Part shown: piece by piece, positions 1 through 64,000 of the stretch
Layout: every line of letters begins with the position of its first letter
Position numbering within the stretch: the stretch's first letter is position 1
NCBI GenBank assembly: GCA_947447975.1
Contig: CANFLU010000006.1
Coordinates: 1-64,000, forward strand
From: Comamonadaceae bacterium
GTDB taxonomy: Bacteria > Pseudomonadota > Gammaproteobacteria > Burkholderiales > Burkholderiaceae_C
Direction of reading: 5' to 3'
DNA: 64,000 nucleotides
Translations under genes and position numbers: made by a program
The notes under the pieces: generated by a model
What the model was told of the DNA's origin: nothing
Databases searched by the model: none
What the model saw: the letters and a program-made list of their open reading frames with translations, nothing else

Positions 1-149
1 AGGTGCCACCGCCTGATCACACTTAATAACTCCACGTTGATCACTCCTGTGTCTCCTGCTCAATGCTGAACAGGACAGTTTGACTACGTGGGTCAAATTT
101 AGATGCAAATTACTTGGATTAGTGGCTCACTATTGGATGCAATTCAACA
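1..149. mobile_element. Terminal part of an IS21-like insertion sequence (partial)
   Basis: This stretch has no supportable gene and resembles the non-coding end of an IS21-family element. Two imperfect copies of a motif reading roughly GGnTCA..TT.GATGCAA lie at 90-112 and 124-149. The second ends in CAACA, so on the reverse strand the tip reads TGTTGAATTGCAT. IS21 relatives are known to have TG/CA tips and repeated internal motifs of this kind. The transposase genes istA/istB would lie to the left, outside the window. A response regulator gene lacking its 5' half begins at 150, as an insertion would leave it. The family assignment rests on remembered end sequences, not a search. Confidence 0.55.
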
Positions 150-689
150 GTTTATGTTATCGATTTGAATCTTCCAGACGCAGACGGACTGACATTGGTA
201 AAAAAATTGCGACAGTTTCATCCCAGTGTTGGCATCATTATCACGACCGCGCGCAGCATGATTGGGGATAAGGTCATCGGTTACGAAAGCGGTGCAGATA
301 TTTATTTCACCAAACCCGTGGACCCTGCAGAACTCTTGGCTGGCATCGCTGCCATAGCTAAAAAGCAATGGTCACCCAACCTTGGGGCTGAGGCCTTGCA
401 TCTGAGACCTGATCGCCATGTTCTAGAAGGGGTCAATGGCATCGTGGACCTGAGCCCCAACGAAACAATATTGCTGGCGGGACTGGTACGCGCCGCTGGG
501 CAACCGCTGGCACCGTGGCAACTGGCTGAGCTTCTTGGCTTTAGTGACGAGCTGCCCACTTCAGCCGCACTAGAGATGCGCATCGCAAGGTTACGAAAAA
601 AATTGATTACCGCTGGCGCCGCCTCCCCGGGTATCAGAGCTGCTTACAACCGCGGCTATATGCTTTGCTGCAATATATTGATCGGCTGA
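150..689 (+). pseudogene. 5'-truncated OmpR/PhoB-type response regulator
   Basis: The open frame starts inside a receiver domain: VIDLNLPDADGL is strand beta-3 with the phospho-acceptor Asp. The conserved Thr (ITTA) and Lys (FTKPVD) follow, then a C-terminal winged-helix DNA-binding domain (LSPNETILL through YNRGYML). The first half of the receiver, about 45-50 residues with the acidic pocket, is missing, and an in-frame stop lies at 120-122. The only start inside the frame is a TTG at 165. The break coincides with the probable IS21 end at 149. A product made from TTG-165 would lack the acidic pocket, so normal phosphorylation is unlikely, although the DNA-binding domain is intact. Confidence 0.7.
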
Positions 690-786
690 TCAATTCGATG
701 GAAGAATGAGCGCATATCAGCAGTCTTCTAATCGATGCACTTTGCGGTGCGCGAAACCTTGGCCATCGACTTAGCTTCGTTGCGAA

Positions 787-1584
787 CTACAGCGGCCGCA
801 GTTGCGCAATGCGCTGCGTGCCGCGCTGCAAGGCCTCGCGGGCGGTGTGCACCGAGTGCGAACCAAGCACTAAAGGATATGGATGCCGCACGGCAGAGCC
901 CAATAGAAATGCGCAGTCGCCCTGCGCGCAAAACGCAATCTGGCTAGCGCCGTCGGCAAAGACCGCCGCTTCGCGCTCCAGGTTCTGCCCTGCCACCTCC
1001 AAGCGCCCTTGCTGGGCAAACACCCAAGCTAGTGTGTGGTTGGCGGGTACCGTGTAAGTCCAGCGCTCGCCATCGCGCAACTGGACCCACAGGTAATTGG
1101 CATCAAACGGCGCGGGAATTGCACTGTGCGCCTCACCATAAGCGCCCAGCAGCACCGTGACGGGGCCAGACACTGGAACGTTTTCCGGCTGGATAAAGAG
1201 CGCAGAAGGTTCTGCGTTTTCATGCGAGGGCGGCATGGAGAACCAGATTTGAAAACCTCGGATAGCGTCCTCGCCCAGCGGCTTGGCGCGGTGCCAGATG
1301 CCACCGCCTGCCATCATCCACTCGATGCCGCCGCGCCGCACCCGGTCTATCTGGCCTTGCGAGGTTTCGTGCTCGATGTCAAAGCTCAAAGGGAAAGTCA
1401 GGGTGGCAATGCCCGAGTGCGGATGAAATCCAAAATTGGGCCCGCCACCGCCCGGTGCTTCCAGGTAATCCAAAAAAACAAAGGGCTTGAGCAATTCGCC
1501 CAGATCGCCCGGGCTGAACACGCGGGTGATCGGGCCGTGGCGTTTACCAGCGGTGCGCGTCAGGATGGTGGTGGGCGCTGGCAT
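787..1584 (-). CDS. Pirin family protein
   Basis: A 265-residue bicupin of the pirin/YhhW family. The N-terminal cupin holds the metal-site signature HPHSG (His54, His56) and His98 in GGGIWH. The glutamate normally two residues after the third histidine is Ala100 here, so metal coordination may be altered. Bacterial pirins include quercetin dioxygenases and redox or metabolic modulators, and the substrate cannot be read from sequence. The start ATG overlaps the stop of the small membrane peptide upstream (TGATG), suggesting translational coupling. Confidence 0.88.
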   Translation of the reverse strand: MPAPTTILTRTAGKRHGPITRVFSPGDLGELLKPFVFLDYLEAPGGGGPNFGFHPHSGIATLTFPLSFDIEHETSQGQIDRVRRGGIEWMMAGGGIWHRAKPLGEDAIRGFQIWFSMPPSHENAEPSALFIQPENVPVSGPVTVLLGAYGEAHSAIPAPFDANYLWVQLRDGERWTYTVPANHTLAWVFAQQGRLEVAGQNLEREAAVFADGASQIAFCAQGDCAFLLGSAVRHPYPLVLGSHSVHTAREALQRGTQRIAQLRPL

Positions 1585-1712
1585 CAGGCCGGGCCGTCCT
1601 GCGGGCCCTGTCCATCACGCGCGACCCAGCCGCGCCGGTAGCCCGCGCGGTAGCCCAGCCACGCGCCGCCGCAGGCGGCCAAAATAATCAAAATCACAAT
1701 TGCTGGAACCAC
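1584..1712 (-). CDS. Small single-span membrane peptide (42 aa)
   Basis: A 42-codon frame starts at GTG 1712-1710 and stops at TGA 1586-1584, sharing one base with the pirin ATG. The translation has a hydrophobic helix (VPAIVILIILAACGGAWLG) followed by a basic segment rich in Gly, Tyr and Arg and a polar tail. This fits one membrane span with a positive, cytoplasmic C-terminal side. A purine-rich ribosome site (AAGGGAAAAG) lies just upstream. I do not recognise the family. The coupling to pirin, the ribosome site and the clear membrane pattern are the grounds for calling it a gene. Confidence 0.5.
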   Translation of the reverse strand: MVPAIVILIILAACGGAWLGYRAGYRRGWVARDGQGPQDGPA

Positions 1713-1931
1713 AATCTTTTCCCTTGTTGCATGCGCCGGGCCTTTGCCCTGGACTGCACGTCAATATAACGCTATTGCGATGCCTGTGTGTATCGCGCAC
1801 TTCACGCGGCCAGACTTGCGCCGGCCGGGCAATCTGCTCAGCAATTCTTGAAGCAGCCTTGCCAGAGTCCGTCGGGCCGTAATGGCACAATGTTCCCCAA
1901 AGCACTATTTCCCAACTAGGAGTCTTCCCAC

Positions 1932-2903
1932 ATGCAACGTCGTCATCTTTTGCAAGCGGCCAGTGCCGCAAGCGTGTTTCCCGGCCTGGCTTTGGCGCAG
2001 GAAAAATACCCCAGCAAAGTCATTAACTGGATTTGTCCTTATGGCGCTGGCGGCAATGCGGATTTGCGCTCGCGTCAGTTGGCCAAACTCATGGGTGAAA
2101 TCTTGGGGCAGTCCATCATCGTGGATAACAAAGCGGGCGCCGGTGGCAATATAGGCACCGAGGCCATTGCCAAAGCCAAGCCCGACGGTTACACCATCGG
2201 CATGGGCAATTTCGCGCCACTGGCCGTGAACCATGCCCTGTTTAAGAAACTCAATTTCGACCCCGCTGCGGATATCACGCCGATAGCGCTGATCGAGCGC
2301 GGCCCGCTGATCCTGATGGTGCCAGCGGACTCTCCGTACAAATCGGTCAAGGACGTGGTGGCCGCGGCCAAAGCGACACCAGGCAAGTTGAGCTATGCGT
2401 CGGGCGGCATTGGTGGCACGCACCATTTAAGCGGCGCCTTATTTGAGTTTGCAGCCGGTATCGACATGATCCATGTTCCCTACAAAAGCGGGGCCGCCGG
2501 TACCAACGATTTGATGGGCGGCCAAGTGCAAATGATGTTCGAGCAGATGTATACCGCCATGCCGGCGATCAAAGGCGGGCGTTTGCGTGGCTTGGCTATC
2601 ACCAGCAAAACGCGCTCTCCCCTGCTGCCGGACCTGCCCACCATGGGTGAGCAAGGCTACCCTGCCGTGGAAGTGTTGAATTGGCAAGGCCTGATTGGCC
2701 CCAAAGGCATGCCTGCCGACCTGATCAAAACCCTGAATGCTGCTTGCAACAAAGCGCTGCAAGACCCCGATCTGCGCGAAAAAATGCTGGGTCAGGGCAA
2801 TGAAATTGCCGGTGGTACCCCCGAGCAATTTGCCGCGCTTATCAAAGCCGAATCGCCACGCTGGGGCAAGGTGGTGCGCGACGCCAAGATCGAACCGGAA
2901 TAA
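1932..2903 (+). CDS. Bug/TctC family tripartite tricarboxylate transporter substrate-binding protein
   Basis: This 323-residue periplasmic solute-binding protein has an N-terminal export signal (MQRRHLLQAASAASVFPGLALAQ, twin-Arg-like, ending in ALAQ). The Bug-family core follows: YPSKVI, the PYGAGGNAD ligand loop, VDNKAGAGGNIG, and HVPYKSGAAGTNDLMGGQVQ. These proteins bind carboxylates or small aromatic acids and are greatly expanded in Comamonadaceae, mostly as orphans. No TctA/TctB membrane genes lie next to it, so its partner must be elsewhere. The ligand cannot be predicted. The start has a good purine-rich site (ACTAGGAG) upstream. Confidence 0.92.
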   Translation: MQRRHLLQAASAASVFPGLALAQEKYPSKVINWICPYGAGGNADLRSRQLAKLMGEILGQSIIVDNKAGAGGNIGTEAIAKAKPDGYTIGMGNFAPLAVNHALFKKLNFDPAADITPIALIERGPLILMVPADSPYKSVKDVVAAAKATPGKLSYASGGIGGTHHLSGALFEFAAGIDMIHVPYKSGAAGTNDLMGGQVQMMFEQMYTAMPAIKGGRLRGLAITSKTRSPLLPDLPTMGEQGYPAVEVLNWQGLIGPKGMPADLIKTLNAACNKALQDPDLREKMLGQGNEIAGGTPEQFAALIKAESPRWGKVVRDAKIEPE

Positions 2904-3002
2904 AGCTCGTAGCTGGCAACAGCTAAGCGTCCAGTTGGCTTGGCAGCAGTCGGCTTGGCGCGTCCAGAGCCCTTGTTGGGCTAAGCCCGCGACAGGCTCG
3001 AC

Positions 3003-4199
3003 TTACACCGCAGTGGGCGTTTGTGCCAAAGCCTGCGCCCGGCGTATGCTTTCCTGGCCGGGCAGCCATAGCGCGGTCAGTACGCCCGCCGCTGCTATGC
3101 CTGCCATCAAGGTCATCAAGGTACCAAAGCCTGCTGCTTTGACCAAAGGCCCCAGCAAATACACCGCCATGGAGCTGATGCCAAAGGAAATGGCAATACG
3201 GGTGCCGCTGACGCGCGAGCGCATGGAGTCGTCGATGTAGCGCACCACCATGGCGTCACTAAACGGTATGGCCGCAAACACCATCACCATATAGCCGATG
3301 GCGGCCACATACCATTGCCAACCGCTGGTTTGCGAAGCCAAGGCAAAGGCCAGGCACTGCAGCAGCAAAATAGCAACAAACAAAGGCTTGACGGCCACCC
3401 GGTCCAGCAAGCGCCCGACCACCAGTTGCGCCAGGGATCCAATGGCATACACCGCGGCCAGCAGAATGCCCAAGGTGGACGGATCGCTGACCAAGCCTTG
3501 CAATCTATCTGCCAGCAACTGCGCATTGCCGTTGGTGGTGAAGTTGAACAACAGGCTGGTCGTCGTCGCAGTGATCACCATGACCAGAAAAGTGCGCAGC
3601 ACCAAGGTCTTGGGCATTTGCACGCTGGCTGCCCGGTTGCGAGCAGGTGTGGCCGATTCCGCCGGGGCCTGCCACGCAAACATCAAGCCCAGACCCATGC
3701 AGACCAAGGCCGGCACCACAAAGGCCATGCGCCAGCCGAAATGCTCGACCAAAAATCCAGTGGACAAAGCCGCAGCCGCAATACCCAGGTTACCCGCCAA
3801 CCCATTGACGCCTATCGTCCAGCCCGGACGCGGTGCGCTTTGCACCAGCATGGGAATGCCCACCGGATGGTAGATCGAGGAAAAAGCACCTAAGACCACC
3901 AGAGCGATCGCCATCTCCTGCGGCGTGCGGGTACAGGCCACGGCCAGCGCAGACAGGCCCATCCCAAAAAAGAACACCAGCATCATGCGACGCCGGCCCC
4001 ATAAATCGCCCAGGCGCCCAGAAGGTACCGAGCCCAAACCAAACAGCACGAAAGCGCCGGTGGTGTACGGCATCATGTCTTCCCAGCGCGCCAGGCCGAA
4101 GTCCTTGGCAATAGCGCCCACCGCCGCCGCAAAAATCAGCAAAAACAAATGGTCCAGCGCATGGGCTAGGTTGAGCAGAATTTGCGTAGTGCGGTTCAT
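3003..4199 (-). CDS. MFS transporter
   Basis: A 398-residue, 12-helix major facilitator superfamily protein. The motif-A-like loop between helices 2 and 3 reads SGRLGDLWGRRRM. FSSIYHPVG, near the middle of the N-terminal half, resembles the fosmidomycin-resistance-like MFS subgroup. It is transcribed divergently from the molybdopterin oxidoreductase, with 125 bp between the starts, so the two may share a control region. Substrate unknown: a drug, organic acid or sugar are all possible. Confidence 0.85.
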   Translation of the reverse strand: MNRTTQILLNLAHALDHLFLLIFAAAVGAIAKDFGLARWEDMMPYTTGAFVLFGLGSVPSGRLGDLWGRRRMMLVFFFGMGLSALAVACTRTPQEMAIALVVLGAFSSIYHPVGIPMLVQSAPRPGWTIGVNGLAGNLGIAAAALSTGFLVEHFGWRMAFVVPALVCMGLGLMFAWQAPAESATPARNRAASVQMPKTLVLRTFLVMVITATTTSLLFNFTTNGNAQLLADRLQGLVSDPSTLGILLAAVYAIGSLAQLVVGRLLDRVAVKPLFVAILLLQCLAFALASQTSGWQWYVAAIGYMVMVFAAIPFSDAMVVRYIDDSMRSRVSGTRIAISFGISSMAVYLLGPLVKAAGFGTLMTLMAGIAAAGVLTALWLPGQESIRRAQALAQTPTAV

Positions 4200-4324
4200 C
4201 AGCCCATTCTAGGGGTCGGGCATTTGGGTGCGGTCGTGTGGCCAAGCGCCGCTTTGTCGCCGAGTGGACGGGGCGCTGCGGGCCGATGCGCCGACAATCA
4301 CGCGCATCTACCTAGGCCGACACC

Positions 4325-6457
4325 ATGACCCATTCCCCATCCGCAGCCGAACAAAGCCATTACCGCATCTGCCCTTTATGCGAGGCCTGTTGCGGCCTGG
4401 AAGTTCGTACCCAAGGCGATCAAGTGATCAGCATCCGCGGCGCAGCGCAGGATGTGTTCAGCCACGGCTATATCTGCCCCAAAGGCGTATCGCTCAAAGA
4501 CCTGCATGAAGACCCGGACCGCTTGCGCACGCCGCTGATCAAGCGCGATGGCCAATTTATAGAGGCAAGCTGGGAAGAGGCCTTTGCCGAAATACACAAG
4601 CGCTTGCCACCACTGATCCAGGCCCATGGTGCTGACACGGTAGGCTGCATCGTGGGCAACCCGGTGGCCCACAAAATTGGGCTCTTGGCTTACTTTCCGC
4701 GCTTGGTACGCGCCATCGGCACACGCAACATTTTTTCTGCTTCCTCGCTGGACCAAATACCCAAGCAATTGAGCAATGGCCTGATGTATGGCGATTGGAA
4801 TACGCTGGCCGTGCCGGACATCGAGCGCAGCGACTTCCTGCTGATGTTGGGCGCCAACCCGGTGATCAGTAACGGCAGTCTGTGGACCGTGCCCGATTAC
4901 CGGGGCAAAGCCCGCGCCATGCGCGAGCGCGGCGGGCGCATCGTCGTCGTGGATCCGCGCCGCACCGAAACAGCGGCGCAGGCGGACTTGCACTTGCCTA
5001 TCCAACCCGGCGGCGATGCCTTCTTTTTATTGGGCCTGGTACACACCTTGTTTGCTGAAAACCTGCTGCGCCTGGGCCACCTGGGGCCGCATCTGGCGGG
5101 CCTGGATGCGCTGCGTGAGGCCGTGCATGACTTCAACCCGGAACGCATGGCGCCGGCCTGCGGCATAGCTGCAGCAACCCAACGCAACATTGCGCGCGAA
5201 CTGGCGCAGGCCGAGCGCGCCGTAGTGTATGGACGCATAGGCACTTGCACCCAGCGCTTTGGCACCGTCAATAGCTGGCTGGTCGATGTGCTCAATATCC
5301 TGACGGGTAACTTGGACCGAGAAGGCGGCGCCATGTTTACCAAAGCCGCAGCCTTTGCGGTCAACACCAGCGGCACACCGGGGCAGGGGCGCGGTGTGAT
5401 TACCGGCAGGCGCCACAGCCGTGTGTCGAAGGCGCCCGAAGTGTTTGGCGAATTTCCCATCACCTGTCTGGCAGAAGAGATCGAAACACCAGGTCCCGGC
5501 CAGATCAAGGCCCTGATCTGCATTGGCTCCAATCCGGTACTTTCCACACCCCAGGGGCCGCGTATTGCGCAAGCCCTGGCCTCCCTGTCCTTTATGGTGA
5601 GTTTGGATATTTACCTCAACGAGACCAGCCGCCATGCCGACGTCATCCTGCCCGGCCTCTCGCCCTTGGAGGATGTGCATTACGACATCGCCTTCCCGCA
5701 GTTTTCTTACCGCAACCATGCGCGCTTTAGCGGGGCCGTGTTCCCCAAGCCTGCGGGCTTTCCCGAAGAGTGGCAAACCCTGCTGCACTTGGCCAACATC
5801 ATCCAGGGCAAAGCAGATGCTGCATTGGCAGGCCCCGAACTAGGGCCCGAAGCCCTGATCGACCAAGCCCTGCGCGCTGGGCCTTATGGACTGACGCTGG
5901 ATCAAGTCAAAGCTGCACCCGGTGGCATCGACTTAGGGGCTTTGCAAAGCCGCCTGCCAGAGATGCTGCGCACGCCCTCCGGAAAGATTGAGTTGGCGCC
6001 GCCCATGGTGCTGGCCGACCTGGTGCATGTAGAGACTGCATTGGCCGATGTAGCCGAGGGTATGGTCTTGATCGGGCGGCGCGATATGCGCTCGGGCAAT
6101 AGCTGGATGCACAACCTGCCGGTGCTGGCCAAAGGCCCCGAGCGCTGTACCTTGCTGATCCATCCGCAAGACGCTGCCCGCTTGGGACTGGCGCAAGGGG
6201 CTTTGGCACAACTGAGCGCGCTAGGCACGACGCTGAGCGCGCCGGTGGACATCAGCGAGGACATGATGCCCGGCGTAGTCAGCCTACCGCACGGCTGGGG
6301 ACACGACCTACCGGGCAGCCAACTGCACGTAGCAGCGCGCCGGCCTGGCGTCAACCTCAACGCCTTGCTCAGCGACGGCGCACGCGATCCGCTATCGGGC
6401 AATGCGGTGCTTAGCGGCGTTCCGGTGCAGATAACGGCGATGGTCGGACGTCCATAG
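4325..6457 (+). CDS. Molybdopterin-dependent oxidoreductase (MopB superfamily, orphan catalytic subunit)
   Basis: A 710-residue protein with an N-terminal [4Fe-4S] motif (CPLCEACCGLEV ... CPKG, residues about 18-55). The Mo-bisPGD binding domains of the formate dehydrogenase/DMSO reductase superfamily follow, with landmarks VVVDPRRTETA, GNLDREGG and a C-terminal molydopterin-dinucleotide domain (RRDMRSGNSWMHN, LPHGWGHD). It lacks a Tat leader, so it is probably cytoplasmic. No electron-transfer or chaperone subunit is adjacent. I could not find an obvious Cys/SeCys/Ser molybdenum ligand in the usual region (SASSLDQIPKQ), so the reaction cannot be stated. Confidence 0.85.
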   Translation: MTHSPSAAEQSHYRICPLCEACCGLEVRTQGDQVISIRGAAQDVFSHGYICPKGVSLKDLHEDPDRLRTPLIKRDGQFIEASWEEAFAEIHKRLPPLIQAHGADTVGCIVGNPVAHKIGLLAYFPRLVRAIGTRNIFSASSLDQIPKQLSNGLMYGDWNTLAVPDIERSDFLLMLGANPVISNGSLWTVPDYRGKARAMRERGGRIVVVDPRRTETAAQADLHLPIQPGGDAFFLLGLVHTLFAENLLRLGHLGPHLAGLDALREAVHDFNPERMAPACGIAAATQRNIARELAQAERAVVYGRIGTCTQRFGTVNSWLVDVLNILTGNLDREGGAMFTKAAAFAVNTSGTPGQGRGVITGRRHSRVSKAPEVFGEFPITCLAEEIETPGPGQIKALICIGSNPVLSTPQGPRIAQALASLSFMVSLDIYLNETSRHADVILPGLSPLEDVHYDIAFPQFSYRNHARFSGAVFPKPAGFPEEWQTLLHLANIIQGKADAALAGPELGPEALIDQALRAGPYGLTLDQVKAAPGGIDLGALQSRLPEMLRTPSGKIELAPPMVLADLVHVETALADVAEGMVLIGRRDMRSGNSWMHNLPVLAKGPERCTLLIHPQDAARLGLAQGALAQLSALGTTLSAPVDISEDMMPGVVSLPHGWGHDLPGSQLHVAARRPGVNLNALLSDGARDPLSGNAVLSGVPVQITAMVGRP

Positions 6458-6605
6458 ACCATGCGCTAGTAGGTGGGTTGGGCCCATTGCCCTTGCCTCT
6501 ACCAGCGTTTTTGGCACAGCACTTCGCAGCCCAGTGCCGGGCATAGCGTATCGGAATGGGTGCTTGACTATGAAGCGGACGCCAGCGCTACCGCCAATTG
6601 GAAGA

Positions 6606-6677
6606 TGGGCGACACAAGTTTCTAACTTGCGCCCCCGCCGCTTGCTGTATAGGTATTTCGCTCTACCGTAGCTAGAC
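6606..6677 (-). pseudogene. Degenerate tRNA copy resembling tRNA-Val
   Basis: Read on the minus strand, this 72-base stretch keeps blocks of the intact tRNA-Val at 7395-7469. Shared on the plus strand are TGGGCGA (acceptor 3' side), CAAGTTTC and AACTTGCG (T arm, with one loop change), CCCC, GCTCTACC (D arm) and AGCTA. The 5' acceptor strand and the anticodon arm no longer pair with the rest, so it should not make a functional tRNA. It has the same orientation as the intact gene about 790 bp away, with the MntA/HepT pair between. It could be an attachment-site copy left by integration, or a plain tRNA duplication. Confidence 0.6.
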
Positions 6678-6697
6678 TTATGACGCTAAAATAATTC

Positions 6698-7006
6698 ATG
6701 CACCCAGCAATTGGCAACCACAAAAGCGATATCTCCTCGATCTGCAAACGCTACCGCGTAAGCAGATTAGACGTGTTCGGCTCTGCTGCTCGAAAGAATG
6801 ATTTCAAACCTGAAAGCAGCGATGCGGATTTTTTAATCGAATTCGCACCTCATGTTCAAGTTGGCCTAGATGAATTTATGGGCATCAAAATTGAGCTCGA
6901 AAAATTGCTTGGTAGACATGTTGATTTGATTGAGCCAGATGCCGTGGTCAACCCCTATGTGCTTGCAAGCATTAAGCGCGACCGTGAATCGATTTATGCA
7001 GCATGA
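6698..7006 (+). CDS. mntA: MntA-type nucleotidyltransferase antitoxin
   Basis: A 102-residue minimal nucleotidyltransferase (MNT domain). The signature FGSAARK...SSDADFLIEF supplies the GS pair (28-29) and two catalytic acids (Asp42, Asp44), with a third in HVDLIEP (Asp76). In characterised pairs this protein AMPylates the HEPN toxin HepT and so neutralises it. The stop overlaps the start region of hepT by 11 bp, the usual two-gene layout. The region is clearly more AT-rich than its neighbours and is flanked by tRNA sequences, which points to acquisition by transfer. Confidence 0.88.
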   Translation: MHPAIGNHKSDISSICKRYRVSRLDVFGSAARKNDFKPESSDADFLIEFAPHVQVGLDEFMGIKIELEKLLGRHVDLIEPDAVVNPYVLASIKRDRESIYAA

Positions 7007-7346
7007 TCCCCGCGCTTTTCTTTGGGACGTTCGCGAATCGGCCATAGCTATCCAAACGTTTGTAGCCGACTTAGACATCAATTCATTCTCGGCTAACTTC
7101 ATGGCACAAGCCGCCGCAGAAAGAAAGTTTGAAATCATCGGCGAGGCCCTCAATCAACTTTCCAAGATTGATCCCAACTTAGCTTCAAAAATTCCTGACC
7201 TAGCGCAAATCGTTGCATTTAGGAACCAGCTCATTCACGGCTACTCCAAAATAAGAGCGAGTACGGTGTGGACAGTCATACAAGACTCATTGCCGCAACT
7301 TCTCGAATGTGTGAGTGCATTACTCGATGCCTTAGGTGATGATTAA
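6996..7346 (+). CDS. hepT: HepT-like HEPN ribonuclease toxin
   Basis: A 116-residue, all-helical HEPN protein (DUF86/HepT). The catalytic RNase motif R-x4-H with a following Tyr is present as RNQLIHGY (Arg76, His81, Tyr83). The Tyr is the residue AMPylated by MntA in studied systems. I chose ATG 6996, giving MQHDPRAFLWDV, over a start at 6930 inside mntA because the domain begins there and the gene overlaps mntA by 11 bp. It ends just before a strong hairpin shared with the tRNA on the other strand. Confidence 0.87.
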   Translation: MQHDPRAFLWDVRESAIAIQTFVADLDINSFSANFMAQAAAERKFEIIGEALNQLSKIDPNLASKIPDLAQIVAFRNQLIHGYSKIRASTVWTVIQDSLPQLLECVSALLDALGDD

Positions 7347-7352
7347 AAAAAG

Positions 7353-7386
7353 AAAAAGCGCCTAAGATTTCTCTTAAGCGCTTTTT
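7353..7386. terminator. Bidirectional rho-independent terminator between hepT and tRNA-Val
   Basis: AAAAAGCGCCTAAG pairs, with one G-T pair, with CTTAAGCGCTTTTT around a short loop. This gives a 14-bp stem with A-rich and T-rich flanks on opposite sides. The T-run after the stem suits hepT on the plus strand. On the minus strand the A-run becomes a T-run, which suits the tRNA-Val transcript. Confidence 0.8.
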
Positions 7387-7394
7387 GCGTTTTT

Positions 7395-7469
7395 TGGTGG
7401 GCGATGCAAGTTTCGAACTTGCGACCCCTGCAGTGTGAATGCAGTGCTCTACCCCTGAGCTAATCGCCC
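7395..7469 (-). tRNA. tRNA-Val (anticodon CAC)
   Basis: The minus strand gives a full cloverleaf. The acceptor GGGCGAT pairs with ATCGCCC, the D arm contains GGGGTAGAGC, and the anticodon stem CTGCA/TGCAG encloses the loop TTCACAC (anticodon CAC, reading GUG). The T arm has TTCGAAA. The discriminator is A and CCA is encoded (7397-7395). It lies 26 bp downstream of dnaQ on the same strand. A decayed copy lies at 6606-6677. Confidence 0.93.
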
Positions 7470-7495
7470 TGAAACCTGTTCAGGAAAGCCAACGA

Positions 7496-8206
7496 TTATA
7501 CGGTTGATTCTGCGCGTGCCCAGACCGTCTTCCCGGCGCTCGCCTTATCGATTTCGACCAAGACCTTGGCATGGGCTTGCAATTCCTGTTCGTTGGCTTC
7601 CAACACCGTCAACACCAGGGCAGAAAAATCCACCTGGCTACCGGTGGCCTGTGTGCTGACATCGCTGCGGCTGTCCATCAGCAACGCGTCCTGCCCGCGT
7701 GTCATATTGATATACACCTCGGCCAGCAACTCGGCGTCTAGCAAAGCACCGTGCAGCTGGCGGCCGCTGTTGTCCACTTCCAACCTTGCGCACAAAGCGT
7801 CCAGGCTGTTGCGCTTGCCCGGGAACATTTCCTTGGCCATCAGCAAGGTGTCAATCACGCCACTAACGCAGGTATGTAGCGGCGGCTTGCCCAGCAAAGA
7901 CAATTCGCGGTTCAAAAAACCGATGTCAAAGGGCGCGTTGTGGATGATCAGTTCAGCGCCCTGGACAAATGCTAAGAGCTCGTCGGCCACCTGCGCGAAC
8001 TTGGGCTTGTCGCGCAAAAAATCATTGCTGATGCCGTGGACGCGCAAAGCGTCTTCATGGCTGTCCCGTTCCGGGTTGACGTAGAGGTGTAGCTTATTGC
8101 CGGTGAGCTTGCGGTTGACCCATTCCACGCAACCGATTTCAATGACGCGGTCGCCCTGCTCGGCAAATAAGCCGGTGGTTTCGGTGTCTAAAAATACCTG
8201 GCGCAT
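7496..8206 (-). CDS. dnaQ: DNA polymerase III epsilon subunit (3'-5' exonuclease)
   Basis: A 236-residue DEDDh exonuclease. Exo I is FLDTETTGL (Asp7, Glu9), Exo II is IIHNAPFDIGFLNREL, and Exo III is the final His/Asp pair in LHGALLDAELLAEVY. The protein proofreads as part of the Pol III core. The C-terminal tail, about 60 residues, should contact the alpha subunit. It is the last protein gene of the minus-strand isc run, 3 bp after fdx, so it is probably co-transcribed, followed by tRNA-Val. Confidence 0.93.
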   Translation of the reverse strand: MRQVFLDTETTGLFAEQGDRVIEIGCVEWVNRKLTGNKLHLYVNPERDSHEDALRVHGISNDFLRDKPKFAQVADELLAFVQGAELIIHNAPFDIGFLNRELSLLGKPPLHTCVSGVIDTLLMAKEMFPGKRNSLDALCARLEVDNSGRQLHGALLDAELLAEVYINMTRGQDALLMDSRSDVSTQATGSQVDFSALVLTVLEANEQELQAHAKVLVEIDKASAGKTVWARAESTV

Positions 8207-8209
8207 GGC

Positions 8210-8548
8210 TTAGTGGTTTTCTTTGGCGTGGTTGATAGAGTACTTGGGAATTTCCACCACCAGGTCTTTGTTGCTAATGATGGCCTGGCAGGACAGGCGC
8301 GAATTGGGCTCCAGCCCCCAGGCGCGGTCTAGCAAGTCTTCTTCGGTTTCCTCGGCTTCATTGAGCGAGGCCAGTCCTTCGCGCACGATGACGTGGCAGG
8401 TAGTGCAAGCGCAGCTCATATCGCAGGCATGCTCAATGGCAATGCCGTTTTCGAGCAAGGCCTCGCAAATCGTGGTGCCGGCAGCAGCGCGCACTTGGGC
8501 TCCTGCGTGGCAGTATTCGGTGTGGGGCAGTATGTGGATGATGGGCAT
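8210..8548 (-). CDS. fdx: ISC-type [2Fe-2S] ferredoxin
   Basis: A 112-residue adrenodoxin-like ferredoxin. The cluster ligands are C-x5-C-x2-C in CDMSCACTTC, plus a fourth Cys in RLSCQAI. The C-terminal part LVVEIPKYSINH is typical of bacterial Fdx. It supplies electrons to IscS/IscU during cluster assembly. It follows hscA by 14 bp in the isc operon. Confidence 0.94.
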   Translation of the reverse strand: MPIIHILPHTEYCHAGAQVRAAAGTTICEALLENGIAIEHACDMSCACTTCHVIVREGLASLNEAEETEEDLLDRAWGLEPNSRLSCQAIISNKDLVVEIPKYSINHAKENH

Positions 8549-8562
8549 AGCCTAGGGGGGGT

Positions 8563-10437
8563 TCAGGTTTTAAAGCTGTCTTGCAGCGAGTCCAATGTGT
8601 GGCCGGATAAAGCCTGGGCAATGCCGCGGTTCATGCGTTGGGCGGCAAAGGCTTCTGTCACTTGCGCCAGTATTTTGCTGCTCGCTTCGATCTGCGCCGC
8701 GTCCTCGCCCTGCGCAGAGGTCTGCAAGGCCGCGATAGCTCCATCCACGGCCGCGCGCTCCTGGGCGCTGAGCAAATCTCCATCGGCATGCAATGCGGTT
8801 TGCGTAGCCAGCACCAAGCGCTGCGCATCGACACGCGCCGCGACCAGTGCGCGGGCACGCATATCCACTTGGGCGGTGCTAAAGCTTTCTTGCAGCATGC
8901 GGGCGATTTGATCGTCACTCAATCCGTAAGATGGTTTCACATCAATTTGCGCCTCGACCCCGCTCACTTGCTCGCGCGCGCCCACATGCAGGAGCCCATC
9001 GGCATCGACCGTGAACGTGACGCGGATACGGGCCGCACCCGCCACCATGGGAGGGATACCGCGCAATTCAAAGCGGGCCAGGCTGCGGCAGTCGGCTACC
9101 AAATCGCGCTCGCCCTGCACCACATGCAATGCCAGCGCGGTCTGCCCGTCTTGGTAGGTGGTGAAGTCTTGCGCCATGGCGGTCGGAATAGTCTGGTTGC
9201 GCGGCACGATGCGCTCTACCAAACCACCCATGGTCTCTATGCCCAGGGACAAGGGAATCACATCGAGCAGTAACAAATTGCCTGCCGGGTTATTGCCCGC
9301 CAATTGATTGGCCTGGATGGCTGCGCCCAAGGCCACAACTTCGTCAGGGTTCAGGTTGGTCAGTGGCGCTTGGCCAAAAAATTCTGCCACCGCTGCGCGA
9401 ACCTGGGGCATGCGGGTGGAGCCGCCTACCAGCACCACGCCTTGGATGTCTGCCGTATGCAAACGGGCATCGCGCAAAGCTTTACGCACCGCCTGCAGGG
9501 TGCGCGCCGTCAAGTGCTGTGTGGCGGCTTCAAACTCCGTGCGGTTGATCGATACATCGATGCGCCCATTCTCCAAGCTTATTTCTACAGGCGCAATGTC
9601 TTCTTCGGACAAAGCCTCTTTGCAAGCACGCGCTGCTTGCAATAACACAGCCTGGTCCTCCAGGCCTTGCAGCGCGACACCCGACTGGGCCACTATCGCA
9701 TCGGCTAACGCGCGGTCGTAATCATCACCGCCCAAGGCCGAATCGCCGCCAGTGGCCAAGACCTCAAATACGCCGGCTGACAAACGCAAAATAGAAATAT
9801 CAAAGGTGCCGCCGCCCAGGTCATAGACCGCATAGACGCCTTCACTGGCATTGTCCAAACCATAGGCGATGGCGGCAGCCGTGGGTTCGTTAATCAGCCG
9901 CAAAACATTCAAGCCCGCCAGTTGCGCCGCGTCTTTAGTGGCTTGGCGTTGTGCGTCGTCAAAATACGCCGGGACGGTAATCACCGCGCCAAAAATATCG
10001 TCATTAAAGCTGTCTTCCGCACGAAAGCGCAAAGTTGCCAAAATCTCCGCGCTCACTTCCACCGGGCTTTTCTCGCCGGCAATGGTGCGCACCTTGACCA
10101 TACCCGGGGCATCGACCAAGGCATAGGGCAAACGGTCTGCATCGGCGATGTCGGCCAGGCCCCGGCCCATCAAGCGCTTGACCGATGCAATCGTGTTGCC
10201 AGGGTCCGCGCTTTGCTGCTGCAATGCCTCTTGCCCGATCTGGCGGCGCTGCGCATCGAGGTAGCGCACCACGCTGGGCAGCAAGACGGCGCCGGCCGCA
10301 TCGGGCAGGCATTCGGCCACACCGTTGCGCACCGCAGCCACCAAGGAATGCGTAGTACCCAGGTCGATGCCTACGGCAATGCGCCGCTCGTGCGGATTGG
10401 GCGATTGGCCCGGTTCAGAAATTTGGAGCAAGGCCAT
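8563..10437 (-). CDS. hscA: Fe-S assembly Hsp70 chaperone HscA
   Basis: A 624-residue Hsp70 homologue of the HscA subfamily. The N-terminal ATPase has [25 protein letters not shown] and [13 protein letters not shown]. The substrate-binding domain holds [17 protein letters not shown]. It uses ATP, stimulated by HscB, to release clusters from IscU to acceptor proteins through the LPPVK motif of IscU. The size and position between hscB and fdx match the canonical isc operon. Confidence 0.95.
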
Positions 10438-10444
10438 AAAAGAA

Positions 10445-10960
10445 TCAGCTTAGCGCGTCAAAGCGCGCGTCCAGGTCGTGGCGGAATTTTTCAATAAACA
10501 TCAGGCTGCGCACCAGGGGTACGGCAGCGGCGTAGTCCTGCTGTTCGTCCAGCACTTGGGCACACTGCCTAAGCAAGTCCTGCTGCGTCGAGTCTACCGA
10601 AGCGGCCAGGGTCTCTAGGTCGGCCAGCTTGCGGGCATCGTCCAGCGCTTCACGCCAGTCAATTTGCTGCATCAAAAAAGCCGGAGCCATGGCGGTATTG
10701 CTATGCGCTTGGATAGGCGCGCCGTGCAGCTCGCACAAATAGGCGGCGCGCTGCAAGGGATTTTTCAGGCGCTGATAGGCCTCGTTAATGCGCACCGACC
10801 ATTGCATGGCCAGGCGCTGTGCGGCGCCACCTTGGGCGGCAAACTTGTCCGGATGGGCCTGGGCTTGCAAGGATTTCCAGCGCGAATCTAAGGCGCTGCG
10901 CTCTTGCGCAAACTGCTCGGTCAGGCCAAACAGTTCAAAGTCATTGGATTGGAGGTTCAC
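10445..10960 (-). CDS. hscB: Fe-S assembly J-protein co-chaperone HscB
   Basis: A 171-residue J-type co-chaperone. The N-terminal J domain (NDFELFGL...) contains the essential HPD tripeptide in QAHPDKFA. The C-terminal three-helix domain binds IscU. It overlaps the iscA stop by 4 bp and precedes hscA by 7 bp, so it is translated from the isc operon message. Confidence 0.93.
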
Positions 10961-11280
10961 ACCCGGAAGGACTCACCGCAGCCGCATTTGTCGCGCTCGT
11001 TGGGGTTGTTGAAGCGAAAGCCTTCGTTCAGTCCCTCGCGCACAAAGTCCAACTCGGTGCCATCGATGTAGGCCAGGCTTTTCGGGTCCACCAGCACTTT
11101 GACGCCATGGCCTTCAAACACAATGTCATCGCCACTGAGTTCATCGACATATTCCAGTTGGTAGGCCAGGCCCGAGCAGCCGGTGGTGCGCACACCCAAA
11201 CGCACGCCCACGCCTTTACCCCGCTTGGTAAGGTAACGGCTTACGTGGCGGGCTGCGGCCTCAGTCAGTGAAACTGGCAT
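10957..11280 (-). CDS. iscA: A-type iron-sulfur carrier IscA
   Basis: A 107-residue A-type carrier. The three conserved cysteines are present: one in TGCSGLAY and two in the C-terminal CGCGESF. It takes part in building or delivering Fe-S clusters. It starts 1 bp after the iscU stop and overlaps hscB by 4 bp. Confidence 0.94.
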
Positions 11281-11281
11281 A

Positions 11282-11668
11282 TCAGTTCAGGTGTTTTTTC
11301 TTGTAATCGTCGACCGCTGCCTTGATAGCGTCTTCGGCCAAGATGGAACAGTGAATTTTGACCGGGGGCAAGGCCAGTTCCTGCGCGATTTCGCTGTTTT
11401 TGAGCGCTGCTGCTTGGTCCAAGGTTTTGCCCTTGACCCATTCGGTGACCAAAGAGCTCGATGCAATCGCCGAGCCACAGCCATAGGTTTTAAAGCGCGC
11501 GTCTTCGATCACGCCGGTGAGCGGGTTGACCTTGATTTGCAGCTTCATCACGTCGCCGCAGGCGGGCGCGCCCACCATGCCGGTGCCTACCGTGTCATCG
11601 CCTTTGTCAAAGCTGCCCACGTTGCGGGGGTTTTCATAGTGGTCTACCACTTTGTCGGAATAAGCCAT
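11282..11668 (-). CDS. iscU: Fe-S cluster scaffold IscU
   Basis: A 128-residue scaffold protein. The ATG at 11668 gives [18 protein letters not shown], the usual IscU start; the frame stays open further upstream but without homologous sequence. The cluster ligands are seen in [16 protein letters not shown] and HCSILAED, and the HscA-binding LPPVK motif is present. IscS delivers sulfur to it, and HscA/HscB release the cluster. Confidence 0.96.
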
Positions 11669-11714
11669 GGTGTTTACCTCGTCGTATGTGAATTCAGGGG
11701 CCGGTGCCGGGTGC

Positions 11715-12935
11715 TTAATGCGCTGCCCATTGGATGGTGGAAATGTCAATACCTTCTTGGTACATATCCCACAGAGGGCTTAGGTCGCGCAATTTGGCGA
11801 CATGGAACTTGATCGTCTCCACCGCATAGTCAATTTCGGCCTCGGTGGTCCAGCGGCCAATCGTCATGCGCAAGCTGCTGTGTGCCAACTCGTCGCTGCG
11901 GCCCAGGGCGCGCAGCACATAGCTCGGCTCAAGGCTAGCCGAGGTGCAGGCCGAACCGCTGCTCACTGCCAGGCCTTTGATGCCCATCATCAGCGACTCG
12001 CCCTCAACGTAGTTGAAGCTCATGTTCAGGTTGTGCGGCACACGCTTTTCCAAGTGGCCGTTGATAAAGACCTGCTCCACGTCTTTGAGGCCCGCCAACA
12101 TACGCTCGTGCAAAGCCCTGATGCGGATGTTTTCGCCGGCCATTTCTTCTTTGGCGATGCGGTAGGCCTCGCCCATACCCACAATCTGGTGCGTAGGCAA
12201 AGTGCCGCTGCGCATGCCGCGCTCATGCCCGCCACCGTGCATCTGCGCTTCCAGGCGGATACGCGGCTTGCGGCGCACAAACAAAGCGCCAATGCCTTTG
12301 GGGCCATAGGTTTTGTGCGACGTCAGGCTCATCAAATCGACCGGCATATCCGCCAAATTGAAATCCACCCGCCCGGTAGCCTGCGCGGCATCCACATGAA
12401 AGATCACGCCTTTTTCGCGGCAGATCGTGCCAATGGCTTCGATGTCCTGAATCACGCCGATTTCATTGTTCACAAACATCACGCTGGCCAAAATCGTGTC
12501 TGGCCGGATGGCGGCTTTGAAGACTTCCAGGTCCAGCAAACCGTCTTCCTGCACGTCCAGGTAGGTCACTTCAAAACCTTGGCGCTCCAGCTCGCGGCAG
12601 GTATCGAGCACGGCTTTGTGCTCGGTCTTGACCGTAATCAGATGCTTGCCCTTGGTCTTGTAAAAATGCGCGGCGCCTTTGATGGCCAGGTTGTTGGACT
12701 CGGTAGCGCCCGAGGTCCAAACAATTTCACGCGGGTCGGCGCCGATCAGCGCTGCGACCTGGCCGCGTGCGTTTTCTACGGCCTCTTCCGCCTCCCAGCC
12801 CCAGGCGTGGCTGCGCGAGGCGGGATTACCAAAATGCGCGCGCAACCAGGGCACCATGGCGTCCACCACCCGCTCATCGCAAGGGTTGGTGGCGCTGTAG
12901 TCCATGTAAATCGGAAAGTGGGGCGTGGAGTCCAT
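11715..12935 (-). CDS. iscS: Cysteine desulfurase IscS
   Basis: A 406-residue PLP enzyme. The PLP-binding Lys is in [12 protein letters not shown], and the flexible loop carrying the catalytic Cys is [15 protein letters not shown]. It starts [18 protein letters not shown]. It converts cysteine to alanine and passes persulfide sulfur to IscU and other acceptors such as tRNA thiolation enzymes. It lies 71 bp downstream of iscR. Confidence 0.96.
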
Positions 12936-13006
12936 AGCGGTGAGTGTTCAATCAATAAAAGGGCTTGTGCAGGTAGGCGGCCCTGAAGGGCTTTGCGCGC
13001 GGCGCG

Positions 13007-13543
13007 TCACACTTTAGAAAAGGCGTTCCCCAAAGCAAACACCGAATTGGGCGCATTGACGCGTACCGGCTGCGACACCGGAATGGCAGAAATCGCACGC
13101 TTGATGCTGGGCTTTTCTTCCACTTGCAGGCCTTTGGCCAGCTGCTCGTCTACCAGCTTTTGCAAGGTCACGGAATTCAAAAACTCCACCATGCGCAAAT
13201 TCAGTGAGCTCCACAAATCATGCGTCATGCAGCGCGAACCGTCGGTTTGGCAATTTTCCTTGCCACCGCAATGGGTGGCGTCTATGGGTTCGTCCACCGA
13301 GGTAATGATGTCAGCCACCGTAATGTCGGTTGCGCGGCGCGCCAAGGTGTAGCCGCCGCCGGGGCCGCGGGTGGATTCCACCAATTCATTGCGGCGCAGC
13401 TTGCCGAACAACTGCTCTAGATAGGACAGCGAAATTTGCTGGCGCTGGCTGATGGCCGCCAACGTGACAGGGCCGCCGGCCTGGCGCAGGCCCAGATCAA
13501 TCATGGCGGTGACGGCAAAACGGCCTTTGGTGGTGAGGCGCAT
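13007..13543 (-). CDS. iscR: Fe-S sensing transcriptional regulator IscR
   Basis: A 178-residue Rrf2-family regulator starting [17 protein letters not shown] at ATG 13543. The frame is open further upstream, but that part is the promoter. The winged helix spans about residues 1-70. The [2Fe-2S] ligands are C-x5-C-x6-C-x2-H in [17 protein letters not shown]. It represses the isc operon when loaded with a cluster. The probable operator at 13567-13591, 24 bp upstream of the start, fits autoregulation. Confidence 0.95.
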
Positions 13544-13566
13544 GGCGGGCTCCTGAATCGGGGTGT

Positions 13567-13591
13567 TAAGTTGACTAACGGACTCAAGTAT
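13567..13591 (-). promoter_or_regulatory. Type 1 IscR operator overlapping a -10 element
   Basis: On the minus strand this 25-base site reads ATACTTGAGT, then five bases, then TAGTCAACTT and A. It follows the E. coli type 1 IscR pattern (ATAnnTGACT...AGTCnnnTAT) at most conserved positions; the dyad halves are GAGT and AGTC. A -10 like TATACT (13592-13587) overlaps one edge, so bound IscR would block polymerase. Clear -35 not seen. Confidence 0.65.
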
Positions 13592-13648
13592 AACCAACAA
13601 CCTACTGATTTGCTCGGGTAAATAGACCGAGCGGTATTGATTTTGCCT

Positions 13649-13667
13649 ATCAAGCCCGCAGCGGCAG
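13649..13667. repeat. Left copy of uvrB 3'-end direct repeat
   Basis: The 19-mer ATCAAGCCCGCAGCGGCAG is identical to 14550-14568, the 3' end of uvrB. On the minus strand 13679-13650 reads [13 protein letters not shown], closely resembling the true UvrB ending ([14 protein letters not shown]) with one codon lost and a few substitutions. The similarity is therefore that of a partial gene copy and not chance. brnTA lies between the two copies. Confidence 0.7.
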
Positions 13668-13737
13668 CAGCACCTTGTCGCGCAACGCAAGGTCGCATGG
13701 CAAAAACTGTAGGGTGGGACGCGAACCGTTTTTCCTT

Positions 13738-13762
13738 TATATGCATATATTTATGCATATAA
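13738..13762. promoter_or_regulatory. Probable brnTA operator/promoter with paired ATGCATAT repeats
   Basis: Two copies of the octamer ATGCATAT, each centred on the palindrome TATGCATA, start 12 bp apart at 13741 and 13753, immediately before an AT-rich stretch and the brnT ATG at 13771. BrnA/BrnT complexes are known to repress their own promoter, and a duplicated palindrome here fits that role. Binding is inferred. Confidence 0.5.
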
Positions 13763-13770
13763 TAAATTGC

Positions 13771-14046
13771 ATGGAATTCACTTGCGACTTCGAGAAAAAC
13801 GCGATCAATGTGCGCGAAAGGCAATTGCCCCTGCTCGCCGCACGGATCATGTTTGACGCGGCGATGCTGGTGCGTGAAGACACCCGCAAGGCCTACCCCG
13901 AGCGCCGCTTTGTGGGCTACAACACGATTGAAGGGCGCTGGATGGTGGTGGTGTTTTGCTGTCCTGCGCCCGAGTTGACGCGCATCATTTCTTTCAGAAA
14001 GGCCAACGACCGTGAAACCAAAAAGCTTGAAACTCAAAGCCTCTGA
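13771..14046 (+). CDS. brnT: BrnT-type ribonuclease toxin
   Basis: A 91-residue BrnT protein (RelE-like fold) beginning MEFTCDFEKNAINVRER at ATG 13771, in front of which the paired repeats lie. Family landmarks are the N-terminal FEKNAINVRER, the central ERRFVGYNTIEGRWMVVVF and the C-terminal RIISFRKANDRE, where the basic RNase residues reside. The E-x-R-x4 end is typical. It overlaps brnA by 35 bp. Toxin-first order matches known brnTA operons. Confidence 0.85.
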   Translation: MEFTCDFEKNAINVRERQLPLLAARIMFDAAMLVREDTRKAYPERRFVGYNTIEGRWMVVVFCCPAPELTRIISFRKANDRETKKLETQSL

Positions 14047-14365
14047 GGCCGCACCGGCCATTGATTGGGCTGCGGTGGACGCAGCCCCAAAGGCCAGCCT
14101 GCCCGATGAAGAAAGCCCTGCGCTAAGCGATTTGCAGGCGGCGCAGTTGCGCCCGCTGGCTGATGCGCTGCCAGAGTTTTCTACCGGCAAGACGCGCATC
14201 ACCATCCACCTCGATGATGCGGTGTTGCAGGCCTATAAGGCGCGTGCCGGTGGGCGTGGATACCAGACGTTGATTAATGAGACCTTGCGCGATGCCATGC
14301 GCAAGGAGCAACTGACCGCTTTGGTGCGCGACGTGGTTCGCGAGGAGTTGCAGCGACAAGCATGA
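14012..14365 (+). CDS. brnA: BrnA-type antitoxin
   Basis: A 117-residue antitoxin with GTG start at 14012. The N-terminal part is flexible and should wrap the toxin. The C-terminal BrnA domain is a ribbon-helix-helix: TRITIHLDDAVLQAYKARAG then GRGYQTLINETLRDAM. The protein is somewhat longer than usual, with a C-terminal helix (LTALVRDVVREELQRQ). It probably binds the operator upstream of brnT. Confidence 0.85.
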   Translation: MKPKSLKLKASEAAPAIDWAAVDAAPKASLPDEESPALSDLQAAQLRPLADALPEFSTGKTRITIHLDDAVLQAYKARAGGRGYQTLINETLRDAMRKEQLTALVRDVVREELQRQA

Positions 14366-14391
14366 CTCTGGCTTGGTCGCGTAAGCCAGAG
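14366..14391 (+). terminator. Hairpin after brnA
   Basis: A perfect 9-bp stem, CTCTGGCTT pairing with AAGCCAGAG around an 8-base loop, begins right at the brnA stop. No T-run follows, so it may be a weak terminator or an RNA 3' end stabiliser. Confidence 0.5.
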
Positions 14392-14549
14392 CATTGCCTT
14401 ATCAAGGCCGTTCCTGGCCGACCCACTACCAAAATACGCGGTTAACACCGACGCTGCACCAGCGCAGACCGAATAATCGTATCCGTCAAACGATTGCTGG
14501 CGGGCTGTCTTTGTGCCACTTAAAAGACAGTCCAGCATGGATGCTGCCC

Positions 14550-14568
14550 ATCAAGCCCGCAGCGGCAG
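14550..14568. repeat. Right copy of direct repeat (3' end of uvrB)
   Basis: This 19-mer, identical to 13649-13667, contains the last codons and stop of uvrB on the minus strand. The pair brackets a segment of about 900 bp holding brnTA and a short non-coding stretch. Confidence 0.7.
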
Positions 14569-16665
14569 TACCACGATGTTGTCGTGCCCGGCAGCGCCAA
14601 AGGCCTGTTCTTTCAGGATGGCCAGTTGGTCGCGCACCCGGGCGGCTTTTTCGAACTCCAGGTTGCGGGCGTGCTCCATCATGAGTTTTTCTAGGCGCTT
14701 GATCTCGCGGGCCACGTCTTTTTCGCTCATCTCCTCCACCTGGGCGCGCTGCATTGCGTCGCGCTCCAGACGATCCGCCTCTTTGCCGGCTTTTTCGCTG
14801 TAGACGCCGTCGATCAGGTCGCGCACTTCTTTGACGATGCTGCGCGGTGTGATGCCGTGCTCCAAGTTGTAGGCCACTTGGCGTGTGCGCCGCCGCTCGG
14901 TCTCGCCGATGGCGCGCGCCATAGAGTCGGTAATACGGTCCGCGTACAAAATAGCCCGGCCATGCAAATTGCGCGCGGCCCGACCTATGGTCTGGATGAG
15001 CGAGCGCTCGGAGCGCAGAAAGCCTTCTTTGTCCGCATCCAAAATCGCCACCAGCGAAACTTCGGGCAAATCAATGCCTTCGCGCAGCAGGTTGATGCCA
15101 ACCAGCACATCAAAAGCGCCCAGGCGCAAATCGCGCAGAATTTCCACGCGTTCCACCGTGTCCACATCGCTGTGCAGGTAGCGCACTTTGACGCCGTTGT
15201 CGCTCAAATAGTCAGTCAGTTGCTCGGCCATGCGCTTAGTGAGCGTGGTGATCAGCACGCGCTCGTTTTTGTCCACGCGAATGCGAATTTCCTGCAGCAC
15301 GTCGTCCACCTGCGAGCTGGCCGGACGCACTTCCACTTCCGGGTCCACCAGCCCGGTAGGCCGCACTAACTGCTCTACCACCTGGCCGGTATGGTCTTTT
15401 TCCCATTGCGCGGGCGTGGCGGAGACGAATACCGCCTGGCGCATCTTGCGCTCGAATTCTTCAAACTTCAGGGGTCGGTTATCCAGCGCACTGGGCAAGC
15501 GAAACCCATATTCCACCAGCGTCGTCTTGCGCGATCGATCGCCGTTGTACATCGCGCCGAGTTGGCCTATCAGCACATGGCTTTCGTCCAAAAACATGAG
15601 GGCGTCTTTGGGCAAGTAGTCGGTGAGTGTGGCGGGCGGTTCACCGGGTGCGGCGCCCGACAAATGGCGTGAATAGTTTTCAATGCCTTTGCAATGGCCG
15701 ACCTCGCTGAGCATCTCCAGATCAAAGCGGGTGCGCTGCTCCAGGCGCTGCGCTTCGACCAACTTGCCCATGCCCACCAGTTCTTTGAGCCGGTCCGACA
15801 ACTCGGTTTTGATGGTTTCCACCGCCATCAGCACCTGCTCGCGCGGCGTGACGTAATGGCTGCTGGGGTACACGGTAAAGCGCGGAATCTTCTGGCGGAT
15901 GCGCCCGGTCAGCGGGTCAAAGAGTTGCAGCGACTCGATTTCGTCGTCAAACAATTCCACGCGGATGGCCATCTCGCTGTGCTCGGCCGGGAAGATATCG
16001 ATGGTGTCACCACGCACGCGGAAAGTGCCGCGCGAAAAATCCATGTCATTGCGTTGGTACTGCATGCGTACCAGTTGCATGATCATGTCGCGCTGGCCCA
16101 ATTTGTCGCCAGCGCGCAATGTCATCACCATCTGGTGGTAGGCCTCGGGTTGGCCTATGCCGTAAATGGCCGAGACGGTGGCGACGATGATCACATCACG
16201 CCGCTCCAACACGCTTTTGGTACAGGACAGGCGCATTTGCTCGATGTGCTCATTGATCGCCGAGTCCTTCTCAATAAACAAATCGCGCTGCGGCACATAG
16301 GCCTCGGGCTGGTAATAGTCGTAGTAGCTGACGAAATACTCCACTGCGTTGTTCGGAAAAAACTCACGAAATTCGCTATAGAGCTGCGCCGCCAGGGTCT
16401 TATTGGGCGCAAAAATAATCGCCGGGCGGCCCAGGCGGGCTATGACATTGGCCATGGTGAAAGTCTTGCCCGAACCCGTCACACCCAATAAGGTTTGGAA
16501 CACTTCACCATCGCGCACGCCCTCGACCAGTTGCGCAATCGCCGTCGGCTGGTCACCCGCCGGTGGATAGGGCTGGTACAGCTCAAAAGGCGAATCCGGA
16601 AAACTGACAAATTCGCCCGGGCGCTGGTGCGCTACAACTTCAAGGGGTTCAGACATGGCTTGCAA
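14551..16665 (-). CDS. uvrB: Excinuclease ABC subunit B
   Basis: A 704-residue UvrB. Helicase motif I is [10 protein letters not shown], and the beta-hairpin region has [12 protein letters not shown]. Motif II (MFLDESHVL), motif VI (QTIGRAARN) and the C-terminal UVR domain that contacts UvrC ([18 protein letters not shown]...) are also seen. It verifies damage in nucleotide excision repair with UvrA and UvrC. The first start ([10 protein letters not shown]) and the ATG three codons on are both possible. Confidence 0.96.
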
Positions 16666-16843
16666 TGGGAGGACAACCCGCTAGCTTAGCGCAGTCAGCC
16701 TTGTCGCGCTATGCGCTTGGCCGCACGGACAGGGCTGGCCCGCCGAGGCGATGGCAAGGCGAAGGCTAAAATACGCGCCTGCTTTTCCCTTTGCCCCGCG
16801 TCGATGCGGGCGCACCAACCCCCAACTGCTTCAGGACTACTGC

Positions 16844-18040
16844 ATGTCACTTTTCTCCGCCGTCGAAATGGCCCCGCGCGACCCGATTTTGGGTCTGAAC
16901 GAACAATTCAATGCCGATACCAATCCGAACAAAGTCAATTTGGGCGTGGGCGTGTATTTCGACGAAAACGGCAAACTGCCCTTGCTACAGTGTGTGCAGG
17001 CCGCAGAAAAAACCATGATGGAAAAGCCCACGGCACGGGGCTATTTGCCGATCGACGGCATTGCCGCCTACGACAGCGCCGTCAAAGGGCTGGTGTTTGG
17101 TGAAGGTTCTGAGCCTGTCACCTCGGGACGCGTGGCCACTGTGCAAGCCGTGGGCGGCACCGGCGGCCTGAAAATCGGCGCCGACTTTTTGCACCACGTC
17201 AGCCCTGGCGCCACCGTCTTGATTTCAGACCCCAGCTGGGAAAACCACCGCGCGCTCTTTAGCCATGCCGGTTTCAAGGTCGAGACCTACGCCTACTACG
17301 ACAGCCAAAAGCATGCGGTTAATTTTGAAGGCATGCTGGCCTCGCTGAACGCTGCAGCGCCCGGCACCATCGTGGTCTTGCATGCTTGCTGCCATAACCC
17401 TACGGGCTACGACATCACGGCAGCCCAATGGGACCAGGTAATCGCCGCCATCCAGGCGCGCAGCCTCACCCCCTTCCTGGACATGGCCTACCAGGGCTTT
17501 GGCCACGGGATTGCCGAAGATGGCGCGGTGGTGGCCAAGTTCGTGGCTGCTGGCTTGAACTTCTTCGTATCCACCTCGTTTTCTAAGAGTTTTAGCCTGT
17601 ATGGCGAGCGCGTCGGCGCCCTGAGCGTGGTCTGCAAAGACAAAGAAGAATGCGCTCGTGTGCTTAGCCAACTCAAAATCGTGATCCGCACCAACTATTC
17701 CAACCCGCCTATCCACGGTGGCGCCGTGGTGGCCGCGGTGCTGGGTAACCCGGTATTGCGGGCCCAATGGGAAGAGGAGTTGGGCACCATGCGCGTGCGC
17801 ATCAAAACCATGCGCCAACAGCTGGTTGACGGCCTCAAAGCCGCAGGTGTCGCCCGCGATATGGGCTTTATCACCAGCCAAATCGGCATGTTCAGCTATT
17901 CGGGCCTGAGCAAGGACCAAATGGTGCGCCTGCGCGATGAATTCGGCGTGTATGGCACCGATACCGGCCGCATGTGCGTGGCCGCGCTGAACGGTAAAAA
18001 CCTGGACTATGTGTGCCAGTCGATAGCCAAAGTACTCTGA
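16844..18040 (+). CDS. tyrB: Aromatic amino acid/aspartate aminotransferase (class I)
   Basis: A 398-residue class I aminotransferase beginning MSLFSAVEMAPRDPILGLNE at ATG 16844; the frame is open upstream but unlike the family. The PLP Lys lies in STSFSKSFSLYGERVG, and HACCHNPTGYD and the substrate-binding Arg near the C-terminus are present. The family transfers amino groups between aspartate or aromatic amino acids and 2-oxoglutarate. TyrB and AspC cannot be separated firmly from sequence alone. The gene is divergent from uvrB. Confidence 0.9.
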   Translation: MSLFSAVEMAPRDPILGLNEQFNADTNPNKVNLGVGVYFDENGKLPLLQCVQAAEKTMMEKPTARGYLPIDGIAAYDSAVKGLVFGEGSEPVTSGRVATVQAVGGTGGLKIGADFLHHVSPGATVLISDPSWENHRALFSHAGFKVETYAYYDSQKHAVNFEGMLASLNAAAPGTIVVLHACCHNPTGYDITAAQWDQVIAAIQARSLTPFLDMAYQGFGHGIAEDGAVVAKFVAAGLNFFVSTSFSKSFSLYGERVGALSVVCKDKEECARVLSQLKIVIRTNYSNPPIHGGAVVAAVLGNPVLRAQWEEELGTMRVRIKTMRQQLVDGLKAAGVARDMGFITSQIGMFSYSGLSKDQMVRLRDEFGVYGTDTGRMCVAALNGKNLDYVCQSIAKVL

Positions 18041-18061
18041 GTGCGCCCTAGGATGAAGAAA

Positions 18062-18083
18062 ACGCGTCGGATTTCCGACGCGT
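18062..18083. terminator. Perfect inverted repeat after tyrB
   Basis: ACGCGTCGGA and TCCGACGCGT form a 10-bp perfect palindrome with a 2-base centre, 22 bases after the tyrB stop. No T-run follows on the plus strand. It may end the tyrB message or act as a protein site ahead of phaZ. Confidence 0.5.
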
Positions 18084-18144
18084 AAGCGCGCCGTGCAGGA
18101 AATGCTGTTATATTGCACTGCAACATTTTCCAAAGGATAGCCCG

Positions 18145-19698
18145 ATGCTGTACGAACTTTACGAGACCCAGCGCGCACTGATGGAACCCTTCTCCGACCT
18201 GGCCAATTTCGCCGCCAAGTCGCTGTCCAATCCGGTGTCACCCCTGGCACAAAGCTCACTCTCTCAGCGTATGGCGGCCGGCTATGAATTGCTGCACCGC
18301 CTCGCCAAAGACTACGAAAAACCCGAATTTGGTTTGCGCACCGTGGATGTGGATGGTGTCGAGGTGGCGATTCATGAGCGCATCGAGTGGAGCCGCCCTT
18401 TTTGCGACTTGTTGCGCTTTAAGCGCCTGACCGATGATTCGGACACCCTGAACAAAATCAAAGACCAGCCGGTGGTGTTGATCGTGGCGCCGCTGTCGGG
18501 CCATTACGCCACGCTGCTGCGCGATACCGTCAAAACCATGCTCAAAGACCACAAGGTCTATATCACCGACTGGAAAAATGCGCGCTTGGTGCCGCTGTCC
18601 GAAGGGCGCTTTAACCTGGATGACTACGTTAACTACGTGCAAGACTGCATCCGCTTGGTGCAGAGCAAATACGGCAACTGCCATGTGATGAGCGTTTGCC
18701 AACCCACAGTGCCGGTGCTCGCTGCCGTGTCGCTCATGGCTTCGCGCGGGGAAAAAACGCCTTTGTCCATGACCATGATGGGTGGCCCGATTGACGCGCG
18801 CAAATCACCTACCGCCGTGAATAACTTGGCGATGAACAAAAGCTATAACTGGTTTGAAAACAATGTGATTTACCGCGTACCGGGCAAATTCCCAGGCGCG
18901 GGACGTCGCGTGTATCCGGGCTTTTTGCAGCACACCGGCTTTGTAGCCATGAACCCGGACCACCATGCCAAAAGCCATTACGACTATTTCAAAGACCTGA
19001 TCAAGGGCGACGACGTCAGCACCGAAGCGCACCGCAAGTTTTACGATGAGTACAACGCGGTCTTGGACATGGACGCGGACTATTACCTAGACACCATCAA
19101 AGTCGTGTTCCAGGATTTCAGCTTGGTCAACGGCACCTGGGACGTGCGATCGCCGCGCGGTGATGCCGAGCGCGTGCGCCCGGCCGCCATCAAAAGCACC
19201 GGCCTGCTGTCGGTGGAAGGTGAGTTGGACGATATTTCGGGCTCGGGCCAAACCCGCGCCGTGCATGAGATTTGCACCGGTGTGCCCGCTGCGCACAAAA
19301 AACATTTTGAAGTGACGGGTGCCGGACATTACGGGATTTTTTCCGGCCGCCGTTGGCGCGACTTGGTGTACCCGACGGTCAAAGCGTTTATCAAGAGCTA
19401 CCAACCTGCGGGAGCCATGCAGGCCACGCCTGCGCCAAGCCCAACGGCTGTGGCGACGCCCCCCAAACCGGCGACCAAAGCGCGCCGCGTCGTGGCAAAG
19501 CAGGCTGTGGCAGCGCCGCTTGCAAAAGTTGCAAAAACTACTGGCAAAGCAGCGCCTGCCACCACTTGGCGCGCAGCGGCTGCGGCCAAGTCGCCATTGG
19601 CGACTCAAGCCAAGGCGACAACACCTGCCAAGCCTGTCGCCGTGACAAAAAAAGCCGTTGCCAAGCCGGTACGCGCCAAGGCCGCGCGTAAAGCCTGA
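18145..19698 (+). CDS. phaZ: Intracellular poly(3-hydroxybutyrate) depolymerase with basic C-terminal tail
   Basis: A 517-residue protein of the PhaZa1-type intracellular depolymerase family. The alpha/beta-hydrolase core runs to about residue 420. The nucleophile is Cys185 in the box SVCQPT, where a lipase would have Ser; probable partners are Asp/Glu around 360-362 and His395 (GAGHYGIF). It mobilises the storage polymer inside the cell. Residues 421-517 are an extra tail with 14 Lys, 5 Arg and no acidic residue, rich in Ala and Pro, resembling histone H1-like and PhaM tails. A TTGCACTGCAA element upstream (about 18113-18123) resembles PhaR-type TGC/GCA sites, but this is tentative. Confidence 0.92.
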   Translation: MLYELYETQRALMEPFSDLANFAAKSLSNPVSPLAQSSLSQRMAAGYELLHRLAKDYEKPEFGLRTVDVDGVEVAIHERIEWSRPFCDLLRFKRLTDDSDTLNKIKDQPVVLIVAPLSGHYATLLRDTVKTMLKDHKVYITDWKNARLVPLSEGRFNLDDYVNYVQDCIRLVQSKYGNCHVMSVCQPTVPVLAAVSLMASRGEKTPLSMTMMGGPIDARKSPTAVNNLAMNKSYNWFENNVIYRVPGKFPGAGRRVYPGFLQHTGFVAMNPDHHAKSHYDYFKDLIKGDDVSTEAHRKFYDEYNAVLDMDADYYLDTIKVVFQDFSLVNGTWDVRSPRGDAERVRPAAIKSTGLLSVEGELDDISGSGQTRAVHEICTGVPAAHKKHFEVTGAGHYGIFSGRRWRDLVYPTVKAFIKSYQPAGAMQATPAPSPTAVATPPKPATKARRVVAKQAVAAPLAKVAKTTGKAAPATTWRAAAAAKSPLATQAKATTPAKPVAVTKKAVAKPVRAKAARKA

Positions 19699-19708
19699 TG
19701 CGGATGCG

Positions 19709-20398
19709 GTGACAGCGACGCCGCCCTCCACCGACGCGCTGGCTGCGCGCATCCTCGATGCGCTGCCGCAAACCCAGTGCACGCGCTGCGGCTACCCCGA
19801 TTGCGCCGCCTATGCCCAAGCGATTGCTGCGCAGCAAGTGCCCATCAACCAATGCCCGCCCGGCGGGGTCCAAGGCATAGCACGCCTGTCAGCCATCACA
19901 GGCCAGGCCGTCCTGCCACTGAATCCGGCATTTGGCCTCGAAGGTCCGCGCAGTGTGGCCTTCATCGACGAAGATTGGTGCATAGGCTGCACCTTGTGCA
20001 TAGAGGCCTGCCCGACGGATGCCATCTATGGCACCAACAAGCGTATGCATGGGGTGATCGAAGAATATTGCACCGGCTGCGAGCTGTGTATCCCAGTCTG
20101 CCCGGTCGATTGCATATTGCTGGAGCCTGTGCATACCGCGAGCACTGCGCAGAGCCTGCCCACCGGCTGGGAGGCCTGGTCCGACGACTTGGCGCAGACG
20201 GCGCGTACGCGTTATGCAGCGGCGCAGAGCCGCCGCGTACAGAGCGCGCAGTTCAAGCGCGCTGCCAAGGCAGAAGAGGCTGCGGACAAACTTTCAGACT
20301 TGGCCAAACATTCACGCATCAGCGACCCAGCGGAGCTGGAGCGCAAAAAAGGTTGGATTGAAGCGGCCATGGCGCGCGCCCGGCAACGCCAAAGCTAA
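19709..20398 (+). CDS. rnfB: RnfB-like ferredoxin, short stand-alone form
   Basis: The Fe-S domain of RnfB without its N-terminal membrane helix. A four-Cys motif (CTRCGYPDC...QC) near residues 20-50 precedes two [4Fe-4S] ferredoxin motifs (CIGCTLCIEACP and CTGCELCIPVCP), then a charged helical tail. No other rnf genes are nearby; betaproteobacteria often carry this gene alone, so its role in electron transfer is open. GTG 19709 is preferred over TTG 19658, which would overlap phaZ by 41 bp. The start remains uncertain. Confidence 0.85.
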   Translation: MTATPPSTDALAARILDALPQTQCTRCGYPDCAAYAQAIAAQQVPINQCPPGGVQGIARLSAITGQAVLPLNPAFGLEGPRSVAFIDEDWCIGCTLCIEACPTDAIYGTNKRMHGVIEEYCTGCELCIPVCPVDCILLEPVHTASTAQSLPTGWEAWSDDLAQTARTRYAAAQSRRVQSAQFKRAAKAEEAADKLSDLAKHSRISDPAELERKKGWIEAAMARARQRQS

Positions 20399-20452
20399 TT
20401 GCGTGCGGCAGGTATGGCTTGGGCTTTGCGGGCTTAGGCGCTGAATGCAGCG

Positions 20453-20950
20453 CTAAGGCGCAAGCGCCAAACGCGAAAACGCGCTTACCACTTCCGGCGG
20501 CGCTTGTACCAATTCAATCAGCACGCCCTCGCCCGAGATCGGGAATTCATCGCTGCCCTTGGGATGCAAAAAGCAAATATCAAAACCGGCTGCGCCCTTG
20601 CGTATGCCGCCCGGCGCAAAGCGAACGCCTTGCTGCATCAGCCAGTCCACTGCCCCAGGGAGGTCGTCAATCCACAGGCCGACGTGATTAAGCGGCGTGT
20701 TGTGTACAGCCGGTTTTTTGTCCGGATCTATGGGCTGCATCAAGTCCACTTCCACCTTGAAGGGGCCGGTGCCGATAGCGCAAATATCTTCATCGACGTT
20801 TTCGCGCTCGCTTTGAAACGTGCCCGTCATTTCCAGGCCCAGCATGTCCACCCACAAGGCTTTGAGCCGTTGCTTGTTCGGCGCGCCGATGGCGATTTGC
20901 TGGATGCCTAAAACTTTAAATGGGCGGGCTGTGCATGTGCTATTCGTCAT
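20453..20950 (-). CDS. VOC superfamily protein, probable methylmalonyl-CoA epimerase
   Basis: A 165-residue glyoxalase-fold protein starting [23 protein letters not shown] at ATG 20950, with AAGGAC upstream as ribosome site. Paired beta-alpha-beta modules carry metal-ligand candidates: LGIQQIAIG (Gln in place of the usual His), a Glu in [19 protein letters not shown] (His) and VLIELVQ (Glu). The fold also serves glyoxalase I, but it sits downstream of the carboxylase and mutase genes of the propionyl-CoA pathway, which needs an epimerase not otherwise seen here. The assignment rests on that context. Confidence 0.7.
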
Positions 20951-21112
20951 TTGGGCGTCCTTGCTTGATTCATTGGGAAAGTGCTGCTGCTTCCAGAAAG
21001 CCTGCTTCCCCTTGCTTGCCTGGGGGCGCATCAGCGGCCAGCGCTGTCTGACATAGCCACAGATTAGCTAGCAGCACCGCGGTGCAAGGATTCAATGGCA
21101 AGCGTATAAGTT

Positions 21113-21439
21113 TCATTTGGCGATTCCCAAAAATACAGCCAAGCCACGCTCGACCTGGGTCAACTGATCTGCACTCACGCGCCCCAAAGCAGGTCCAATT
21201 TTTTCGCGCTTGAGCGTCATGGCCTTGTCGATCATAATTTGGGATGTTTTTTCCAAGCCATTGCTTGCGGAGGCTGGCACCGTTACCCGCAACAAGGGCG
21301 CATCAACCAAGGTGCTGGTCACGAGCAAGACAGTGACGCTCTTGTGATTCGCAAAAAGTGGCGACTGGATCACCAACGCTGGTCGAGGTTTGCCAAAGTC
21401 GCCCTGTATGACAACTGACACCAAATCCCCGCGATGCAT
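21113..21439 (-). CDS. mazF: MazF/PemK-type endoribonuclease toxin
   Basis: A 108-residue PemK/MazF protein. MHRGDLVSVVIQGDFGKPRPALVIQ contains the G-D-x4...K-x-RPALV core typical of the family, and VTVLLVTSTL follows. It would cleave mRNA at short sequence motifs. It shares one base with the upstream antitoxin stop. The pair separates the probable epimerase gene from the carboxylase genes. Confidence 0.88.
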   Translation of the reverse strand: MHRGDLVSVVIQGDFGKPRPALVIQSPLFANHKSVTVLLVTSTLVDAPLLRVTVPASASNGLEKTSQIMIDKAMTLKREKIGPALGRVSADQLTQVERGLAVFLGIAK

Positions 21440-21660
21440 CAGGCCGTCCAGCCCTCTACGTCGGCCAAGCTTTCATGCATCAGCGCGTCCAGTGCTTCAG
21501 AATCCCGCTGATCGGATGCAGCCACTATCCTGACTTGGCGCTCGCACTCTAGTGCAAATTCTGTGGGCCGTGTGTCGGGAACCCAAATTTGCACAGGACG
21601 AAGACCCGCTTGGCGTAAAGCTTCGCGGTGTTTTTGAACTCGAATATTGACAGCAACCAT
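21439..21660 (-). CDS. mazE: MazE-family antitoxin (DUF3018-like)
   Basis: A 73-residue antitoxin with an N-terminal ribbon-helix-helix-like part (VAVNIRVQKHREALRQAGLRPVQIWVPD) and an acidic C-terminus (DALMHESLADVEGW) that would bind the toxin. This shape matches the DUF3018 antitoxins paired with MazF. Its stop overlaps the mazF start, so the two are coupled. Direct repeats just upstream form the likely operator. Confidence 0.82.
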   Translation of the reverse strand: MVAVNIRVQKHREALRQAGLRPVQIWVPDTRPTEFALECERQVRIVAASDQRDSEALDALMHESLADVEGWTA

Positions 21661-21669
21661 GAAACCTCC

Positions 21670-21714
21670 CCGTTACATGCAACAGCATATCAAAGCTTAC
21701 CGTTACAGGCAACA
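21670..21714 (-). promoter_or_regulatory. Direct-repeat operator upstream of mazEF
   Basis: CCGTTACATGCAACA (21670-21684) and CCGTTACAGGCAACA (21700-21714) differ at one of 15 positions and lie exactly 30 bp apart, close to three helical turns. They begin 10 bp upstream of the mazE start. Such placement fits cooperative binding by the antitoxin. Confidence 0.55.
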
Positions 21715-21728
21715 AGTTTTTTAATCGC

Positions 21729-23777
21729 TTAAGCAAATTCCACAATCACTTGATCCACCGTGAGCGATTCGCCCTGGCTGGCCACGACTTTTTTGACCAC
21801 GCCATCGGCGGCGGCAAACAAGACGTTTTCCATTTTCATGGCCTCGATGACCGCAACGCGCTCACCGGCCTGCACTTTTTGTCCGGGCTCAACCAGCACC
21901 TGCGATAGGAGACCAGGCATGGGCGAGAGCACAAAACGGCTCATGTCCGGCGGCGATTTGAAGGGCATCAATTGGTGCAAGGCGGCCATGCGCGGCGAGA
22001 CTACCAGCGCGTCGATACGGGTGCCGTTGTGCTGTACCCGCAGCGCCAGCGGGTTCTTTGGCGTACCGCGCTCGATCTGCGCGGTAAAGGCTTTGCCATT
22101 GACCGTGCCGGTGATGGCGATGTCATTGAGCCGCGAGCGGCTTCGGATCTCGTAAGCGGCATCGGCCACCCGCACGCGCGCCGAGCCCGTCTCCCCGACG
22201 AACTCGTCGACATGCACCGGCGTGTACACATGCTTGCCGCTATCGGACATGGCGATAACCACATAGTCTTTGCCCGCCTCCACGCCATAGCCAGGCAACT
22301 GGCCGCTGATGGCGGCCGTACGCTCGCGCGATTTGCGGCGCACAAACGCGGCCAGCGCGGTGAGGAAATGGGCGTCTTGGTGCGGCACGTCCTCAGCACG
22401 AAAACCATGGGCATAGTTCTCGGCGATGAAGCCGGTGTTGAAATCGCCTGCGACAAACTTCGGATGCGCGAGCAAGGCCGCTTGAAACGGAATATTGCTG
22501 GATACACCACGAATGACAAAGCCGTTGAGCGCCTCGCGCATTTTGGCAATTGCATCGAGCCGGTCGCTGCCGTGCACGATCAGCTTGGCGATCATGGAGT
22601 CGTAAAACATCGGTATCTCGCCACCATCACGCACACCCGTGTCCACGCGCACGCCCAGCAATTCCTCGGTATTGCCCTGGAACATGGTCTGCGCGGGGGG
22701 CGCAAATCGCACCAAACGGCCCGTGGACGGCAGGAAGTTGCGGAACGGGTCTTCGGCGTTGATACGGCACTCGATGGCCCAGCCATTGCGCTGCACTTGC
22801 GCTTGCGTCAAAGGCAGTTTTTCGCCCGCAGCCACGCGAATCATCAGCTCTACCAAGTCCAAGCCGGTAATCGCCTCGGTCACCGGATGCTCCACCTGCA
22901 AGCGGGTGTTCATCTCCAAAAAGTAAAAGCTTTGGTCTTTGCCGACCACAAACTCCACCGTACCCGCACTTTGGTAATCCACCGCTTTGGCCAAGGCTAC
23001 CGCTTGCTCGCCCATGGCTTTGCGGGTGGCGTCGCTGATAAAGGGGGAAGGCGCTTCTTCAATTACTTTTTGGTGGCGGCGCTGGATAGAGCATTCGCGC
23101 TCGTTCAAGTACAGCACATTGCCATGCGCATCGCCGATCAATTGGATTTCGATATGGCGTGGCTCTTCGACGAATTTTTCGACAAACACGCGGTCATCGC
23201 CAAAGCTATTGCGCGCCTCGTTGCGGCAACTGCTAAAGCCCTCAAAAGCCTCTTTGTCGTTGTAGGCCACGCGCAAGCCCTTGCCGCCACCACCGGCGCT
23301 GGCCTTGATCATCACCGGGTAGCCTATGCCCTTGGCAATCTCCACCGCACGCTCAGGCGTTTCAATCGCGTCGTTCACACCGGGAATGCAATTCACCCCT
23401 GCCGCCCCGGCCAGTTTTTTGGACTCGATCTTGTCGCCCATGGCCGCGATGGAATGGTGTTTAGGCCCGATAAACACGATCCCCTCTTCCTCGCAGCGCT
23501 TGGAGAACTCCGCGTTCTCACTCAGAAATCCATAACCCGGATGAATCGCCTGCGCGCCGGTGGACTTGGCAGCGGCGATGATCACATCCGCCAGCAAATA
23601 ACTCTCTCGGCTAGGCGCTGGTCCGATACGCACGGCTTCGTCGGCCAAGGCCACATGGCGAGCCTCTTTGTCGGCATCTGAATAGACCGCCACAGTGGCG
23701 ATGCCCATTTTCTTGGCCGTGGCAATCACTCGGCAGGCGATTTCGCCTCGGTTGGCAATAAGAATTTTGGTAAACAT
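21729..23777 (-). CDS. pccA: Propionyl-CoA carboxylase alpha subunit (biotin carboxylase/BCCP)
   Basis: A 682-residue acyl-CoA carboxylase alpha chain. The biotin carboxylase domain (MFTKILIANRGEIACRV, ATP-grasp with SAGGGGKGLR, MNTRLQVEHPVTE) is followed by the BT linker and a biotinyl domain carrying EAMKMEN near the C-terminus, where Lys is biotinylated. It charges biotin with CO2 for the beta chain. Gene context (pccB, meaB, mutase) favours propionyl-CoA as substrate over acetyl-CoA or 3-methylcrotonyl-CoA. Confidence 0.92.
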   Translation of the reverse strand: MFTKILIANRGEIACRVIATAKKMGIATVAVYSDADKEARHVALADEAVRIGPAPSRESYLLADVIIAAAKSTGAQAIHPGYGFLSENAEFSKRCEEEGIVFIGPKHHSIAAMGDKIESKKLAGAAGVNCIPGVNDAIETPERAVEIAKGIGYPVMIKASAGGGGKGLRVAYNDKEAFEGFSSCRNEARNSFGDDRVFVEKFVEEPRHIEIQLIGDAHGNVLYLNERECSIQRRHQKVIEEAPSPFISDATRKAMGEQAVALAKAVDYQSAGTVEFVVGKDQSFYFLEMNTRLQVEHPVTEAITGLDLVELMIRVAAGEKLPLTQAQVQRNGWAIECRINAEDPFRNFLPSTGRLVRFAPPAQTMFQGNTEELLGVRVDTGVRDGGEIPMFYDSMIAKLIVHGSDRLDAIAKMREALNGFVIRGVSSNIPFQAALLAHPKFVAGDFNTGFIAENYAHGFRAEDVPHQDAHFLTALAAFVRRKSRERTAAISGQLPGYGVEAGKDYVVIAMSDSGKHVYTPVHVDEFVGETGSARVRVADAAYEIRSRSRLNDIAITGTVNGKAFTAQIERGTPKNPLALRVQHNGTRIDALVVSPRMAALHQLMPFKSPPDMSRFVLSPMPGLLSQVLVEPGQKVQAGERVAVIEAMKMENVLFAAADGVVKKVVASQGESLTVDQVIVEFA

Positions 23778-23798
23778 TTTTTATATTTCCTTGCCGTC

Positions 23799-25331
23799 TT
23801 AGAGTGGAATATTCCCGTGCTTGCGCCACGGGTTTTCCAGCTTCTTGTCTTTGAGCATCACCAAGGAACGGCAAATACGTTTGCGCGTTTCAGCAGGCAA
23901 GATCACGTCGTCGATAAAGCCTCGTGCACCGGCCACAAAAGGATTCGCAAAGCGCGCTTTGTATTCGGCCTCTTTGGCAGCGAGTTTCTCCGGGTCGCCC
24001 TTGTCTTCGCGGAAAATAATCTCGACCGCTCCCTTGGCGCCCATCACTGCAATTTCGGCATGGGGCCAGGCAAAGTTCACATCGCCGCGCAGGTGTTTGG
24101 AGGCCATCACGTCATACGCGCCGCCATAGGCCTTGCGCGTGATGACAGTGATTTTCGGCACCGTGCACTCGGCATAGGCATAAAGCAATTTGGCGCCGTG
24201 CTTGATGATGCCACCATACTCCTGGCTGGTGCCGGGCATAAAGCCGGGCACATCGACAAAGGTGATGACCGGGATATTGAAGGCATCACAAAAACGCACA
24301 AAGCGCGCGGCTTTGATGCTGCTCTTAATATCCAGGCAACCGGCCAGCACCAAGGGCTGGTTCGCCACGATGCCCACCGTTTGCCCATCCATGCGCGCAA
24401 AGCCGATCAGAATGTTTTTCGCATACTCCGGTTGGATTTCAAAGAAATCGCCATCGTCCACGGTCTTGACGATCAGCTCCTTCATGTCATAGGCCTTATT
24501 GGGGTTCTCCGGCACCAGGGTATTGAGACTGATCTCCGTGCGGTGTGCCGGGTCGCCACTTTGGCGCACCGGCGCTTTCTCGCGGTTGGAAAGAGGCAAA
24601 TAGTTGTAGAGGCGACGCAGCATCAAGAGCGCTTCTACGTCGTTGTCAAAAGCCAGATCGGCGACACCGCTCTTGGTGGTGTGGGTAATCGCACCACCCA
24701 ACTCTTCGGCACTCACTTCTTCGTGCGTCACGGTTTTCACCACCTCGGGGCCGGTAACAAACATATAAGAGCTGTCTTTCACCATGAAGATGAAATCGGT
24801 CATGGCCGGTGAATACACCGCGCCACCGGCCGAGGGTCCCATGATTAGGCTGATTTGCGGAATCACGCCGCTGGCCAGTACGTTGCGCTGGAACACATCG
24901 GCATAGCCGCCTAGCGAGGCCACGCCTTCTTGGATACGCGCGCCACCCGAGTCGTTCAGGCCGATCACCGGCGCGCCCACTTTCATGGCCTGGTCCATGA
25001 TCTTGCAAATCTTCTCCGCATGCGATTCGCTCAATGCGCCGCCAAACACGGTGAAGTCTTGGCTGAAAACAAACACCAGGCGGCCATTGATCATGCCGTA
25101 GCCGGTCACGACGCCGTCGCCGGGAATTTTGTTGTCCTGCATGCCAAAGTCGGTGCAGCGGTGCTCGACGAACATATCCCATTCTTCAAACGTGCCTTCG
25201 TCGAGCAGCACCTCCAAGCGCTCACGCGCGGTCAGCTTGCCTTTGCCGTGCTGCGCGCTGATGCGCTTTTCGCCGCCGCCCATGCGCGCTGCAGCGCGCT
25301 TGGCTTCGAGTTGCTCCAATATGTCTTGCAT
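23799..25331 (-). CDS. pccB: Propionyl-CoA carboxylase beta subunit
   Basis: A 510-residue carboxyltransferase. The two crotonase-like halves show [19 protein letters not shown] and, in the second half, [25 protein letters not shown]. The C-terminal [13 protein letters not shown] and the final [11 protein letters not shown] are typical of PccB. It transfers the carboxyl group from biotin to propionyl-CoA, giving (S)-methylmalonyl-CoA. It is 21 bp upstream of pccA. Confidence 0.93.
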
Positions 25332-25333
25332 GC

Positions 25334-26371
25334 TTACTTCTCCGTGCTAGTAATCGGCTGCCCAGGGCTGTGGCCATAGGCGTGTAAAAGTTGTCGCGCG
25401 GCGGTGGACGCGGCCAGCGAACCGGCGGCTACTTGGGCGCTGAGGTCGGGCAGAAGTGCACCCACCGCTGCCTGGGTTTTGAAACTCTGCTTTAAGCCCG
25501 CATCAATACGTTCCCACATCCAGGCCAGCGCCTGGCTTTGGCGGCGTACGGTGAAGCGCCCGCTCTCCGCTTGCAAGGCGCGAAAGGCGCTGACCGCTTC
25601 CCAAAACTGGCTAATGCCCGTGCCCTGCAAAGCGCTGATCGGCACGACCTGGGGGCTCCAGCCCAGCCGCTCTGGGTTGCCATGCAAGCCCAGCAGGCGC
25701 AAGGCACTGGTGATTTGGGCTTGCGCGCGCGTGGCCGCGTCTGGGTCGATATCGGCCTTGTTGATGACCACCAAATCGGCCAACTCCATGACGCCTTTTT
25801 TAATGGCTTGCAAATCGTCACCGGCATTGGGCAGTTGTAAGAGGCAAAACATATCTGTCATACCGCTGACCGCGGTTTCGGACTGGCCTACGCCCACGGT
25901 TTCCACCAGCACCACGTCGTAGCCTGCTGCTTCGCAGACCAGCATGCACTCGCGGGTTTTTTCCGCCACACCGCCCAAGGTGCCGCTGGCCGGGCTGGGC
26001 CGTATAAAGGCCTGCGGATGCACAGACAGCTGCTCCATACGGGTTTTATCGCCCAGGATCGAGCCGCCGGACACGCTGCTCGAAGGGTCCACCGCCAACA
26101 CTGCTACGCGGTGGCCTTGCGCTATCAAATACAAACCCAGGGCTTCAATAAAAGTCGATTTACCCACGCCCGGCACGCCGCTGATGCCCAGGCGCATCGA
26201 TTGCCCGGTGTAAGGCAACAAGTCGGTGAGCAGCGCATCGGCCTGCGTCCGGTGGTCAGCGCGCGTGGACTCCAGCAGCGTGATGGCCTTGGCCATAGCC
26301 CGCCGCTGCACTGCGGGCGTGGTGCTGCGCAGCTCGGTAACGGACGGGGTCGTGTCAACAGCCATGGGCAT
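25334..26371 (-). CDS. meaB: MeaB-type GTPase, methylmalonyl-CoA mutase chaperone
   Basis: A 345-residue G3E P-loop GTPase. Walker A is GVPGVGKST, a switch region has [14 protein letters not shown], and the guanine-specificity motif is VINKADID. It gates adenosylcobalamin loading and protects the mutase. It ends 2 bp before the pccB start and begins 21 bp after the mutase stop, so it belongs to one message. The second in-frame ATG two codons on is an equally possible start. Confidence 0.92.
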
Positions 26372-26392
26372 CGGGTGCTTGGGGCTGCAGCT

Positions 26393-28603
<2,211 letters not shown>

Positions 28604-28697
28604 GGCACGGGCTTTCAGATCAGAAATTTGGCGGTTCACGCATTCTATCATTCATAATTATTAATACAAAACTGAATTAGGCCTTACAATTTCCGCC

Positions 28698-29333
28698 ATG
28701 CAAAGCCTCACCCTGACACCGCGCGCCCTGTACCAAGAGGTAGCGGAGTTGCTGCGCGAGCGCATTTTTTCTAACACCTTGCCACCGGGTAGCTGGATCG
28801 ACGAAATGGCGCTGGCCGAGGAATACGGCATCAGCCGCACGCCCTTGCGCGAGGCCATCAAAGTACTGGCCACCGAGGGCCTGGTCACTATGAAGGTGCG
28901 CCGTGGCGCCTATGTGACCGAGGTCAACGCCAAAGACCAGGCGGATGTGTATCACCTGCTCTCGCTACTCGAATCCGACGCGGCGGGCGTCGTGGCCCAG
29001 CGCGCCACGTCCGCACAGTTGCAAGACTTGCAAACCCTGCACACCGAACTGGCCGCTGCCGTGGACTCCACCGACCGCTTTTTTGAGGTCAATGAGCGCT
29101 TTCACATGCGCCTTTTGGAAATTGCCGACAACCGTTGGCGCGACCAGTTGTGCGCGGACTTGCGCAAAGTGATGAAGCTCAACCGGCACAACTCGCTGCT
29201 CAAAAGCGGGCGCGTGGCCGAATCGCTGCGCGAACACCAGGCCTTGATGGACGCGCTGCTAGCGCGCAACGAGGCGCTGAGCGTGCAGCGCATGCGCGAA
29301 CACTTTGCCAATGGCCTAGAGGCAGCCGGTTGA
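28698..29333 (+). CDS. GntR/FCD-family regulator of the propionyl-CoA genes (probable)
   Basis: A 211-residue FadR-type GntR protein. The N-terminal winged helix includes EYGISRTPLREAIKVLATEGLV, and the C-terminal FCD domain has metal-site residues (HMRLLEIADN, later EHQALMDALL). It is divergent from the mutase gene with a short AT-rich gap, which suggests it controls the mutase-meaB-pccB-pccA unit in response to an acyl-CoA or organic acid. The ligand is not known. Confidence 0.85.
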   Translation: MQSLTLTPRALYQEVAELLRERIFSNTLPPGSWIDEMALAEEYGISRTPLREAIKVLATEGLVTMKVRRGAYVTEVNAKDQADVYHLLSLLESDAAGVVAQRATSAQLQDLQTLHTELAAAVDSTDRFFEVNERFHMRLLEIADNRWRDQLCADLRKVMKLNRHNSLLKSGRVAESLREHQALMDALLARNEALSVQRMREHFANGLEAAG

Positions 29334-29611
29334 TGGCTGGCATGGCAGGCCGTACCGCGCCAGCGAGACTCGAGCGCTTTTATTTTCAGGAAAGCTATAT
29401 CGCCGAGCTTCAAGCCATGGCCAGCGAAGGCACGCACACGCCCGGCCCGGAGCTGGCGTTGATTTCACAACGCGACGAAGTGCTGGACTGGCGGGAAATT
29501 CAAGCGCGTTACCCAAAGGCTCGGCACATCCTGCTGCCCAATGGCGACCACGCGATCAGCGACTTTGCGCTGCATGTGGATGGGGTGTTGGGGTTTTTGG
29601 GATTGGTGTAG
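29333..29611 (+). pseudogene. C-terminal fragment of a YqiA-like esterase
   Basis: A 92-residue frame overlapping the GntR stop by one base. It matches the last third of YqiA/UPF0227-type alpha/beta hydrolases: LISQRDEVLDWREIQARYP carries the acid residue and PNGDHAISDF the catalytic His. The N-terminal portion with the serine nucleophile is absent. It is therefore probably a gene remnant. It directly precedes the vapBC operator. Confidence 0.6.
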
Positions 29612-29623
29612 CCAGACCTAGGG

Positions 29624-29658
29624 TTTGAATTACACTATTTCATATTTAGTAATTCAAA
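29624..29658 (+). promoter_or_regulatory. Inverted-repeat operator of vapBC
   Basis: TTTGAATTAC (29624-29633) and GTAATTCAAA (29649-29658) form a perfect 10-bp inverted repeat with a 15-base AT-rich centre, 14 bp before the vapB start. AbrB-type antitoxins commonly repress at such sites. Confidence 0.6.
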
Positions 29659-29672
29659 TCGCCGAGGATGCC

Positions 29673-29897
29673 ATGCAAAGCACCATCACCGCCCGAGGGC
29701 AAACCGTCGTTCCGGCTGCCATACGTCACCAATTCCACTTAGGCCCGGCAGACCGCTTGGAGTGGATTGTGGATAAAGGCGGCATCAGCGTGGTGCCGGT
29801 GCGCGCGCATCCGGTGCAAGCCTTTCGTGGGCAGGGCAAAGGAGGCGCCACGGCCCGGCTGTTGGCCGCGCGCAAAGCGGACGCGGCCCGCGAATGA
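29673..29897 (+). CDS. vapB: VapB antitoxin, AbrB/SpoVT type
   Basis: A 74-residue antitoxin from ATG 29673, with GAGG five bases upstream. The AbrB swapped-hairpin domain is seen in STITARGQTVVPAAIRHQF and DRLEWIVDKGGISVVPV. The basic, Ala-rich C-terminus probably occupies the toxin active site. It overlaps vapC by 4 bp (ATGA). Confidence 0.85.
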   Translation: MQSTITARGQTVVPAAIRHQFHLGPADRLEWIVDKGGISVVPVRAHPVQAFRGQGKGGATARLLAARKADAARE

Positions 29898-30310
29898 AGC
29901 GCTTTTTGCTAGATACCTCGGCACTACTCACTTTGCGTGACGACGAGCCCGGCGCCGACCGGGTGGCGCAGGTATTGGAAATGGCGATGCAAGGTCAAGC
30001 CAAGTGCTACGGTTGCTTTATGACTTTAATGGAAATTTTCTACCGCGTATGGCGCGACGAAAACGAAGCGGCGGGCCAACTGGCCTACCAGCAGTGCTTG
30101 GCACTGCCCATCGAGTGGTTGCACAACACCGAAACCTTGCTCGTAAAAGCCGCGCAATTTAAAGCCCTCTATTCTTTGTCTATCGCAGACGCGTGGATTG
30201 CCGCCTGTGCATCAGAACACAGCGCCGTCCTGTTGCACAAAGACCCGGAGTTCAAAGTATTAGCAGTCAGCCAGGAACTGCTGCCGCTAAAAATCAAAAG
30301 AATCAAATAG
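29894..30310 (+). CDS. vapC: VapC PIN-domain ribonuclease toxin
   Basis: A 138-residue PIN protein. The acidic metal-binding residues appear in order: LLDTSALL (Asp7), LMEIFYRV (Glu), SIADAWIAA (Asp) and LHKDPEF (Asp). It would cleave RNA, tRNA in many homologues. It ends just before the convergent EamA transporter gene. Confidence 0.88.
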   Translation: MKRFLLDTSALLTLRDDEPGADRVAQVLEMAMQGQAKCYGCFMTLMEIFYRVWRDENEAAGQLAYQQCLALPIEWLHNTETLLVKAAQFKALYSLSIADAWIAACASEHSAVLLHKDPEFKVLAVSQELLPLKIKRIK

Positions 30311-30323
30311 CGCGCAGGGCTTG

Positions 30324-31235
30324 CTAGCGCTCTTCCCGCTTCCCCGCCACCACCAGCCCCACGCCAGACAGAATCAGCACACCACCGATCAAGTGGTGCA
30401 GCTCCAGCGCCTCGCGCAAAAAAAGCCAGGCCACTAAGGCTGCGTACAAAGGCCCCAGGTACATGGTCATGGCTACCGGGCCGGGGCCTAGGACTGATTG
30501 GGTCCAACCGTAAATCCAATAGGCCAGCACGCCGGGAAACAGCGCGGCCATGACGATCAGCGCCAGCGCTTCAGTCCCCAAAGGCGGTCCGCCTTGCAGC
30601 AGTTCCCAGGCCGCAAACGGAGTCAGCACTACCACGCCACCGGCGCAAATCACGGCCAGTTGGGCGCTCGCGCTCATGGGGTTGCCCCAATGTTTTTGCA
30701 GCATGGAATAAGCAGCCCAGGCGGTGGCGGCAGCGGCGATCCACAAATCGCCCGGCACAAAAACCACTTGCGTGAGCAAGAGCCATTGGCCCTGCACCAC
30801 CACATGCACCACGCCCACCAGGGCAAGCACCACACCCAGCGCTTGGCGTTTAGAAAAAGCCTCGCGCAGCCACAGCACCGAGCCCACGGCAATCATCACC
30901 GGCGAGGCGGCGTAGATCAGCGAGATATTTATCATGGTGGTGGTTTGCCCGGCAAAGTACACCGCCGCACCGCAAATCCACATGCCGCAGGCGCCCAGCA
31001 GCAGGTAGCGGCGGGCGTGGGTACGCAGTTCTTGGCGGTGCTGCCAAAGCTCGGCGCGCGTGAACCAAGCCAATAGGGCCCCGGCCAGTGCCCAGCGGCC
31101 CCAGGCCAACACATGCGGCGTGATCACCCCAGGGGCGCGGCGGGCAATGACCGAATTGACTATCCACAAGAGCGGAATCACCCAGATCAGAAGTTTGGCG
31201 GCGCGCAGAGCCCCGGCACTTGGCTCAGGCTGCAT
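30324..31235 (-). CDS. DMT superfamily (EamA) transporter
   Basis: About 303 residues with ten predicted membrane helices in two EamA repeats. Landmarks are LLIWVIPLLWIVNSVIARRA at the start and LGPLYAALVAWLFLREALELHHLIGGVLILSGV near the end. I take MQPEPSAGALRAAKL at 31235 as start, which overlaps dusA by 11 bp. Family members export amino acids or other small metabolites; the substrate is unknown. Confidence 0.85.
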   Translation of the reverse strand: MQPEPSAGALRAAKLLIWVIPLLWIVNSVIARRAPGVITPHVLAWGRWALAGALLAWFTRAELWQHRQELRTHARRYLLLGACGMWICGAAVYFAGQTTTMINISLIYAASPVMIAVGSVLWLREAFSKRQALGVVLALVGVVHVVVQGQWLLLTQVVFVPGDLWIAAAATAWAAYSMLQKHWGNPMSASAQLAVICAGGVVVLTPFAAWELLQGGPPLGTEALALIVMAALFPGVLAYWIYGWTQSVLGPGPVAMTMYLGPLYAALVAWLFLREALELHHLIGGVLILSGVGLVVAGKREER

Positions 31236-32244
31236 GGTCTGCCACGACGGCGGCTTGCGCCATGGCGGCATGCGCGCGGGCCAGCACTTCACGCGGGGGC
31301 AAGGGCTTTAAGCGGTGGTCGCTCCAGACCTGGCGCCACAAGCGCGCCCCACGCCTTCCGTGGTACAGGCCGAGCATATGGCGGGCAATCGCATACCAGG
31401 GGCAGCCGTCTTCTAAAAAAGCGCGCTCCATATAGCGCACCATGGCTTCTTCCACTGCTTCGGGCAATGGTGGCAGGTGCGCGTCGCCATAAAACTGCGC
31501 GTCCCACTCGGTCATCAACCAAGGGCGGTAATACGCTTCGCGCCCGAGCATGACGCCATCGACTTGTTGTAAATGGGTGGCGATATCCGCATTGCTGTTG
31601 ATGCCGCCGTTCACGACAATCTGCAGGCTTGGAAAATCTTGCTTCAAGCGGTAAGCCATGTCGTAACGCAATGGCGGAATTTCGCGGTTCTCTTTGGGCG
31701 ACAGGCCTTGCAACCAGGCATTGCGCGCATGCACGATAAATACCTGGCAACCGGCTTGCGCCACCGTGCCGACAAAGTCGCGCACAAAACCATAGTCCTC
31801 GTTTTTGTCGATACCGATGCGGTGCTTGACCGTGACCGGCACATCCACCACATCGACCATGGCCTTGACGCAATCGGCCACTAGCGCGGGCTCGTTCATG
31901 AGGCAGGCGCCAAACGCGCCGCGCTGCACGCGCTCACTGGGACAGCCGCAATTGAGGTTGATTTCGTCATAGCCCCATTGCCCGCCCATGCGCGCGGCGC
32001 GCGCCAGATCCGCCGGTTCACTGCCGCCGAGTTGCAGCGCCAGCGGCTGCTCTTCGAGGTTAAAGCGCAAATGCCGCGCCACATCGCCATGCAGCAGCGC
32101 ACCGGTGGTCACCATCTCGGTATAGAGCCGGGTGTGGCGCGTCAGCAGGCGATGGAAATAACGGCAATGGCGGTCCGTCCAATCCATCATGGGGGCCACG
32201 GAGAGGCGCCAAGGGTTGTAGTGGGATGCTTCAGTATTTACCAA
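31225..32244 (-). CDS. dusA: tRNA-dihydrouridine synthase A
   Basis: A 339-residue flavoenzyme. SVAPMMDWTDRHCRYFHRLL at the N-terminus, NLNCGCPSERVQRGAFGACLM with the catalytic Cys, VTVKHRIGID and VNGGINS are the DusA signatures. It reduces uridines in the tRNA D loop (positions 20/20a in E. coli) using FMN and NADPH. Confidence 0.94.
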   Translation of the reverse strand: MVNTEASHYNPWRLSVAPMMDWTDRHCRYFHRLLTRHTRLYTEMVTTGALLHGDVARHLRFNLEEQPLALQLGGSEPADLARAARMGGQWGYDEINLNCGCPSERVQRGAFGACLMNEPALVADCVKAMVDVVDVPVTVKHRIGIDKNEDYGFVRDFVGTVAQAGCQVFIVHARNAWLQGLSPKENREIPPLRYDMAYRLKQDFPSLQIVVNGGINSNADIATHLQQVDGVMLGREAYYRPWLMTEWDAQFYGDAHLPPLPEAVEEAMVRYMERAFLEDGCPWYAIARHMLGLYHGRRGARLWRQVWSDHRLKPLPPREVLARAHAAMAQAAVVADHAA

Positions 32245-32332
32245 TGAAAAGACTCGTTTTCGTAATAATTATTTGGCGCAGCAAACCATCAGCAATGTGC
32301 ATAGATCCGCCACATGCGCCAGTCGGGGCATC

Positions 32333-32635
32333 TTATGCCGCGTGTGCTTTGCCCCTGCCAAGGGGTTTGAACAAAATTTGCAACTGCGAGTTGGTCGCTT
32401 GGGCAAATTTTGTCAGGGTGCGCATCGATGGCATAGAGGAGCCGCTTTCTAGTCGTGCAATCGTGGACTGCGATGTGCCCATTTTTGCGGCCAATTGCTC
32501 TTGAGAAAGTCCGCTCTGAATCCTGGCCTGTATCAGGTGCCGAGCCAGCTCAAACTCCATCTGCGAGACATCAAATTCCTGTTTGTATCCTGGTGTTTTG
32601 AGCCAGCGATTATGTAGCGTCGCAATTTTGGTCAT
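32333..32635 (-). CDS. higA: HigA-type XRE antitoxin
   Basis: A 100-residue protein with a helix-turn-helix in the second half (QSGLSQEQLAAKMGTSQSTIARLESG). It follows the toxin gene with a 4-bp overlap, the toxin-first order usual for higBA. It should repress its own promoter and neutralise HigB. Confidence 0.85.
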   Translation of the reverse strand: MTKIATLHNRWLKTPGYKQEFDVSQMEFELARHLIQARIQSGLSQEQLAAKMGTSQSTIARLESGSSMPSMRTLTKFAQATNSQLQILFKPLGRGKAHAA

Positions 32636-32964
32636 AGCAGTTTGGCCTCCTTGGCACGTAAGCTTGCAGTTCTAAGGGCGCCGGCAGGTGTCTTTTGCGA
32701 CTTCTTGACGAAAACGTGGACGACCACGACCCGTTTTTGCGTCGCCACCAGATAAATTCCGCGTCCAATTCCATCGCGACCACTGACCCGGATTTCCCAT
32801 AGCTTGTTGCTCAGACTTCTGATGTGCGGCATGCCCACCTTAAATGGGCCAAACTCCTCTATGAGCTGGGATACCCGGACAAACCGCCCTCGCATATCCA
32901 TTGGCAGCGCTTCTAATTCTCTGTCCACCACTTCGTTGAGGGTCTCTACCGTCCAGTTGGTCAT
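32632..32964 (-). CDS. higB: HigB-like (Gp49/RelE superfamily) toxin
   Basis: A 110-residue Gp49-type toxin from ATG 32964 (MTNWTVETL). Landmarks are GRFVRVSQLIEEFGP, HIRSLSNKLWEIRVSGRDGIGRGIYL and VVVVHVFVKKSQKTP with the catalytic basic residues. It would cleave ribosome-bound mRNA. TATAAT lies only 5 bases before the ATG, so the mRNA may be nearly leaderless. Confidence 0.83.
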   Translation of the reverse strand: MTNWTVETLNEVVDRELEALPMDMRGRFVRVSQLIEEFGPFKVGMPHIRSLSNKLWEIRVSGRDGIGRGIYLVATQKRVVVVHVFVKKSQKTPAGALRTASLRAKEAKLL

Positions 32965-32969
32965 GCCCA

Positions 32970-32975
32970 ATTATA
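32970..32975 (-). promoter_or_regulatory. -10 element of higBA
   Basis: On the minus strand a consensus TATAAT, preceded by TGA, ends 5 bases before the higB ATG. A start point 6-7 bases downstream would fall on or next to the ATG. No good -35 is seen. Confidence 0.5.
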
Positions 32976-33067
32976 TCAAAAAAGAGATTTACAAGCCCTG
33001 CAAGCAAGCCCATATTCGGATTCTCAAGAGTGGCCATGCAGGTTAGGGGTGGATGAAGTAAGTGGTA

Positions 33068-33766
33068 TCAAACCACCACGCACCAAGGTGCGGCGTCATG
33101 CACCAAGCCCATCCACAAGGCCCAGGCCGCGCTGGCGGCCAAAGCGGCACCGGCTAGGCGCACGCCCCAGTCGCCAGTCGCTGCGGCCGACGGTGTGCGC
33201 GCCGCCAGGCGCAGCCACAGCCAAGGCCCGGCCAACATGGTGATGCCACTGCCCAGCGCGAACAAGGCCATGAGCAGCGCACCACCCGCAACACTCCCAG
33301 CCAGTGCCGAAACCATAACGGCGGAATACAACAGGCCGCAAGGCAGCAGCGCCCAAAGCATGCCCACCAGGCCCGGCGCCGCGCCCCTGTGCAGGCCTAG
33401 GCTTTGTGTGCGTGCCCATAAAAAACGGCCGAGTGTTTCCAGCCAGCGCGGCTGGCGCGCGCGCCATAACAAAAGCAAACCCAGCGCGATGGCGGCGATA
33501 TGCAAAAAAGTCCAGAGCGGGCGCAGCGCCACCGACTGAACGGTAAGCCAGCCCAGGCCTTGCATGGACGCAGCGGCCAGTGCTCCCAGCGCTGCATAAC
33601 CCATGACGCGTCCGGCCTGGAAAGCCAGCAGCGCGCGACCCCGCGCCACGCCCGCTGCTTGGCCTATGCCCGCGCACGCGGCGCCGCACATGGCCACGCA
33701 ATGCGGGCCACCGGCAAAGCCCATCAAAAATGCGGTGGACGCGAGGGAGACAAGGGCATAGGGCAC
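33068..33766 (-). CDS. TauE/SafE-UreH-like integral membrane protein
   Basis: A 232-residue membrane protein with six or so helices. The N-terminal FAGGPHCVAMCG matches the GGLHCxGMCG motif of UreH-like proteins often found next to cbb3 oxidase genes. His and Cys residues in that motif may bind copper or another metal. It follows hemN by 19 bp. Metal handling for the oxidase is a reasonable guess from context only. Confidence 0.78.
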   Translation of the reverse strand: MPYALVSLASTAFLMGFAGGPHCVAMCGAACAGIGQAAGVARGRALLAFQAGRVMGYAALGALAAASMQGLGWLTVQSVALRPLWTFLHIAAIALGLLLLWRARQPRWLETLGRFLWARTQSLGLHRGAAPGLVGMLWALLPCGLLYSAVMVSALAGSVAGGALLMALFALGSGITMLAGPWLWLRLAARTPSAAATGDWGVRLAGAALAASAAWALWMGLVHDAAPWCVVV

Positions 33767-33785
33767 AGGCCGATGCTAAGCGCTC

Positions 33786-35174
33786 TTACAAGATTTTGGA
33801 AAAACGGTTGCGGTTCACGTCGGCTTGCAAGTGGCGGTCAAACACCATGGCAATCGCCCGCACGAAGTACCAGCCCATGGCGGTGACCTGAATCCCTGCG
33901 GCGTCCACCTCCACCAAACCCTGCACTTGTAGCGGCTCCAGGGCTTGCAACTCTGGCGCGAAGTAGCGGGCAAAGTCCACTAGGTGGGCCGCTGACACCG
34001 ACTCAAAGTGCACCGCGCCCTGGCACATCAATGCCATGATGACGGAGCGACGCAGTATGTCGTCGCGACTGAGCGCCAGCCCGCGCACCACCGGCAGGTG
34101 GTCGTGGTTGAGCAGGTCGTAGTACTCGTCCAGGGTCTTGGCATTTTGGCTATACACCGCGCCTACGCAGCCTATAGAAGAAACGCCCAAGGCGATCAGG
34201 TCGCAATCGGGCTGCGTGCTGTAGCCTTGGAAATTGCGGTGCAAACGCCCTTGGCGCTTGGCCACGGCCAATGCGTCTTCTGCCAGGGCAAAGTGGTCCA
34301 TACCCACATAGACATAACCCGCTACCGACAGGGCTGCCAAAGAGCGCGACAGCATGGTCACCTTATCCGCAGCGCCAGGGATTTGCATGGCGTCGATACG
34401 CCGCTGCGGCTTAAATCGCGTGGGCAAATGCGCATAGGCGTACAGCGCAATACGGTCCGGCCGCAGGCGCGCCACTTGCTCCAAGGTACGGTCAAAGGAC
34501 TGCGGGCTTTGTTGCGGCAAACCGTAAATCAAATCCACATTCACCGACTGCATCCCCTGGGCGCGCGCTGCGGCCACCAAACCGAACACCTGGCCCGTGT
34601 CCTGCACCCGGTGCACGGCTTTTTGTACGGCGGGGTCAAAATCCTGCACGCCAAAACTCAGGCGATTAAAGCCCATGGCGGCAATGGCAGCGATGCGCGC
34701 CGCATCCACCGTGCGCGGATCGACCTCGATGGATATTTCTGCGCCTTTGGTGAATCGAAAATTGGCATGCAGCAAGCGCATCAGGCCAGCCAACTGGGCG
34801 TCGGTCAAAAACGTAGGGCTGCCTCCGCCTAGGTGCAATTGCCCGATCGGCTGGCCGCGCCCAATACGGGCCATGTGCAGTTCGATCTCTTTTTCCAGGT
34901 AGCGCAGGTATTCCACCGCGCGTTCGTGGTGCTTGGTAATTACCTTATTGCACGCACAGTAATAGCACAATGATTCGCAAAATGGAATGTGGATGTACAG
35001 CGAAATAGGCGTCACCCGCCCGCCCGCACCAAAGCGCTGGGCCAAAGCTTGCAGGTAATCCGTTTCGCCAAAGGCCTCGACAAAGCGGTCTGCTGTCGGA
35101 TAAGAGGTGTAGCGCGGGCCAGCCACGTCGTAGCGGCGCAAAAGATCTTCAGAAATAGGAATGCTTACAACCAT
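33786..35174 (-). CDS. hemN: Oxygen-independent coproporphyrinogen III oxidase
   Basis: A 462-residue radical-SAM enzyme. The cluster motif C-x3-C-x2-C is in CESLCYYCACNKVITK, and the SAM site GGGSPTFLT follows, with VDLIYGLPQQ and the HemN C-terminal domain after it. It decarboxylates coproporphyrinogen III without oxygen in haem synthesis. A perfect FNR box lies 59 bp upstream of its start in the region shared with fnr, as expected for oxygen control. Confidence 0.95.
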   Translation of the reverse strand: MVVSIPISEDLLRRYDVAGPRYTSYPTADRFVEAFGETDYLQALAQRFGAGGRVTPISLYIHIPFCESLCYYCACNKVITKHHERAVEYLRYLEKEIELHMARIGRGQPIGQLHLGGGSPTFLTDAQLAGLMRLLHANFRFTKGAEISIEVDPRTVDAARIAAIAAMGFNRLSFGVQDFDPAVQKAVHRVQDTGQVFGLVAAARAQGMQSVNVDLIYGLPQQSPQSFDRTLEQVARLRPDRIALYAYAHLPTRFKPQRRIDAMQIPGAADKVTMLSRSLAALSVAGYVYVGMDHFALAEDALAVAKRQGRLHRNFQGYSTQPDCDLIALGVSSIGCVGAVYSQNAKTLDEYYDLLNHDHLPVVRGLALSRDDILRRSVIMALMCQGAVHFESVSAAHLVDFARYFAPELQALEPLQVQGLVEVDAAGIQVTAMGWYFVRAIAMVFDRHLQADVNRNRFSKIL

Positions 35175-35232
35175 ATTACGGGCTCAAGGGGTAACATTCC
35201 TCCTACTGTGGCGCAAGCCCGGTCCACAGCGG

Positions 35233-35246
35233 TTGATGTGCATCAA
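35233..35246. promoter_or_regulatory. FNR box between hemN and fnr
   Basis: TTGATGTGCATCAA matches the FNR consensus TTGATnnnnATCAA perfectly. It lies 59 bp from the hemN start and 49 bp from the fnr start, so it could serve either or both. Confidence 0.85.
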
Positions 35247-35294
35247 GCAATGCCCAATACAAGCCGCAAAAGCGATTCGTTGCGAAAGGTTTCT

Positions 35295-36089
35295 ATGTTT
35301 GATCCAAACCATGCACTGCAGACCACTCCCGGTTTTTTGCCCTTAGTCGGCCCTGCCAAAGTGATTGCGATCAGCTCGAGCAGTATCAAAGTGGCCTGCT
35401 CCAATTGCAACCTGCGCGAGCTATGCATGCCGGTGGGCCTGAACAAAGACGAGCTCGCCCGGGTCGATACTTTGGTGGACGTACGGCGCAAAGTCAAGAA
35501 GGGCAGCGCCCTGTTTCACAACGGCGAAAAGTTCACCAGTCTGTACGCCATACGCACCGGCTTTTTCAAAACCTGTGTGGCCACCGAAGACGGGCGTGAC
35601 CAGGTGACGGGCTTTCAGATGGCAGGTGAAGTGATGGGCCTAGATGGCATCGTGAACGACCAACATACCTGTGACGCCATCGCCCTAGAAGATGCCGAAG
35701 TCTGCGTGCTGCCGTTTGAGCGCATCGAAGAGTTATCGCACGAAATCGCCTCCATGCAACGCCATGTGCACAAAATCATGAGCCGCGAAATCGTGCGCGA
35801 AAACGGTGTCATGCTGCTACTCGGTAGCATGCGCGCCGAAGAACGTCTGGCGGCTTTTTTACTGAATTTGGTGCAGCGCTTGCACACCCGCGGTTTTTCG
35901 CAATCGGAGCTGGTCCTGCGCATGACGCGTGAAGAAATAGGCAGCTACCTCGGCCTCAAATTGGAGACGGTCAGCCGCACGTTTTCCAAGTTTGCCGAAG
36001 ACGGCATTATCGAAGTCAAGCAGCGCCATGTGCGCATCCTGAAAAGCGATGCGCTGCGCGATCTGGTCAACCGCCCTGACTGCGAATAA
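35295..36089 (+). CDS. fnr: FNR/Anr-type oxygen-sensing regulator
   Basis: A 264-residue CRP/FNR protein from ATG 35295. The N-terminal cluster ligands are Cys35, Cys38 and Cys44 in CSNCNLRELC, with Cys126 (QHTCDAI) as the fourth. The cyclic-nucleotide-like fold and the C-terminal helix-turn-helix (EEIGSYLGLKLETVSRTFSK) follow; the recognition residues E-x2-S-R match FNR. It activates or represses genes when oxygen is low. Three matching boxes occur in this window. Confidence 0.94.
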   Translation: MFDPNHALQTTPGFLPLVGPAKVIAISSSSIKVACSNCNLRELCMPVGLNKDELARVDTLVDVRRKVKKGSALFHNGEKFTSLYAIRTGFFKTCVATEDGRDQVTGFQMAGEVMGLDGIVNDQHTCDAIALEDAEVCVLPFERIEELSHEIASMQRHVHKIMSREIVRENGVMLLLGSMRAEERLAAFLLNLVQRLHTRGFSQSELVLRMTREEIGSYLGLKLETVSRTFSKFAEDGIIEVKQRHVRILKSDALRDLVNRPDCE

Positions 36090-36105
36090 AGGCGCGCGCC
36101 AGGCC

Positions 36106-36369
36106 TTAGGGCTTGCTCGGTAGTGCGGCAACCCCGGTGGCCGCATGGTTGCGCGCCTGCATCGCTGGGGCGAGATTGGACGATTGGCTTTGCACCCTTT
36201 GCCCGCCGGGAGGAAAGTCTGCTTCGGTCACCAGCGTATCCATGCCGCTATAGGCCAGGTAAAAAGTAAAAAAGCTGGCCAGCACGACGATCAAGGGACC
36301 GGATACCACCAGCCACACGTGGCCGAAATGCCACCAGGGCGCTGCGTCAGGGGGGGATTGTGTAGACAT
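36106..36369 (-). CDS. ccoH: cbb3 oxidase assembly protein CcoH/FixH-like
   Basis: An 87-residue protein with a single membrane helix. PWWHFGHVWLVVSGPLIVVLAS followed by GMDTLVTEADFPP is the FixH/CcoH pattern, but the periplasmic part is short. It follows ccoG by 9 bp and helps assemble or stabilise the oxidase. It converges with fnr. Confidence 0.8.
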   Translation of the reverse strand: MSTQSPPDAAPWWHFGHVWLVVSGPLIVVLASFFTFYLAYSGMDTLVTEADFPPGGQRVQSQSSNLAPAMQARNHAATGVAALPSKP

Positions 36370-36378
36370 ACATACTCC

Positions 36379-37845
36379 TTAGTGCGGAACCATAAACACG
36401 GCTTTTTCTTTGAGAACGGTGGTGTCGTCCTGGCCGTCAATTTCAAAATGGATGGGGTGCGATCCCGGTGTGGCCTGGCCCGGTGGCAATTGCAGCCGCA
36501 ACACAAACCAGCGCGACTGTGCAGGCGCTACCTTCAGGTCTTCCTCTGTCACCACTTGCAAACCGGGCAGGCCATCAACCTGGACATGCACGCGCAGTTC
36601 GGCTTCGGTGACGTTCATAATTTGCAGGCGGAACACGTTTTCGATCACGCCACCGGCCAGCTCGCGGGCCAGGGATTTGCGGTCGCGCTCCACATCGACC
36701 TTGAAGGGCGCACGCCTGACCAGGCTGATGGTCAAGATGCCGATGATGAGCCAAACCACGGCGGTGTAAAGCAGCACCCTTGGGCGAAACACATGGCGCC
36801 AAATTTCACCTGCGCCCCAGCGCTCGCGTATGGCATGTTCGGTGGAGTACTTCACCAAGCCGCGCGGGTAGTGCATCTTGTCCATGACCTCGTCACACAC
36901 GTCGGCACAGGCACCGCAGCCTATGCATTCGTATTGCAAGCCATCGCGGATATCGATGCCCGTGGGACAGACGTGGACACACAAATTACAGTCGATGCAC
37001 GCGCCCAAAGAGAGCGCTGAGGGATCAGCCTTGCGGGCACGGCTGCCGCGCGGCTCGCCGCGGGCCTGGTCATAGCCCACGATCAGTGTGTCTTTGTCAA
37101 ACATGGCGCTTTGAAAGCGTGCGTAGGGGCACATGTGCTTGCAAACTTGTTCCCGCAAATAGCCGGCGTTGCCATAGGTCGCCAAACCATAGAAAAAGAC
37201 CCAGAACATTTCCCAAGAACCGAAAGACCATTGGGCCGCTTCGCCGGCCAGCACATGGATAGGCGTGAAGTAGCCGACAAAGGTAAAACCCGTCCACAAG
37301 CCCACGGCCAACCACAGCAATTGCTTGAGGGACTTGCGCCAGACCTTGTCCCAGTTCCAAGACCCTTCGTCACGGCGCATATGGGCGATACGGTCGCCCT
37401 CGGTCTTGCGCTCTATCCACATGAAAATTTCGGTATAGACGGTTTGCGGACAGGCATAGCCGCACCACAAACGGCCGGCCACTGCGGTGAATAAAAACAG
37501 CGATAAGGCCGAGATCACCAGCAAGCCCGTCAGGTAAATAAAGTCCTGCGGGTAGAGCACCAGCTTGAAGATGTAGAAGCGGCGCGCTGCCAAATCAAAC
37601 AAAACCGCCTGGCGTTCACCCCAGTGCAGCCAGGGCAGTCCATAAAATAAGAGCTGCGTGAACAACACCATGGCCCAGCGCAAACGTGCAAACCTGCCGC
37701 TAACGCTGCGGGGGTAAATTTTTTGGTGCGCTTCGTACAAAGACACCCATACCGGACCGGCCTCTTCGGGTGGGCGGATCGGGCTGGTGTCCTTGGAGAC
37801 GGCGATGGGAATGACGGTGCGCGCGGCGCTTTCGGGGGGCTTCAA
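36379..37845 (-). CDS. ccoG: Cytochrome c oxidase accessory protein CcoG
   Basis: A 488-residue polyferredoxin-like membrane protein. Several helices at the N-terminal side include GYACPQTVYTEIFMWIERKTEG. Two [4Fe-4S] motifs follow (CIDCNLCVHVCP and CIGCGACADVC), and the C-terminus is an Ig-like periplasmic domain. CcoG is a cupric reductase that feeds copper to cbb3 oxidase. Confidence 0.93.
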   Translation of the reverse strand: MKPPESAARTVIPIAVSKDTSPIRPPEEAGPVWVSLYEAHQKIYPRSVSGRFARLRWAMVLFTQLLFYGLPWLHWGERQAVLFDLAARRFYIFKLVLYPQDFIYLTGLLVISALSLFLFTAVAGRLWCGYACPQTVYTEIFMWIERKTEGDRIAHMRRDEGSWNWDKVWRKSLKQLLWLAVGLWTGFTFVGYFTPIHVLAGEAAQWSFGSWEMFWVFFYGLATYGNAGYLREQVCKHMCPYARFQSAMFDKDTLIVGYDQARGEPRGSRARKADPSALSLGACIDCNLCVHVCPTGIDIRDGLQYECIGCGACADVCDEVMDKMHYPRGLVKYSTEHAIRERWGAGEIWRHVFRPRVLLYTAVVWLIIGILTISLVRRAPFKVDVERDRKSLARELAGGVIENVFRLQIMNVTEAELRVHVQVDGLPGLQVVTEEDLKVAPAQSRWFVLRLQLPPGQATPGSHPIHFEIDGQDDTTVLKEKAVFMVPH

Positions 37846-37887
37846 AGGGGTCGGCTCAAACGAAGAGAGGGCGCCATCGGCTGGCGC

Positions 37888-38784
37888 TTATTTATTGGAA
37901 AAACCCCAGACATAGCCGGTCAGCACATGTATTTGGGCTGGGGTCAACTTGCCCGCCTGCCCGGGCATCTGGTTGATCTTGCCTTGGTTGACCATGGCCA
38001 AAATCGCGTTTTCGCCATAGCCATGGAGCCAGATGTTGTCGCTTAAATTGGGTGCGCCCAAAGCCTGGTTGCCTTTGCCATCGGCACCGTGGCAGGCGGC
38101 GCAGACGGTAAATTTGGGCTTACCCAGAGCGGCACGCAGTGAGTCGTGCGGACTGCCCGACAGGCTGAGCACATAGTTGGCAACGTTCTTGGCGTCATCG
38201 GGTGTGCCCAGCGCAGCGGCCATGGGCGGCATTTGGCCGATGCGGCCCAGGGTGATGGTTTCTTTGATTTTGTCCGGGCTTCCGCCGTGCAACCAATCCC
38301 CATCGCTCAGATTCGGAAAGCCTTTGGAGCCGCGCGCGTCCGAGCCGTGGCACTGGGCGCAGTTGTTCATGAATAAGCGCTCGCCTACGACTTTGGCTTG
38401 CGGATCGCGCGAGAGTGCCTCGGGCGACATCGCAGCAAACCGGGCGTACAGCGGCGCTTCGTCGGCCTCTCCTTGAACCACCTCGGCGCGGTATTCGCCT
38501 AGCGAGGTCCATCCCAATTGGCCGACATAGCTACCCAATCCGGGATAGAGCGCCAAATAGGCAAAGCCAAACACCACCGAAATCACAAACATCCAAACCC
38601 ACCAGCGCGGCAGCGGGTTGTTCATTTCGCGCAAGTCTTCGTCCCACACATGGCCGGTGCTTTCGTCGGACGACATCAGCTGCGTCTTGCCCGAGACCCA
38701 TAACAGCACCAGGCAGGCGACCATGCCGACCAGGGTGATAACGGAGATATACACCGTCCAGAAGTTGCTAGTAAAGTCACTCAT
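37888..38784 (-). CDS. ccoP: cbb3 cytochrome oxidase dihaem subunit CcoP
   Basis: A 298-residue subunit. One or two N-terminal helices (VYISVITLVGMVACLVLLW, then WVWMFVISVVFGFAYL) precede two cytochrome c domains with CAQCH and CAACH. It passes electrons to CcoO/CcoN. Gene order ccoN-O-Q-P-G-H is standard. Confidence 0.95.
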   Translation of the reverse strand: MSDFTSNFWTVYISVITLVGMVACLVLLWVSGKTQLMSSDESTGHVWDEDLREMNNPLPRWWVWMFVISVVFGFAYLALYPGLGSYVGQLGWTSLGEYRAEVVQGEADEAPLYARFAAMSPEALSRDPQAKVVGERLFMNNCAQCHGSDARGSKGFPNLSDGDWLHGGSPDKIKETITLGRIGQMPPMAAALGTPDDAKNVANYVLSLSGSPHDSLRAALGKPKFTVCAACHGADGKGNQALGAPNLSDNIWLHGYGENAILAMVNQGKINQMPGQAGKLTPAQIHVLTGYVWGFSNK

Positions 38785-38814
38785 ACATAGTTCCTGTGTG
38801 CCATGGAGGCACTC

Positions 38815-38952
38815 TCAGTCCTGCTCAAAGGGAAGGCGCTCGGCTTGCGAAAAATCTTGGTGGCGCTTGGGTGAATAAGTCCACCAAATAATGCCAACAA
38901 AGACAGCAAAACTGGCCAGCGTTACCAGGGTGCGTAAGGTGTTGATATCCAT
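38815..38952 (-). CDS. ccoQ: cbb3 oxidase small subunit CcoQ
   Basis: A 45-residue membrane peptide between ccoO and ccoP. It starts MDINTLRTLVTLASFAVF, has one hydrophobic helix ending in IIWWTYSPKR, then a short acidic tail. The size, the WWTYSPKR-like segment and the position are those of CcoQ/FixQ, which stabilises the complex. Confidence 0.9.
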   Translation of the reverse strand: MDINTLRTLVTLASFAVFVGIIWWTYSPKRHQDFSQAERLPFEQD

Positions 38953-38967
38953 GGCAATTCCTCTGCT

Positions 38968-39594
38968 TTACTTGAACGCCAGGCCCAGCATTTGCAAATA
39001 GGCAATGGTGGCGTCCAGCTCGGTTTTGCCTTGCAATTCGTCGGTGGCTGCAGCGATCTGCGCGTCGGTATAAGGCACCCCCACGGTGCGCAAGGCGCGC
39101 ATATGGGCAGGCATGCTTTGGGCGTCTGCCGGCGTCTTGGCTAGCCAGGGGTAGGCTGGCATATTGGATTCGGGCACCAGGTCGCGCGGGTTGTTCAGGT
39201 GGATGCTGTGCCATTCGTCGCTGTAGCGTCCACCCACGCGTGCCAGATCCGGTCCGGTGCGTTTACTACCCCACTGAAACGGGTGGTCGTATACCGATTC
39301 GCCCGCCACCGAATAATGGCCGTAGCGCAGGGTCTCTGCGCGCAGCGGACGGATCATTTGCGAATGGCAGTTGTAGCAGCCCTCGCGCACATAGATGTCG
39401 CGCCCGGCCAATTGCAGCGCGGTATACGGTTTGACACCGGCCAGCGGCTCGGTGGTGGATTTTTGAAAAAACAGGGGCACGATTTCGACCATGCCACCGG
39501 CCAGCAGCACCAGCAATATCAGCACGATCATCAAAAAATTATTGGTCTCGATCTTCTCGTGCGAGAAGCCAGTTGTTGGAGTGGGATTTGCCAT
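38968..39594 (-). CDS. ccoO: cbb3 cytochrome oxidase monohaem subunit CcoO
   Basis: A 208-residue subunit with an N-terminal helix ([21 protein letters not shown]) and one haem c site, [11 protein letters not shown]. It relays electrons to the CcoN binuclear centre. It follows ccoN by 15 bp. Confidence 0.95.
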
Positions 39595-39609
39595 ATCAGT
39601 TTCCTTTGC

Positions 39610-41046
39610 TCATGCGTGGGCCAGCAGCGGCGGCACTTGCACTGCTACCGCATTACCGGCAAACGCCGTTTTCAGGGTGTTCCACAGCATGATGAGCATG
39701 CCGCCCAGGTAGAGCAGTCCGCCGATAAGACGCAAGACATAAAACGGGTAAGTGGCTTTCACGGATTCCACAAAGGTATAGGTCAAAGTGCCGTCGGGGT
39801 TGACCGCGCGCCACATCAGGCCTTGCATCACACCGGCAATCCACATGGCTGCGATGTAAACCACGATGCCGACGGTGGCCACCCAAAAATGCAGCTCAAT
39901 GGCGGGCACGCTGTACATTTTTTTCTGGCCGAACAGGCGCGGTATCAAGTAGTACATGCTGCCCATGGTGACCAAGCCCACCCAGCCCAAGGCGCCTGAG
40001 TGCACATGGCCCACCGTCCAGTCGGTGTAATGGCTCAGGGCATTGACGGTTTTGATCGACATCATCGGCCCTTCAAAGGTGCTCATGCCGTAGAAGGACA
40101 AGGAGACGATCAGGAAACGCAGAATCGGATCGTCGCGCAGCTTGTGCCAGGCGCCCGACAAAGTCATCACGCCGTTGATCATGCCGCCCCAGCTCGGCGC
40201 CAACAGAATCAGCGAGAACACCATGCCCACCGATTGCGTCCAGTCCGGCAGCGCGGTGTAGTGCAAGTGGTGCGGACCGGCCCACATATAGGTGAAGATC
40301 AACGCCCAAAAGTGGACGATAGACAGGCGGTAGCTATAGACGGGTCGCTCGGCTTGCTTGGGGATGAAGTAATACATCATGCCCAGAAAGCCAGCCGTGA
40401 GGAAAAAACCCACTGCGTTGTGGCCGTACCACCATTGAATCATGGCGTCCTGCACGCCGGCATAAGCCGAATAGGACTTCATCCAACCGGCGGGAATGGC
40501 TGCGCTATTGACCAAATGCAAAAGGGCGACCGCCAAAATAAAGGCGCCGAAAAACCAATTGGCTACGTAAATGTGCTTGACCTTGCGTGTGCCCAAGGTG
40601 CCAAAAAATACTACCGCGAAGCTGACCCAGACCAAGGTGATCAGGATATCGATCGGCCATTCCAGTTCAGCGTATTCCTTGCCCTGGGTGTAGCCCAGGG
40701 GCAGCGAGATCGCAGCGGCCACAATGACTGCCTGCCAGCCCCAAAAGGTAAAGGCGGCCAGCTTGTCGGAAAACAAACGTACCTGGCTGGTACGCTGCAC
40801 CACATAGTAGGAGGAGGCAAACAAACCGCAGCCGCCAAAGGCAAAAATCACTGCATTGGTGTGCAGCGGCCGCAAGCGCCCATAGCTGAGCCAGGAAATG
40901 CCAAAGTTCAACTCAGGCCATGCCAGTTGTGCGGCGATGATCACGCCTACCAACATGCCCACCACCCCCCAGACCACGGTCATGATCGCAAACTGGCGCA
41001 CGACAGTGTCGTTATACGTCGCCGCCTGCTGGTTTGCAAATGCCAT
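39610..41046 (-). CDS. ccoN: cbb3 cytochrome oxidase catalytic subunit CcoN
   Basis: A 478-residue haem-copper oxidase subunit I with 12 helices. Haem and CuB ligands are seen in the His-rich parts, such as [32 protein letters not shown] and [18 protein letters not shown]. It reduces oxygen to water with high affinity. An FNR box lies 60 bp upstream. Confidence 0.96.
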
Positions 41047-41105
41047 AAAAACCTCTCTCCATAGATGCGTTACGCACAGTGTGCGACGTGGGCATAAAGA
41101 ACGTA

Positions 41106-41119
41106 TTGATGCATGTCAA
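41106..41119. promoter_or_regulatory. FNR box upstream of ccoN
   Basis: TTGATGCATGTCAA differs from TTGATnnnnATCAA at one position. Its distance of 60 bp to the ccoN start fits activation of ccoNOQP. Confidence 0.75.
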
Positions 41120-41150
41120 GTGCGGCGTAAACAGCGCATGAAAAATAGAT

Positions 41151-41294
41151 TCAAGGCTCTTGCTCTTGCAATATGCGTGCACCTTCGGACTCGATGTCGT
41201 CAAACTGGCCCCGGTCTATGGCCCACCACAAACCACCCAGAATGAAAAACACCAGGCTCACGGACAGCGGGATGAGCAAATACAAAATGTCCAT
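41151..41294 (-). CDS. ccoS: cbb3 oxidase maturation protein CcoS
   Basis: A 47-residue protein from ATG 41294 (MDILYLLIPLSVSLVFF) with one helix, then LWWAIDRGQFDDIESEGARIL, the CcoS/FixS signature. It is needed for cofactor insertion into cbb3 oxidase. It follows ccoI by 7 bp. Confidence 0.9.
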   Translation of the reverse strand: MDILYLLIPLSVSLVFFILGGLWWAIDRGQFDDIESEGARILQEQEP

Positions 41295-41301
41295 CGCGTG
41301 T

Positions 41302-43803
41302 TCAGGAAGTTGCGCCTGCCATGGCCCGTGCGGGGTATGCGGCTTGGCCATGGTCTGGAGCCGGCTGAGGCGTGCCGGTAGATAACAGGGACTTGGCAGG
41401 CTTGGCGCCAGTGGCTTGTGAAGGACGCGCTAATCGCGCCGCATTGGCCACCACCAGCAAGGAACTCGTGGCCATCCCCAGACCGGCCAACCAGGCCGGT
41501 AGGTAGCCGGCCAGCGCCAGGGGCACACAGGCCGCGTTGTAAAAAAGCGCCCAGAGCAGGTTTTGGCGCACCACGCGCATGGTCTTGCGCGCCAGAACGA
41601 GTGTGTCAGTGATGGCGTCCAGTTGCGAGCCCAGCACCACCAGGTCCGCTTGCGACTGCGCCAGCGACGAGGCATGGCCGAACGCAAAAGCCACATGGGC
41701 CCCGGCCAACACCGGCGCATCGTTCATGCCGTCGCCCACCATGGCAACGGTTGCACCCTGCGCTTGAAGTTGGCGCAGCTGCGCGAGTTTGTCCTGGGGC
41801 GAGCACCGCGCGTGGGCGTGCTCGGGGGCGATGCCCAACTGGGCTGCGGCCAGCGCCACCGGACCGGGCGCATCGCCAGACAAAATATGCACCGCCAGGC
41901 CGAGGTCGGCAAGGTCTTGCACGCAGCCCAGCGCATCCGGGCGCAGCACTTCGCGCAACTGAAAGCTAGCCACCCAGCCTTGATCGTCCGCCAACACCAC
42001 GCTGCTGCGATCGCCTGCTGCATTGGCCACAGCGCAAAATGACGCAGAACCCAGACGCATGGTGCGTGGCGCGCTAGCAGCCTCCGGGCCTAGCGCTTGT
42101 CCGTCACCTCCTGTGCCTACGCAAAACACACGCCCGGATAAACCCTGTCCCGCCAGCTCGTGTACCTCTTGGGCATGCCACAGCAAAGCCGACGCACCAG
42201 CGAGCTTCGCCGGCGCGCCATCACACAAAGCACGCGCCGCAGGATGGCGCGAATGGCTTGCCAGCGCGGCGGCCATCGCCAGCGCCTCGCGGGGGCTCAG
42301 GTCGGGGCGGCATTGCGTGCTGACCAGTTGCTGCGCATCCGTGCTCAGGGTGCCCGTTTTGTCAAACACCACGGTGTCCACCCGGGCCAGGGTTTCCAAA
42401 GCCTGCAAGCGGCGAACCAGCACGCCGCCCATGGCCAAGCGGCCCGCCGCAGCCAGCATGGCAGCCGGTGTGGCCAGCGACAAGGCGCAGGGGCAGGTCA
42501 CCACAAGCACCGCTACCGCCAACATCAGGGCGTGCGCCGGATCGCGCGGCCACCACCACAGCGCCGCTAGCGTGGCCGCCAGCAGCACGCCGATTAAAAA
42601 CGGTTTGGCCACGCGGTCGGCCAGGCGCGCCATAGGGGGCTGCTCGGTCGCAGCGCTTTGCATCAGCGCCACGATGGCGGCAAAGCGCGTAGCAGGGCCC
42701 ACCTGGTCCACCCGCACGCGCAAAGTACCCGCTAGGTTGTGGCTCCCCGCCAGCACGCGGTCGGCCGGTCCACGGGCCAGCGGGTGCGACTCGCCGCTGA
42801 GCATGGCTTCATCTACTGCACTGCTGCCCTCAAGCACCACACTATCGGCAGGGAAGGTCTCGCCGGCGTACACCCGCAGCACATCCCCCACCCGCACCCG
42901 GCGCGCGGCGATGCGCTCAGCGCTACCGTCAGGCCGCAAGCGCTCCACACTATCGGGCAAGCGGTTGAAGACGGCGTCCAGTGCACCGGCGGTGCGGTCC
43001 CGCAAGCGCAGTTCCAGCCAGCGGCCACTGAGCAGGAAAAACACAAACATGGTGAGTGAGTCGAAATACACCTCGCGCCCAAAAGGGCCACTGGGCTCGA
43101 AGGTCGCGGCGCTGCTAACGGCAAAGGTGACGGCAATGCCCAAGGCCACTGGCAAGTCCATACCAATGCGCCGTGCTAACAAGTCGCGCCAGGCGCTGGA
43201 AAAAAAAGGTCCGCAGGAAAACAACAACACCGGCAAGCTCAGCACCCAGGAAGCCCAGCGCAGCAACTGCTCCATCTCGCCGCTCAGGTCGCCCGGCGCG
43301 GCGGTGTACGCCGGGTAGGCGTACATCATCACTTGCATCATGCACAGGCCTGCCACCAGCCAGCGCCATAAAGCGGCGCGGCGCTCTTTGCGACGGGTAT
43401 CGACGGCAAATGCATCATTGGCAGGCAGCAGCGCATAGCCTTGGGATTGCACATGCCCCATCCACTGCGCGGGCAGTACGCGCGCACTGTCCCAGACCAC
43501 ACTGGCGCGCTGCGAAGCCGCGTTGACGCGTGCGCTGCGCACGCCGGGCACCCGTCGCAATAGTTGCTCCACCGTCATCGCGCAGGCGGTGCAGTGCATG
43601 CCCTGCACCACAAGCTGTGACTCCCACAGGCTTTCGGCGCCCTGCACTTGCTGGGAGAAGGCCGGCCACTCCAAGGGGTCGTCCAGGGCGGCCAGGGCAG
43701 GGGCTGCATGCAGTGGGGACTCGTAAGCGAGCGACGGCGCGGGGATGCCCTTAGGCACGGCGCGTGTAGCTGACAAGGAAACGTGGCAAGCCGCATTAGA
43801 CAT
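41302..43803 (-). CDS. ccoI: Copper-transporting P-type ATPase CcoI
   Basis: An 833-residue P1B-ATPase. The N-terminal heavy-metal domain has GMHCTACAMT, the transmembrane metal site is TCPCALSLATP, the phosphorylation loop is DKTGTLS and the hinge motif VGDGMNDAPVL. It delivers copper for cbb3 assembly. I take ATG 43803 (MSNAACHVSL) as start, which leaves the FNR box 34 bp upstream and outside the gene. Confidence 0.92.
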   Translation of the reverse strand: MSNAACHVSLSATRAVPKGIPAPSLAYESPLHAAPALAALDDPLEWPAFSQQVQGAESLWESQLVVQGMHCTACAMTVEQLLRRVPGVRSARVNAASQRASVVWDSARVLPAQWMGHVQSQGYALLPANDAFAVDTRRKERRAALWRWLVAGLCMMQVMMYAYPAYTAAPGDLSGEMEQLLRWASWVLSLPVLLFSCGPFFSSAWRDLLARRIGMDLPVALGIAVTFAVSSAATFEPSGPFGREVYFDSLTMFVFFLLSGRWLELRLRDRTAGALDAVFNRLPDSVERLRPDGSAERIAARRVRVGDVLRVYAGETFPADSVVLEGSSAVDEAMLSGESHPLARGPADRVLAGSHNLAGTLRVRVDQVGPATRFAAIVALMQSAATEQPPMARLADRVAKPFLIGVLLAATLAALWWWPRDPAHALMLAVAVLVVTCPCALSLATPAAMLAAAGRLAMGGVLVRRLQALETLARVDTVVFDKTGTLSTDAQQLVSTQCRPDLSPREALAMAAALASHSRHPAARALCDGAPAKLAGASALLWHAQEVHELAGQGLSGRVFCVGTGGDGQALGPEAASAPRTMRLGSASFCAVANAAGDRSSVVLADDQGWVASFQLREVLRPDALGCVQDLADLGLAVHILSGDAPGPVALAAAQLGIAPEHAHARCSPQDKLAQLRQLQAQGATVAMVGDGMNDAPVLAGAHVAFAFGHASSLAQSQADLVVLGSQLDAITDTLVLARKTMRVVRQNLLWALFYNAACVPLALAGYLPAWLAGLGMATSSLLVVANAARLARPSQATGAKPAKSLLSTGTPQPAPDHGQAAYPARAMAGATS

Positions 43804-43837
43804 GGGGGCAGTGTGCGCCGTCCCACCCCGCGACGTC

Positions 43838-43851
43838 TTGATCCATGTCAA
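43838..43851. promoter_or_regulatory. FNR box between ccoI and the universal stress protein gene
   Basis: TTGATCCATGTCAA differs from the consensus at one position. It lies 34 bp upstream of the ccoI start and 61 bp upstream of the stress protein start, so the latter has the more typical activator spacing. Confidence 0.75.
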
Positions 43852-43912
43852 GTTCGCGATTTGCCAGGCCTTTAGGCTTGGCGCATCGAATCAATATTCC
43901 AAGGAAAACACG

Positions 43913-44356
43913 ATGTACACCCGCATTCTGGTCGCCACCGATGGCTCGAAGTTGTCAAAAAAAGCCGTCACCAGCGCCATCAGCCTGGCGGCCACCTGCA
44001 AAGCCCAATTGCTGGCTATCCAGGTGGTCCCGCCCTACCCCGTTGCCTATTTTGAAGGTGGCATGGCCAGCGACTCCAGGGAAATTAAGCGCGTCGAGGC
44101 CCTATGGGTTAACAAGGCCCAAGCGGTGCTGGATCTGGTCAAAAAGGCCGCTGCGACCAAAGGCGTTGAAGTACGCACGCTGGTGAGCAAGTCCGATATG
44201 GTGTCCCACGCGATCATCACCGCGGCCGAAAAAAACGACTGCGACCTGATCGTGATGGCCTCGCACGGCCGGCGCGGCATCAAACGCTTGCTGCTGGGCA
44301 GCGAAACCCAGCATGTGCTCACGCATAGCAGCACGCCGGTGCTGGTACTGCGCTAG
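43913..44356 (+). CDS. Universal stress protein, UspA family
   Basis: A 147-residue Usp domain from ATG 43913. MYTRILVATDGSKLSKKAV is the first strand and loop, and the ATP-binding motif G-x2-G-x9-G-S is replaced by ASHGRRGIKRLLLGSETQHV, a close form. The FNR box upstream suggests expression under low oxygen. Confidence 0.9.
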   Translation: MYTRILVATDGSKLSKKAVTSAISLAATCKAQLLAIQVVPPYPVAYFEGGMASDSREIKRVEALWVNKAQAVLDLVKKAAATKGVEVRTLVSKSDMVSHAIITAAEKNDCDLIVMASHGRRGIKRLLLGSETQHVLTHSSTPVLVLR

Positions 44357-44371
44357 GGCACGCGCAGCCGC

Positions 44372-45475
44372 TTAGCCCGCCTGGAATGGCGCAGCAGCGC
44401 TGTCGGGCTGCGGGGCCGAGTGTGCGGGTGGCATGGGCTCGTCGGCAAAGCGCTGGCGTATGGCCAGCACTTCGGGCCAAGCGGCCAGAAACACATCCAC
44501 GCATTGCGGATCGAAATGCAGGCCGCGCTGGTCGTGCAGATAGGCCGCAGCCTCGTCCAATGACCAGGGTTTTTTGTAGGGACGCTCGGAAGTGAGTGCA
44601 TCAAACACGTCGGCCAGCGCCACAATGCGACCAAAGAGCGGGATGTCCTGCCCGCGAAGGCCTTGGGGGTAGCCGCTGCCATCGTATTTTTCATGGTGAC
44701 CCAAGGCAATGGTGGCGCCGGCCTGGAGTAACCGTGAGCTGCTGCCCTTGAGCAATTCATAACCCAGGCTGGGATGCTGGCGCATGATCTGCATTTCGTC
44801 CTCGTCCAAGCGCCCTGGTTTGCGCAAAATATGGTCGGGAATACCTACTTTCCCGATGTCGTGCATGGCGGCCGCATCCAGCATTAAGGCTTGGTCCTGG
44901 GCCGACAATTGCAGGCCCTTGGCGATCAGAAAAGCGTATTGCCCCACCCGTGCAATATGCGTCCCGGTTTCATAGTCGCGGTAACCCGCCGCTTTGACCA
45001 GCGCCATGACCGTTTCACGCTCGCGCTCACGGATTTCGCGGGTGGCCAATTCCACTTCCCGTCTCAAACCGGCGGCATGGTCGGCCAGGCGCAAGCTGGC
45101 TTGGCGCAACTTGAGCATATTGCGTGCGCGCGCCAAAAATTCGGCTGCGTCCACGGGCTTAGGCAAGAAATCGTAGGCGCCGGCCTCCAAGGCACGGTAG
45201 CGCACGGCTTTTTCGTCGTGCGCGGTGATCATGAGTAAGGGAATGGAAGCGGCTCCGTCCAGCGCACGGAAGGCACCAATAAATTCCAGCCCGTTCATGT
45301 CCGGCATCAGGTAGTCGAGCACCACCAAATCCACCTGATGGGAACGCGCATAGTCCATTGCAGCTGCCGGGTCAGAAAAACTGATGGATTGCGCATGATC
45401 GAGACGGCGCACCAACATTTCCAGCCACTTGAGGTTGACCGGATTGTCTTCCAGCAGGAGCACGCTTTGCATCAA
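44372..45475 (-). CDS. Response regulator with HD-GYP domain (probable c-di-GMP phosphodiesterase)
   Basis: A 367-residue two-domain protein. The receiver domain (residues about 1-120) has the acceptor Asp in LVVLDYLMPDMNG. After a helical linker, the HD-GYP domain shows MHDIGKVGIPDHIL and HHEKYDGSGYPQGL. It probably hydrolyses c-di-GMP and may link to motility. No histidine kinase is adjacent. Confidence 0.9.
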   Translation of the reverse strand: MMQSVLLLEDNPVNLKWLEMLVRRLDHAQSISFSDPAAAMDYARSHQVDLVVLDYLMPDMNGLEFIGAFRALDGAASIPLLMITAHDEKAVRYRALEAGAYDFLPKPVDAAEFLARARNMLKLRQASLRLADHAAGLRREVELATREIRERERETVMALVKAAGYRDYETGTHIARVGQYAFLIAKGLQLSAQDQALMLDAAAMHDIGKVGIPDHILRKPGRLDEDEMQIMRQHPSLGYELLKGSSSRLLQAGATIALGHHEKYDGSGYPQGLRGQDIPLFGRIVALADVFDALTSERPYKKPWSLDEAAAYLHDQRGLHFDPQCVDVFLAAWPEVLAIRQRFADEPMPPAHSAPQPDSAAAPFQAG

Positions 45476-45564
45476 AAAACCTTCCGATTTCAGAGAGTGT
45501 TTTACTTATCCCGTGCGCCAGCATACAAGCTGGCAGTGCACAAACCAAAGCATTCGCGTATATG

Positions 45565-46303
45565 TCAAAAATCCGGCCGGCGCTTGTCTAAAAACGCTTG
45601 CACGCCCTCGCGGTGTTGCCGGCTTGGCGCATAGGCATAGTCCGCAGGCGACGTGGGCTCCTGCGGCGGGTACCGGCGGCGCAGCTTGGGGCGAGAGTCC
45701 TTCCATGCGCCTTAGCAATGCATCGGCCTGGGTTTGCACCATCGCATCGGGCGTATTCCAGGCCAGAAAACCGCATTGGAGCATGTGCGCAGCGTCAAAG
45801 CGTTCGGCCGCCAGTAGCATGGCTTGGGCCGTGGCAGGGCCAACGGCCTGCTGCACCAGAGCCGCCTCGCGCGGCGCCATCGGAAAGCCCAAGCGGGCAA
45901 TGGGCGCGCCATACACACTGCTGGCAGCGCCAAGCCGCAGATCGCAGCAACTGGCAATTTCCAAACCCGCCCCCATGCAATTGCCGCGCACCAGCGCCAA
46001 CACGGGTAGCGGACAATCCAGCATGGCTTGCAAACCGCCCCAGACCTCAGCTTCATGAAAATGCATGAGCGCGGCTGGGTCAAAGCGAAAGGTCGGGTAT
46101 TCGGAAATATCGCCCCCCGCGCAAAAATGGGCACCCCCGCCCTGCACCAACACACAACGCAAATCCGTGCGCTCGGAAATTTGCGAAAAGACCTCGCGCA
46201 GTTGCCGCCACATCGCGCGGGTCATCGCGTTCATGCGTGCAGGGTTAGACAGCGTCACCGTAGCCAGCGCGCCGCTGGCCTGCCAATCGATAGTTCCAGC
46301 CAC
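45565..46303 (-). pseudogene. Enoyl-CoA hydratase/isomerase family gene with C-terminal frameshift
   Basis: The crotonase core is intact to about residue 210: GAHFCAGGDIS and RGNCMGAGLEIASCCDLRLG line the oxyanion site. After EGLSPQAA the frame turns to Cys/Ala/Pro-rich noise. The proper ending resumes in the +1 frame as PTSPADYAYAPSR then QHREGVQAFLDKRRPDF and a stop at 45565. About ten residues are missing compared with relatives. In the original frame translation would run to 45506 with a foreign tail. It is therefore a damaged gene, or a sequencing error. Confidence 0.7.
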
Positions 46304-46316
46304 GGGCTAGGCCTTT

Positions 46317-47126
46317 TTAGGGAGCCGCCGGTGCAGGCCGCGTGCCGAACCACCACCACAAGGCGGCACCGCCTAAGACCATGGGAATGCACAGCCACTG
46401 GCCCATACTCAAGCCCATTTGCAATAGACCGATATGGGCATCGGGCTCTCGGAAATACTCCACGACAAAGCGCAGTGCACCGTAGCCTATAAGAAAGGCT
46501 GCCGATACCCGGCCCTGACGCGGTGCGCTGCGCGCGTACAACCACAAGAGCACAAACAGCAGCAGTCCCTCAAGCAGAAATTGGTAGACCTGCGAGGGGT
46601 GGCGCGGCAGTTCGCCGGCACCACGAAACACCATGCCCCAAGGCAGCTGCGGGTCGGCAACACGACCCCACAGCTCGCCATTGATGAAGTTGCCTACCCG
46701 CCCACAAGCCAAGCCCGTGGGCACGCATGGGGCCACGAAATCGGCCACCGCCCAAAAAGAGCGTTTGCGTTCGAAGGCAAACCACGCCATGGACAAAATC
46801 ACCCCCAGCAAACCGCCATGAAAACTCATGCCGCCGCGCCAAGCGTACAAAACTTCAATCGGATGGGCCGCGTAATATGCCGGGTTGTAGAAAAGGCAAT
46901 AACCAAAGCGCCCGCCTAGCACTACGCCCAACACACCAAGAAATAGCACGTCCTCCACATCGCGAAAACTCCAATTGGCATCCGATGCGAAGGGCGCATG
47001 GCGCAGGCGACGGGCCCCCAGCAACATAAAAAAGCCGAAAGCGGCCAGGTAAGTCAGGCCGTACCAGTGCACAGCGACGGGCCCAAGTTGCAAGGCAACC
47101 GGATTGATGGCGGGATGAATCAGCAT
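46317..47126 (-). CDS. lgt: Phosphatidylglycerol-prolipoprotein diacylglyceryl transferase
   Basis: A 269-residue inner-membrane enzyme with seven helices. The Lgt signature GRVGNFINGELWGR, the HGG motif (SFHGGLLGV) and the C-terminal LRFVVEYFREPDAHIG are present. It transfers diacylglycerol to the lipobox Cys of prolipoproteins, an essential step in lipoprotein making. Confidence 0.95.
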   Translation of the reverse strand: MLIHPAINPVALQLGPVAVHWYGLTYLAAFGFFMLLGARRLRHAPFASDANWSFRDVEDVLFLGVLGVVLGGRFGYCLFYNPAYYAAHPIEVLYAWRGGMSFHGGLLGVILSMAWFAFERKRSFWAVADFVAPCVPTGLACGRVGNFINGELWGRVADPQLPWGMVFRGAGELPRHPSQVYQFLLEGLLLFVLLWLYARSAPRQGRVSAAFLIGYGALRFVVEYFREPDAHIGLLQMGLSMGQWLCIPMVLGGAALWWWFGTRPAPAAP

Positions 47127-47197
47127 GGCGCCTATTGTGCCTTGGGCTTGGCGACTTTCACACCCCTGTTCCCCACGCCTTTTCTGGGTTTGGAGAC

Positions 47198-47224
47198 TTA
47201 ACTACACTCTGCTCGTGCCGATGT
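47198..47224 (+). promoter_or_regulatory. Possible sigma-28 (FliA) promoter
   Basis: GCCGATGT at 47217-47224 matches GCCGATAA at its first six positions. TTAACTAC lies 11 bp before it, a partial match to TAAAGTTT. The spacing is correct, and the site is 66 bp upstream of the next gene. The -35 match is weak. Confidence 0.35.
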
Positions 47225-47290
47225 TAGAGGCATAGGCTCCGTATGCTGGGGGCCGCATTAACCCCTGATGCGTCTCAGACGCCAGATGCC

Positions 47291-47890
47291 ATGAACCTTA
47301 CACTGGTATTGCTGATATTTTTCTTTCTTGTTGCAGTGCTTGGCGCTGCCGTGTTTTATTACCTGACACTGCAAAACCTGGCGGCCGTCAAGCGCGAGGT
47401 CAATAAGTTGCGCGACCAGGCCGACGACGCGCGAGCCAGCGCCCTTTTGCGCAATGAACGCGCCCGCTGTTATCAGCAGCTGCTGGCACTGGAAGCAGAT
47501 ATCCAGTCACGCCAGCGCACCAGCCTGAGCCATGAAGAAACCGCCATGGTAGAAGTCAACCGGGAAGAAATACAGCATTGCGTCATCGCGCTGAAAAAAT
47601 CGGGTAATTGGATGGGCCTGCCCTTTGACTTGGAGTGGCAGGACATGTGGGGTAATTTGCCACAATTGAGAAACCTGTACCGGGCAACCGTGATGCAAGC
47701 AGACCTTGGAGCGGACACCGCCGCAATGACGAATATCGTTGGCCCCGATAGCACCAATGCCGCAGCGGGTATGTCTCCTATGCCCGAGGCGCCGTCCCGA
47801 TCCGCCGCAGGCTCCGATGTGCAGGTGCAGCAGCCGGACAACACCAAAGTGATGGCCGCTGCGATGAAAAATATGATGCGGAGTTCATAG
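47291..47890 (+). CDS. Membrane-anchored coiled-coil protein of unknown function
   Basis: A 199-residue protein from ATG 47291. One N-terminal helix (LTLVLLIFFFLVAVLGAAVFYYL) is followed by a charged coiled-coil-like region (KREVNKLRDQADDARASALLRNERAR), a compact middle (NWMGLPFDLEWQDMWGNLP) and a disordered tail. I do not recognise the family. It stands 2 bp before a Sel1-repeat gene and not far from motAB, with a possible flagellar sigma-factor promoter. Confidence 0.65.
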   Translation: MNLTLVLLIFFFLVAVLGAAVFYYLTLQNLAAVKREVNKLRDQADDARASALLRNERARCYQQLLALEADIQSRQRTSLSHEETAMVEVNREEIQHCVIALKKSGNWMGLPFDLEWQDMWGNLPQLRNLYRATVMQADLGADTAAMTNIVGPDSTNAAAGMSPMPEAPSRSAAGSDVQVQQPDNTKVMAAAMKNMMRSS

Positions 47891-47892
47891 CC

Positions 47893-48399
47893 ATGTTATT
47901 ACCTTCAGCCATGCGGCGTGCGCTGTGCAGCGCGATTCTGTGTTGTAGTGCGGCCCATGCGGGACTGTGGGAAGACGGTTATGCCGATTACCAGCGCAAA
48001 GACTACGCCAGTGCGGTGGCTAAATGGCAAATCGTGGCCGATACCGGAGACCGGGAGGCGCAGTCTTTGCTAGGCTTGATGCATTTATTTGGCCAGGGCA
48101 CACCGCAGAGCTACCCCAAGGCCATGGTGTGGCTGCGCCGGGCTGCCGCGCAAGGAGAGCCCAAGGCGCAATTCCAGCTCGGCAAACTGTACTCCAGCGG
48201 GCAAGGCTACAAGGGCGAAGGCTTGGAGCGCGATTACCAAAAGGCCGCGATGTGGTTCATTATCGCCGAGGAGTCGGGGCATCCGGAGGCGGGCAAGTCG
48301 CTGAAAAAAGTGACCGCCGAGATCAGTGAAACGGATTTGGTGATTGCGCGCCGCTGGGCCAAGACCTGCATCAAGCGCGAATTCAAGGGCTGCGAATAA
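47893..48399 (+). CDS. Exported Sel1-repeat (TPR-like) protein
   Basis: A 168-residue protein with a signal peptide (MRRALCSAILCCSAAHAG) and two or three Sel1 repeats, for example AQSLLGLMHLFGQG and AQFQLGKLYSSGQG. Sel1 proteins act as scaffolds in secretion, envelope or signalling complexes. It is adjacent to the coiled-coil gene and probably shares its message. Confidence 0.8.
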   Translation: MLLPSAMRRALCSAILCCSAAHAGLWEDGYADYQRKDYASAVAKWQIVADTGDREAQSLLGLMHLFGQGTPQSYPKAMVWLRRAAAQGEPKAQFQLGKLYSSGQGYKGEGLERDYQKAAMWFIIAEESGHPEAGKSLKKVTAEISETDLVIARRWAKTCIKREFKGCE

Positions 48400-48430
48400 G
48401 TCTGCACCGCGGGTGAGTGCTGCCGGGCTC

Positions 48431-49441
48431 TTATTCTTTTTTGACCGTGATGCTCATGCGCCGGTTACGCGCATCTTTGGGGTCGTTGGGGTTGTAGGGC
48501 ACAGTGTCGGCCACGCCCTCAATTTGTACAAAGCGGTCTGGTTTGACGCCGTTTTTCTCCAGCACCGAGCGCGTCGCTTCGGCGCGTTCGACAGACAGCA
48601 GCCAGTTATTTCTGCCTTCTTTATTCGCAAAGGGCGTGGCATCCGTATGGCCGCGCACCGCAATTTTGTTGGGCATGCCCGCTAGCGATTTGGCGATTTC
48701 GCCCAGCAAAGCCTGCGCCTTGGGTTGCAACTTGGTAGTTCCCAGCGGGAACATAGAGAAATCGGCTTTGTCGATGACCTCGATGCGCAGTCCGTCTTTG
48801 TCGCGGACAAACTGCACCTGTCCTTGCAGCTGTTCCAAGGCCGGGTTGGACGCCATGGCCTCCTTGACGTCTTTTTCCATCTGGTCCATTTTTCCTTTTT
48901 CACCACCCTGGCCTGTGCCGGTGCCGCCGCCTTCACCCTCTCCGGTCCCGGGTGACTGGTTTTGGGTTTTGGCGTCGTTATCCCTTGCGTTTTCGCTATT
49001 CGGTGAAGGGTCATTTTCCGTAGGGCCGCCCTCAGACTTTGGCGTCAGGCGCTCCATGAGCCCGGTTTGTTTGGCGGTGTAGGGGAAACCATCGGGATCA
49101 ATAATCGAGCGTCCGCCCATGATGCCGTTGGAGCCGGCCAAGGCACCCATGGTGATGGCGCTTTGTGAAGCGGGCTTGAAATAGTCAGCCACACTTTTGC
49201 GCTGCGAATCGTTGGTGGCACCCAAAATCCACATCAACAAGAAGAAGGCCATCATGGCCGTCATCATGTCGGCCAGTGCAATTTTCCAACCGCCACCATG
49301 GGCACCGGCGTGCGCAGCGGCAATTTTCTTGACAATAATGGGGGCGAGCGGCGCGTCCTCTTCTGGCGCCGCAACATCTTCGGCGCCCGCCGGCGCAGCA
49401 CCTGCGGGGACTTCTTCTTCCTTCGGCGCTTCAGTGGCCAT
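48431..49441 (-). CDS. motB: Flagellar motor stator protein MotB
   Basis: A 336-residue stator subunit. After an unusual 40-residue acidic/Pro-Ala leader, the single helix carries the proton-binding Asp58 in GGGWKIALADMMTAMMAF. A Gly/Glu-rich linker and an OmpA-like peptidoglycan-binding domain (VRGHTDATPF, LSVERAEATRSVL) follow. It anchors the stator to the cell wall. It is 2 bp downstream of motA. Confidence 0.94.
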   Translation of the reverse strand: MATEAPKEEEVPAGAAPAGAEDVAAPEEDAPLAPIIVKKIAAAHAGAHGGGWKIALADMMTAMMAFFLLMWILGATNDSQRKSVADYFKPASQSAITMGALAGSNGIMGGRSIIDPDGFPYTAKQTGLMERLTPKSEGGPTENDPSPNSENARDNDAKTQNQSPGTGEGEGGGTGTGQGGEKGKMDQMEKDVKEAMASNPALEQLQGQVQFVRDKDGLRIEVIDKADFSMFPLGTTKLQPKAQALLGEIAKSLAGMPNKIAVRGHTDATPFANKEGRNNWLLSVERAEATRSVLEKNGVKPDRFVQIEGVADTVPYNPNDPKDARNRRMSITVKKE

Positions 49442-49443
49442 GC

Positions 49444-50307
49444 TTACTTCCCGCGCAGCCCGTCAAATACTTCGGCAAAACTAGGTTGGTTGTGGTGGCT
49501 GATACAGACGCGCGCAGCTTCCAGAATCAGGGGCATGGGGTGGCCGTGCAAGGTGCCGACAATGATTTGCTTGACAACGCCGTACATACAGGCTTCGTCT
49601 TCAATAATTTGTTCTAGGCGCTTGGCAAAAGGCTCGAAAAATCCATAAGCCAAAAACACGCCGATAAAGGTTCCCACCAGCGCCGCACCCACCAGTCCAC
49701 CGAGAATCGCAGGCGGCTGGTCAATGTTGTCCATGGTTTTCACCACACCCATCACGCAGGACACGATGCCCAGTGCTGGTAAGGCGCCAGCCAAAGTGGC
49801 AATAGCGGCAGAGGCCTTCAGTTCATCGTGGTGGTGGGTTTTGATGGCGCTGTCCATGATCTCTTCGACCGCCATGGTGCTGATCGTGCCCTGGGAGACA
49901 ACCATCAAACGCACGGTGTCACAAATCAGGTGCAGTAGGGCGTGGTCGCCAATAATTTTGGGGTATTCGCCAAAAATGGCGCTGGATTCCGGGTTCTCGA
50001 TATGGGCTTCCAGGGCCACAGCGCCCTCGGTTTTGAGGGTCTTCATCACCTTGGACACGCAGAAAATCGTGTTCAGGTAGTCATCTTTGTGGTACTTGGA
50101 GCCCTTAAAGCATCGTCCAATGCCCGCAAACACCGCTTTGACCACGTCTGGGCTGTTTCCCAAAAACATCCCGCCCAAGGCGGAACCGAAAATACACCAT
50201 CCTTCAATGGGCGCCGCGTGGATAAACGGCGCCATGCTGCCGCCGCCCACGATGAAGCTGGCGAAAACGCAGACATTCAAGAAAACAACCCCGAAGATGC
50301 CAAACAT
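49444..50307 (-). CDS. motA: Flagellar motor stator protein MotA
   Basis: A 287-residue, four-helix protein from ATG 50307 (MFGIFGVVFLNVCVFASF). The long cytoplasmic loop with charged residues and the third and fourth helices (LPALGIVSCVMGVVKTM, LVGAALVGTFIGVFLAYGF) match MotA. With MotB it forms the proton channel that turns the rotor. Confidence 0.94.
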   Translation of the reverse strand: MFGIFGVVFLNVCVFASFIVGGGSMAPFIHAAPIEGWCIFGSALGGMFLGNSPDVVKAVFAGIGRCFKGSKYHKDDYLNTIFCVSKVMKTLKTEGAVALEAHIENPESSAIFGEYPKIIGDHALLHLICDTVRLMVVSQGTISTMAVEEIMDSAIKTHHHDELKASAAIATLAGALPALGIVSCVMGVVKTMDNIDQPPAILGGLVGAALVGTFIGVFLAYGFFEPFAKRLEQIIEDEACMYGVVKQIIVGTLHGHPMPLILEAARVCISHHNQPSFAEVFDGLRGK

Positions 50308-50360
50308 AGTCGTTCCCAAAAGGACGGATTGTGACCAACTTGATTAACCACAAACCTGTA

Positions 50361-50382
50361 AAGGCCACACAAAGGTGGCCCG
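50361..50382 (-). terminator. Hairpin after fliS
   Basis: GGCCAC and GTGGCC pair around a 6-base loop in the gap between fliS and motA. A TTT follows on the minus strand. It may end the fliS message before motAB. Confidence 0.4.
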
Positions 50383-50432
50383 CAAAAAATTCACTTGGCG
50401 GCCGACCCTGTCGGCTCGCCAACACCCTCAGC

Positions 50433-50843
50433 TCAGTGCAACTGCGCTTGCTGTGGCAATAAAGTGGGCAACTGCGCCCAGGCTGACCGGATTTCCGACA
50501 TCAGGTGCTGAACTTCCTTCAAAGCGTCCATATCGTTGTGCGCATTGGCGAAAATCAGACGCCTGGTGACGTAGTTGTATAAATCATTCAAGTTTTGTGC
50601 CAACTCGCCGCCACGGGTGAAGTCCAAGGCGCCTTGGAGACCGACCACAATGCGGCTGGCGCGGGCGATGGCCTTGCCTTTTTCCTGGATCTTGCCGTGG
50701 GTCAAGTGACCTTGGGCTTGCGACACGCTATCGACCAGGCCGTCAAACAGCATCTGGATCAGGGCCACGTTATTGGCCACAGAAGCCTGGGAAGCCAGGT
50801 TGTCGGAGCCGTAAGACTCCATCGCTTTAAAGTGAACTCGCAT
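50433..50843 (-). CDS. fliS: Flagellin export chaperone FliS
   Basis: A 136-residue helical protein from ATG 50843 with AGGAG upstream. ALIQMLFDGLVDSVSQAQGHL, GGELAQNLNDLYNYVTRRLIFANAHND and the final helix match FliS. It binds flagellin in the cytoplasm and prevents early assembly. No flagellin or cap gene is in the window. The sigma-28-like site at 50879-50905 fits late flagellar expression. Confidence 0.88.
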   Translation of the reverse strand: MRVHFKAMESYGSDNLASQASVANNVALIQMLFDGLVDSVSQAQGHLTHGKIQEKGKAIARASRIVVGLQGALDFTRGGELAQNLNDLYNYVTRRLIFANAHNDMDALKEVQHLMSEIRSAWAQLPTLLPQQAQLH

Positions 50844-50878
50844 AACTGAATCTCCTACTGGGTTGCTGTACACAGTAG

Positions 50879-50905
50879 ACATCGACGAGTGGCGCAAAAA
50901 CTTGA
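50879..50905 (-). promoter_or_regulatory. Probable sigma-28 (FliA) promoter of fliS
   Basis: On the minus strand TCAAGTTT-N11-GTCGATGT matches TAAAGTTT-N11-GCCGATAA at seven of eight and five of eight positions, with exact spacing. It lies 36 bp upstream of fliS. Confidence 0.5.
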
Positions 50906-50931
50906 GGCTGGGGGCATCATCGACCATGAAT

Positions 50932-51681
50932 TTACCCTCCGGACTTGGACTTAGGCACGGACTTGGCCTTTTCTTCAATTCCCAGGGATAGTCGAAGCTT
51001 CTTAACAATACCGCTTAACAATTGGCTGACACGGGACTCGGTCACACCCAAAACCTCGCCGATTTCCTTCAAATTGAGCTCTTCCACATAGTAGAGCGAC
51101 ATCAGCAGTTGGTCGCGCTCGGGCAGTTCCGCGATAGCGTCGGTGACGGCACGCATGAAATCTTCATGCTCGACGATGGCATCGGGCTGGCGCGAGCGCT
51201 CGTCAGCGATTCCCAGCACTTCGTCATTGATGACTTCCATGGAAAGCGTCTCAAAGCGCTTGGCATTGCCGCGCTTTTTCTGAAACTCCTCAAGGTCGTC
51301 ACCCATGTGCTCGGCCAATTCGCTTTGCGTAGGGGTACGGCCCAGTTCACTAGCAAGAAAATTGATCGCCTCGTTCTCAGACTTGTTAAAAGCCACTGCC
51401 GAGCGCGGCAAATAGGACAGCTGGCGTACTTCGTCCAAGATAGCGCCGCGCACACGGCTGAGGGCAAAACTCTCGAATTCGATGCCCTTGGTCGGGTCGA
51501 AGGCGCGCGCAGCCTCCAGCAGGCCGATCATGCCCACTTGCATCAGCTCGTCGAGCTCCATGAATGGCGGGATCCGCGCCTTCAGGTGCAAAGCCACGCG
51601 TTTGACCATGCCCAAATGGGCCATGACCAGCGCTTCGCTGGCATCATGGACCTCATCGTAGAGCTTGGTGGCAATCGCCAT
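50932..51681 (-). CDS. fliA: Flagellar sigma factor FliA (sigma-28)
   Basis: A 249-residue sigma-70 family protein with regions 2 (MELDELMQVGMIGLLEAARAFDP), 3 and 4 (LKEIGEVLGVTESRVSQLLSG). The short form lacking region 1 is that of FliA. It drives late flagellar genes and is held by FlgM until hook completion. It follows flhG by 5 bp. Confidence 0.93.
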   Translation of the reverse strand: MAIATKLYDEVHDASEALVMAHLGMVKRVALHLKARIPPFMELDELMQVGMIGLLEAARAFDPTKGIEFESFALSRVRGAILDEVRQLSYLPRSAVAFNKSENEAINFLASELGRTPTQSELAEHMGDDLEEFQKKRGNAKRFETLSMEVINDEVLGIADERSRQPDAIVEHEDFMRAVTDAIAELPERDQLLMSLYYVEELNLKEIGEVLGVTESRVSQLLSGIVKKLRLSLGIEEKAKSVPKSKSGG

Positions 51682-51686
51682 AGGAC

Positions 51687-52505
51687 TTAGTCTTGGTGGC
51701 GCACTAGGCGTTCAACGAAAAATTGCATACCGCCCGAGAAATTCGCAATGGGGGGCATCTGGGTGATGGACTTGGCCAGGCGCTTGAAGTCACGCGCGCT
51801 ATTGCTACGGGGGGCAAATTCGAGCACCGGCTCGTATTTTTTGTGGGCCGCCAGGATGGCGTCGTCGTTTTCAATCGAACCTAAGTAACGGGTAGTGAAA
51901 TTGAGGAACTGCGCACACACTTGGTTGATGCGACGGTACAGGTTTTGACCGTCCGCCTGGCTATTGACCGCGTTGGGCACGATATAAATCTCGTTCAGGT
52001 CGTAATCCTGGATCAACACCTTGATGGTTCCATAGGCGTCGGCGATCGAGGATGGGTCGTCGCGCACGACGATATAACGGCGCTGGCAAGCACCCATAAA
52101 GGTAAGGACGGTGGGCGAAATGCCAGCGGCCATATCGACGATCAGGTAGTCAATTTCGTCTTCCAGCGCACTAAAAGACTGAACGATGCGCGAAGCCTGC
52201 ACCCGGGTGAGCGAAGCCAGTTCTTTCACGCCGGAAGCGCCAGGCACCAGCATGACGCCATGGCGCGAGGTCACAATAATTTCCTGCAAGGTCTTTTGCC
52301 CACTCATAAAGTGGCTCAGATTGAAGGGGCACACGCAGCCCAACGCGATTTGGGCATTGGCCAGGCCCATATCGGCGTCAAACAACATGACGCGGTGACC
52401 CATCATGCGCAGGGCAATCGCCAAATTAACGGCCACGGTCGTTTTACCGACGCCGCCTTTGCCACTGGCGATGCCGATCACCTCGGTACGAGCAGTTTTA
52501 GTCAT
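51687..52505 (-). CDS. flhG: Flagellar number regulator FlhG/FleN (MinD-like ATPase)
   Basis: A 272-residue ParA/MinD-type ATPase. The deviant Walker A is ASGKGGVGKTT, then DADMGLANAQIALG and DYLIVDMAAGISPTVL. With FlhF it sets flagellar number and position, usually at a pole. It follows flhF by 18 bp. Confidence 0.92.
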   Translation of the reverse strand: MTKTARTEVIGIASGKGGVGKTTVAVNLAIALRMMGHRVMLFDADMGLANAQIALGCVCPFNLSHFMSGQKTLQEIIVTSRHGVMLVPGASGVKELASLTRVQASRIVQSFSALEDEIDYLIVDMAAGISPTVLTFMGACQRRYIVVRDDPSSIADAYGTIKVLIQDYDLNEIYIVPNAVNSQADGQNLYRRINQVCAQFLNFTTRYLGSIENDDAILAAHKKYEPVLEFAPRSNSARDFKRLAKSITQMPPIANFSGGMQFFVERLVRHQD

Positions 52506-52523
52506 TCTTTTCCAGCGAAATTC

Positions 52524-53828
52524 TCAATTGAAGGGCCCACGCATACCCCGAGGGCTTGCAGGCGAAAACAGGCGTGGCGACGGCGGCGGCAATTTGACCG
52601 CAAGGGGTTTGGAAACCTGGATCGGGGCGATGGCTGTAATGGGGCCTATGGTCTCGGGCGCCCGCGAAAGCTGGGCCAAGGCCATTTCTACCAACGAAGC
52701 TGCACTCAAATCCCGCCTCAAAGCCCCCAACTGGGCTCCATCGCTCGCTGCAGACAGCGGCAGAAAATTATCGCAGAGAAACTCGACCAGGGGCCAGGGC
52801 TGGACGGATTCGTCTAATTTACTCACCATTAAGCTGTTCCAGCGGATGCCAGAGACGCGTAAAGCGCGGCGCAAGGTGGCGGTGGAAGCATCTGCCGCCA
52901 CCAAGGCGTGGGTTATGCAGGTGGGGCAGACCGCCTGTATCTCCATGACCCGCTCCACCATATGGGTACCGCAGGTATCGATCAGCACCAGGCTGCGCCC
53001 TGCTAACTGCGCCAGCAGCGCACTTAATGCGGCACCGCTGTCCGCCCGAAAGCATTCGATCCCGATTTGATTGGCCAGGGCCTGGGTCTGGGCCCAGGCG
53101 CCCACGCGCTCGTCGCGGTAGCTGATGATGGCCACTTTGGCCGCTGCCTGTTGCGTGGCCACTTCGCGCGCCAAGCGCACGACCATGGTGGTTTTGCCGG
53201 ATCCGGAGGGGCCGGCAACCACATGGATACCCGCTTGCGGCAGTTCCATGCTGGGACGGTGTGACACCTGCTCCAGTTGGCTGCGTACCGCCATCAAGGC
53301 CTCGTGCTCGCTGCGCATGTCTTTCACAGTATCCAAGAGCAAAGTACGCAATCCGCCCGGCATACCGGCGCGGGTGAAGGAAGCCATCAGCTCCTCCACT
53401 TCGGGGGACATATGCTGTCCATGGTTCCAAGCGGGTGCTTGCTGGGTCTGTTGGAATTCGCGCCGCAAAGCGGCCAGTTCCTCGCGGATTAAATCCATCA
53501 TTTCGCGGCTGGCAAAGTCCTCGCGGCCTGAGGATTTGCGCTGCACCAGTGGCAGGGACTGGGCAGGGGCCGGCGTTTTGGCGACTTGGGCTTGGCCCTT
53601 AGGCTGGGTTTGTGCCTGGGCAAAATGGCGCTTGAAATCGGTAGTGGCTTCGCTGGGCTTGGCTGCCACCACGGGCTCAGGGGATTCTTCGATATCGATC
53701 GCTACCACCAACTCGGTTTGTCCGCCGACCATGTGATTGGAAATCACCAGGACGTTGCGGCCATACAAGGCCATGGCCTTGTCAGTGGCACTTTTGATGT
53801 CATGGGCCAGTATGCGTTTGAGTTCCAT
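52524..53828 (-). CDS. flhF: Flagellar SRP-like GTPase FlhF
   Basis: A 434-residue protein with a basic/variable N-terminal domain, an N-like helical domain and a G domain. G1 is VAGPSGSGKTTM, G3 is LIDTCGTHMVER and G4 is VSKLDESV. It recruits early flagellar parts to the pole and is regulated by FlhG. DTCG replaces the common DTAG. Confidence 0.92.
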   Translation of the reverse strand: MELKRILAHDIKSATDKAMALYGRNVLVISNHMVGGQTELVVAIDIEESPEPVVAAKPSEATTDFKRHFAQAQTQPKGQAQVAKTPAPAQSLPLVQRKSSGREDFASREMMDLIREELAALRREFQQTQQAPAWNHGQHMSPEVEELMASFTRAGMPGGLRTLLLDTVKDMRSEHEALMAVRSQLEQVSHRPSMELPQAGIHVVAGPSGSGKTTMVVRLAREVATQQAAAKVAIISYRDERVGAWAQTQALANQIGIECFRADSGAALSALLAQLAGRSLVLIDTCGTHMVERVMEIQAVCPTCITHALVAADASTATLRRALRVSGIRWNSLMVSKLDESVQPWPLVEFLCDNFLPLSAASDGAQLGALRRDLSAASLVEMALAQLSRAPETIGPITAIAPIQVSKPLAVKLPPPSPRLFSPASPRGMRGPFN

Positions 53829-53879
53829 GGTGCTTGTTCCGCATTAAGTAGTTATAGGTGTCAGAGCGATCCTTGGGGA

Positions 53880-55988
53880 TCAGGCCTGCTGGTTATCCGC
53901 ACTCACGGTATGAATGACTTGGATCGACTGGTCATCTGGAATTTCGGCATAGGACAAGACCACCAATTCGCTGACGCGGTGGCGTACGGCCTTGGCCAGC
54001 CAAGGCCGGATCGCCGGTGAGACGACCAGCACGGCAGCGTGGCCCAGGTCTTCCACATCCTTGGATCCCTGGCGCAAAGCACCAAACAAGCGCTCGGCCA
54101 GTCCAGGCTCCATGACCACATTTTGGTTTTGGCTTTGCTGTTGCAGCACGTTGTGCAGCAATTGCTCCAGTGAAGGATCCAGCGTCATCACCGAAAGCGT
54201 TTCTTTTTCGTCAAGCAGGTTTTGCACAATCATGCGGCCCAGACGTGGCCGCAATAATGCGGTCAATTGCTCTGGCTCTTGGGTGCGGCCGCTCACTTCG
54301 GACAGGGTTTCCACAATCGTGCGCATATCGCGTATCGAGACCGAGTCATTGAGCAAGCCTTGCAAAGTACGGGTGAGTACGCCCAACGACAATTTGGACG
54401 GCACCAAGTCTTCTACCAGCTTGGGCGACTTAGCAGTCAGCTTGTCCAGCAATTGCTGTACTTCGTCGTGGCTGAGCAAATCGGCCGCGTTATCACGCAA
54501 TACCTTGTTCAAATGGGTGGCCACAGCAGTGGCTGCATCGACCACGGTGTAGCCCAGGGCGCGCGCATGGTCACGCTGGGAGGGCTCGATCCATACCGCT
54601 TCCAAGCCGAAAGCTGGCTCGGTAGTGGGCGTTCCCTCTAAATTGCCATAGACCTGACCGGGGTTGATCGCCATTTCGCGTCCGACTTTGACCTTGCCGC
54701 GCCCACGCACCACGCCTTTGAGCACGATGTGGTAGCTGTCCGGGTCGATGCTCAGGGCATCGCGGATACGCACCGGCTGGATCAAAAAGCCCAGTTCGGC
54801 AGACAATTTTTTGCGCACGCCTTTGACGCGCGTCATCAACTGGCCACCGGTCTCGGCATTGACCAGTGGTATCAGGCCGTAGCCGATTTCCAGGCCCACC
54901 AGGTCCACCTGGTCCAGGTCTTCCCAATCCAGTTCTTTGGGCTGCTCGGCGGCGGCAACAGCAGCGGCTTCTGCCACTTTTTCCGGTGAATCAGCGGCGG
55001 CATCGCGCCGCAACAACATCCAGCCCAAACCGGCACTACCGGCGGATAAGAAAATAAACACCAAATGGGGCATGCCCGGCACCATGCCCAGTACGGCCAT
55101 GATGATGGAGGTGACAAACAAGGCCGTGGGGTTGCCCAACTGGGTAGAGGCCTGCTCGGTCATGGACTCGGTGGTCGTGACCCGCGTCACCACAATAGCA
55201 GTGGCCAAAGACAACAAAAGCGAAGGAATCTGGGCTACCAAGCCATCGCCGATGGTCAGCAGAGAGTAAATCTTTCCGGCTTCGCTCAGGGACAAACCAT
55301 GCTGACCAATACCGATAGCCAAACCGCCGACCAAATTAATAATCAAAATCAAGAGGCCGGCCATGGCATCGCCGCTGACGAATTTAGAGGCACCGTCCAT
55401 GGAGCCGAAAAAGTCCGACTCCTGGCCGAGTTCAGCGCGCCGCAGGCGGGCCGTGTCCTGATCAATCACACCAGCGTTCAGGTCTGCATCAATGGCCATT
55501 TGCTTGCCTGGCATCGCGTCCAGGGTAAAGCGGGCATTGACCTCGGAGACGCGTCCTGCGCCCTTGGTCACCACGAAGAAGTTCACGATCATTAGGATCG
55601 CAAAAATAATGAAACCGACCACGTAATTGCCACCAATCACGAACTCTCCAAAGGCGGCAACGACTTTGCCAGCGGCCTCGTGGCCCTCGTGGCCATTGAC
55701 CAAAATCACCCGTGTCGACGCCACGTTAAGCGCCAGGCGCAGCATGGTGGCAAACAACAGCACCGAGGGAAAGGATGAAAATTCCAGCGGCTTGCGCACT
55801 TTGATAGCGATCATGATGATCAGCAGCGCAGACGCAATATTGAAGGTAAACAGCACGTCCAGCACCATGGGGTGCAGGGGGATGACCAACATGCCCATGA
55901 TCAACAAAACCAGGGCCGGGATGCTCAGGTCATTGAAGTTGAACTTGGACAAATTTTGTCGGATTGTCGACAGGGTCAGCGTGCTCAT
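53880..55988 (-). CDS. flhA: Flagellar export gate protein FlhA
   Basis: A 702-residue protein. The N-terminal half has about eight helices and the FHIPEP-family region (RLALNVASTRVIL, GFIIFAILMIVNFFVVTKGAGRVSEV). The C-terminal cytoplasmic domain binds chaperones and substrates. It forms a ring at the type III export gate with FlhB and FliPQR. A sigma-54-like promoter lies 74 bp upstream. Confidence 0.95.
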   Translation of the reverse strand: MSTLTLSTIRQNLSKFNFNDLSIPALVLLIMGMLVIPLHPMVLDVLFTFNIASALLIIMIAIKVRKPLEFSSFPSVLLFATMLRLALNVASTRVILVNGHEGHEAAGKVVAAFGEFVIGGNYVVGFIIFAILMIVNFFVVTKGAGRVSEVNARFTLDAMPGKQMAIDADLNAGVIDQDTARLRRAELGQESDFFGSMDGASKFVSGDAMAGLLILIINLVGGLAIGIGQHGLSLSEAGKIYSLLTIGDGLVAQIPSLLLSLATAIVVTRVTTTESMTEQASTQLGNPTALFVTSIIMAVLGMVPGMPHLVFIFLSAGSAGLGWMLLRRDAAADSPEKVAEAAAVAAAEQPKELDWEDLDQVDLVGLEIGYGLIPLVNAETGGQLMTRVKGVRKKLSAELGFLIQPVRIRDALSIDPDSYHIVLKGVVRGRGKVKVGREMAINPGQVYGNLEGTPTTEPAFGLEAVWIEPSQRDHARALGYTVVDAATAVATHLNKVLRDNAADLLSHDEVQQLLDKLTAKSPKLVEDLVPSKLSLGVLTRTLQGLLNDSVSIRDMRTIVETLSEVSGRTQEPEQLTALLRPRLGRMIVQNLLDEKETLSVMTLDPSLEQLLHNVLQQQSQNQNVVMEPGLAERLFGALRQGSKDVEDLGHAAVLVVSPAIRPWLAKAVRHRVSELVVLSYAEIPDDQSIQVIHTVSADNQQA

Positions 55989-56061
55989 AGTCAGTATTGG
56001 GTAGAAATCGGCAGGTTAAAGTAGTGTGCAGGCTTGGGTTTTAGCGGGTGTCAAGGTCTTG

Positions 56062-56078
56062 AAGCAAGCTTTATGCCA
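56062..56078 (-). promoter_or_regulatory. Probable sigma-54 promoter of flhA
   Basis: On the minus strand TGGCAT-AAAGC-TTGCTT has the -24 GG and -12 GC spaced as in TGGCAC-N5-TTGCT, with one change in the -24 block. The start point would be about 60 bp before flhA. An RpoN-dependent class II flagellar gene fits. Confidence 0.6.
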
Positions 56079-56194
56079 CGAGCTTTGACTGCCTGATCCC
56101 AAACTGGCATGGCGGCAAACCCTTACCAGTCACGTTTCTTGCGTTACACATGGCATTGCCACATCTAGTGGCTCGCTCAAGGATGGAAATTTCC

Positions 56195-58417
56195 ATGGAC
56201 CCAACGACGAATTTTTTGACCGCTCCGACCCCGTCTACGAGGGGAAATGATGGTTTAGCCGGCTCTGGCACGGGTGACATCAGCCCTTCAGGGGCCCAAT
56301 TTGCGGGGGTGCTCAATGGGCAAATGCTCAAGCTCGAACGGCAAGCCCTTGCCCCATCGGCCAGCGAATCCGTCGATTTGCAGGTCTTGCGCCTTGGCAA
56401 TAAGCTCAATGTCATCACGACCGACGCCCCCTTGCCCGACCTAGCCAGCTTGGCTGATTTCGCGCGGGCCCAGGGTTTGGGCGAATCGGCGGTACAAGCG
56501 CTTTTTGGCGTAAGCGGCATGGGCAGCCCAGCGCTCAAGGGGCTTGCGTCCCCGGAACTCGCCGATACCGGAAGTCCCCAAGCCGCCATGGCGCTGGCCC
56601 AGGCCAGTTCCAAAGACCTGTTACAAATAGGCGCTTCGCCAGAGGCCATTGGGGCGATCGCCGGTCAAAACTGGTTGAACTTGCGCGCGCAAAATGCTGC
56701 AGCGGCGGCCATTAGCATCAGCGCTGAATCGCTCGCGAGGCAGGCTGCGGATTTGCAATCCGCCGCCACGGCCGCCAGCGCGCCGCAACTGGCTGTGACA
56801 GCCGTGTCTGCTACCGGTTTGGACGCCTTGCAAGCCTCGACCGTGCCGCCGGTGGACGCGCCCCTTGCGATAAATCCCTTGCTAGAGGCGCAAGCGGCCC
56901 CCATCGCTCCGCTGGCCACATCCTCTGCGCTGAGCGCCTTGCTGGCGGGACAAAGGGCTGACCCCGCCAGCGCCAAAACGGCCGCCGAACGCGGGCCGCT
57001 AGCCGTCCGACCCCATCTACAGGCAGACCAGGATGCGGCAGCCGTACTGGCCGCTGCGGTGCAGGCAGGCCTAGGCTTGGTGCCCCTGCAGCAGACCGCG
57101 GACTTGGATGCTTCACGCGTGACGGTGACCAGCCTGTCCATTGAAAAGCCCACGAGCGCGGGAGAAGTCGACGTGGTCGAAACTGGTGCCCTGGCCCTGG
57201 CAGCGGCTAAAGCACTGATCCCAACCAACGCGCCGCTGCGCACCAGCGGCGTCGAAGCCGAACTGCGGCTGCCCGAACAAACCGCAGGCGACCTGCAAAT
57301 CCGCTTGGTGCCGCCAGACCAGGCCATTACCCAGCGCCTGGCACAGATGGCGGGCAAATCCAAGTCCATCAACTGGTCTGCGCTGCTAGCAGGCCAAAAA
57401 GTGTCCGACACACTTGCGGGCCTGGCGCAAAGCCCCTCGCCCGCACTCGATGACGCACAAGCCAAACTGGTCGCGCAAATGCAAGCCAATGGCCAACTAC
57501 CGGCCTCCGATGACCCAGCCCGCAATGCCCTGCTGGCCAAATTGCAAGTCCAGGCCGCAAGCGGCGGCACAAGCCCTGCCGGCTTGGGCTTGGCCCCGGG
57601 CACCCAAGCGCCGAATCTGGCACCCAATACACAGCCGCTTACCGGTGCAGCCCTTGCCGCTAGCCAAAACGCAGCGCAAGCGACTGTCACAGGAAACGAA
57701 AAGTTACTGGCAAGCCAAAGCGCCCTAGCCGTGCAAGCGGCCGGTAGTGCGCCGACACTAACGCCAGCACGCACCAGCAGCCTGTGGGAAAGCGTGCGCA
57801 TAGAGGTGCCCTCCGGGCTGCTCTTGGAGGCCCTGGAAGAACATCAGGCACAAGAATCGGATGCCGAGCCCACCTTGCCTGGCGGCGCCGGCGCCGAGAG
57901 CCGCCCTAGCGTTAACCTCGCCCCAAGCCAAGGCGCCGAAAAAGCGCAAGCGGCCACACCGCAAGCCCTGGCCGAGCAGCGCGCTGCCCAGTACCAACAG
58001 GTGGCCGACCAACTGGGCGAGGCCATGGCCCGGCGCCTGATGGCCCAAATCGAGCGTGGTCAATGGAAGATGCAATTGCGCATGCAACCGGCTGCCCTGG
58101 GTCGCATCGACGTCGAGTTGGATATGCACGCAAAAGGCCTGGATGCCACGTTTACTTCGGATAACGCGGTCACCCGCGAATTGATGGCCCAAGGCTCTGC
58201 GCGTTTGCGCGACACACTGACACAAACTGGCACAACAGTTGCTTCAGTGGTAGTGAATGGGGATTCAGGCCGTCAATCCGGCGGAAATTCGACACCCGGA
58301 CAAAAATTCAAGAGCGGGCAAAACGCCGATAACAAGAAAGCCGCTGCCCAAGCGCAAGTCCAGACGGCCGCTCCGGCGCCGGCTGCGCAGGGCGATGGTC
58401 TGAATCTATTGGCGTAA
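56195..58417 (+). CDS. fliK: Flagellar hook-length control protein FliK
   Basis: A 740-residue protein, long for FliK. Most is Ala/Gln/Pro-rich low complexity that serves as the ruler. The C-terminal hook domain has GQWKMQLRMQPAALGRIDVELD and DNAVTRELMAQGSARLRDTL. It measures the hook and switches FlhB specificity. I chose MDPTTNFLTAP at 56195; starts at 56183 or 56150 are also possible. Confidence 0.88.
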   Translation: MDPTTNFLTAPTPSTRGNDGLAGSGTGDISPSGAQFAGVLNGQMLKLERQALAPSASESVDLQVLRLGNKLNVITTDAPLPDLASLADFARAQGLGESAVQALFGVSGMGSPALKGLASPELADTGSPQAAMALAQASSKDLLQIGASPEAIGAIAGQNWLNLRAQNAAAAAISISAESLARQAADLQSAATAASAPQLAVTAVSATGLDALQASTVPPVDAPLAINPLLEAQAAPIAPLATSSALSALLAGQRADPASAKTAAERGPLAVRPHLQADQDAAAVLAAAVQAGLGLVPLQQTADLDASRVTVTSLSIEKPTSAGEVDVVETGALALAAAKALIPTNAPLRTSGVEAELRLPEQTAGDLQIRLVPPDQAITQRLAQMAGKSKSINWSALLAGQKVSDTLAGLAQSPSPALDDAQAKLVAQMQANGQLPASDDPARNALLAKLQVQAASGGTSPAGLGLAPGTQAPNLAPNTQPLTGAALAASQNAAQATVTGNEKLLASQSALAVQAAGSAPTLTPARTSSLWESVRIEVPSGLLLEALEEHQAQESDAEPTLPGGAGAESRPSVNLAPSQGAEKAQAATPQALAEQRAAQYQQVADQLGEAMARRLMAQIERGQWKMQLRMQPAALGRIDVELDMHAKGLDATFTSDNAVTRELMAQGSARLRDTLTQTGTTVASVVVNGDSGRQSGGNSTPGQKFKSGQNADNKKAAAQAQVQTAAPAPAAQGDGLNLLA

Positions 58418-58468
58418 GGCCGGCCCGAAAACGATTGCAATTGAAGAACCCAGATTGAGAGGTAACTT

Positions 58469-59185
58469 ATGGCAGACGCAGCACCAGCAGCAGAACCGGA
58501 AGCGGAAGGCGAAGCCAAGCCGAAGAAGCCAATCGCACTGATTATTGGCGTAGTGGTAGGCATCATTGTGCTCATCGCCGGTACGGTGGTAGGCACGCTC
58601 TTGCTCGCCAAGCAAACCGGATTTTTTGCGCCTCCTCCTAACCCCGAGGCCATGCTGGAAGGCGAAGGCGGCGATGGCCATGGTGAAAAAGCGGCCGACG
58701 GCCACGGTGCACCAGCGGCCGACGGCCACGGCGAGAAAAAAGCCGACGCCCATGGCGCGCCTGCTGACGCCCACGGGGGTGGTGGTGGTCATGGTGACAA
58801 AAAAGGCGACGCCAAAGATGCCGGCGGCCCGCCCAAGTTGAATAAAAAATCACCGGACAGCCCGCGCTTTGAATACACCTATTTCCAATTGGAACGCGAA
58901 TTTTTGGTCAACCTCAGCGGATCGAAAAAAGTGATGTCGGTGCAAATCGCCTTGATGACCCGTTACGACGAGCGCGTGATCGAAAATGTGAAGAAGCATG
59001 AGTTTGCACTGCGCTCGGCCATCATGGACGCCATGCGTATGACGACCGAGGCAGACCTGGCCAAGCCCGACTTCCGCAAGGACTTGGCCAAGAAGGTCGC
59101 CGACGTGATGAATACATTGCTGGAAAAATATGAGGACTTCGGCGGCGTCGAAGAAATCAATTTCACCAACTTTATCGTCCAGTAA
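58469..59185 (+). CDS. fliL: Flagellar basal body-associated protein FliL with His-rich linker
   Basis: A 238-residue protein with one helix (PIALIIGVVVGIIVLIAGTVVGTLLL). An unusual linker of about residues 65-120 has six His in DGHG/DAHG units. The FliL domain (YTYFQLEREFLVNLSG ... INFTNFIVQ) follows. FliL stabilises the stator around the rotor. The linker is longer than usual. Confidence 0.92.
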   Translation: MADAAPAAEPEAEGEAKPKKPIALIIGVVVGIIVLIAGTVVGTLLLAKQTGFFAPPPNPEAMLEGEGGDGHGEKAADGHGAPAADGHGEKKADAHGAPADAHGGGGGHGDKKGDAKDAGGPPKLNKKSPDSPRFEYTYFQLEREFLVNLSGSKKVMSVQIALMTRYDERVIENVKKHEFALRSAIMDAMRMTTEADLAKPDFRKDLAKKVADVMNTLLEKYEDFGGVEEINFTNFIVQ

Positions 59186-59217
59186 ATACCGACCCCACCG
59201 ATAACGCGCTTTGCACT

Positions 59218-60210
59218 ATGGCCGATAACCTGCTTTCCGCTGATGAACTCTCGGCCTTGGCCGAAGGGGTGAATGACGGCTCGATCGCGGTAGATACCGG
59301 CTTTAATACGGCGGCCCGCGTGAAAAAGCACGACCTGGCCAGCGAAGATAGCAGCCTGGGCGTCAATGTTGGCTCGATTGACATGATTAATGAGCGTTTT
59401 ATTCGCTTGTTCCGTCCTCAATTGATGGATGTATTGCGCACTAGCCCCCGCATCAACCCCACCAAAGTACAGATCGTCAAGTTCGGCGACTATGTGAAGG
59501 AATTGCGCGCTCCCTTGTCGGTCAATGTCATCCGCATGAACCCGCTGCGCGGCTTCACGCTCATGGTGATGGATCCCACCATTGTGTTTAGCTCTTTAGA
59601 CAGTTTTTTTGGTGGCTTTGGCAAAGGCACTTTAGGGCAACTTTCACCCGGACGCCTATTCACTCCGATGGAAACGCGCATCATCAATATGATTTTGGAC
59701 GTGACCTTTCGCAACCTCAAAGAAGCCTGGAGTCCACTGATGCCAGTGGACTTCGAGTTTGTCAGCTCCGAGATCAACCCGCAATTTGCGCAGATCGCCG
59801 ACGAAAACGATTTGGTGATTTTGAGCCGTTTTGAGACGGAGACCGCAACCCAGAACGTGGGCTTTTTTGACATCGTTCATCCCTACACCTCGCTCAAACC
59901 GGTACGTGAACTCTTGCGCAGCCGGGTGCAGTCGGGCGACGGTAACGAGGACTCTGACCGCCAATGGCGTGGCGAACTGGAAGACGCCGTGGGCGGCTCC
60001 TGCATGGAAGCGCGCGTGGTGCTGGGCTATATCAACTCCACCCTGCGCGTGGTCGAGTCCATGCAAGCGGGCGATATTTTGTATTTCAAGAAGCCCGAGT
60101 TTGCGGTACTTGAAGCCAATGAAATTCCGGCCTTTGAGGTGCATGTGGGCACGCTGGGCGCCCAGGTGGCCGTTCAGGTTGAACGTGCCGTTGTCCCAGG
60201 CAAATCCTAA
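59218..60210 (+). CDS. fliM: Flagellar switch protein FliM
   Basis: A 330-residue C-ring protein. The N-terminal CheY-binding peptide is present in the form LLSADELSALAEGV. The middle CheC-like domain (GGFGKGTLGQLSPGRLFTPMETRI) and the C-terminal SpoA domain follow. It sets rotation direction. It is 33 bp after fliL. Confidence 0.94.
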   Translation: MADNLLSADELSALAEGVNDGSIAVDTGFNTAARVKKHDLASEDSSLGVNVGSIDMINERFIRLFRPQLMDVLRTSPRINPTKVQIVKFGDYVKELRAPLSVNVIRMNPLRGFTLMVMDPTIVFSSLDSFFGGFGKGTLGQLSPGRLFTPMETRIINMILDVTFRNLKEAWSPLMPVDFEFVSSEINPQFAQIADENDLVILSRFETETATQNVGFFDIVHPYTSLKPVRELLRSRVQSGDGNEDSDRQWRGELEDAVGGSCMEARVVLGYINSTLRVVESMQAGDILYFKKPEFAVLEANEIPAFEVHVGTLGAQVAVQVERAVVPGKS

Positions 60211-60228
60211 CGATTGAGGAAACATCCT

Positions 60229-60537
60229 ATGACCGAAGCACTGACCGACGAAAGCGCCGCCAGCCACGACGCAGAAAACCAGATCAACCCCGAAGTTCTG
60301 CAAAATATCAGCGTCACGCTGAGCATTGAAGTGGGCCGCGCGATGATCAAAATCAAAGACCTGATGCGCTTGACACAAGGCAGCGTGGTCGAACTCGATC
60401 GCATTGCCGGCGAGCCGTTGGATCTCCTCATTAACAACACCGTAGTCGCACAAGGCGAAGTGGTGCTGGTCAACGAACGCTATGGCATACGCCTGACGCG
60501 CGTGGTACCGGCATCCGAGCGGATGAAGAATCTGTAG
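60229..60537 (+). CDS. fliN: Flagellar switch protein FliN
   Basis: A 102-residue protein from ATG 60229, with GAGGAAA upstream. The SpoA/surface-presentation domain has ISVTLSIEVGRAMIKIKDLMRLTQGSVVELDR and the final VNERYGIRLTRVV. It forms the base of the C ring with FliM. Confidence 0.93.
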   Translation: MTEALTDESAASHDAENQINPEVLQNISVTLSIEVGRAMIKIKDLMRLTQGSVVELDRIAGEPLDLLINNTVVAQGEVVLVNERYGIRLTRVVPASERMKNL

Positions 60538-60544
60538 GCGTAGC

Positions 60545-60847
60545 ATGGGCACGGCCGGCGCGAGCGGAGTCGATTGGCTACGGGTCAGCGGCAGCTTTGT
60601 ATTGGTATTGCTGCTCTTGGGCGGCATGCTGTGGCTATTGCGTCGCATGAAAGACATGCAGGTGCGCCATAAGGGCCCGGCCTTACTGGAACTGCGCGAA
60701 ACCATTCATGTCGGACCCCGCCAAAAAGTCGCACTGCTGCGCGTCGGCGACAAACACGTACTCGTGGGTATCGGCCCGCAACAACTAGTGGCCTTGGGTG
60801 AAGTTGAACCCTTTGGCAGCACGCAAGGAACGCTCAGTGAAAGCTAA
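60545..60847 (+). CDS. fliO: Flagellar biosynthesis protein FliO
   Basis: A 100-residue protein with one helix (VSGSFVLVLLLLGGMLWLLRRM) and a small cytoplasmic domain (LRETIHVGPRQKVALLRVGDKHVLVGIGPQQL). It helps assemble FliP. It overlaps fliP by 11 bp. Confidence 0.87.
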   Translation: MGTAGASGVDWLRVSGSFVLVLLLLGGMLWLLRRMKDMQVRHKGPALLELRETIHVGPRQKVALLRVGDKHVLVGIGPQQLVALGEVEPFGSTQGTLSES

Positions 60848-61580
60848 ATACGGCGCCAGCCTTCTGCTGCTGCTCTTGCTGGCAGTGCCTGCCTATTCTT
60901 GGGCGCAAGGCATCCCCATGGTCAACGTGACCGGCACCGGCAAAGACACGCAGTACAGCTTGTCCTTGCAATTGCTGGCACTGATGACGGTGCTGACGCT
61001 GCTGCCCTCGCTGCTGCTGATGATGACCTCGTTTGTGCGCATCATCATCGTCATGTCTATTTTGCGCCAGGCCCTGGGAACCGGCCAGACGCCGCCCAAT
61101 AACGTGCTCGTAGGCATATCCCTGTTTCTCACCTTATTCATCATGGCACCGACGTTGGAGGCGGTTTACCAGAACGCCGCTGTGCCCTATATGGAGCAGG
61201 GTATGAAATTCGACAAAGCGCTGGCCGCCGCCGAAGCGCCTATGCGCAGCTTTATGACCAAGCAAACGCGCGAAGACGATATTGGCATGTTCATGCAAAT
61301 GGCCCGCAACAAGGATGTGGCCAGTGCCGATGCCGTGCCCTTCACGACGCTGGTACCCGCCTTTATTACCTCCGAGCTGAAAAGCGCTTTCACCATCGGT
61401 TTCTTGATTTACATCCCCTTTGTGGTGATCGACTTGATTGTGGCCAGCGTACTGATGTCCATGGGTATGGCGATGTTGTCCCCCATGATGATTTCTATGC
61501 CCTTCAAATTGATGTTGTTTGTGCTGGTAGATGGTTGGAGCCTGATCATGGGTTCGCTGGCTGCCAGCTTTGTGACCTAA
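60837..61580 (+). CDS. fliP: Flagellar export gate protein FliP
   Basis: A 247-residue protein from GTG 60837 with AAGGAAC upstream. A cleavable signal (LLLLLLLAVPAYSWAQG) is followed by SLQLLALMTVLTLLPSLLLMMTSF and the conserved gate helices. It forms the export gate core with FliQ and FliR. Confidence 0.94.
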   Translation: MKAKYGASLLLLLLLAVPAYSWAQGIPMVNVTGTGKDTQYSLSLQLLALMTVLTLLPSLLLMMTSFVRIIIVMSILRQALGTGQTPPNNVLVGISLFLTLFIMAPTLEAVYQNAAVPYMEQGMKFDKALAAAEAPMRSFMTKQTREDDIGMFMQMARNKDVASADAVPFTTLVPAFITSELKSAFTIGFLIYIPFVVIDLIVASVLMSMGMAMLSPMMISMPFKLMLFVLVDGWSLIMGSLAASFVT

Positions 61581-61600
61581 ATTGCAACTGGAGAAAAAAC

Positions 61601-61870
61601 ATGGATATCGCAGCCGTTGTAGATTTAGGCCACGAGGCACTTTGGATGGTAGTGCTTATTTCTGCACCCCTGTTAGGCGTCTCGCTCGCCGTAGGCTTGG
61701 TCATTGGCATCATCCAGGCGGCGACGTCGATTAATGAGCAGACACTGAGCTTCATACCTAAGCTGGCGGCCCTGGCCATCACGCTGGCGCTGGTCGGCAG
61801 TTGGCAACTTGCCACCTTGGTGGACTACACACGCAGCCTGTTTCAACGTATTCCCACGCTGTTCGCCTGA
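61601..61870 (+). CDS. fliQ: Flagellar export gate protein FliQ
   Basis: An 89-residue, two-helix protein from ATG 61601, with GGAG upstream. Landmarks are ALWMVVLISAPLLGVSLAVG and QAATSINEQTLSFIPKLAAL. Part of the FliPQR gate. Confidence 0.94.
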   Translation: MDIAAVVDLGHEALWMVVLISAPLLGVSLAVGLVIGIIQAATSINEQTLSFIPKLAALAITLALVGSWQLATLVDYTRSLFQRIPTLFA

Positions 61871-61897
61871 GCGCTGCACCAGGGGACCTTGCGCACC

Positions 61898-62674
61898 ATG
61901 AACCTGCTGGCCGCCGACATCATTGAAAGGTTTTATACCTTTTTATGGCCTATGCTGCGCATTTCTGCGCTGCTGTTGTCGGCGCCGATTTTTTCTCTGC
62001 GCGCATTGAACACCCGTATGCGCGTGCTGCTGGGTGTGGCACTGACCTGGATGGTCTACCCGCTGTTTGACTGGCCAACCATCGACCCGGTCTCACCTGC
62101 AGGGCTGGTGGAGGTTTTTAACCAAGTTTCCATCGGCCTGGTTATGGGCTTGTCACTACAAGTGATTACCGCCGCTATTTTGTTGGCAGGACAGTCCATC
62201 TCTACCGCCGTGGGCTTGTCCATGGCCATGTTGATGGACCCCAACTTGGGTAATGTACCGGTGATCGCGCAGTTCGTACTGATTCTGTCCACACTGATTT
62301 TTGTCGGTCTGGGCGGACACACCATGCTGCTGGCATTGGTCGTGGATAGCTTTAGCAGCTTACCCATTGGTAAAGGACTGCTCACTGCCACCGCCTGGGC
62401 GCATTTTGTGAAATGGAGCTCCATGATATTTTTGGGTGCAGTGCTGATGGCCTTGCCCATCATGGTGACCATGTTGTTTATCAACATCGGCCTGGGCGTG
62501 GCCACGCGCGCGGCGCCCAGCCTGAACCTTTTCTCCCTCGGCCTACCTGTGATGATCGTGGCTGGCTTTGCCGTCATGATGGTCGCGCTGCCTAGCATGG
62601 GCGCACGCATTGAGTGGCTCTGGCTGCAGGGCTTTATGGAAATACGGGGCCAGATCAGCCCTGCCGGAGGCTAA
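61898..62674 (+). CDS. fliR: Flagellar export gate protein FliR
   Basis: A 258-residue membrane protein from ATG 61898. The end of the first helices (FLWPMLRISALLLSAPIF) and the conserved ASTxLN-type region are present in the form TRAAPSLNLFSLGLPVMI. It completes the FliPQR gate. It ends 3 bp before flhB. Confidence 0.93.
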   Translation: MNLLAADIIERFYTFLWPMLRISALLLSAPIFSLRALNTRMRVLLGVALTWMVYPLFDWPTIDPVSPAGLVEVFNQVSIGLVMGLSLQVITAAILLAGQSISTAVGLSMAMLMDPNLGNVPVIAQFVLILSTLIFVGLGGHTMLLALVVDSFSSLPIGKGLLTATAWAHFVKWSSMIFLGAVLMALPIMVTMLFINIGLGVATRAAPSLNLFSLGLPVMIVAGFAVMMVALPSMGARIEWLWLQGFMEIRGQISPAGG

Positions 62675-62677
62675 GCC

Positions 62678-63838
62678 ATGGCAGATGACAGCGGCGATCG
62701 CACCGAAGACCCGACCGCGCGGCGCCTCAAGCGTGCGCGCGATGATGGCCAGGTCGCCCGCTCCGGCGAACTGCCGGCTGCAGCCGTCATGATTTGCAGC
62801 GTCTTCATGCTGCTGATGATGGGCGAAGTCTGGTTCAAGCAGCTCTCGGTATATTTCGGCGCTGGCTTTAGCTTTGACCGCAAATTACTCGAGTCACCGA
62901 TGCTGCTGCCCGCAGCCTTTGGCAGCCAGTTACTCCACGGCCTGCTCCTGGTTTTGCCACTGATGTTGGTCACCATGGTCGTAGCGATACTGGCCTCGGG
63001 CGCGACCGGTGGTTTCCTGTTTTCGCTCAAGGCCGTTCTGCCGGATTTTTCCAAACTCAATCCTATTTCGGGGATGAAGAAAATCGTCGGCGCGGATGCG
63101 GCTGTCCAGCTCATCAAATCGATTCTGAAAATGGTCTTGATTGGCACGGTGCTGGTCAATTTGCTCAGCCACCATTTCGCCGAACTGATGGCTCTAGGCG
63201 CCATGGCCATAGAGCCGGCCCTGGCCAAAGCCGGCAGCCTGATTTCCGAGTCGGTGATGTGGCTCACGCTGTGTCTGGTACTGATCGCGATGATCGATGT
63301 ACCGTACCAAAAATACAGCTTTATGAAGCGTATGCGCATGACCAAGCAGGAAATCAAAGACGAGCATAAAGATATGGAAGGCCGCCCCGAGGTGAAGGCG
63401 CAAATCCGCCGTCGACAGCGCGAAGTGGCCACTGCACGCATGATGCAAAAGGTCAAAGAGGCCGACGTCATCATCACCAACCCGGAACACTTTGCGGTCG
63501 CGCTGTCTTACGACCCGACCTCAGATGGTGCGCCGCTGCTGCTGGCCAAAGGTGTAGACCATACGGCGGCGCGCATACGCGAAGAAGCTAAAACGCACAG
63601 TATCGAAATCTTTGCTGCGCCCGAACTGGCGCGTGCGCTGTACTTCACCACCGAGTTGGACCAACCTATCCCCGAGGCCTTGTATTTTGCGGTAGCGCAG
63701 GTGATCGCTTATGTGTTCAGCCTGGCCCAGGTCAAGCCCGGCGTCGATCCCATGGCCCGTCCCTCCCCCAAACTGCCGCCCTCCATGCTATTTGACACCG
63801 ATGGCAAGCCTTTACACCCTGAGGCAGTACCCGCATGA
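62678..63838 (+). CDS. flhB: Flagellar export specificity switch protein FlhB
   Basis: A 386-residue protein with four helices and a cytoplasmic domain. The autocleavage motif NPTH is NPEH here (residues 268-271, followed by FAVAL). Asn, Pro and His, the residues most needed for cleavage, are kept. It switches export from hook to filament proteins with FliK. Its stop overlaps the next start by 4 bp (ATGA). Confidence 0.93.
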   Translation: MADDSGDRTEDPTARRLKRARDDGQVARSGELPAAAVMICSVFMLLMMGEVWFKQLSVYFGAGFSFDRKLLESPMLLPAAFGSQLLHGLLLVLPLMLVTMVVAILASGATGGFLFSLKAVLPDFSKLNPISGMKKIVGADAAVQLIKSILKMVLIGTVLVNLLSHHFAELMALGAMAIEPALAKAGSLISESVMWLTLCLVLIAMIDVPYQKYSFMKRMRMTKQEIKDEHKDMEGRPEVKAQIRRRQREVATARMMQKVKEADVIITNPEHFAVALSYDPTSDGAPLLLAKGVDHTAARIREEAKTHSIEIFAAPELARALYFTTELDQPIPEALYFAVAQVIAYVFSLAQVKPGVDPMARPSPKLPPSMLFDTDGKPLHPEAVPA

Positions 63839-64000
63839 CCGAACTTCAATTTCCTGGCGACGACAGTATCGCGGGCGTGCAGCCGCTGTTGTTCCGCGTT
63901 GCCGACCGCATGCGCCTAGAGGGCTATGTCTCTGCATTGGTGCAAGACAATATGAGCCTGTCTTTAGTCAGTGGCTTTGACGCCATATTGGACCACTACG
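63835..64000 (+). CDS. Unknown protein, partial at window end
   Basis: A frame starts at ATG 63835, overlapping the flhB stop by 4 bp, and continues past the window edge. The first 55 residues start MTELQFPGDDSIAGVQPLLF and contain no membrane helix or motif that I recognise. Coupling to flhB suggests a flagellar role. Only a part is seen, so no function is given. Confidence 0.6.
   Translation, partial: MTELQFPGDDSIAGVQPLLFRVADRMRLEGYVSALVQDNMSLSLVSGFDAILDHY

Follow-up and report, generated by a model that had tools for sequence, protein, structure and literature searches.

Joints between conserved genes as docking places for different toxin–antitoxin modules in a freshwater Comamonadaceae bacterium and its relatives

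Results

In this freshwater bacterium and related genomes, some joints separating conserved genes are docking places where different toxin–antitoxin (TA) pairs come and go. The evidence consists of empty sites in relatives, repeated use of joints, copies of gene tails, native sequence on the outer side of the left-over copy, and bracketing copies that are more frequent at TA loci than in controls. A first-pass annotation of the 64,000-nt stretch analysed here (the window) had listed five TA modules, each belonging to a different family. Families and positions were confirmed, every gene having a Pfam match, and the features are the following:

6606..6636, minus strand: degenerate tRNA-Val(CAC) 3'-end copy to the left of MntA/HepT (27 of 31 nt identical to 7398-7428)
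6698..7006, plus strand: MntA-type nucleotidyltransferase antitoxin (PF01909, NTP_transf_2)
6930..7346, plus strand: toxin ORF of HepT type, whose true start probably lies further downstream (PF01934, HepT-like)
7395..7469, minus strand: tRNA-Val (CAC), found with ARAGORN; integration site in relatives, which carry arrays of 3'-half copies
13621..13678, minus strand: left-over uvrB 3'-end copy, with an outer side that matches empty sites (sequence comparison)
13771..14046, plus strand: BrnT toxin (PF04365)
14012..14365, plus strand: BrnA antitoxin ORF (PF14384)
14522..14579, minus strand: functional 3' end of uvrB (14551-16665) plus the 29 nt beyond it
20930..21725, no strand: voc/accC insert, missing in G002, G010 and G071, where voc and accC touch
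21113..21439, minus strand: PemK/MazF-type toxin (PF02452)
21439..21660, minus strand: MazE-like antitoxin (PF11455)
29371..29611, plus strand: esterase 3' remnant, the gene being whole in relatives; does not mark a boundary of VapBC
29673..29897, plus strand: AbrB-type antitoxin (PF04014, MazE, above the cut-off; PrlF below it)
29894..30310, plus strand: PIN-domain (VapC-type) toxin (PF01850)
32333..32635, minus strand: HTH antitoxin, HigA-type (PF01381, HTH_3)
32632..32970, minus strand: HigB-type toxin (PF05973, Gp49)

Empty and reused joints

All five joints are empty in at least two relatives each, and neither of the outcomes that would have spoken against the annotation's reading, all five modules at the same sites in relatives as ancestral features or a lack of clean empty sites, was encountered. 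That the modules were ancestral and were lost in different lineages is very improbable. Decayed modules were recognised by eye at voc/accC in G058 and as short meaB/mcm remnants in G010 and G063, as loss would predict, but sister species carry different TA families at one and the same joint, G028 is empty at four of the five joints (those scorable there), and iscR lies at most 434 nt from uvrB in 65 of 79 named relatives. We give still less credence to assembly artefacts of metagenome-derived drafts: many relatives are fragmented, and in G010 one iscR/uvrB contig is empty and another filled, but both states are seen in several genomes, with individual contigs running from one flank through the insert to the other.

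Seven further TA types were found in relatives, and six of them, two of which are weak as TA, lie on the window's five joints among the 28 tabulated (P 1.9e-4; with five of six, 9e-4). If the comparison is limited to the 13 joints with an insert in at least one relative, P is 0.015. These 13 'permissive' joints include phaC/rnfB and pccB/meaB, which were excluded as TA and whose gaps are artefacts (gene length in the former, a mis-anchored match in the latter); with both removed by hand, P becomes about 0.04.

Copies of gene tails beside the modules

The annotation had described two modules as bracketed by the 3' end of a neighbouring gene, and this holds for MntA/HepT (tRNA-Val) and for BrnTA (uvrB). 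The uvrB copy is 58 nt long with 76% identity, and the iscR/uvrB joint has a single uvrB end in the empty sites of five relatives and two ends in filled ones. Over the 50 nt beyond the left-over copy, agreement with the empty sites is 43-50 of 49-50 positions for G090, G010 (contig C109) and G002, and 32-33 for G051 and G028, which are more distant; the sequence outside the functional copy does not match the empty sites. The identities of the tails themselves point to neither a donor nor a recipient origin.

The same anatomy is present in G089, where an 82-nt copy of the gntR tail (95% identity) brackets a zeta-type toxin, and the gntR/dmt joint is a single-copy empty site in G011, G024, G046 and G088. 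Compared with these four relatives, the functional tail matches at 74-76 and the left-over tail at 75-78 of 82 positions; downstream of the left-over copy, 38-42 of 49 positions match G011, G024 and G046, but only 22 of 49 match G088. No copies were found at the voc/accC and gntR/dmt joints of the window.

A third case had been suggested for VapBC. The 3' gene fragment is indeed there, but it is no module edge: VapBC lies behind an intact esterase ORF (199 aa or longer) in G010 and G021, and the esterase is intact without VapBC in G078, G036 and G056. As relatives keep the gene whole with or without the module, an insertion scar is ruled out, and the fragment is, on sequence comparison, a separate deletion independent of VapBC.

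Identity to the nearest relative, G042 (only 58% complete), switches at the HigBA joint, which hints at import together with a flank. Neither an integrase nor direct repetition of sequence from the dusA 5' region was found there; lacking the repeat, HigBA was rejected as a dusA-specific island.

Bracketing copies across the genus

Other modules flanked by copies of a neighbour's 3' end, which the annotation had proposed to look for, recur in the genus. We took 90 loci, 30 each for BrnT, Gp49 and HepT, one per genome, from 72, 69 and 58 genomes with matches, the toxin being treated as central in each. Direct repeats bracket 18 of the 90, against one of 600 control windows, and a copy lies at an ORF 3' end in 13 of the 90, against none of the 600; among the 66 loci of at least 3.1 kb, 16 are bracketed and 12 have a 3'-end copy. 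The controls were random windows, together with 22 integrase loci (none bracketed), and not size-matched accessory non-TA genes; the 600 windows failed to catch L263, the sole repeat known in the sample of the bacterium's own genome. Sorted by eye, 12 of the 18 bracketed loci are copied gene segments, derived from about six genes, a set that differs from the automatic 3'-end class. Copies range from 35 to 311 nt, and those of L428, L457 and L263 lie away from 3' ends. None of the 11 PIN loci of the bacterium's own genome is bracketed.

Of the remaining bracketed loci, L412 and L450 are REP-like, L385 and L399 are ambiguous, and L383 and L419 are perhaps integron-like; possible attC-like ends were noticed by eye in these two alone.

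The tRNA-Val joint

The tRNA-Val copy left of MntA/HepT matches at 27 of 31 nt, against a best of 20 in 300 shuffles and of 19 in 67 other stretches of the window. Only MntA and HepT, and no integrase, lie between the two copies. The outer flank left of 6606 finds no match in G042, where the end of the moly gene also differs. In relatives, this joint holds arrays of 3'-half tRNA copies around small integrase-less units of about 0.3-2 kb: in G090 and G010 the units are delimited by copies of 44-46 nt, one 643-nt unit shows 96% identity between these two genomes, and integrase genes adjoin the tRNA-Val in G041 and G091. MntA/HepT is probably a remodelled remnant in a tRNA-Val integrase site.

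These units agree with part of what the annotation had envisaged, tiny non-autonomous elements that target gene 3' ends, but such a route is not common to all five modules. Since integrase-less units form arrays at the tRNA-Val joint, itself an integrase site, a single shared mode of arrival is unsupported; bracketing copies occur at only two of the five modules, and the supposed third example is the esterase deletion. Extending the tRNA-Val situation to gene 3' ends in general, with small elements integrated site-specifically by an integrase acting in trans, is unlikely to be correct. The bounded units and the integrase genes of G041 and G091 conform to it at this joint, but the uvrB end is no common target: a tail copy was found in none of 79 named relatives (one of 80 loci was excluded for too little sequence or no stop), which rules out uvrB as a family-wide integrase target, and in the nine named iscR/uvrB loci with wider gaps no TA pair was recognised by eye. 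Furthermore, copy length differs by gene and case, the 22 integrase loci lack brackets, and the bacterium's own genome has no match to a 137-aa integrase fragment (the one query used).

Discussion

We propose, with some reserve, that these are recurrent docking joints into which TA modules are imported by homology at gene tails and later swapped through their flanks. A small module would come in next to a conserved gene, the 3' end being the most visible place, through recombination that uses the tail of that gene as its anchor. The conserved gene would retain a complete tail, followed by the module and, on the far side, by a spare, useless tail copy that keeps its connection to the original downstream sequence. 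After docking, the module could spread to sister species, or be replaced in them, by homologous recombination through the flanking genes, which would leave clean joins and allow unrelated TA families to succeed each other at one place. We infer a donor tail on the incoming DNA and swapping that runs through the flanks; toxicity may help a module to persist. MntA/HepT, at its integrase site, would stand apart from this route, and the fact that copies accompany only two of the window's modules, one of them at a tRNA, speaks against tail-anchored import.

The main rival is insertion with long target duplication, which we regard as possible but doubtful. Here the module inserts as a unit while tens to hundreds of target bases are copied, so that both tails are native, and the 3'-end bias is survivorship, since such insertions leave the gene whole. 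The anatomy is the same, the copies of 35-311 nt fit, duplications on the order of 100 bp are given for some restriction-modification systems in a review (PMC3874152), and some copies lie away from 3' ends. Against it, the left-over gntR tail is no more decayed than the functional one, and long target duplication alone does not account for the repeated use of joints.

This kind of insertion has been described for restriction-modification systems (Nobusato 2000; Furuta 2010, as cited elsewhere). As in those secondary accounts, an addiction-type unit without its own recombinase is seen here with long direct target copies on both sides (uvrB/BrnTA, gntR/zeta and the 18 of 90 TA loci) and, for uvrB/BrnTA and gntR/zeta, with empty sites in relatives; unlike them, the cargo is TA, the copies are mostly gene 3' ends and different families reuse the joints. 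The enterobacterial joints relA-mazG and folA-apaH (PMC7167474) likewise gain and lose TA modules between conserved neighbours, with different elements at one joint, but section 16 of that paper does not mention the bracketing gene-tail copies present here. In tandem ssrA islands and the related cis-mobilizable elements of PMC3146451, integrase-less units lie between direct RNA-gene 3'-end repeats, as at the tRNA-Val of G090; our units are at tRNA-Val and of about 0.3-2 kb, and the protein-gene tails are without a known integrase. HigBA resembles dusA-specific islands (PMC4482086) in lying just upstream of dusA, but those islands are 30-60 kb long with an integrase, while the module is below 1 kb. 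The dif modules of Acinetobacter plasmids, in the accounts drawn on here, are also small, TA-bearing and moved without a recombinase of their own, but they are a plasmid system. In the literature searched, we did not find the tail-copy signature described for TA modules.

Gene-tail copies left beside TA pairs give a hint of how these pairs move, and within one genus there are many natural before-and-after comparisons, a countable edge signature and a plain statistical test. They link TA modules to the mode of mobility described for restriction-modification systems, which form the other addiction-gene class. A bolder reading, which we consider rather less likely than our proposal, is that TA modules of this genus are self-standing mobile units without their own recombinase, entering at the 3' tails of conserved genes with copying of the tail, so that each arrival is marked by a second copy and successive unrelated families compete for reusable docking joints.

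Module identity and TA content of the genome

The mazEF genes are 93-97% identical to those of relatives, against 84-92% for voc and accC_1, and BrnTA is 95% identical in two of four relatives and 90% in the other two, with flanks at 88-92%. The difference is modest and was set aside; selection could be its cause. A direct plasmid source was not found among plasmid relatives, the best of which are 33-50% identical for HepT, BrnT and HigB and about 70% for MazF, with none for VapC.

The whole draft genome has 11 PIN (one below the cut-off), seven BrnT, two Gp49 and two HepT matches. Four of these 22 fall within the 26 kb that hold the five modules, more than chance would give (Poisson P 4.7e-5, uncorrected for about 115 such windows and for families chosen because the window contains them). 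Small ORFs (50-170 aa) were also scanned in 400 kb sampled from this genome: of 104 such ORFs 96 were covered, the eight at piece ends being excluded, and five ORFs from the right part of the window were taken in. The TA-type families HI1420 antidote, DUF6088, HTH_3 and HicB had one member each, DUF6088 and HTH_3 belonging to one locus on contig C19, also with AbiEii.

Modules at conserved joints and their empty sites

The first-pass annotation had claimed five toxin-antitoxin (TA) modules, and all five were found in the window, each at a joint named here after its flanking genes:

6698-7346, MntA/HepT, moly/tRNA-Val joint
13771-14365, BrnTA, iscR/uvrB joint
21113-21660, MazEF, voc/accC joint
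29673-30310, VapBC, gntR/dmt joint
32333-32970, HigBA, dusA/tauE joint

It had described at least two modules as bracketed by copies of a neighbouring gene's 3' end, and this holds for tRNA-Val (6606-6636 with 7398-7428, the former scoring well above shuffled sequence) and for uvrB (13621-13678 with 14522-14579). At the other three joints of the window the repeat search returned short chance-like matches only, and the 3' gene fragment beside VapBC is not a module edge, this esterase fragment being a separate deletion.

The draft genome of the window (G000; 3.03 Mb, 107 contigs) belongs to a genus group of 103 genomes (G numbers; C, contigs; L, stretches taken from relatives or own-genome loci), and its UvrB finds its best matches among named records in Comamonadaceae, of which several are Rhodoferax. 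The iscR/uvrB joint was searched in 100 genomes of the same genus, the tRNA-Val joint in 103 and the other joints in 30 chosen relatives; material from relatives comprised 100 stretches and 60 further contig pieces. A table of joints covered 28 of them across 17 relatives, with one that could be scored in no relative. Each of the five joints is empty in at least two relatives, and G028 is empty at all four of these joints that could be scored in it.

At iscR/uvrB, the uvrB end is single in empty genomes and doubled in filled ones, and what flanks the left-over copy on its outer side is the sequence of the empty site. BrnTA occupies this joint also in G010 (C198), G021, G036 and G078, and since its inner junction there is the same as in the window, all probably go back to a single old event and were then inherited or spread. 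G063 carries different cargo. In G036 and G078 (L058, L059) BrnT lacks 153 nt (window 13837-13989), so the toxin has probably decayed there. When voc/accC is empty, the two genes touch or overlap. MntA/HepT is absent from G042, with 97-98% identity on both sides; judged from the sequences, the arrangement in the window did not arise by simple insertion, in one step, into a site like that of G042, because the two differ at the end of moly and to the left of the tRNA copy.

Reuse of joints and proposed mode of arrival

The same joints hold different TA families in different relatives.

Cargo at three joints of the window and its relatives
voc/accC: PemK/MazE-like pair (window, G056, G063, G036, G021; complete or cut by contig ends); AbrB-PIN pair (G019, G090; decayed in G058); unrelated large ORF (G086)
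gntR/dmt: AbrB-PIN (window, G010, G021, G090; 70% relative in G086); HipBA (G090, G071); RelE-type (24.7 bits, under the cut-off of 27) and MqsA-like HTH pair (G019, G063, G058); zeta-type toxin (G089)
dusA/tauE: HigBA (among relatives scored, window only); GNAT protein, possibly a TacT-like toxin (G058); HicB-like antitoxin (G056); Crp-type regulator, by eye (G086, G088, G011)

As TA modules, the GNAT protein and the HicB-like antitoxin are weak candidates. A sixth joint, meaB/mcm, carries no insert in the window and a PIN toxin in G019, G051, G028, G090, G021 and G086, mostly with an antitoxin ORF (under the cut-off). Six of the seven further TA types, those other than the window's own, fall on its five joints (P 1.9e-4 when all 28 joints count equally; 2.3e-4 coverage-weighted; 9e-4 if five of six). 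Limited to the 13 joints with an insert in some relative, P is 0.015 or 0.034; without two artefact joints (phaC/rnfB, pccB/meaB) it is ~0.04, calculated by hand. By eye, REP- or MITE-like repeats of ~130-310 nt seem present at mfs/moly, rnfB/voc and mcm/gntR of G010, G036, G090 and G021.

Plastic TA joints are described in E. coli and Salmonella, and the passage on them in a review of TA evolution calls the mechanism unelucidated (PMC7167474). For restriction-modification systems, a review describes insertion with target duplications of the order of 100 bp (PMC3874152). The anatomy found here, in order, is a gene with its full tail, the module, a second tail and the original downstream sequence; it would fit one-sided homologous import and insertion with long target duplication equally well, and the identities of the functional and left-over tails do not discriminate between the two. 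Because the same joints are reused, we lean to homology-anchored import, in which a module would enter by homologous recombination anchored on the gene tail and modules could later be exchanged through recombination in the flanks. At HigBA, identity to G042 (58% complete, its contig starting inside dusA) is 85-96% within dusA and 96-100% on the right-hand side, a change that would fit import with a flank.

The tRNA-Val joint

In G090 (C20; L037 2252-7103) four small units stand in tandem, delimited by the tRNA and by four copies of its 3' half. No integrase was seen among their ORFs, and their cargo, such as the cupin and redoxin genes in two of them, is not of TA type. G090 and G010 share a 643-nt unit at 96% identity; it has matches in 14 of 103 genomes, several in the tRNA part only. 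Proteins of phage integrase family phrog_1, in which Pfam recognises SAM-like integrase domains alone, adjoin tRNA-Val in G041 and G091, and C-terminal relatives lie near its 5' half in G021 and G056; a 137-aa integrase piece had no match in the own genome. G056 (L036 ~890-970), G021 (L039 ~1069-1150) and G071 (L041 ~106-180) show only the tRNA 5' half at the site, running into different sequence from the anticodon loop on, and their tRNA-Val may be split there.

Gene-tail copies around other TA loci

Among 30 loci each of BrnT, Gp49 and HepT from the genus (own genome excluded), 6, 5 and 7 are bracketed by direct repeats, and 13 of the 90 have a copy at an ORF 3' end vs 0 of 600 controls. Bracketing occurs at none of 150 windows and 11 PIN loci of the own genome, in a second control at 0/200 (own genome), 0/200 (named uvrB loci) and 1/200 (relatives' contigs), and at 0/22 integrase loci. 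Fisher's test of TA loci against controls gives P 4e-16 (bracketed) and 1e-12 (ORF 3'-end copy), a calculation that assumes independent loci, whereas some have a site in common. As far as the open-access literature searched shows, this signature is apparently unreported for TA modules, no report having been found.

By eye, 12 of the 18 bracketed loci (L378, L379, L388, L423, L425, L428, L436, L439, L441, L443, L446, L457) contain copied gene segments, from about six source genes with names likewise assigned by eye: a PIN toxin gene, VOC-type, histidine kinase, DUF924-like, HsdS-like and one unnamed. The end of the DUF924-like gene looks like another TA joint of the genus: five loci in four genomes (L428, L436, L439, L441, L443) carry HepT and Gp49 modules there together with copied gene segments. 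In G051, as judged by eye, a relative (83%) of the window's HigBA has an FKBP-type gene on one side and a remnant bearing that gene's 3' end on the other, with an integrase piece and a tRNA adjoining.

Direct repeats of 28-250 nt outside genes in 596 kb of relatives' contigs, sorted by eye, were uvrB, tRNA-Val and gntR copies and REP- or MITE-like elements. The own-genome sample of 400 kb yielded one repeat with a copy lying outside an ORF (L263, C19; 11411-11502 and 13374-13464, 92 nt, 85%). Between its two copies, which are the start of a HigA-type gene with its upstream sequence, sits an AbiE-type pair. Repeats with possibly attC-like ends, noted by eye, surround a BrnT and a Gp49 module (L383, 1164-1260 and 2181-2277; L419, 1153-1195 and 1864-1906), which might be integron cassettes.
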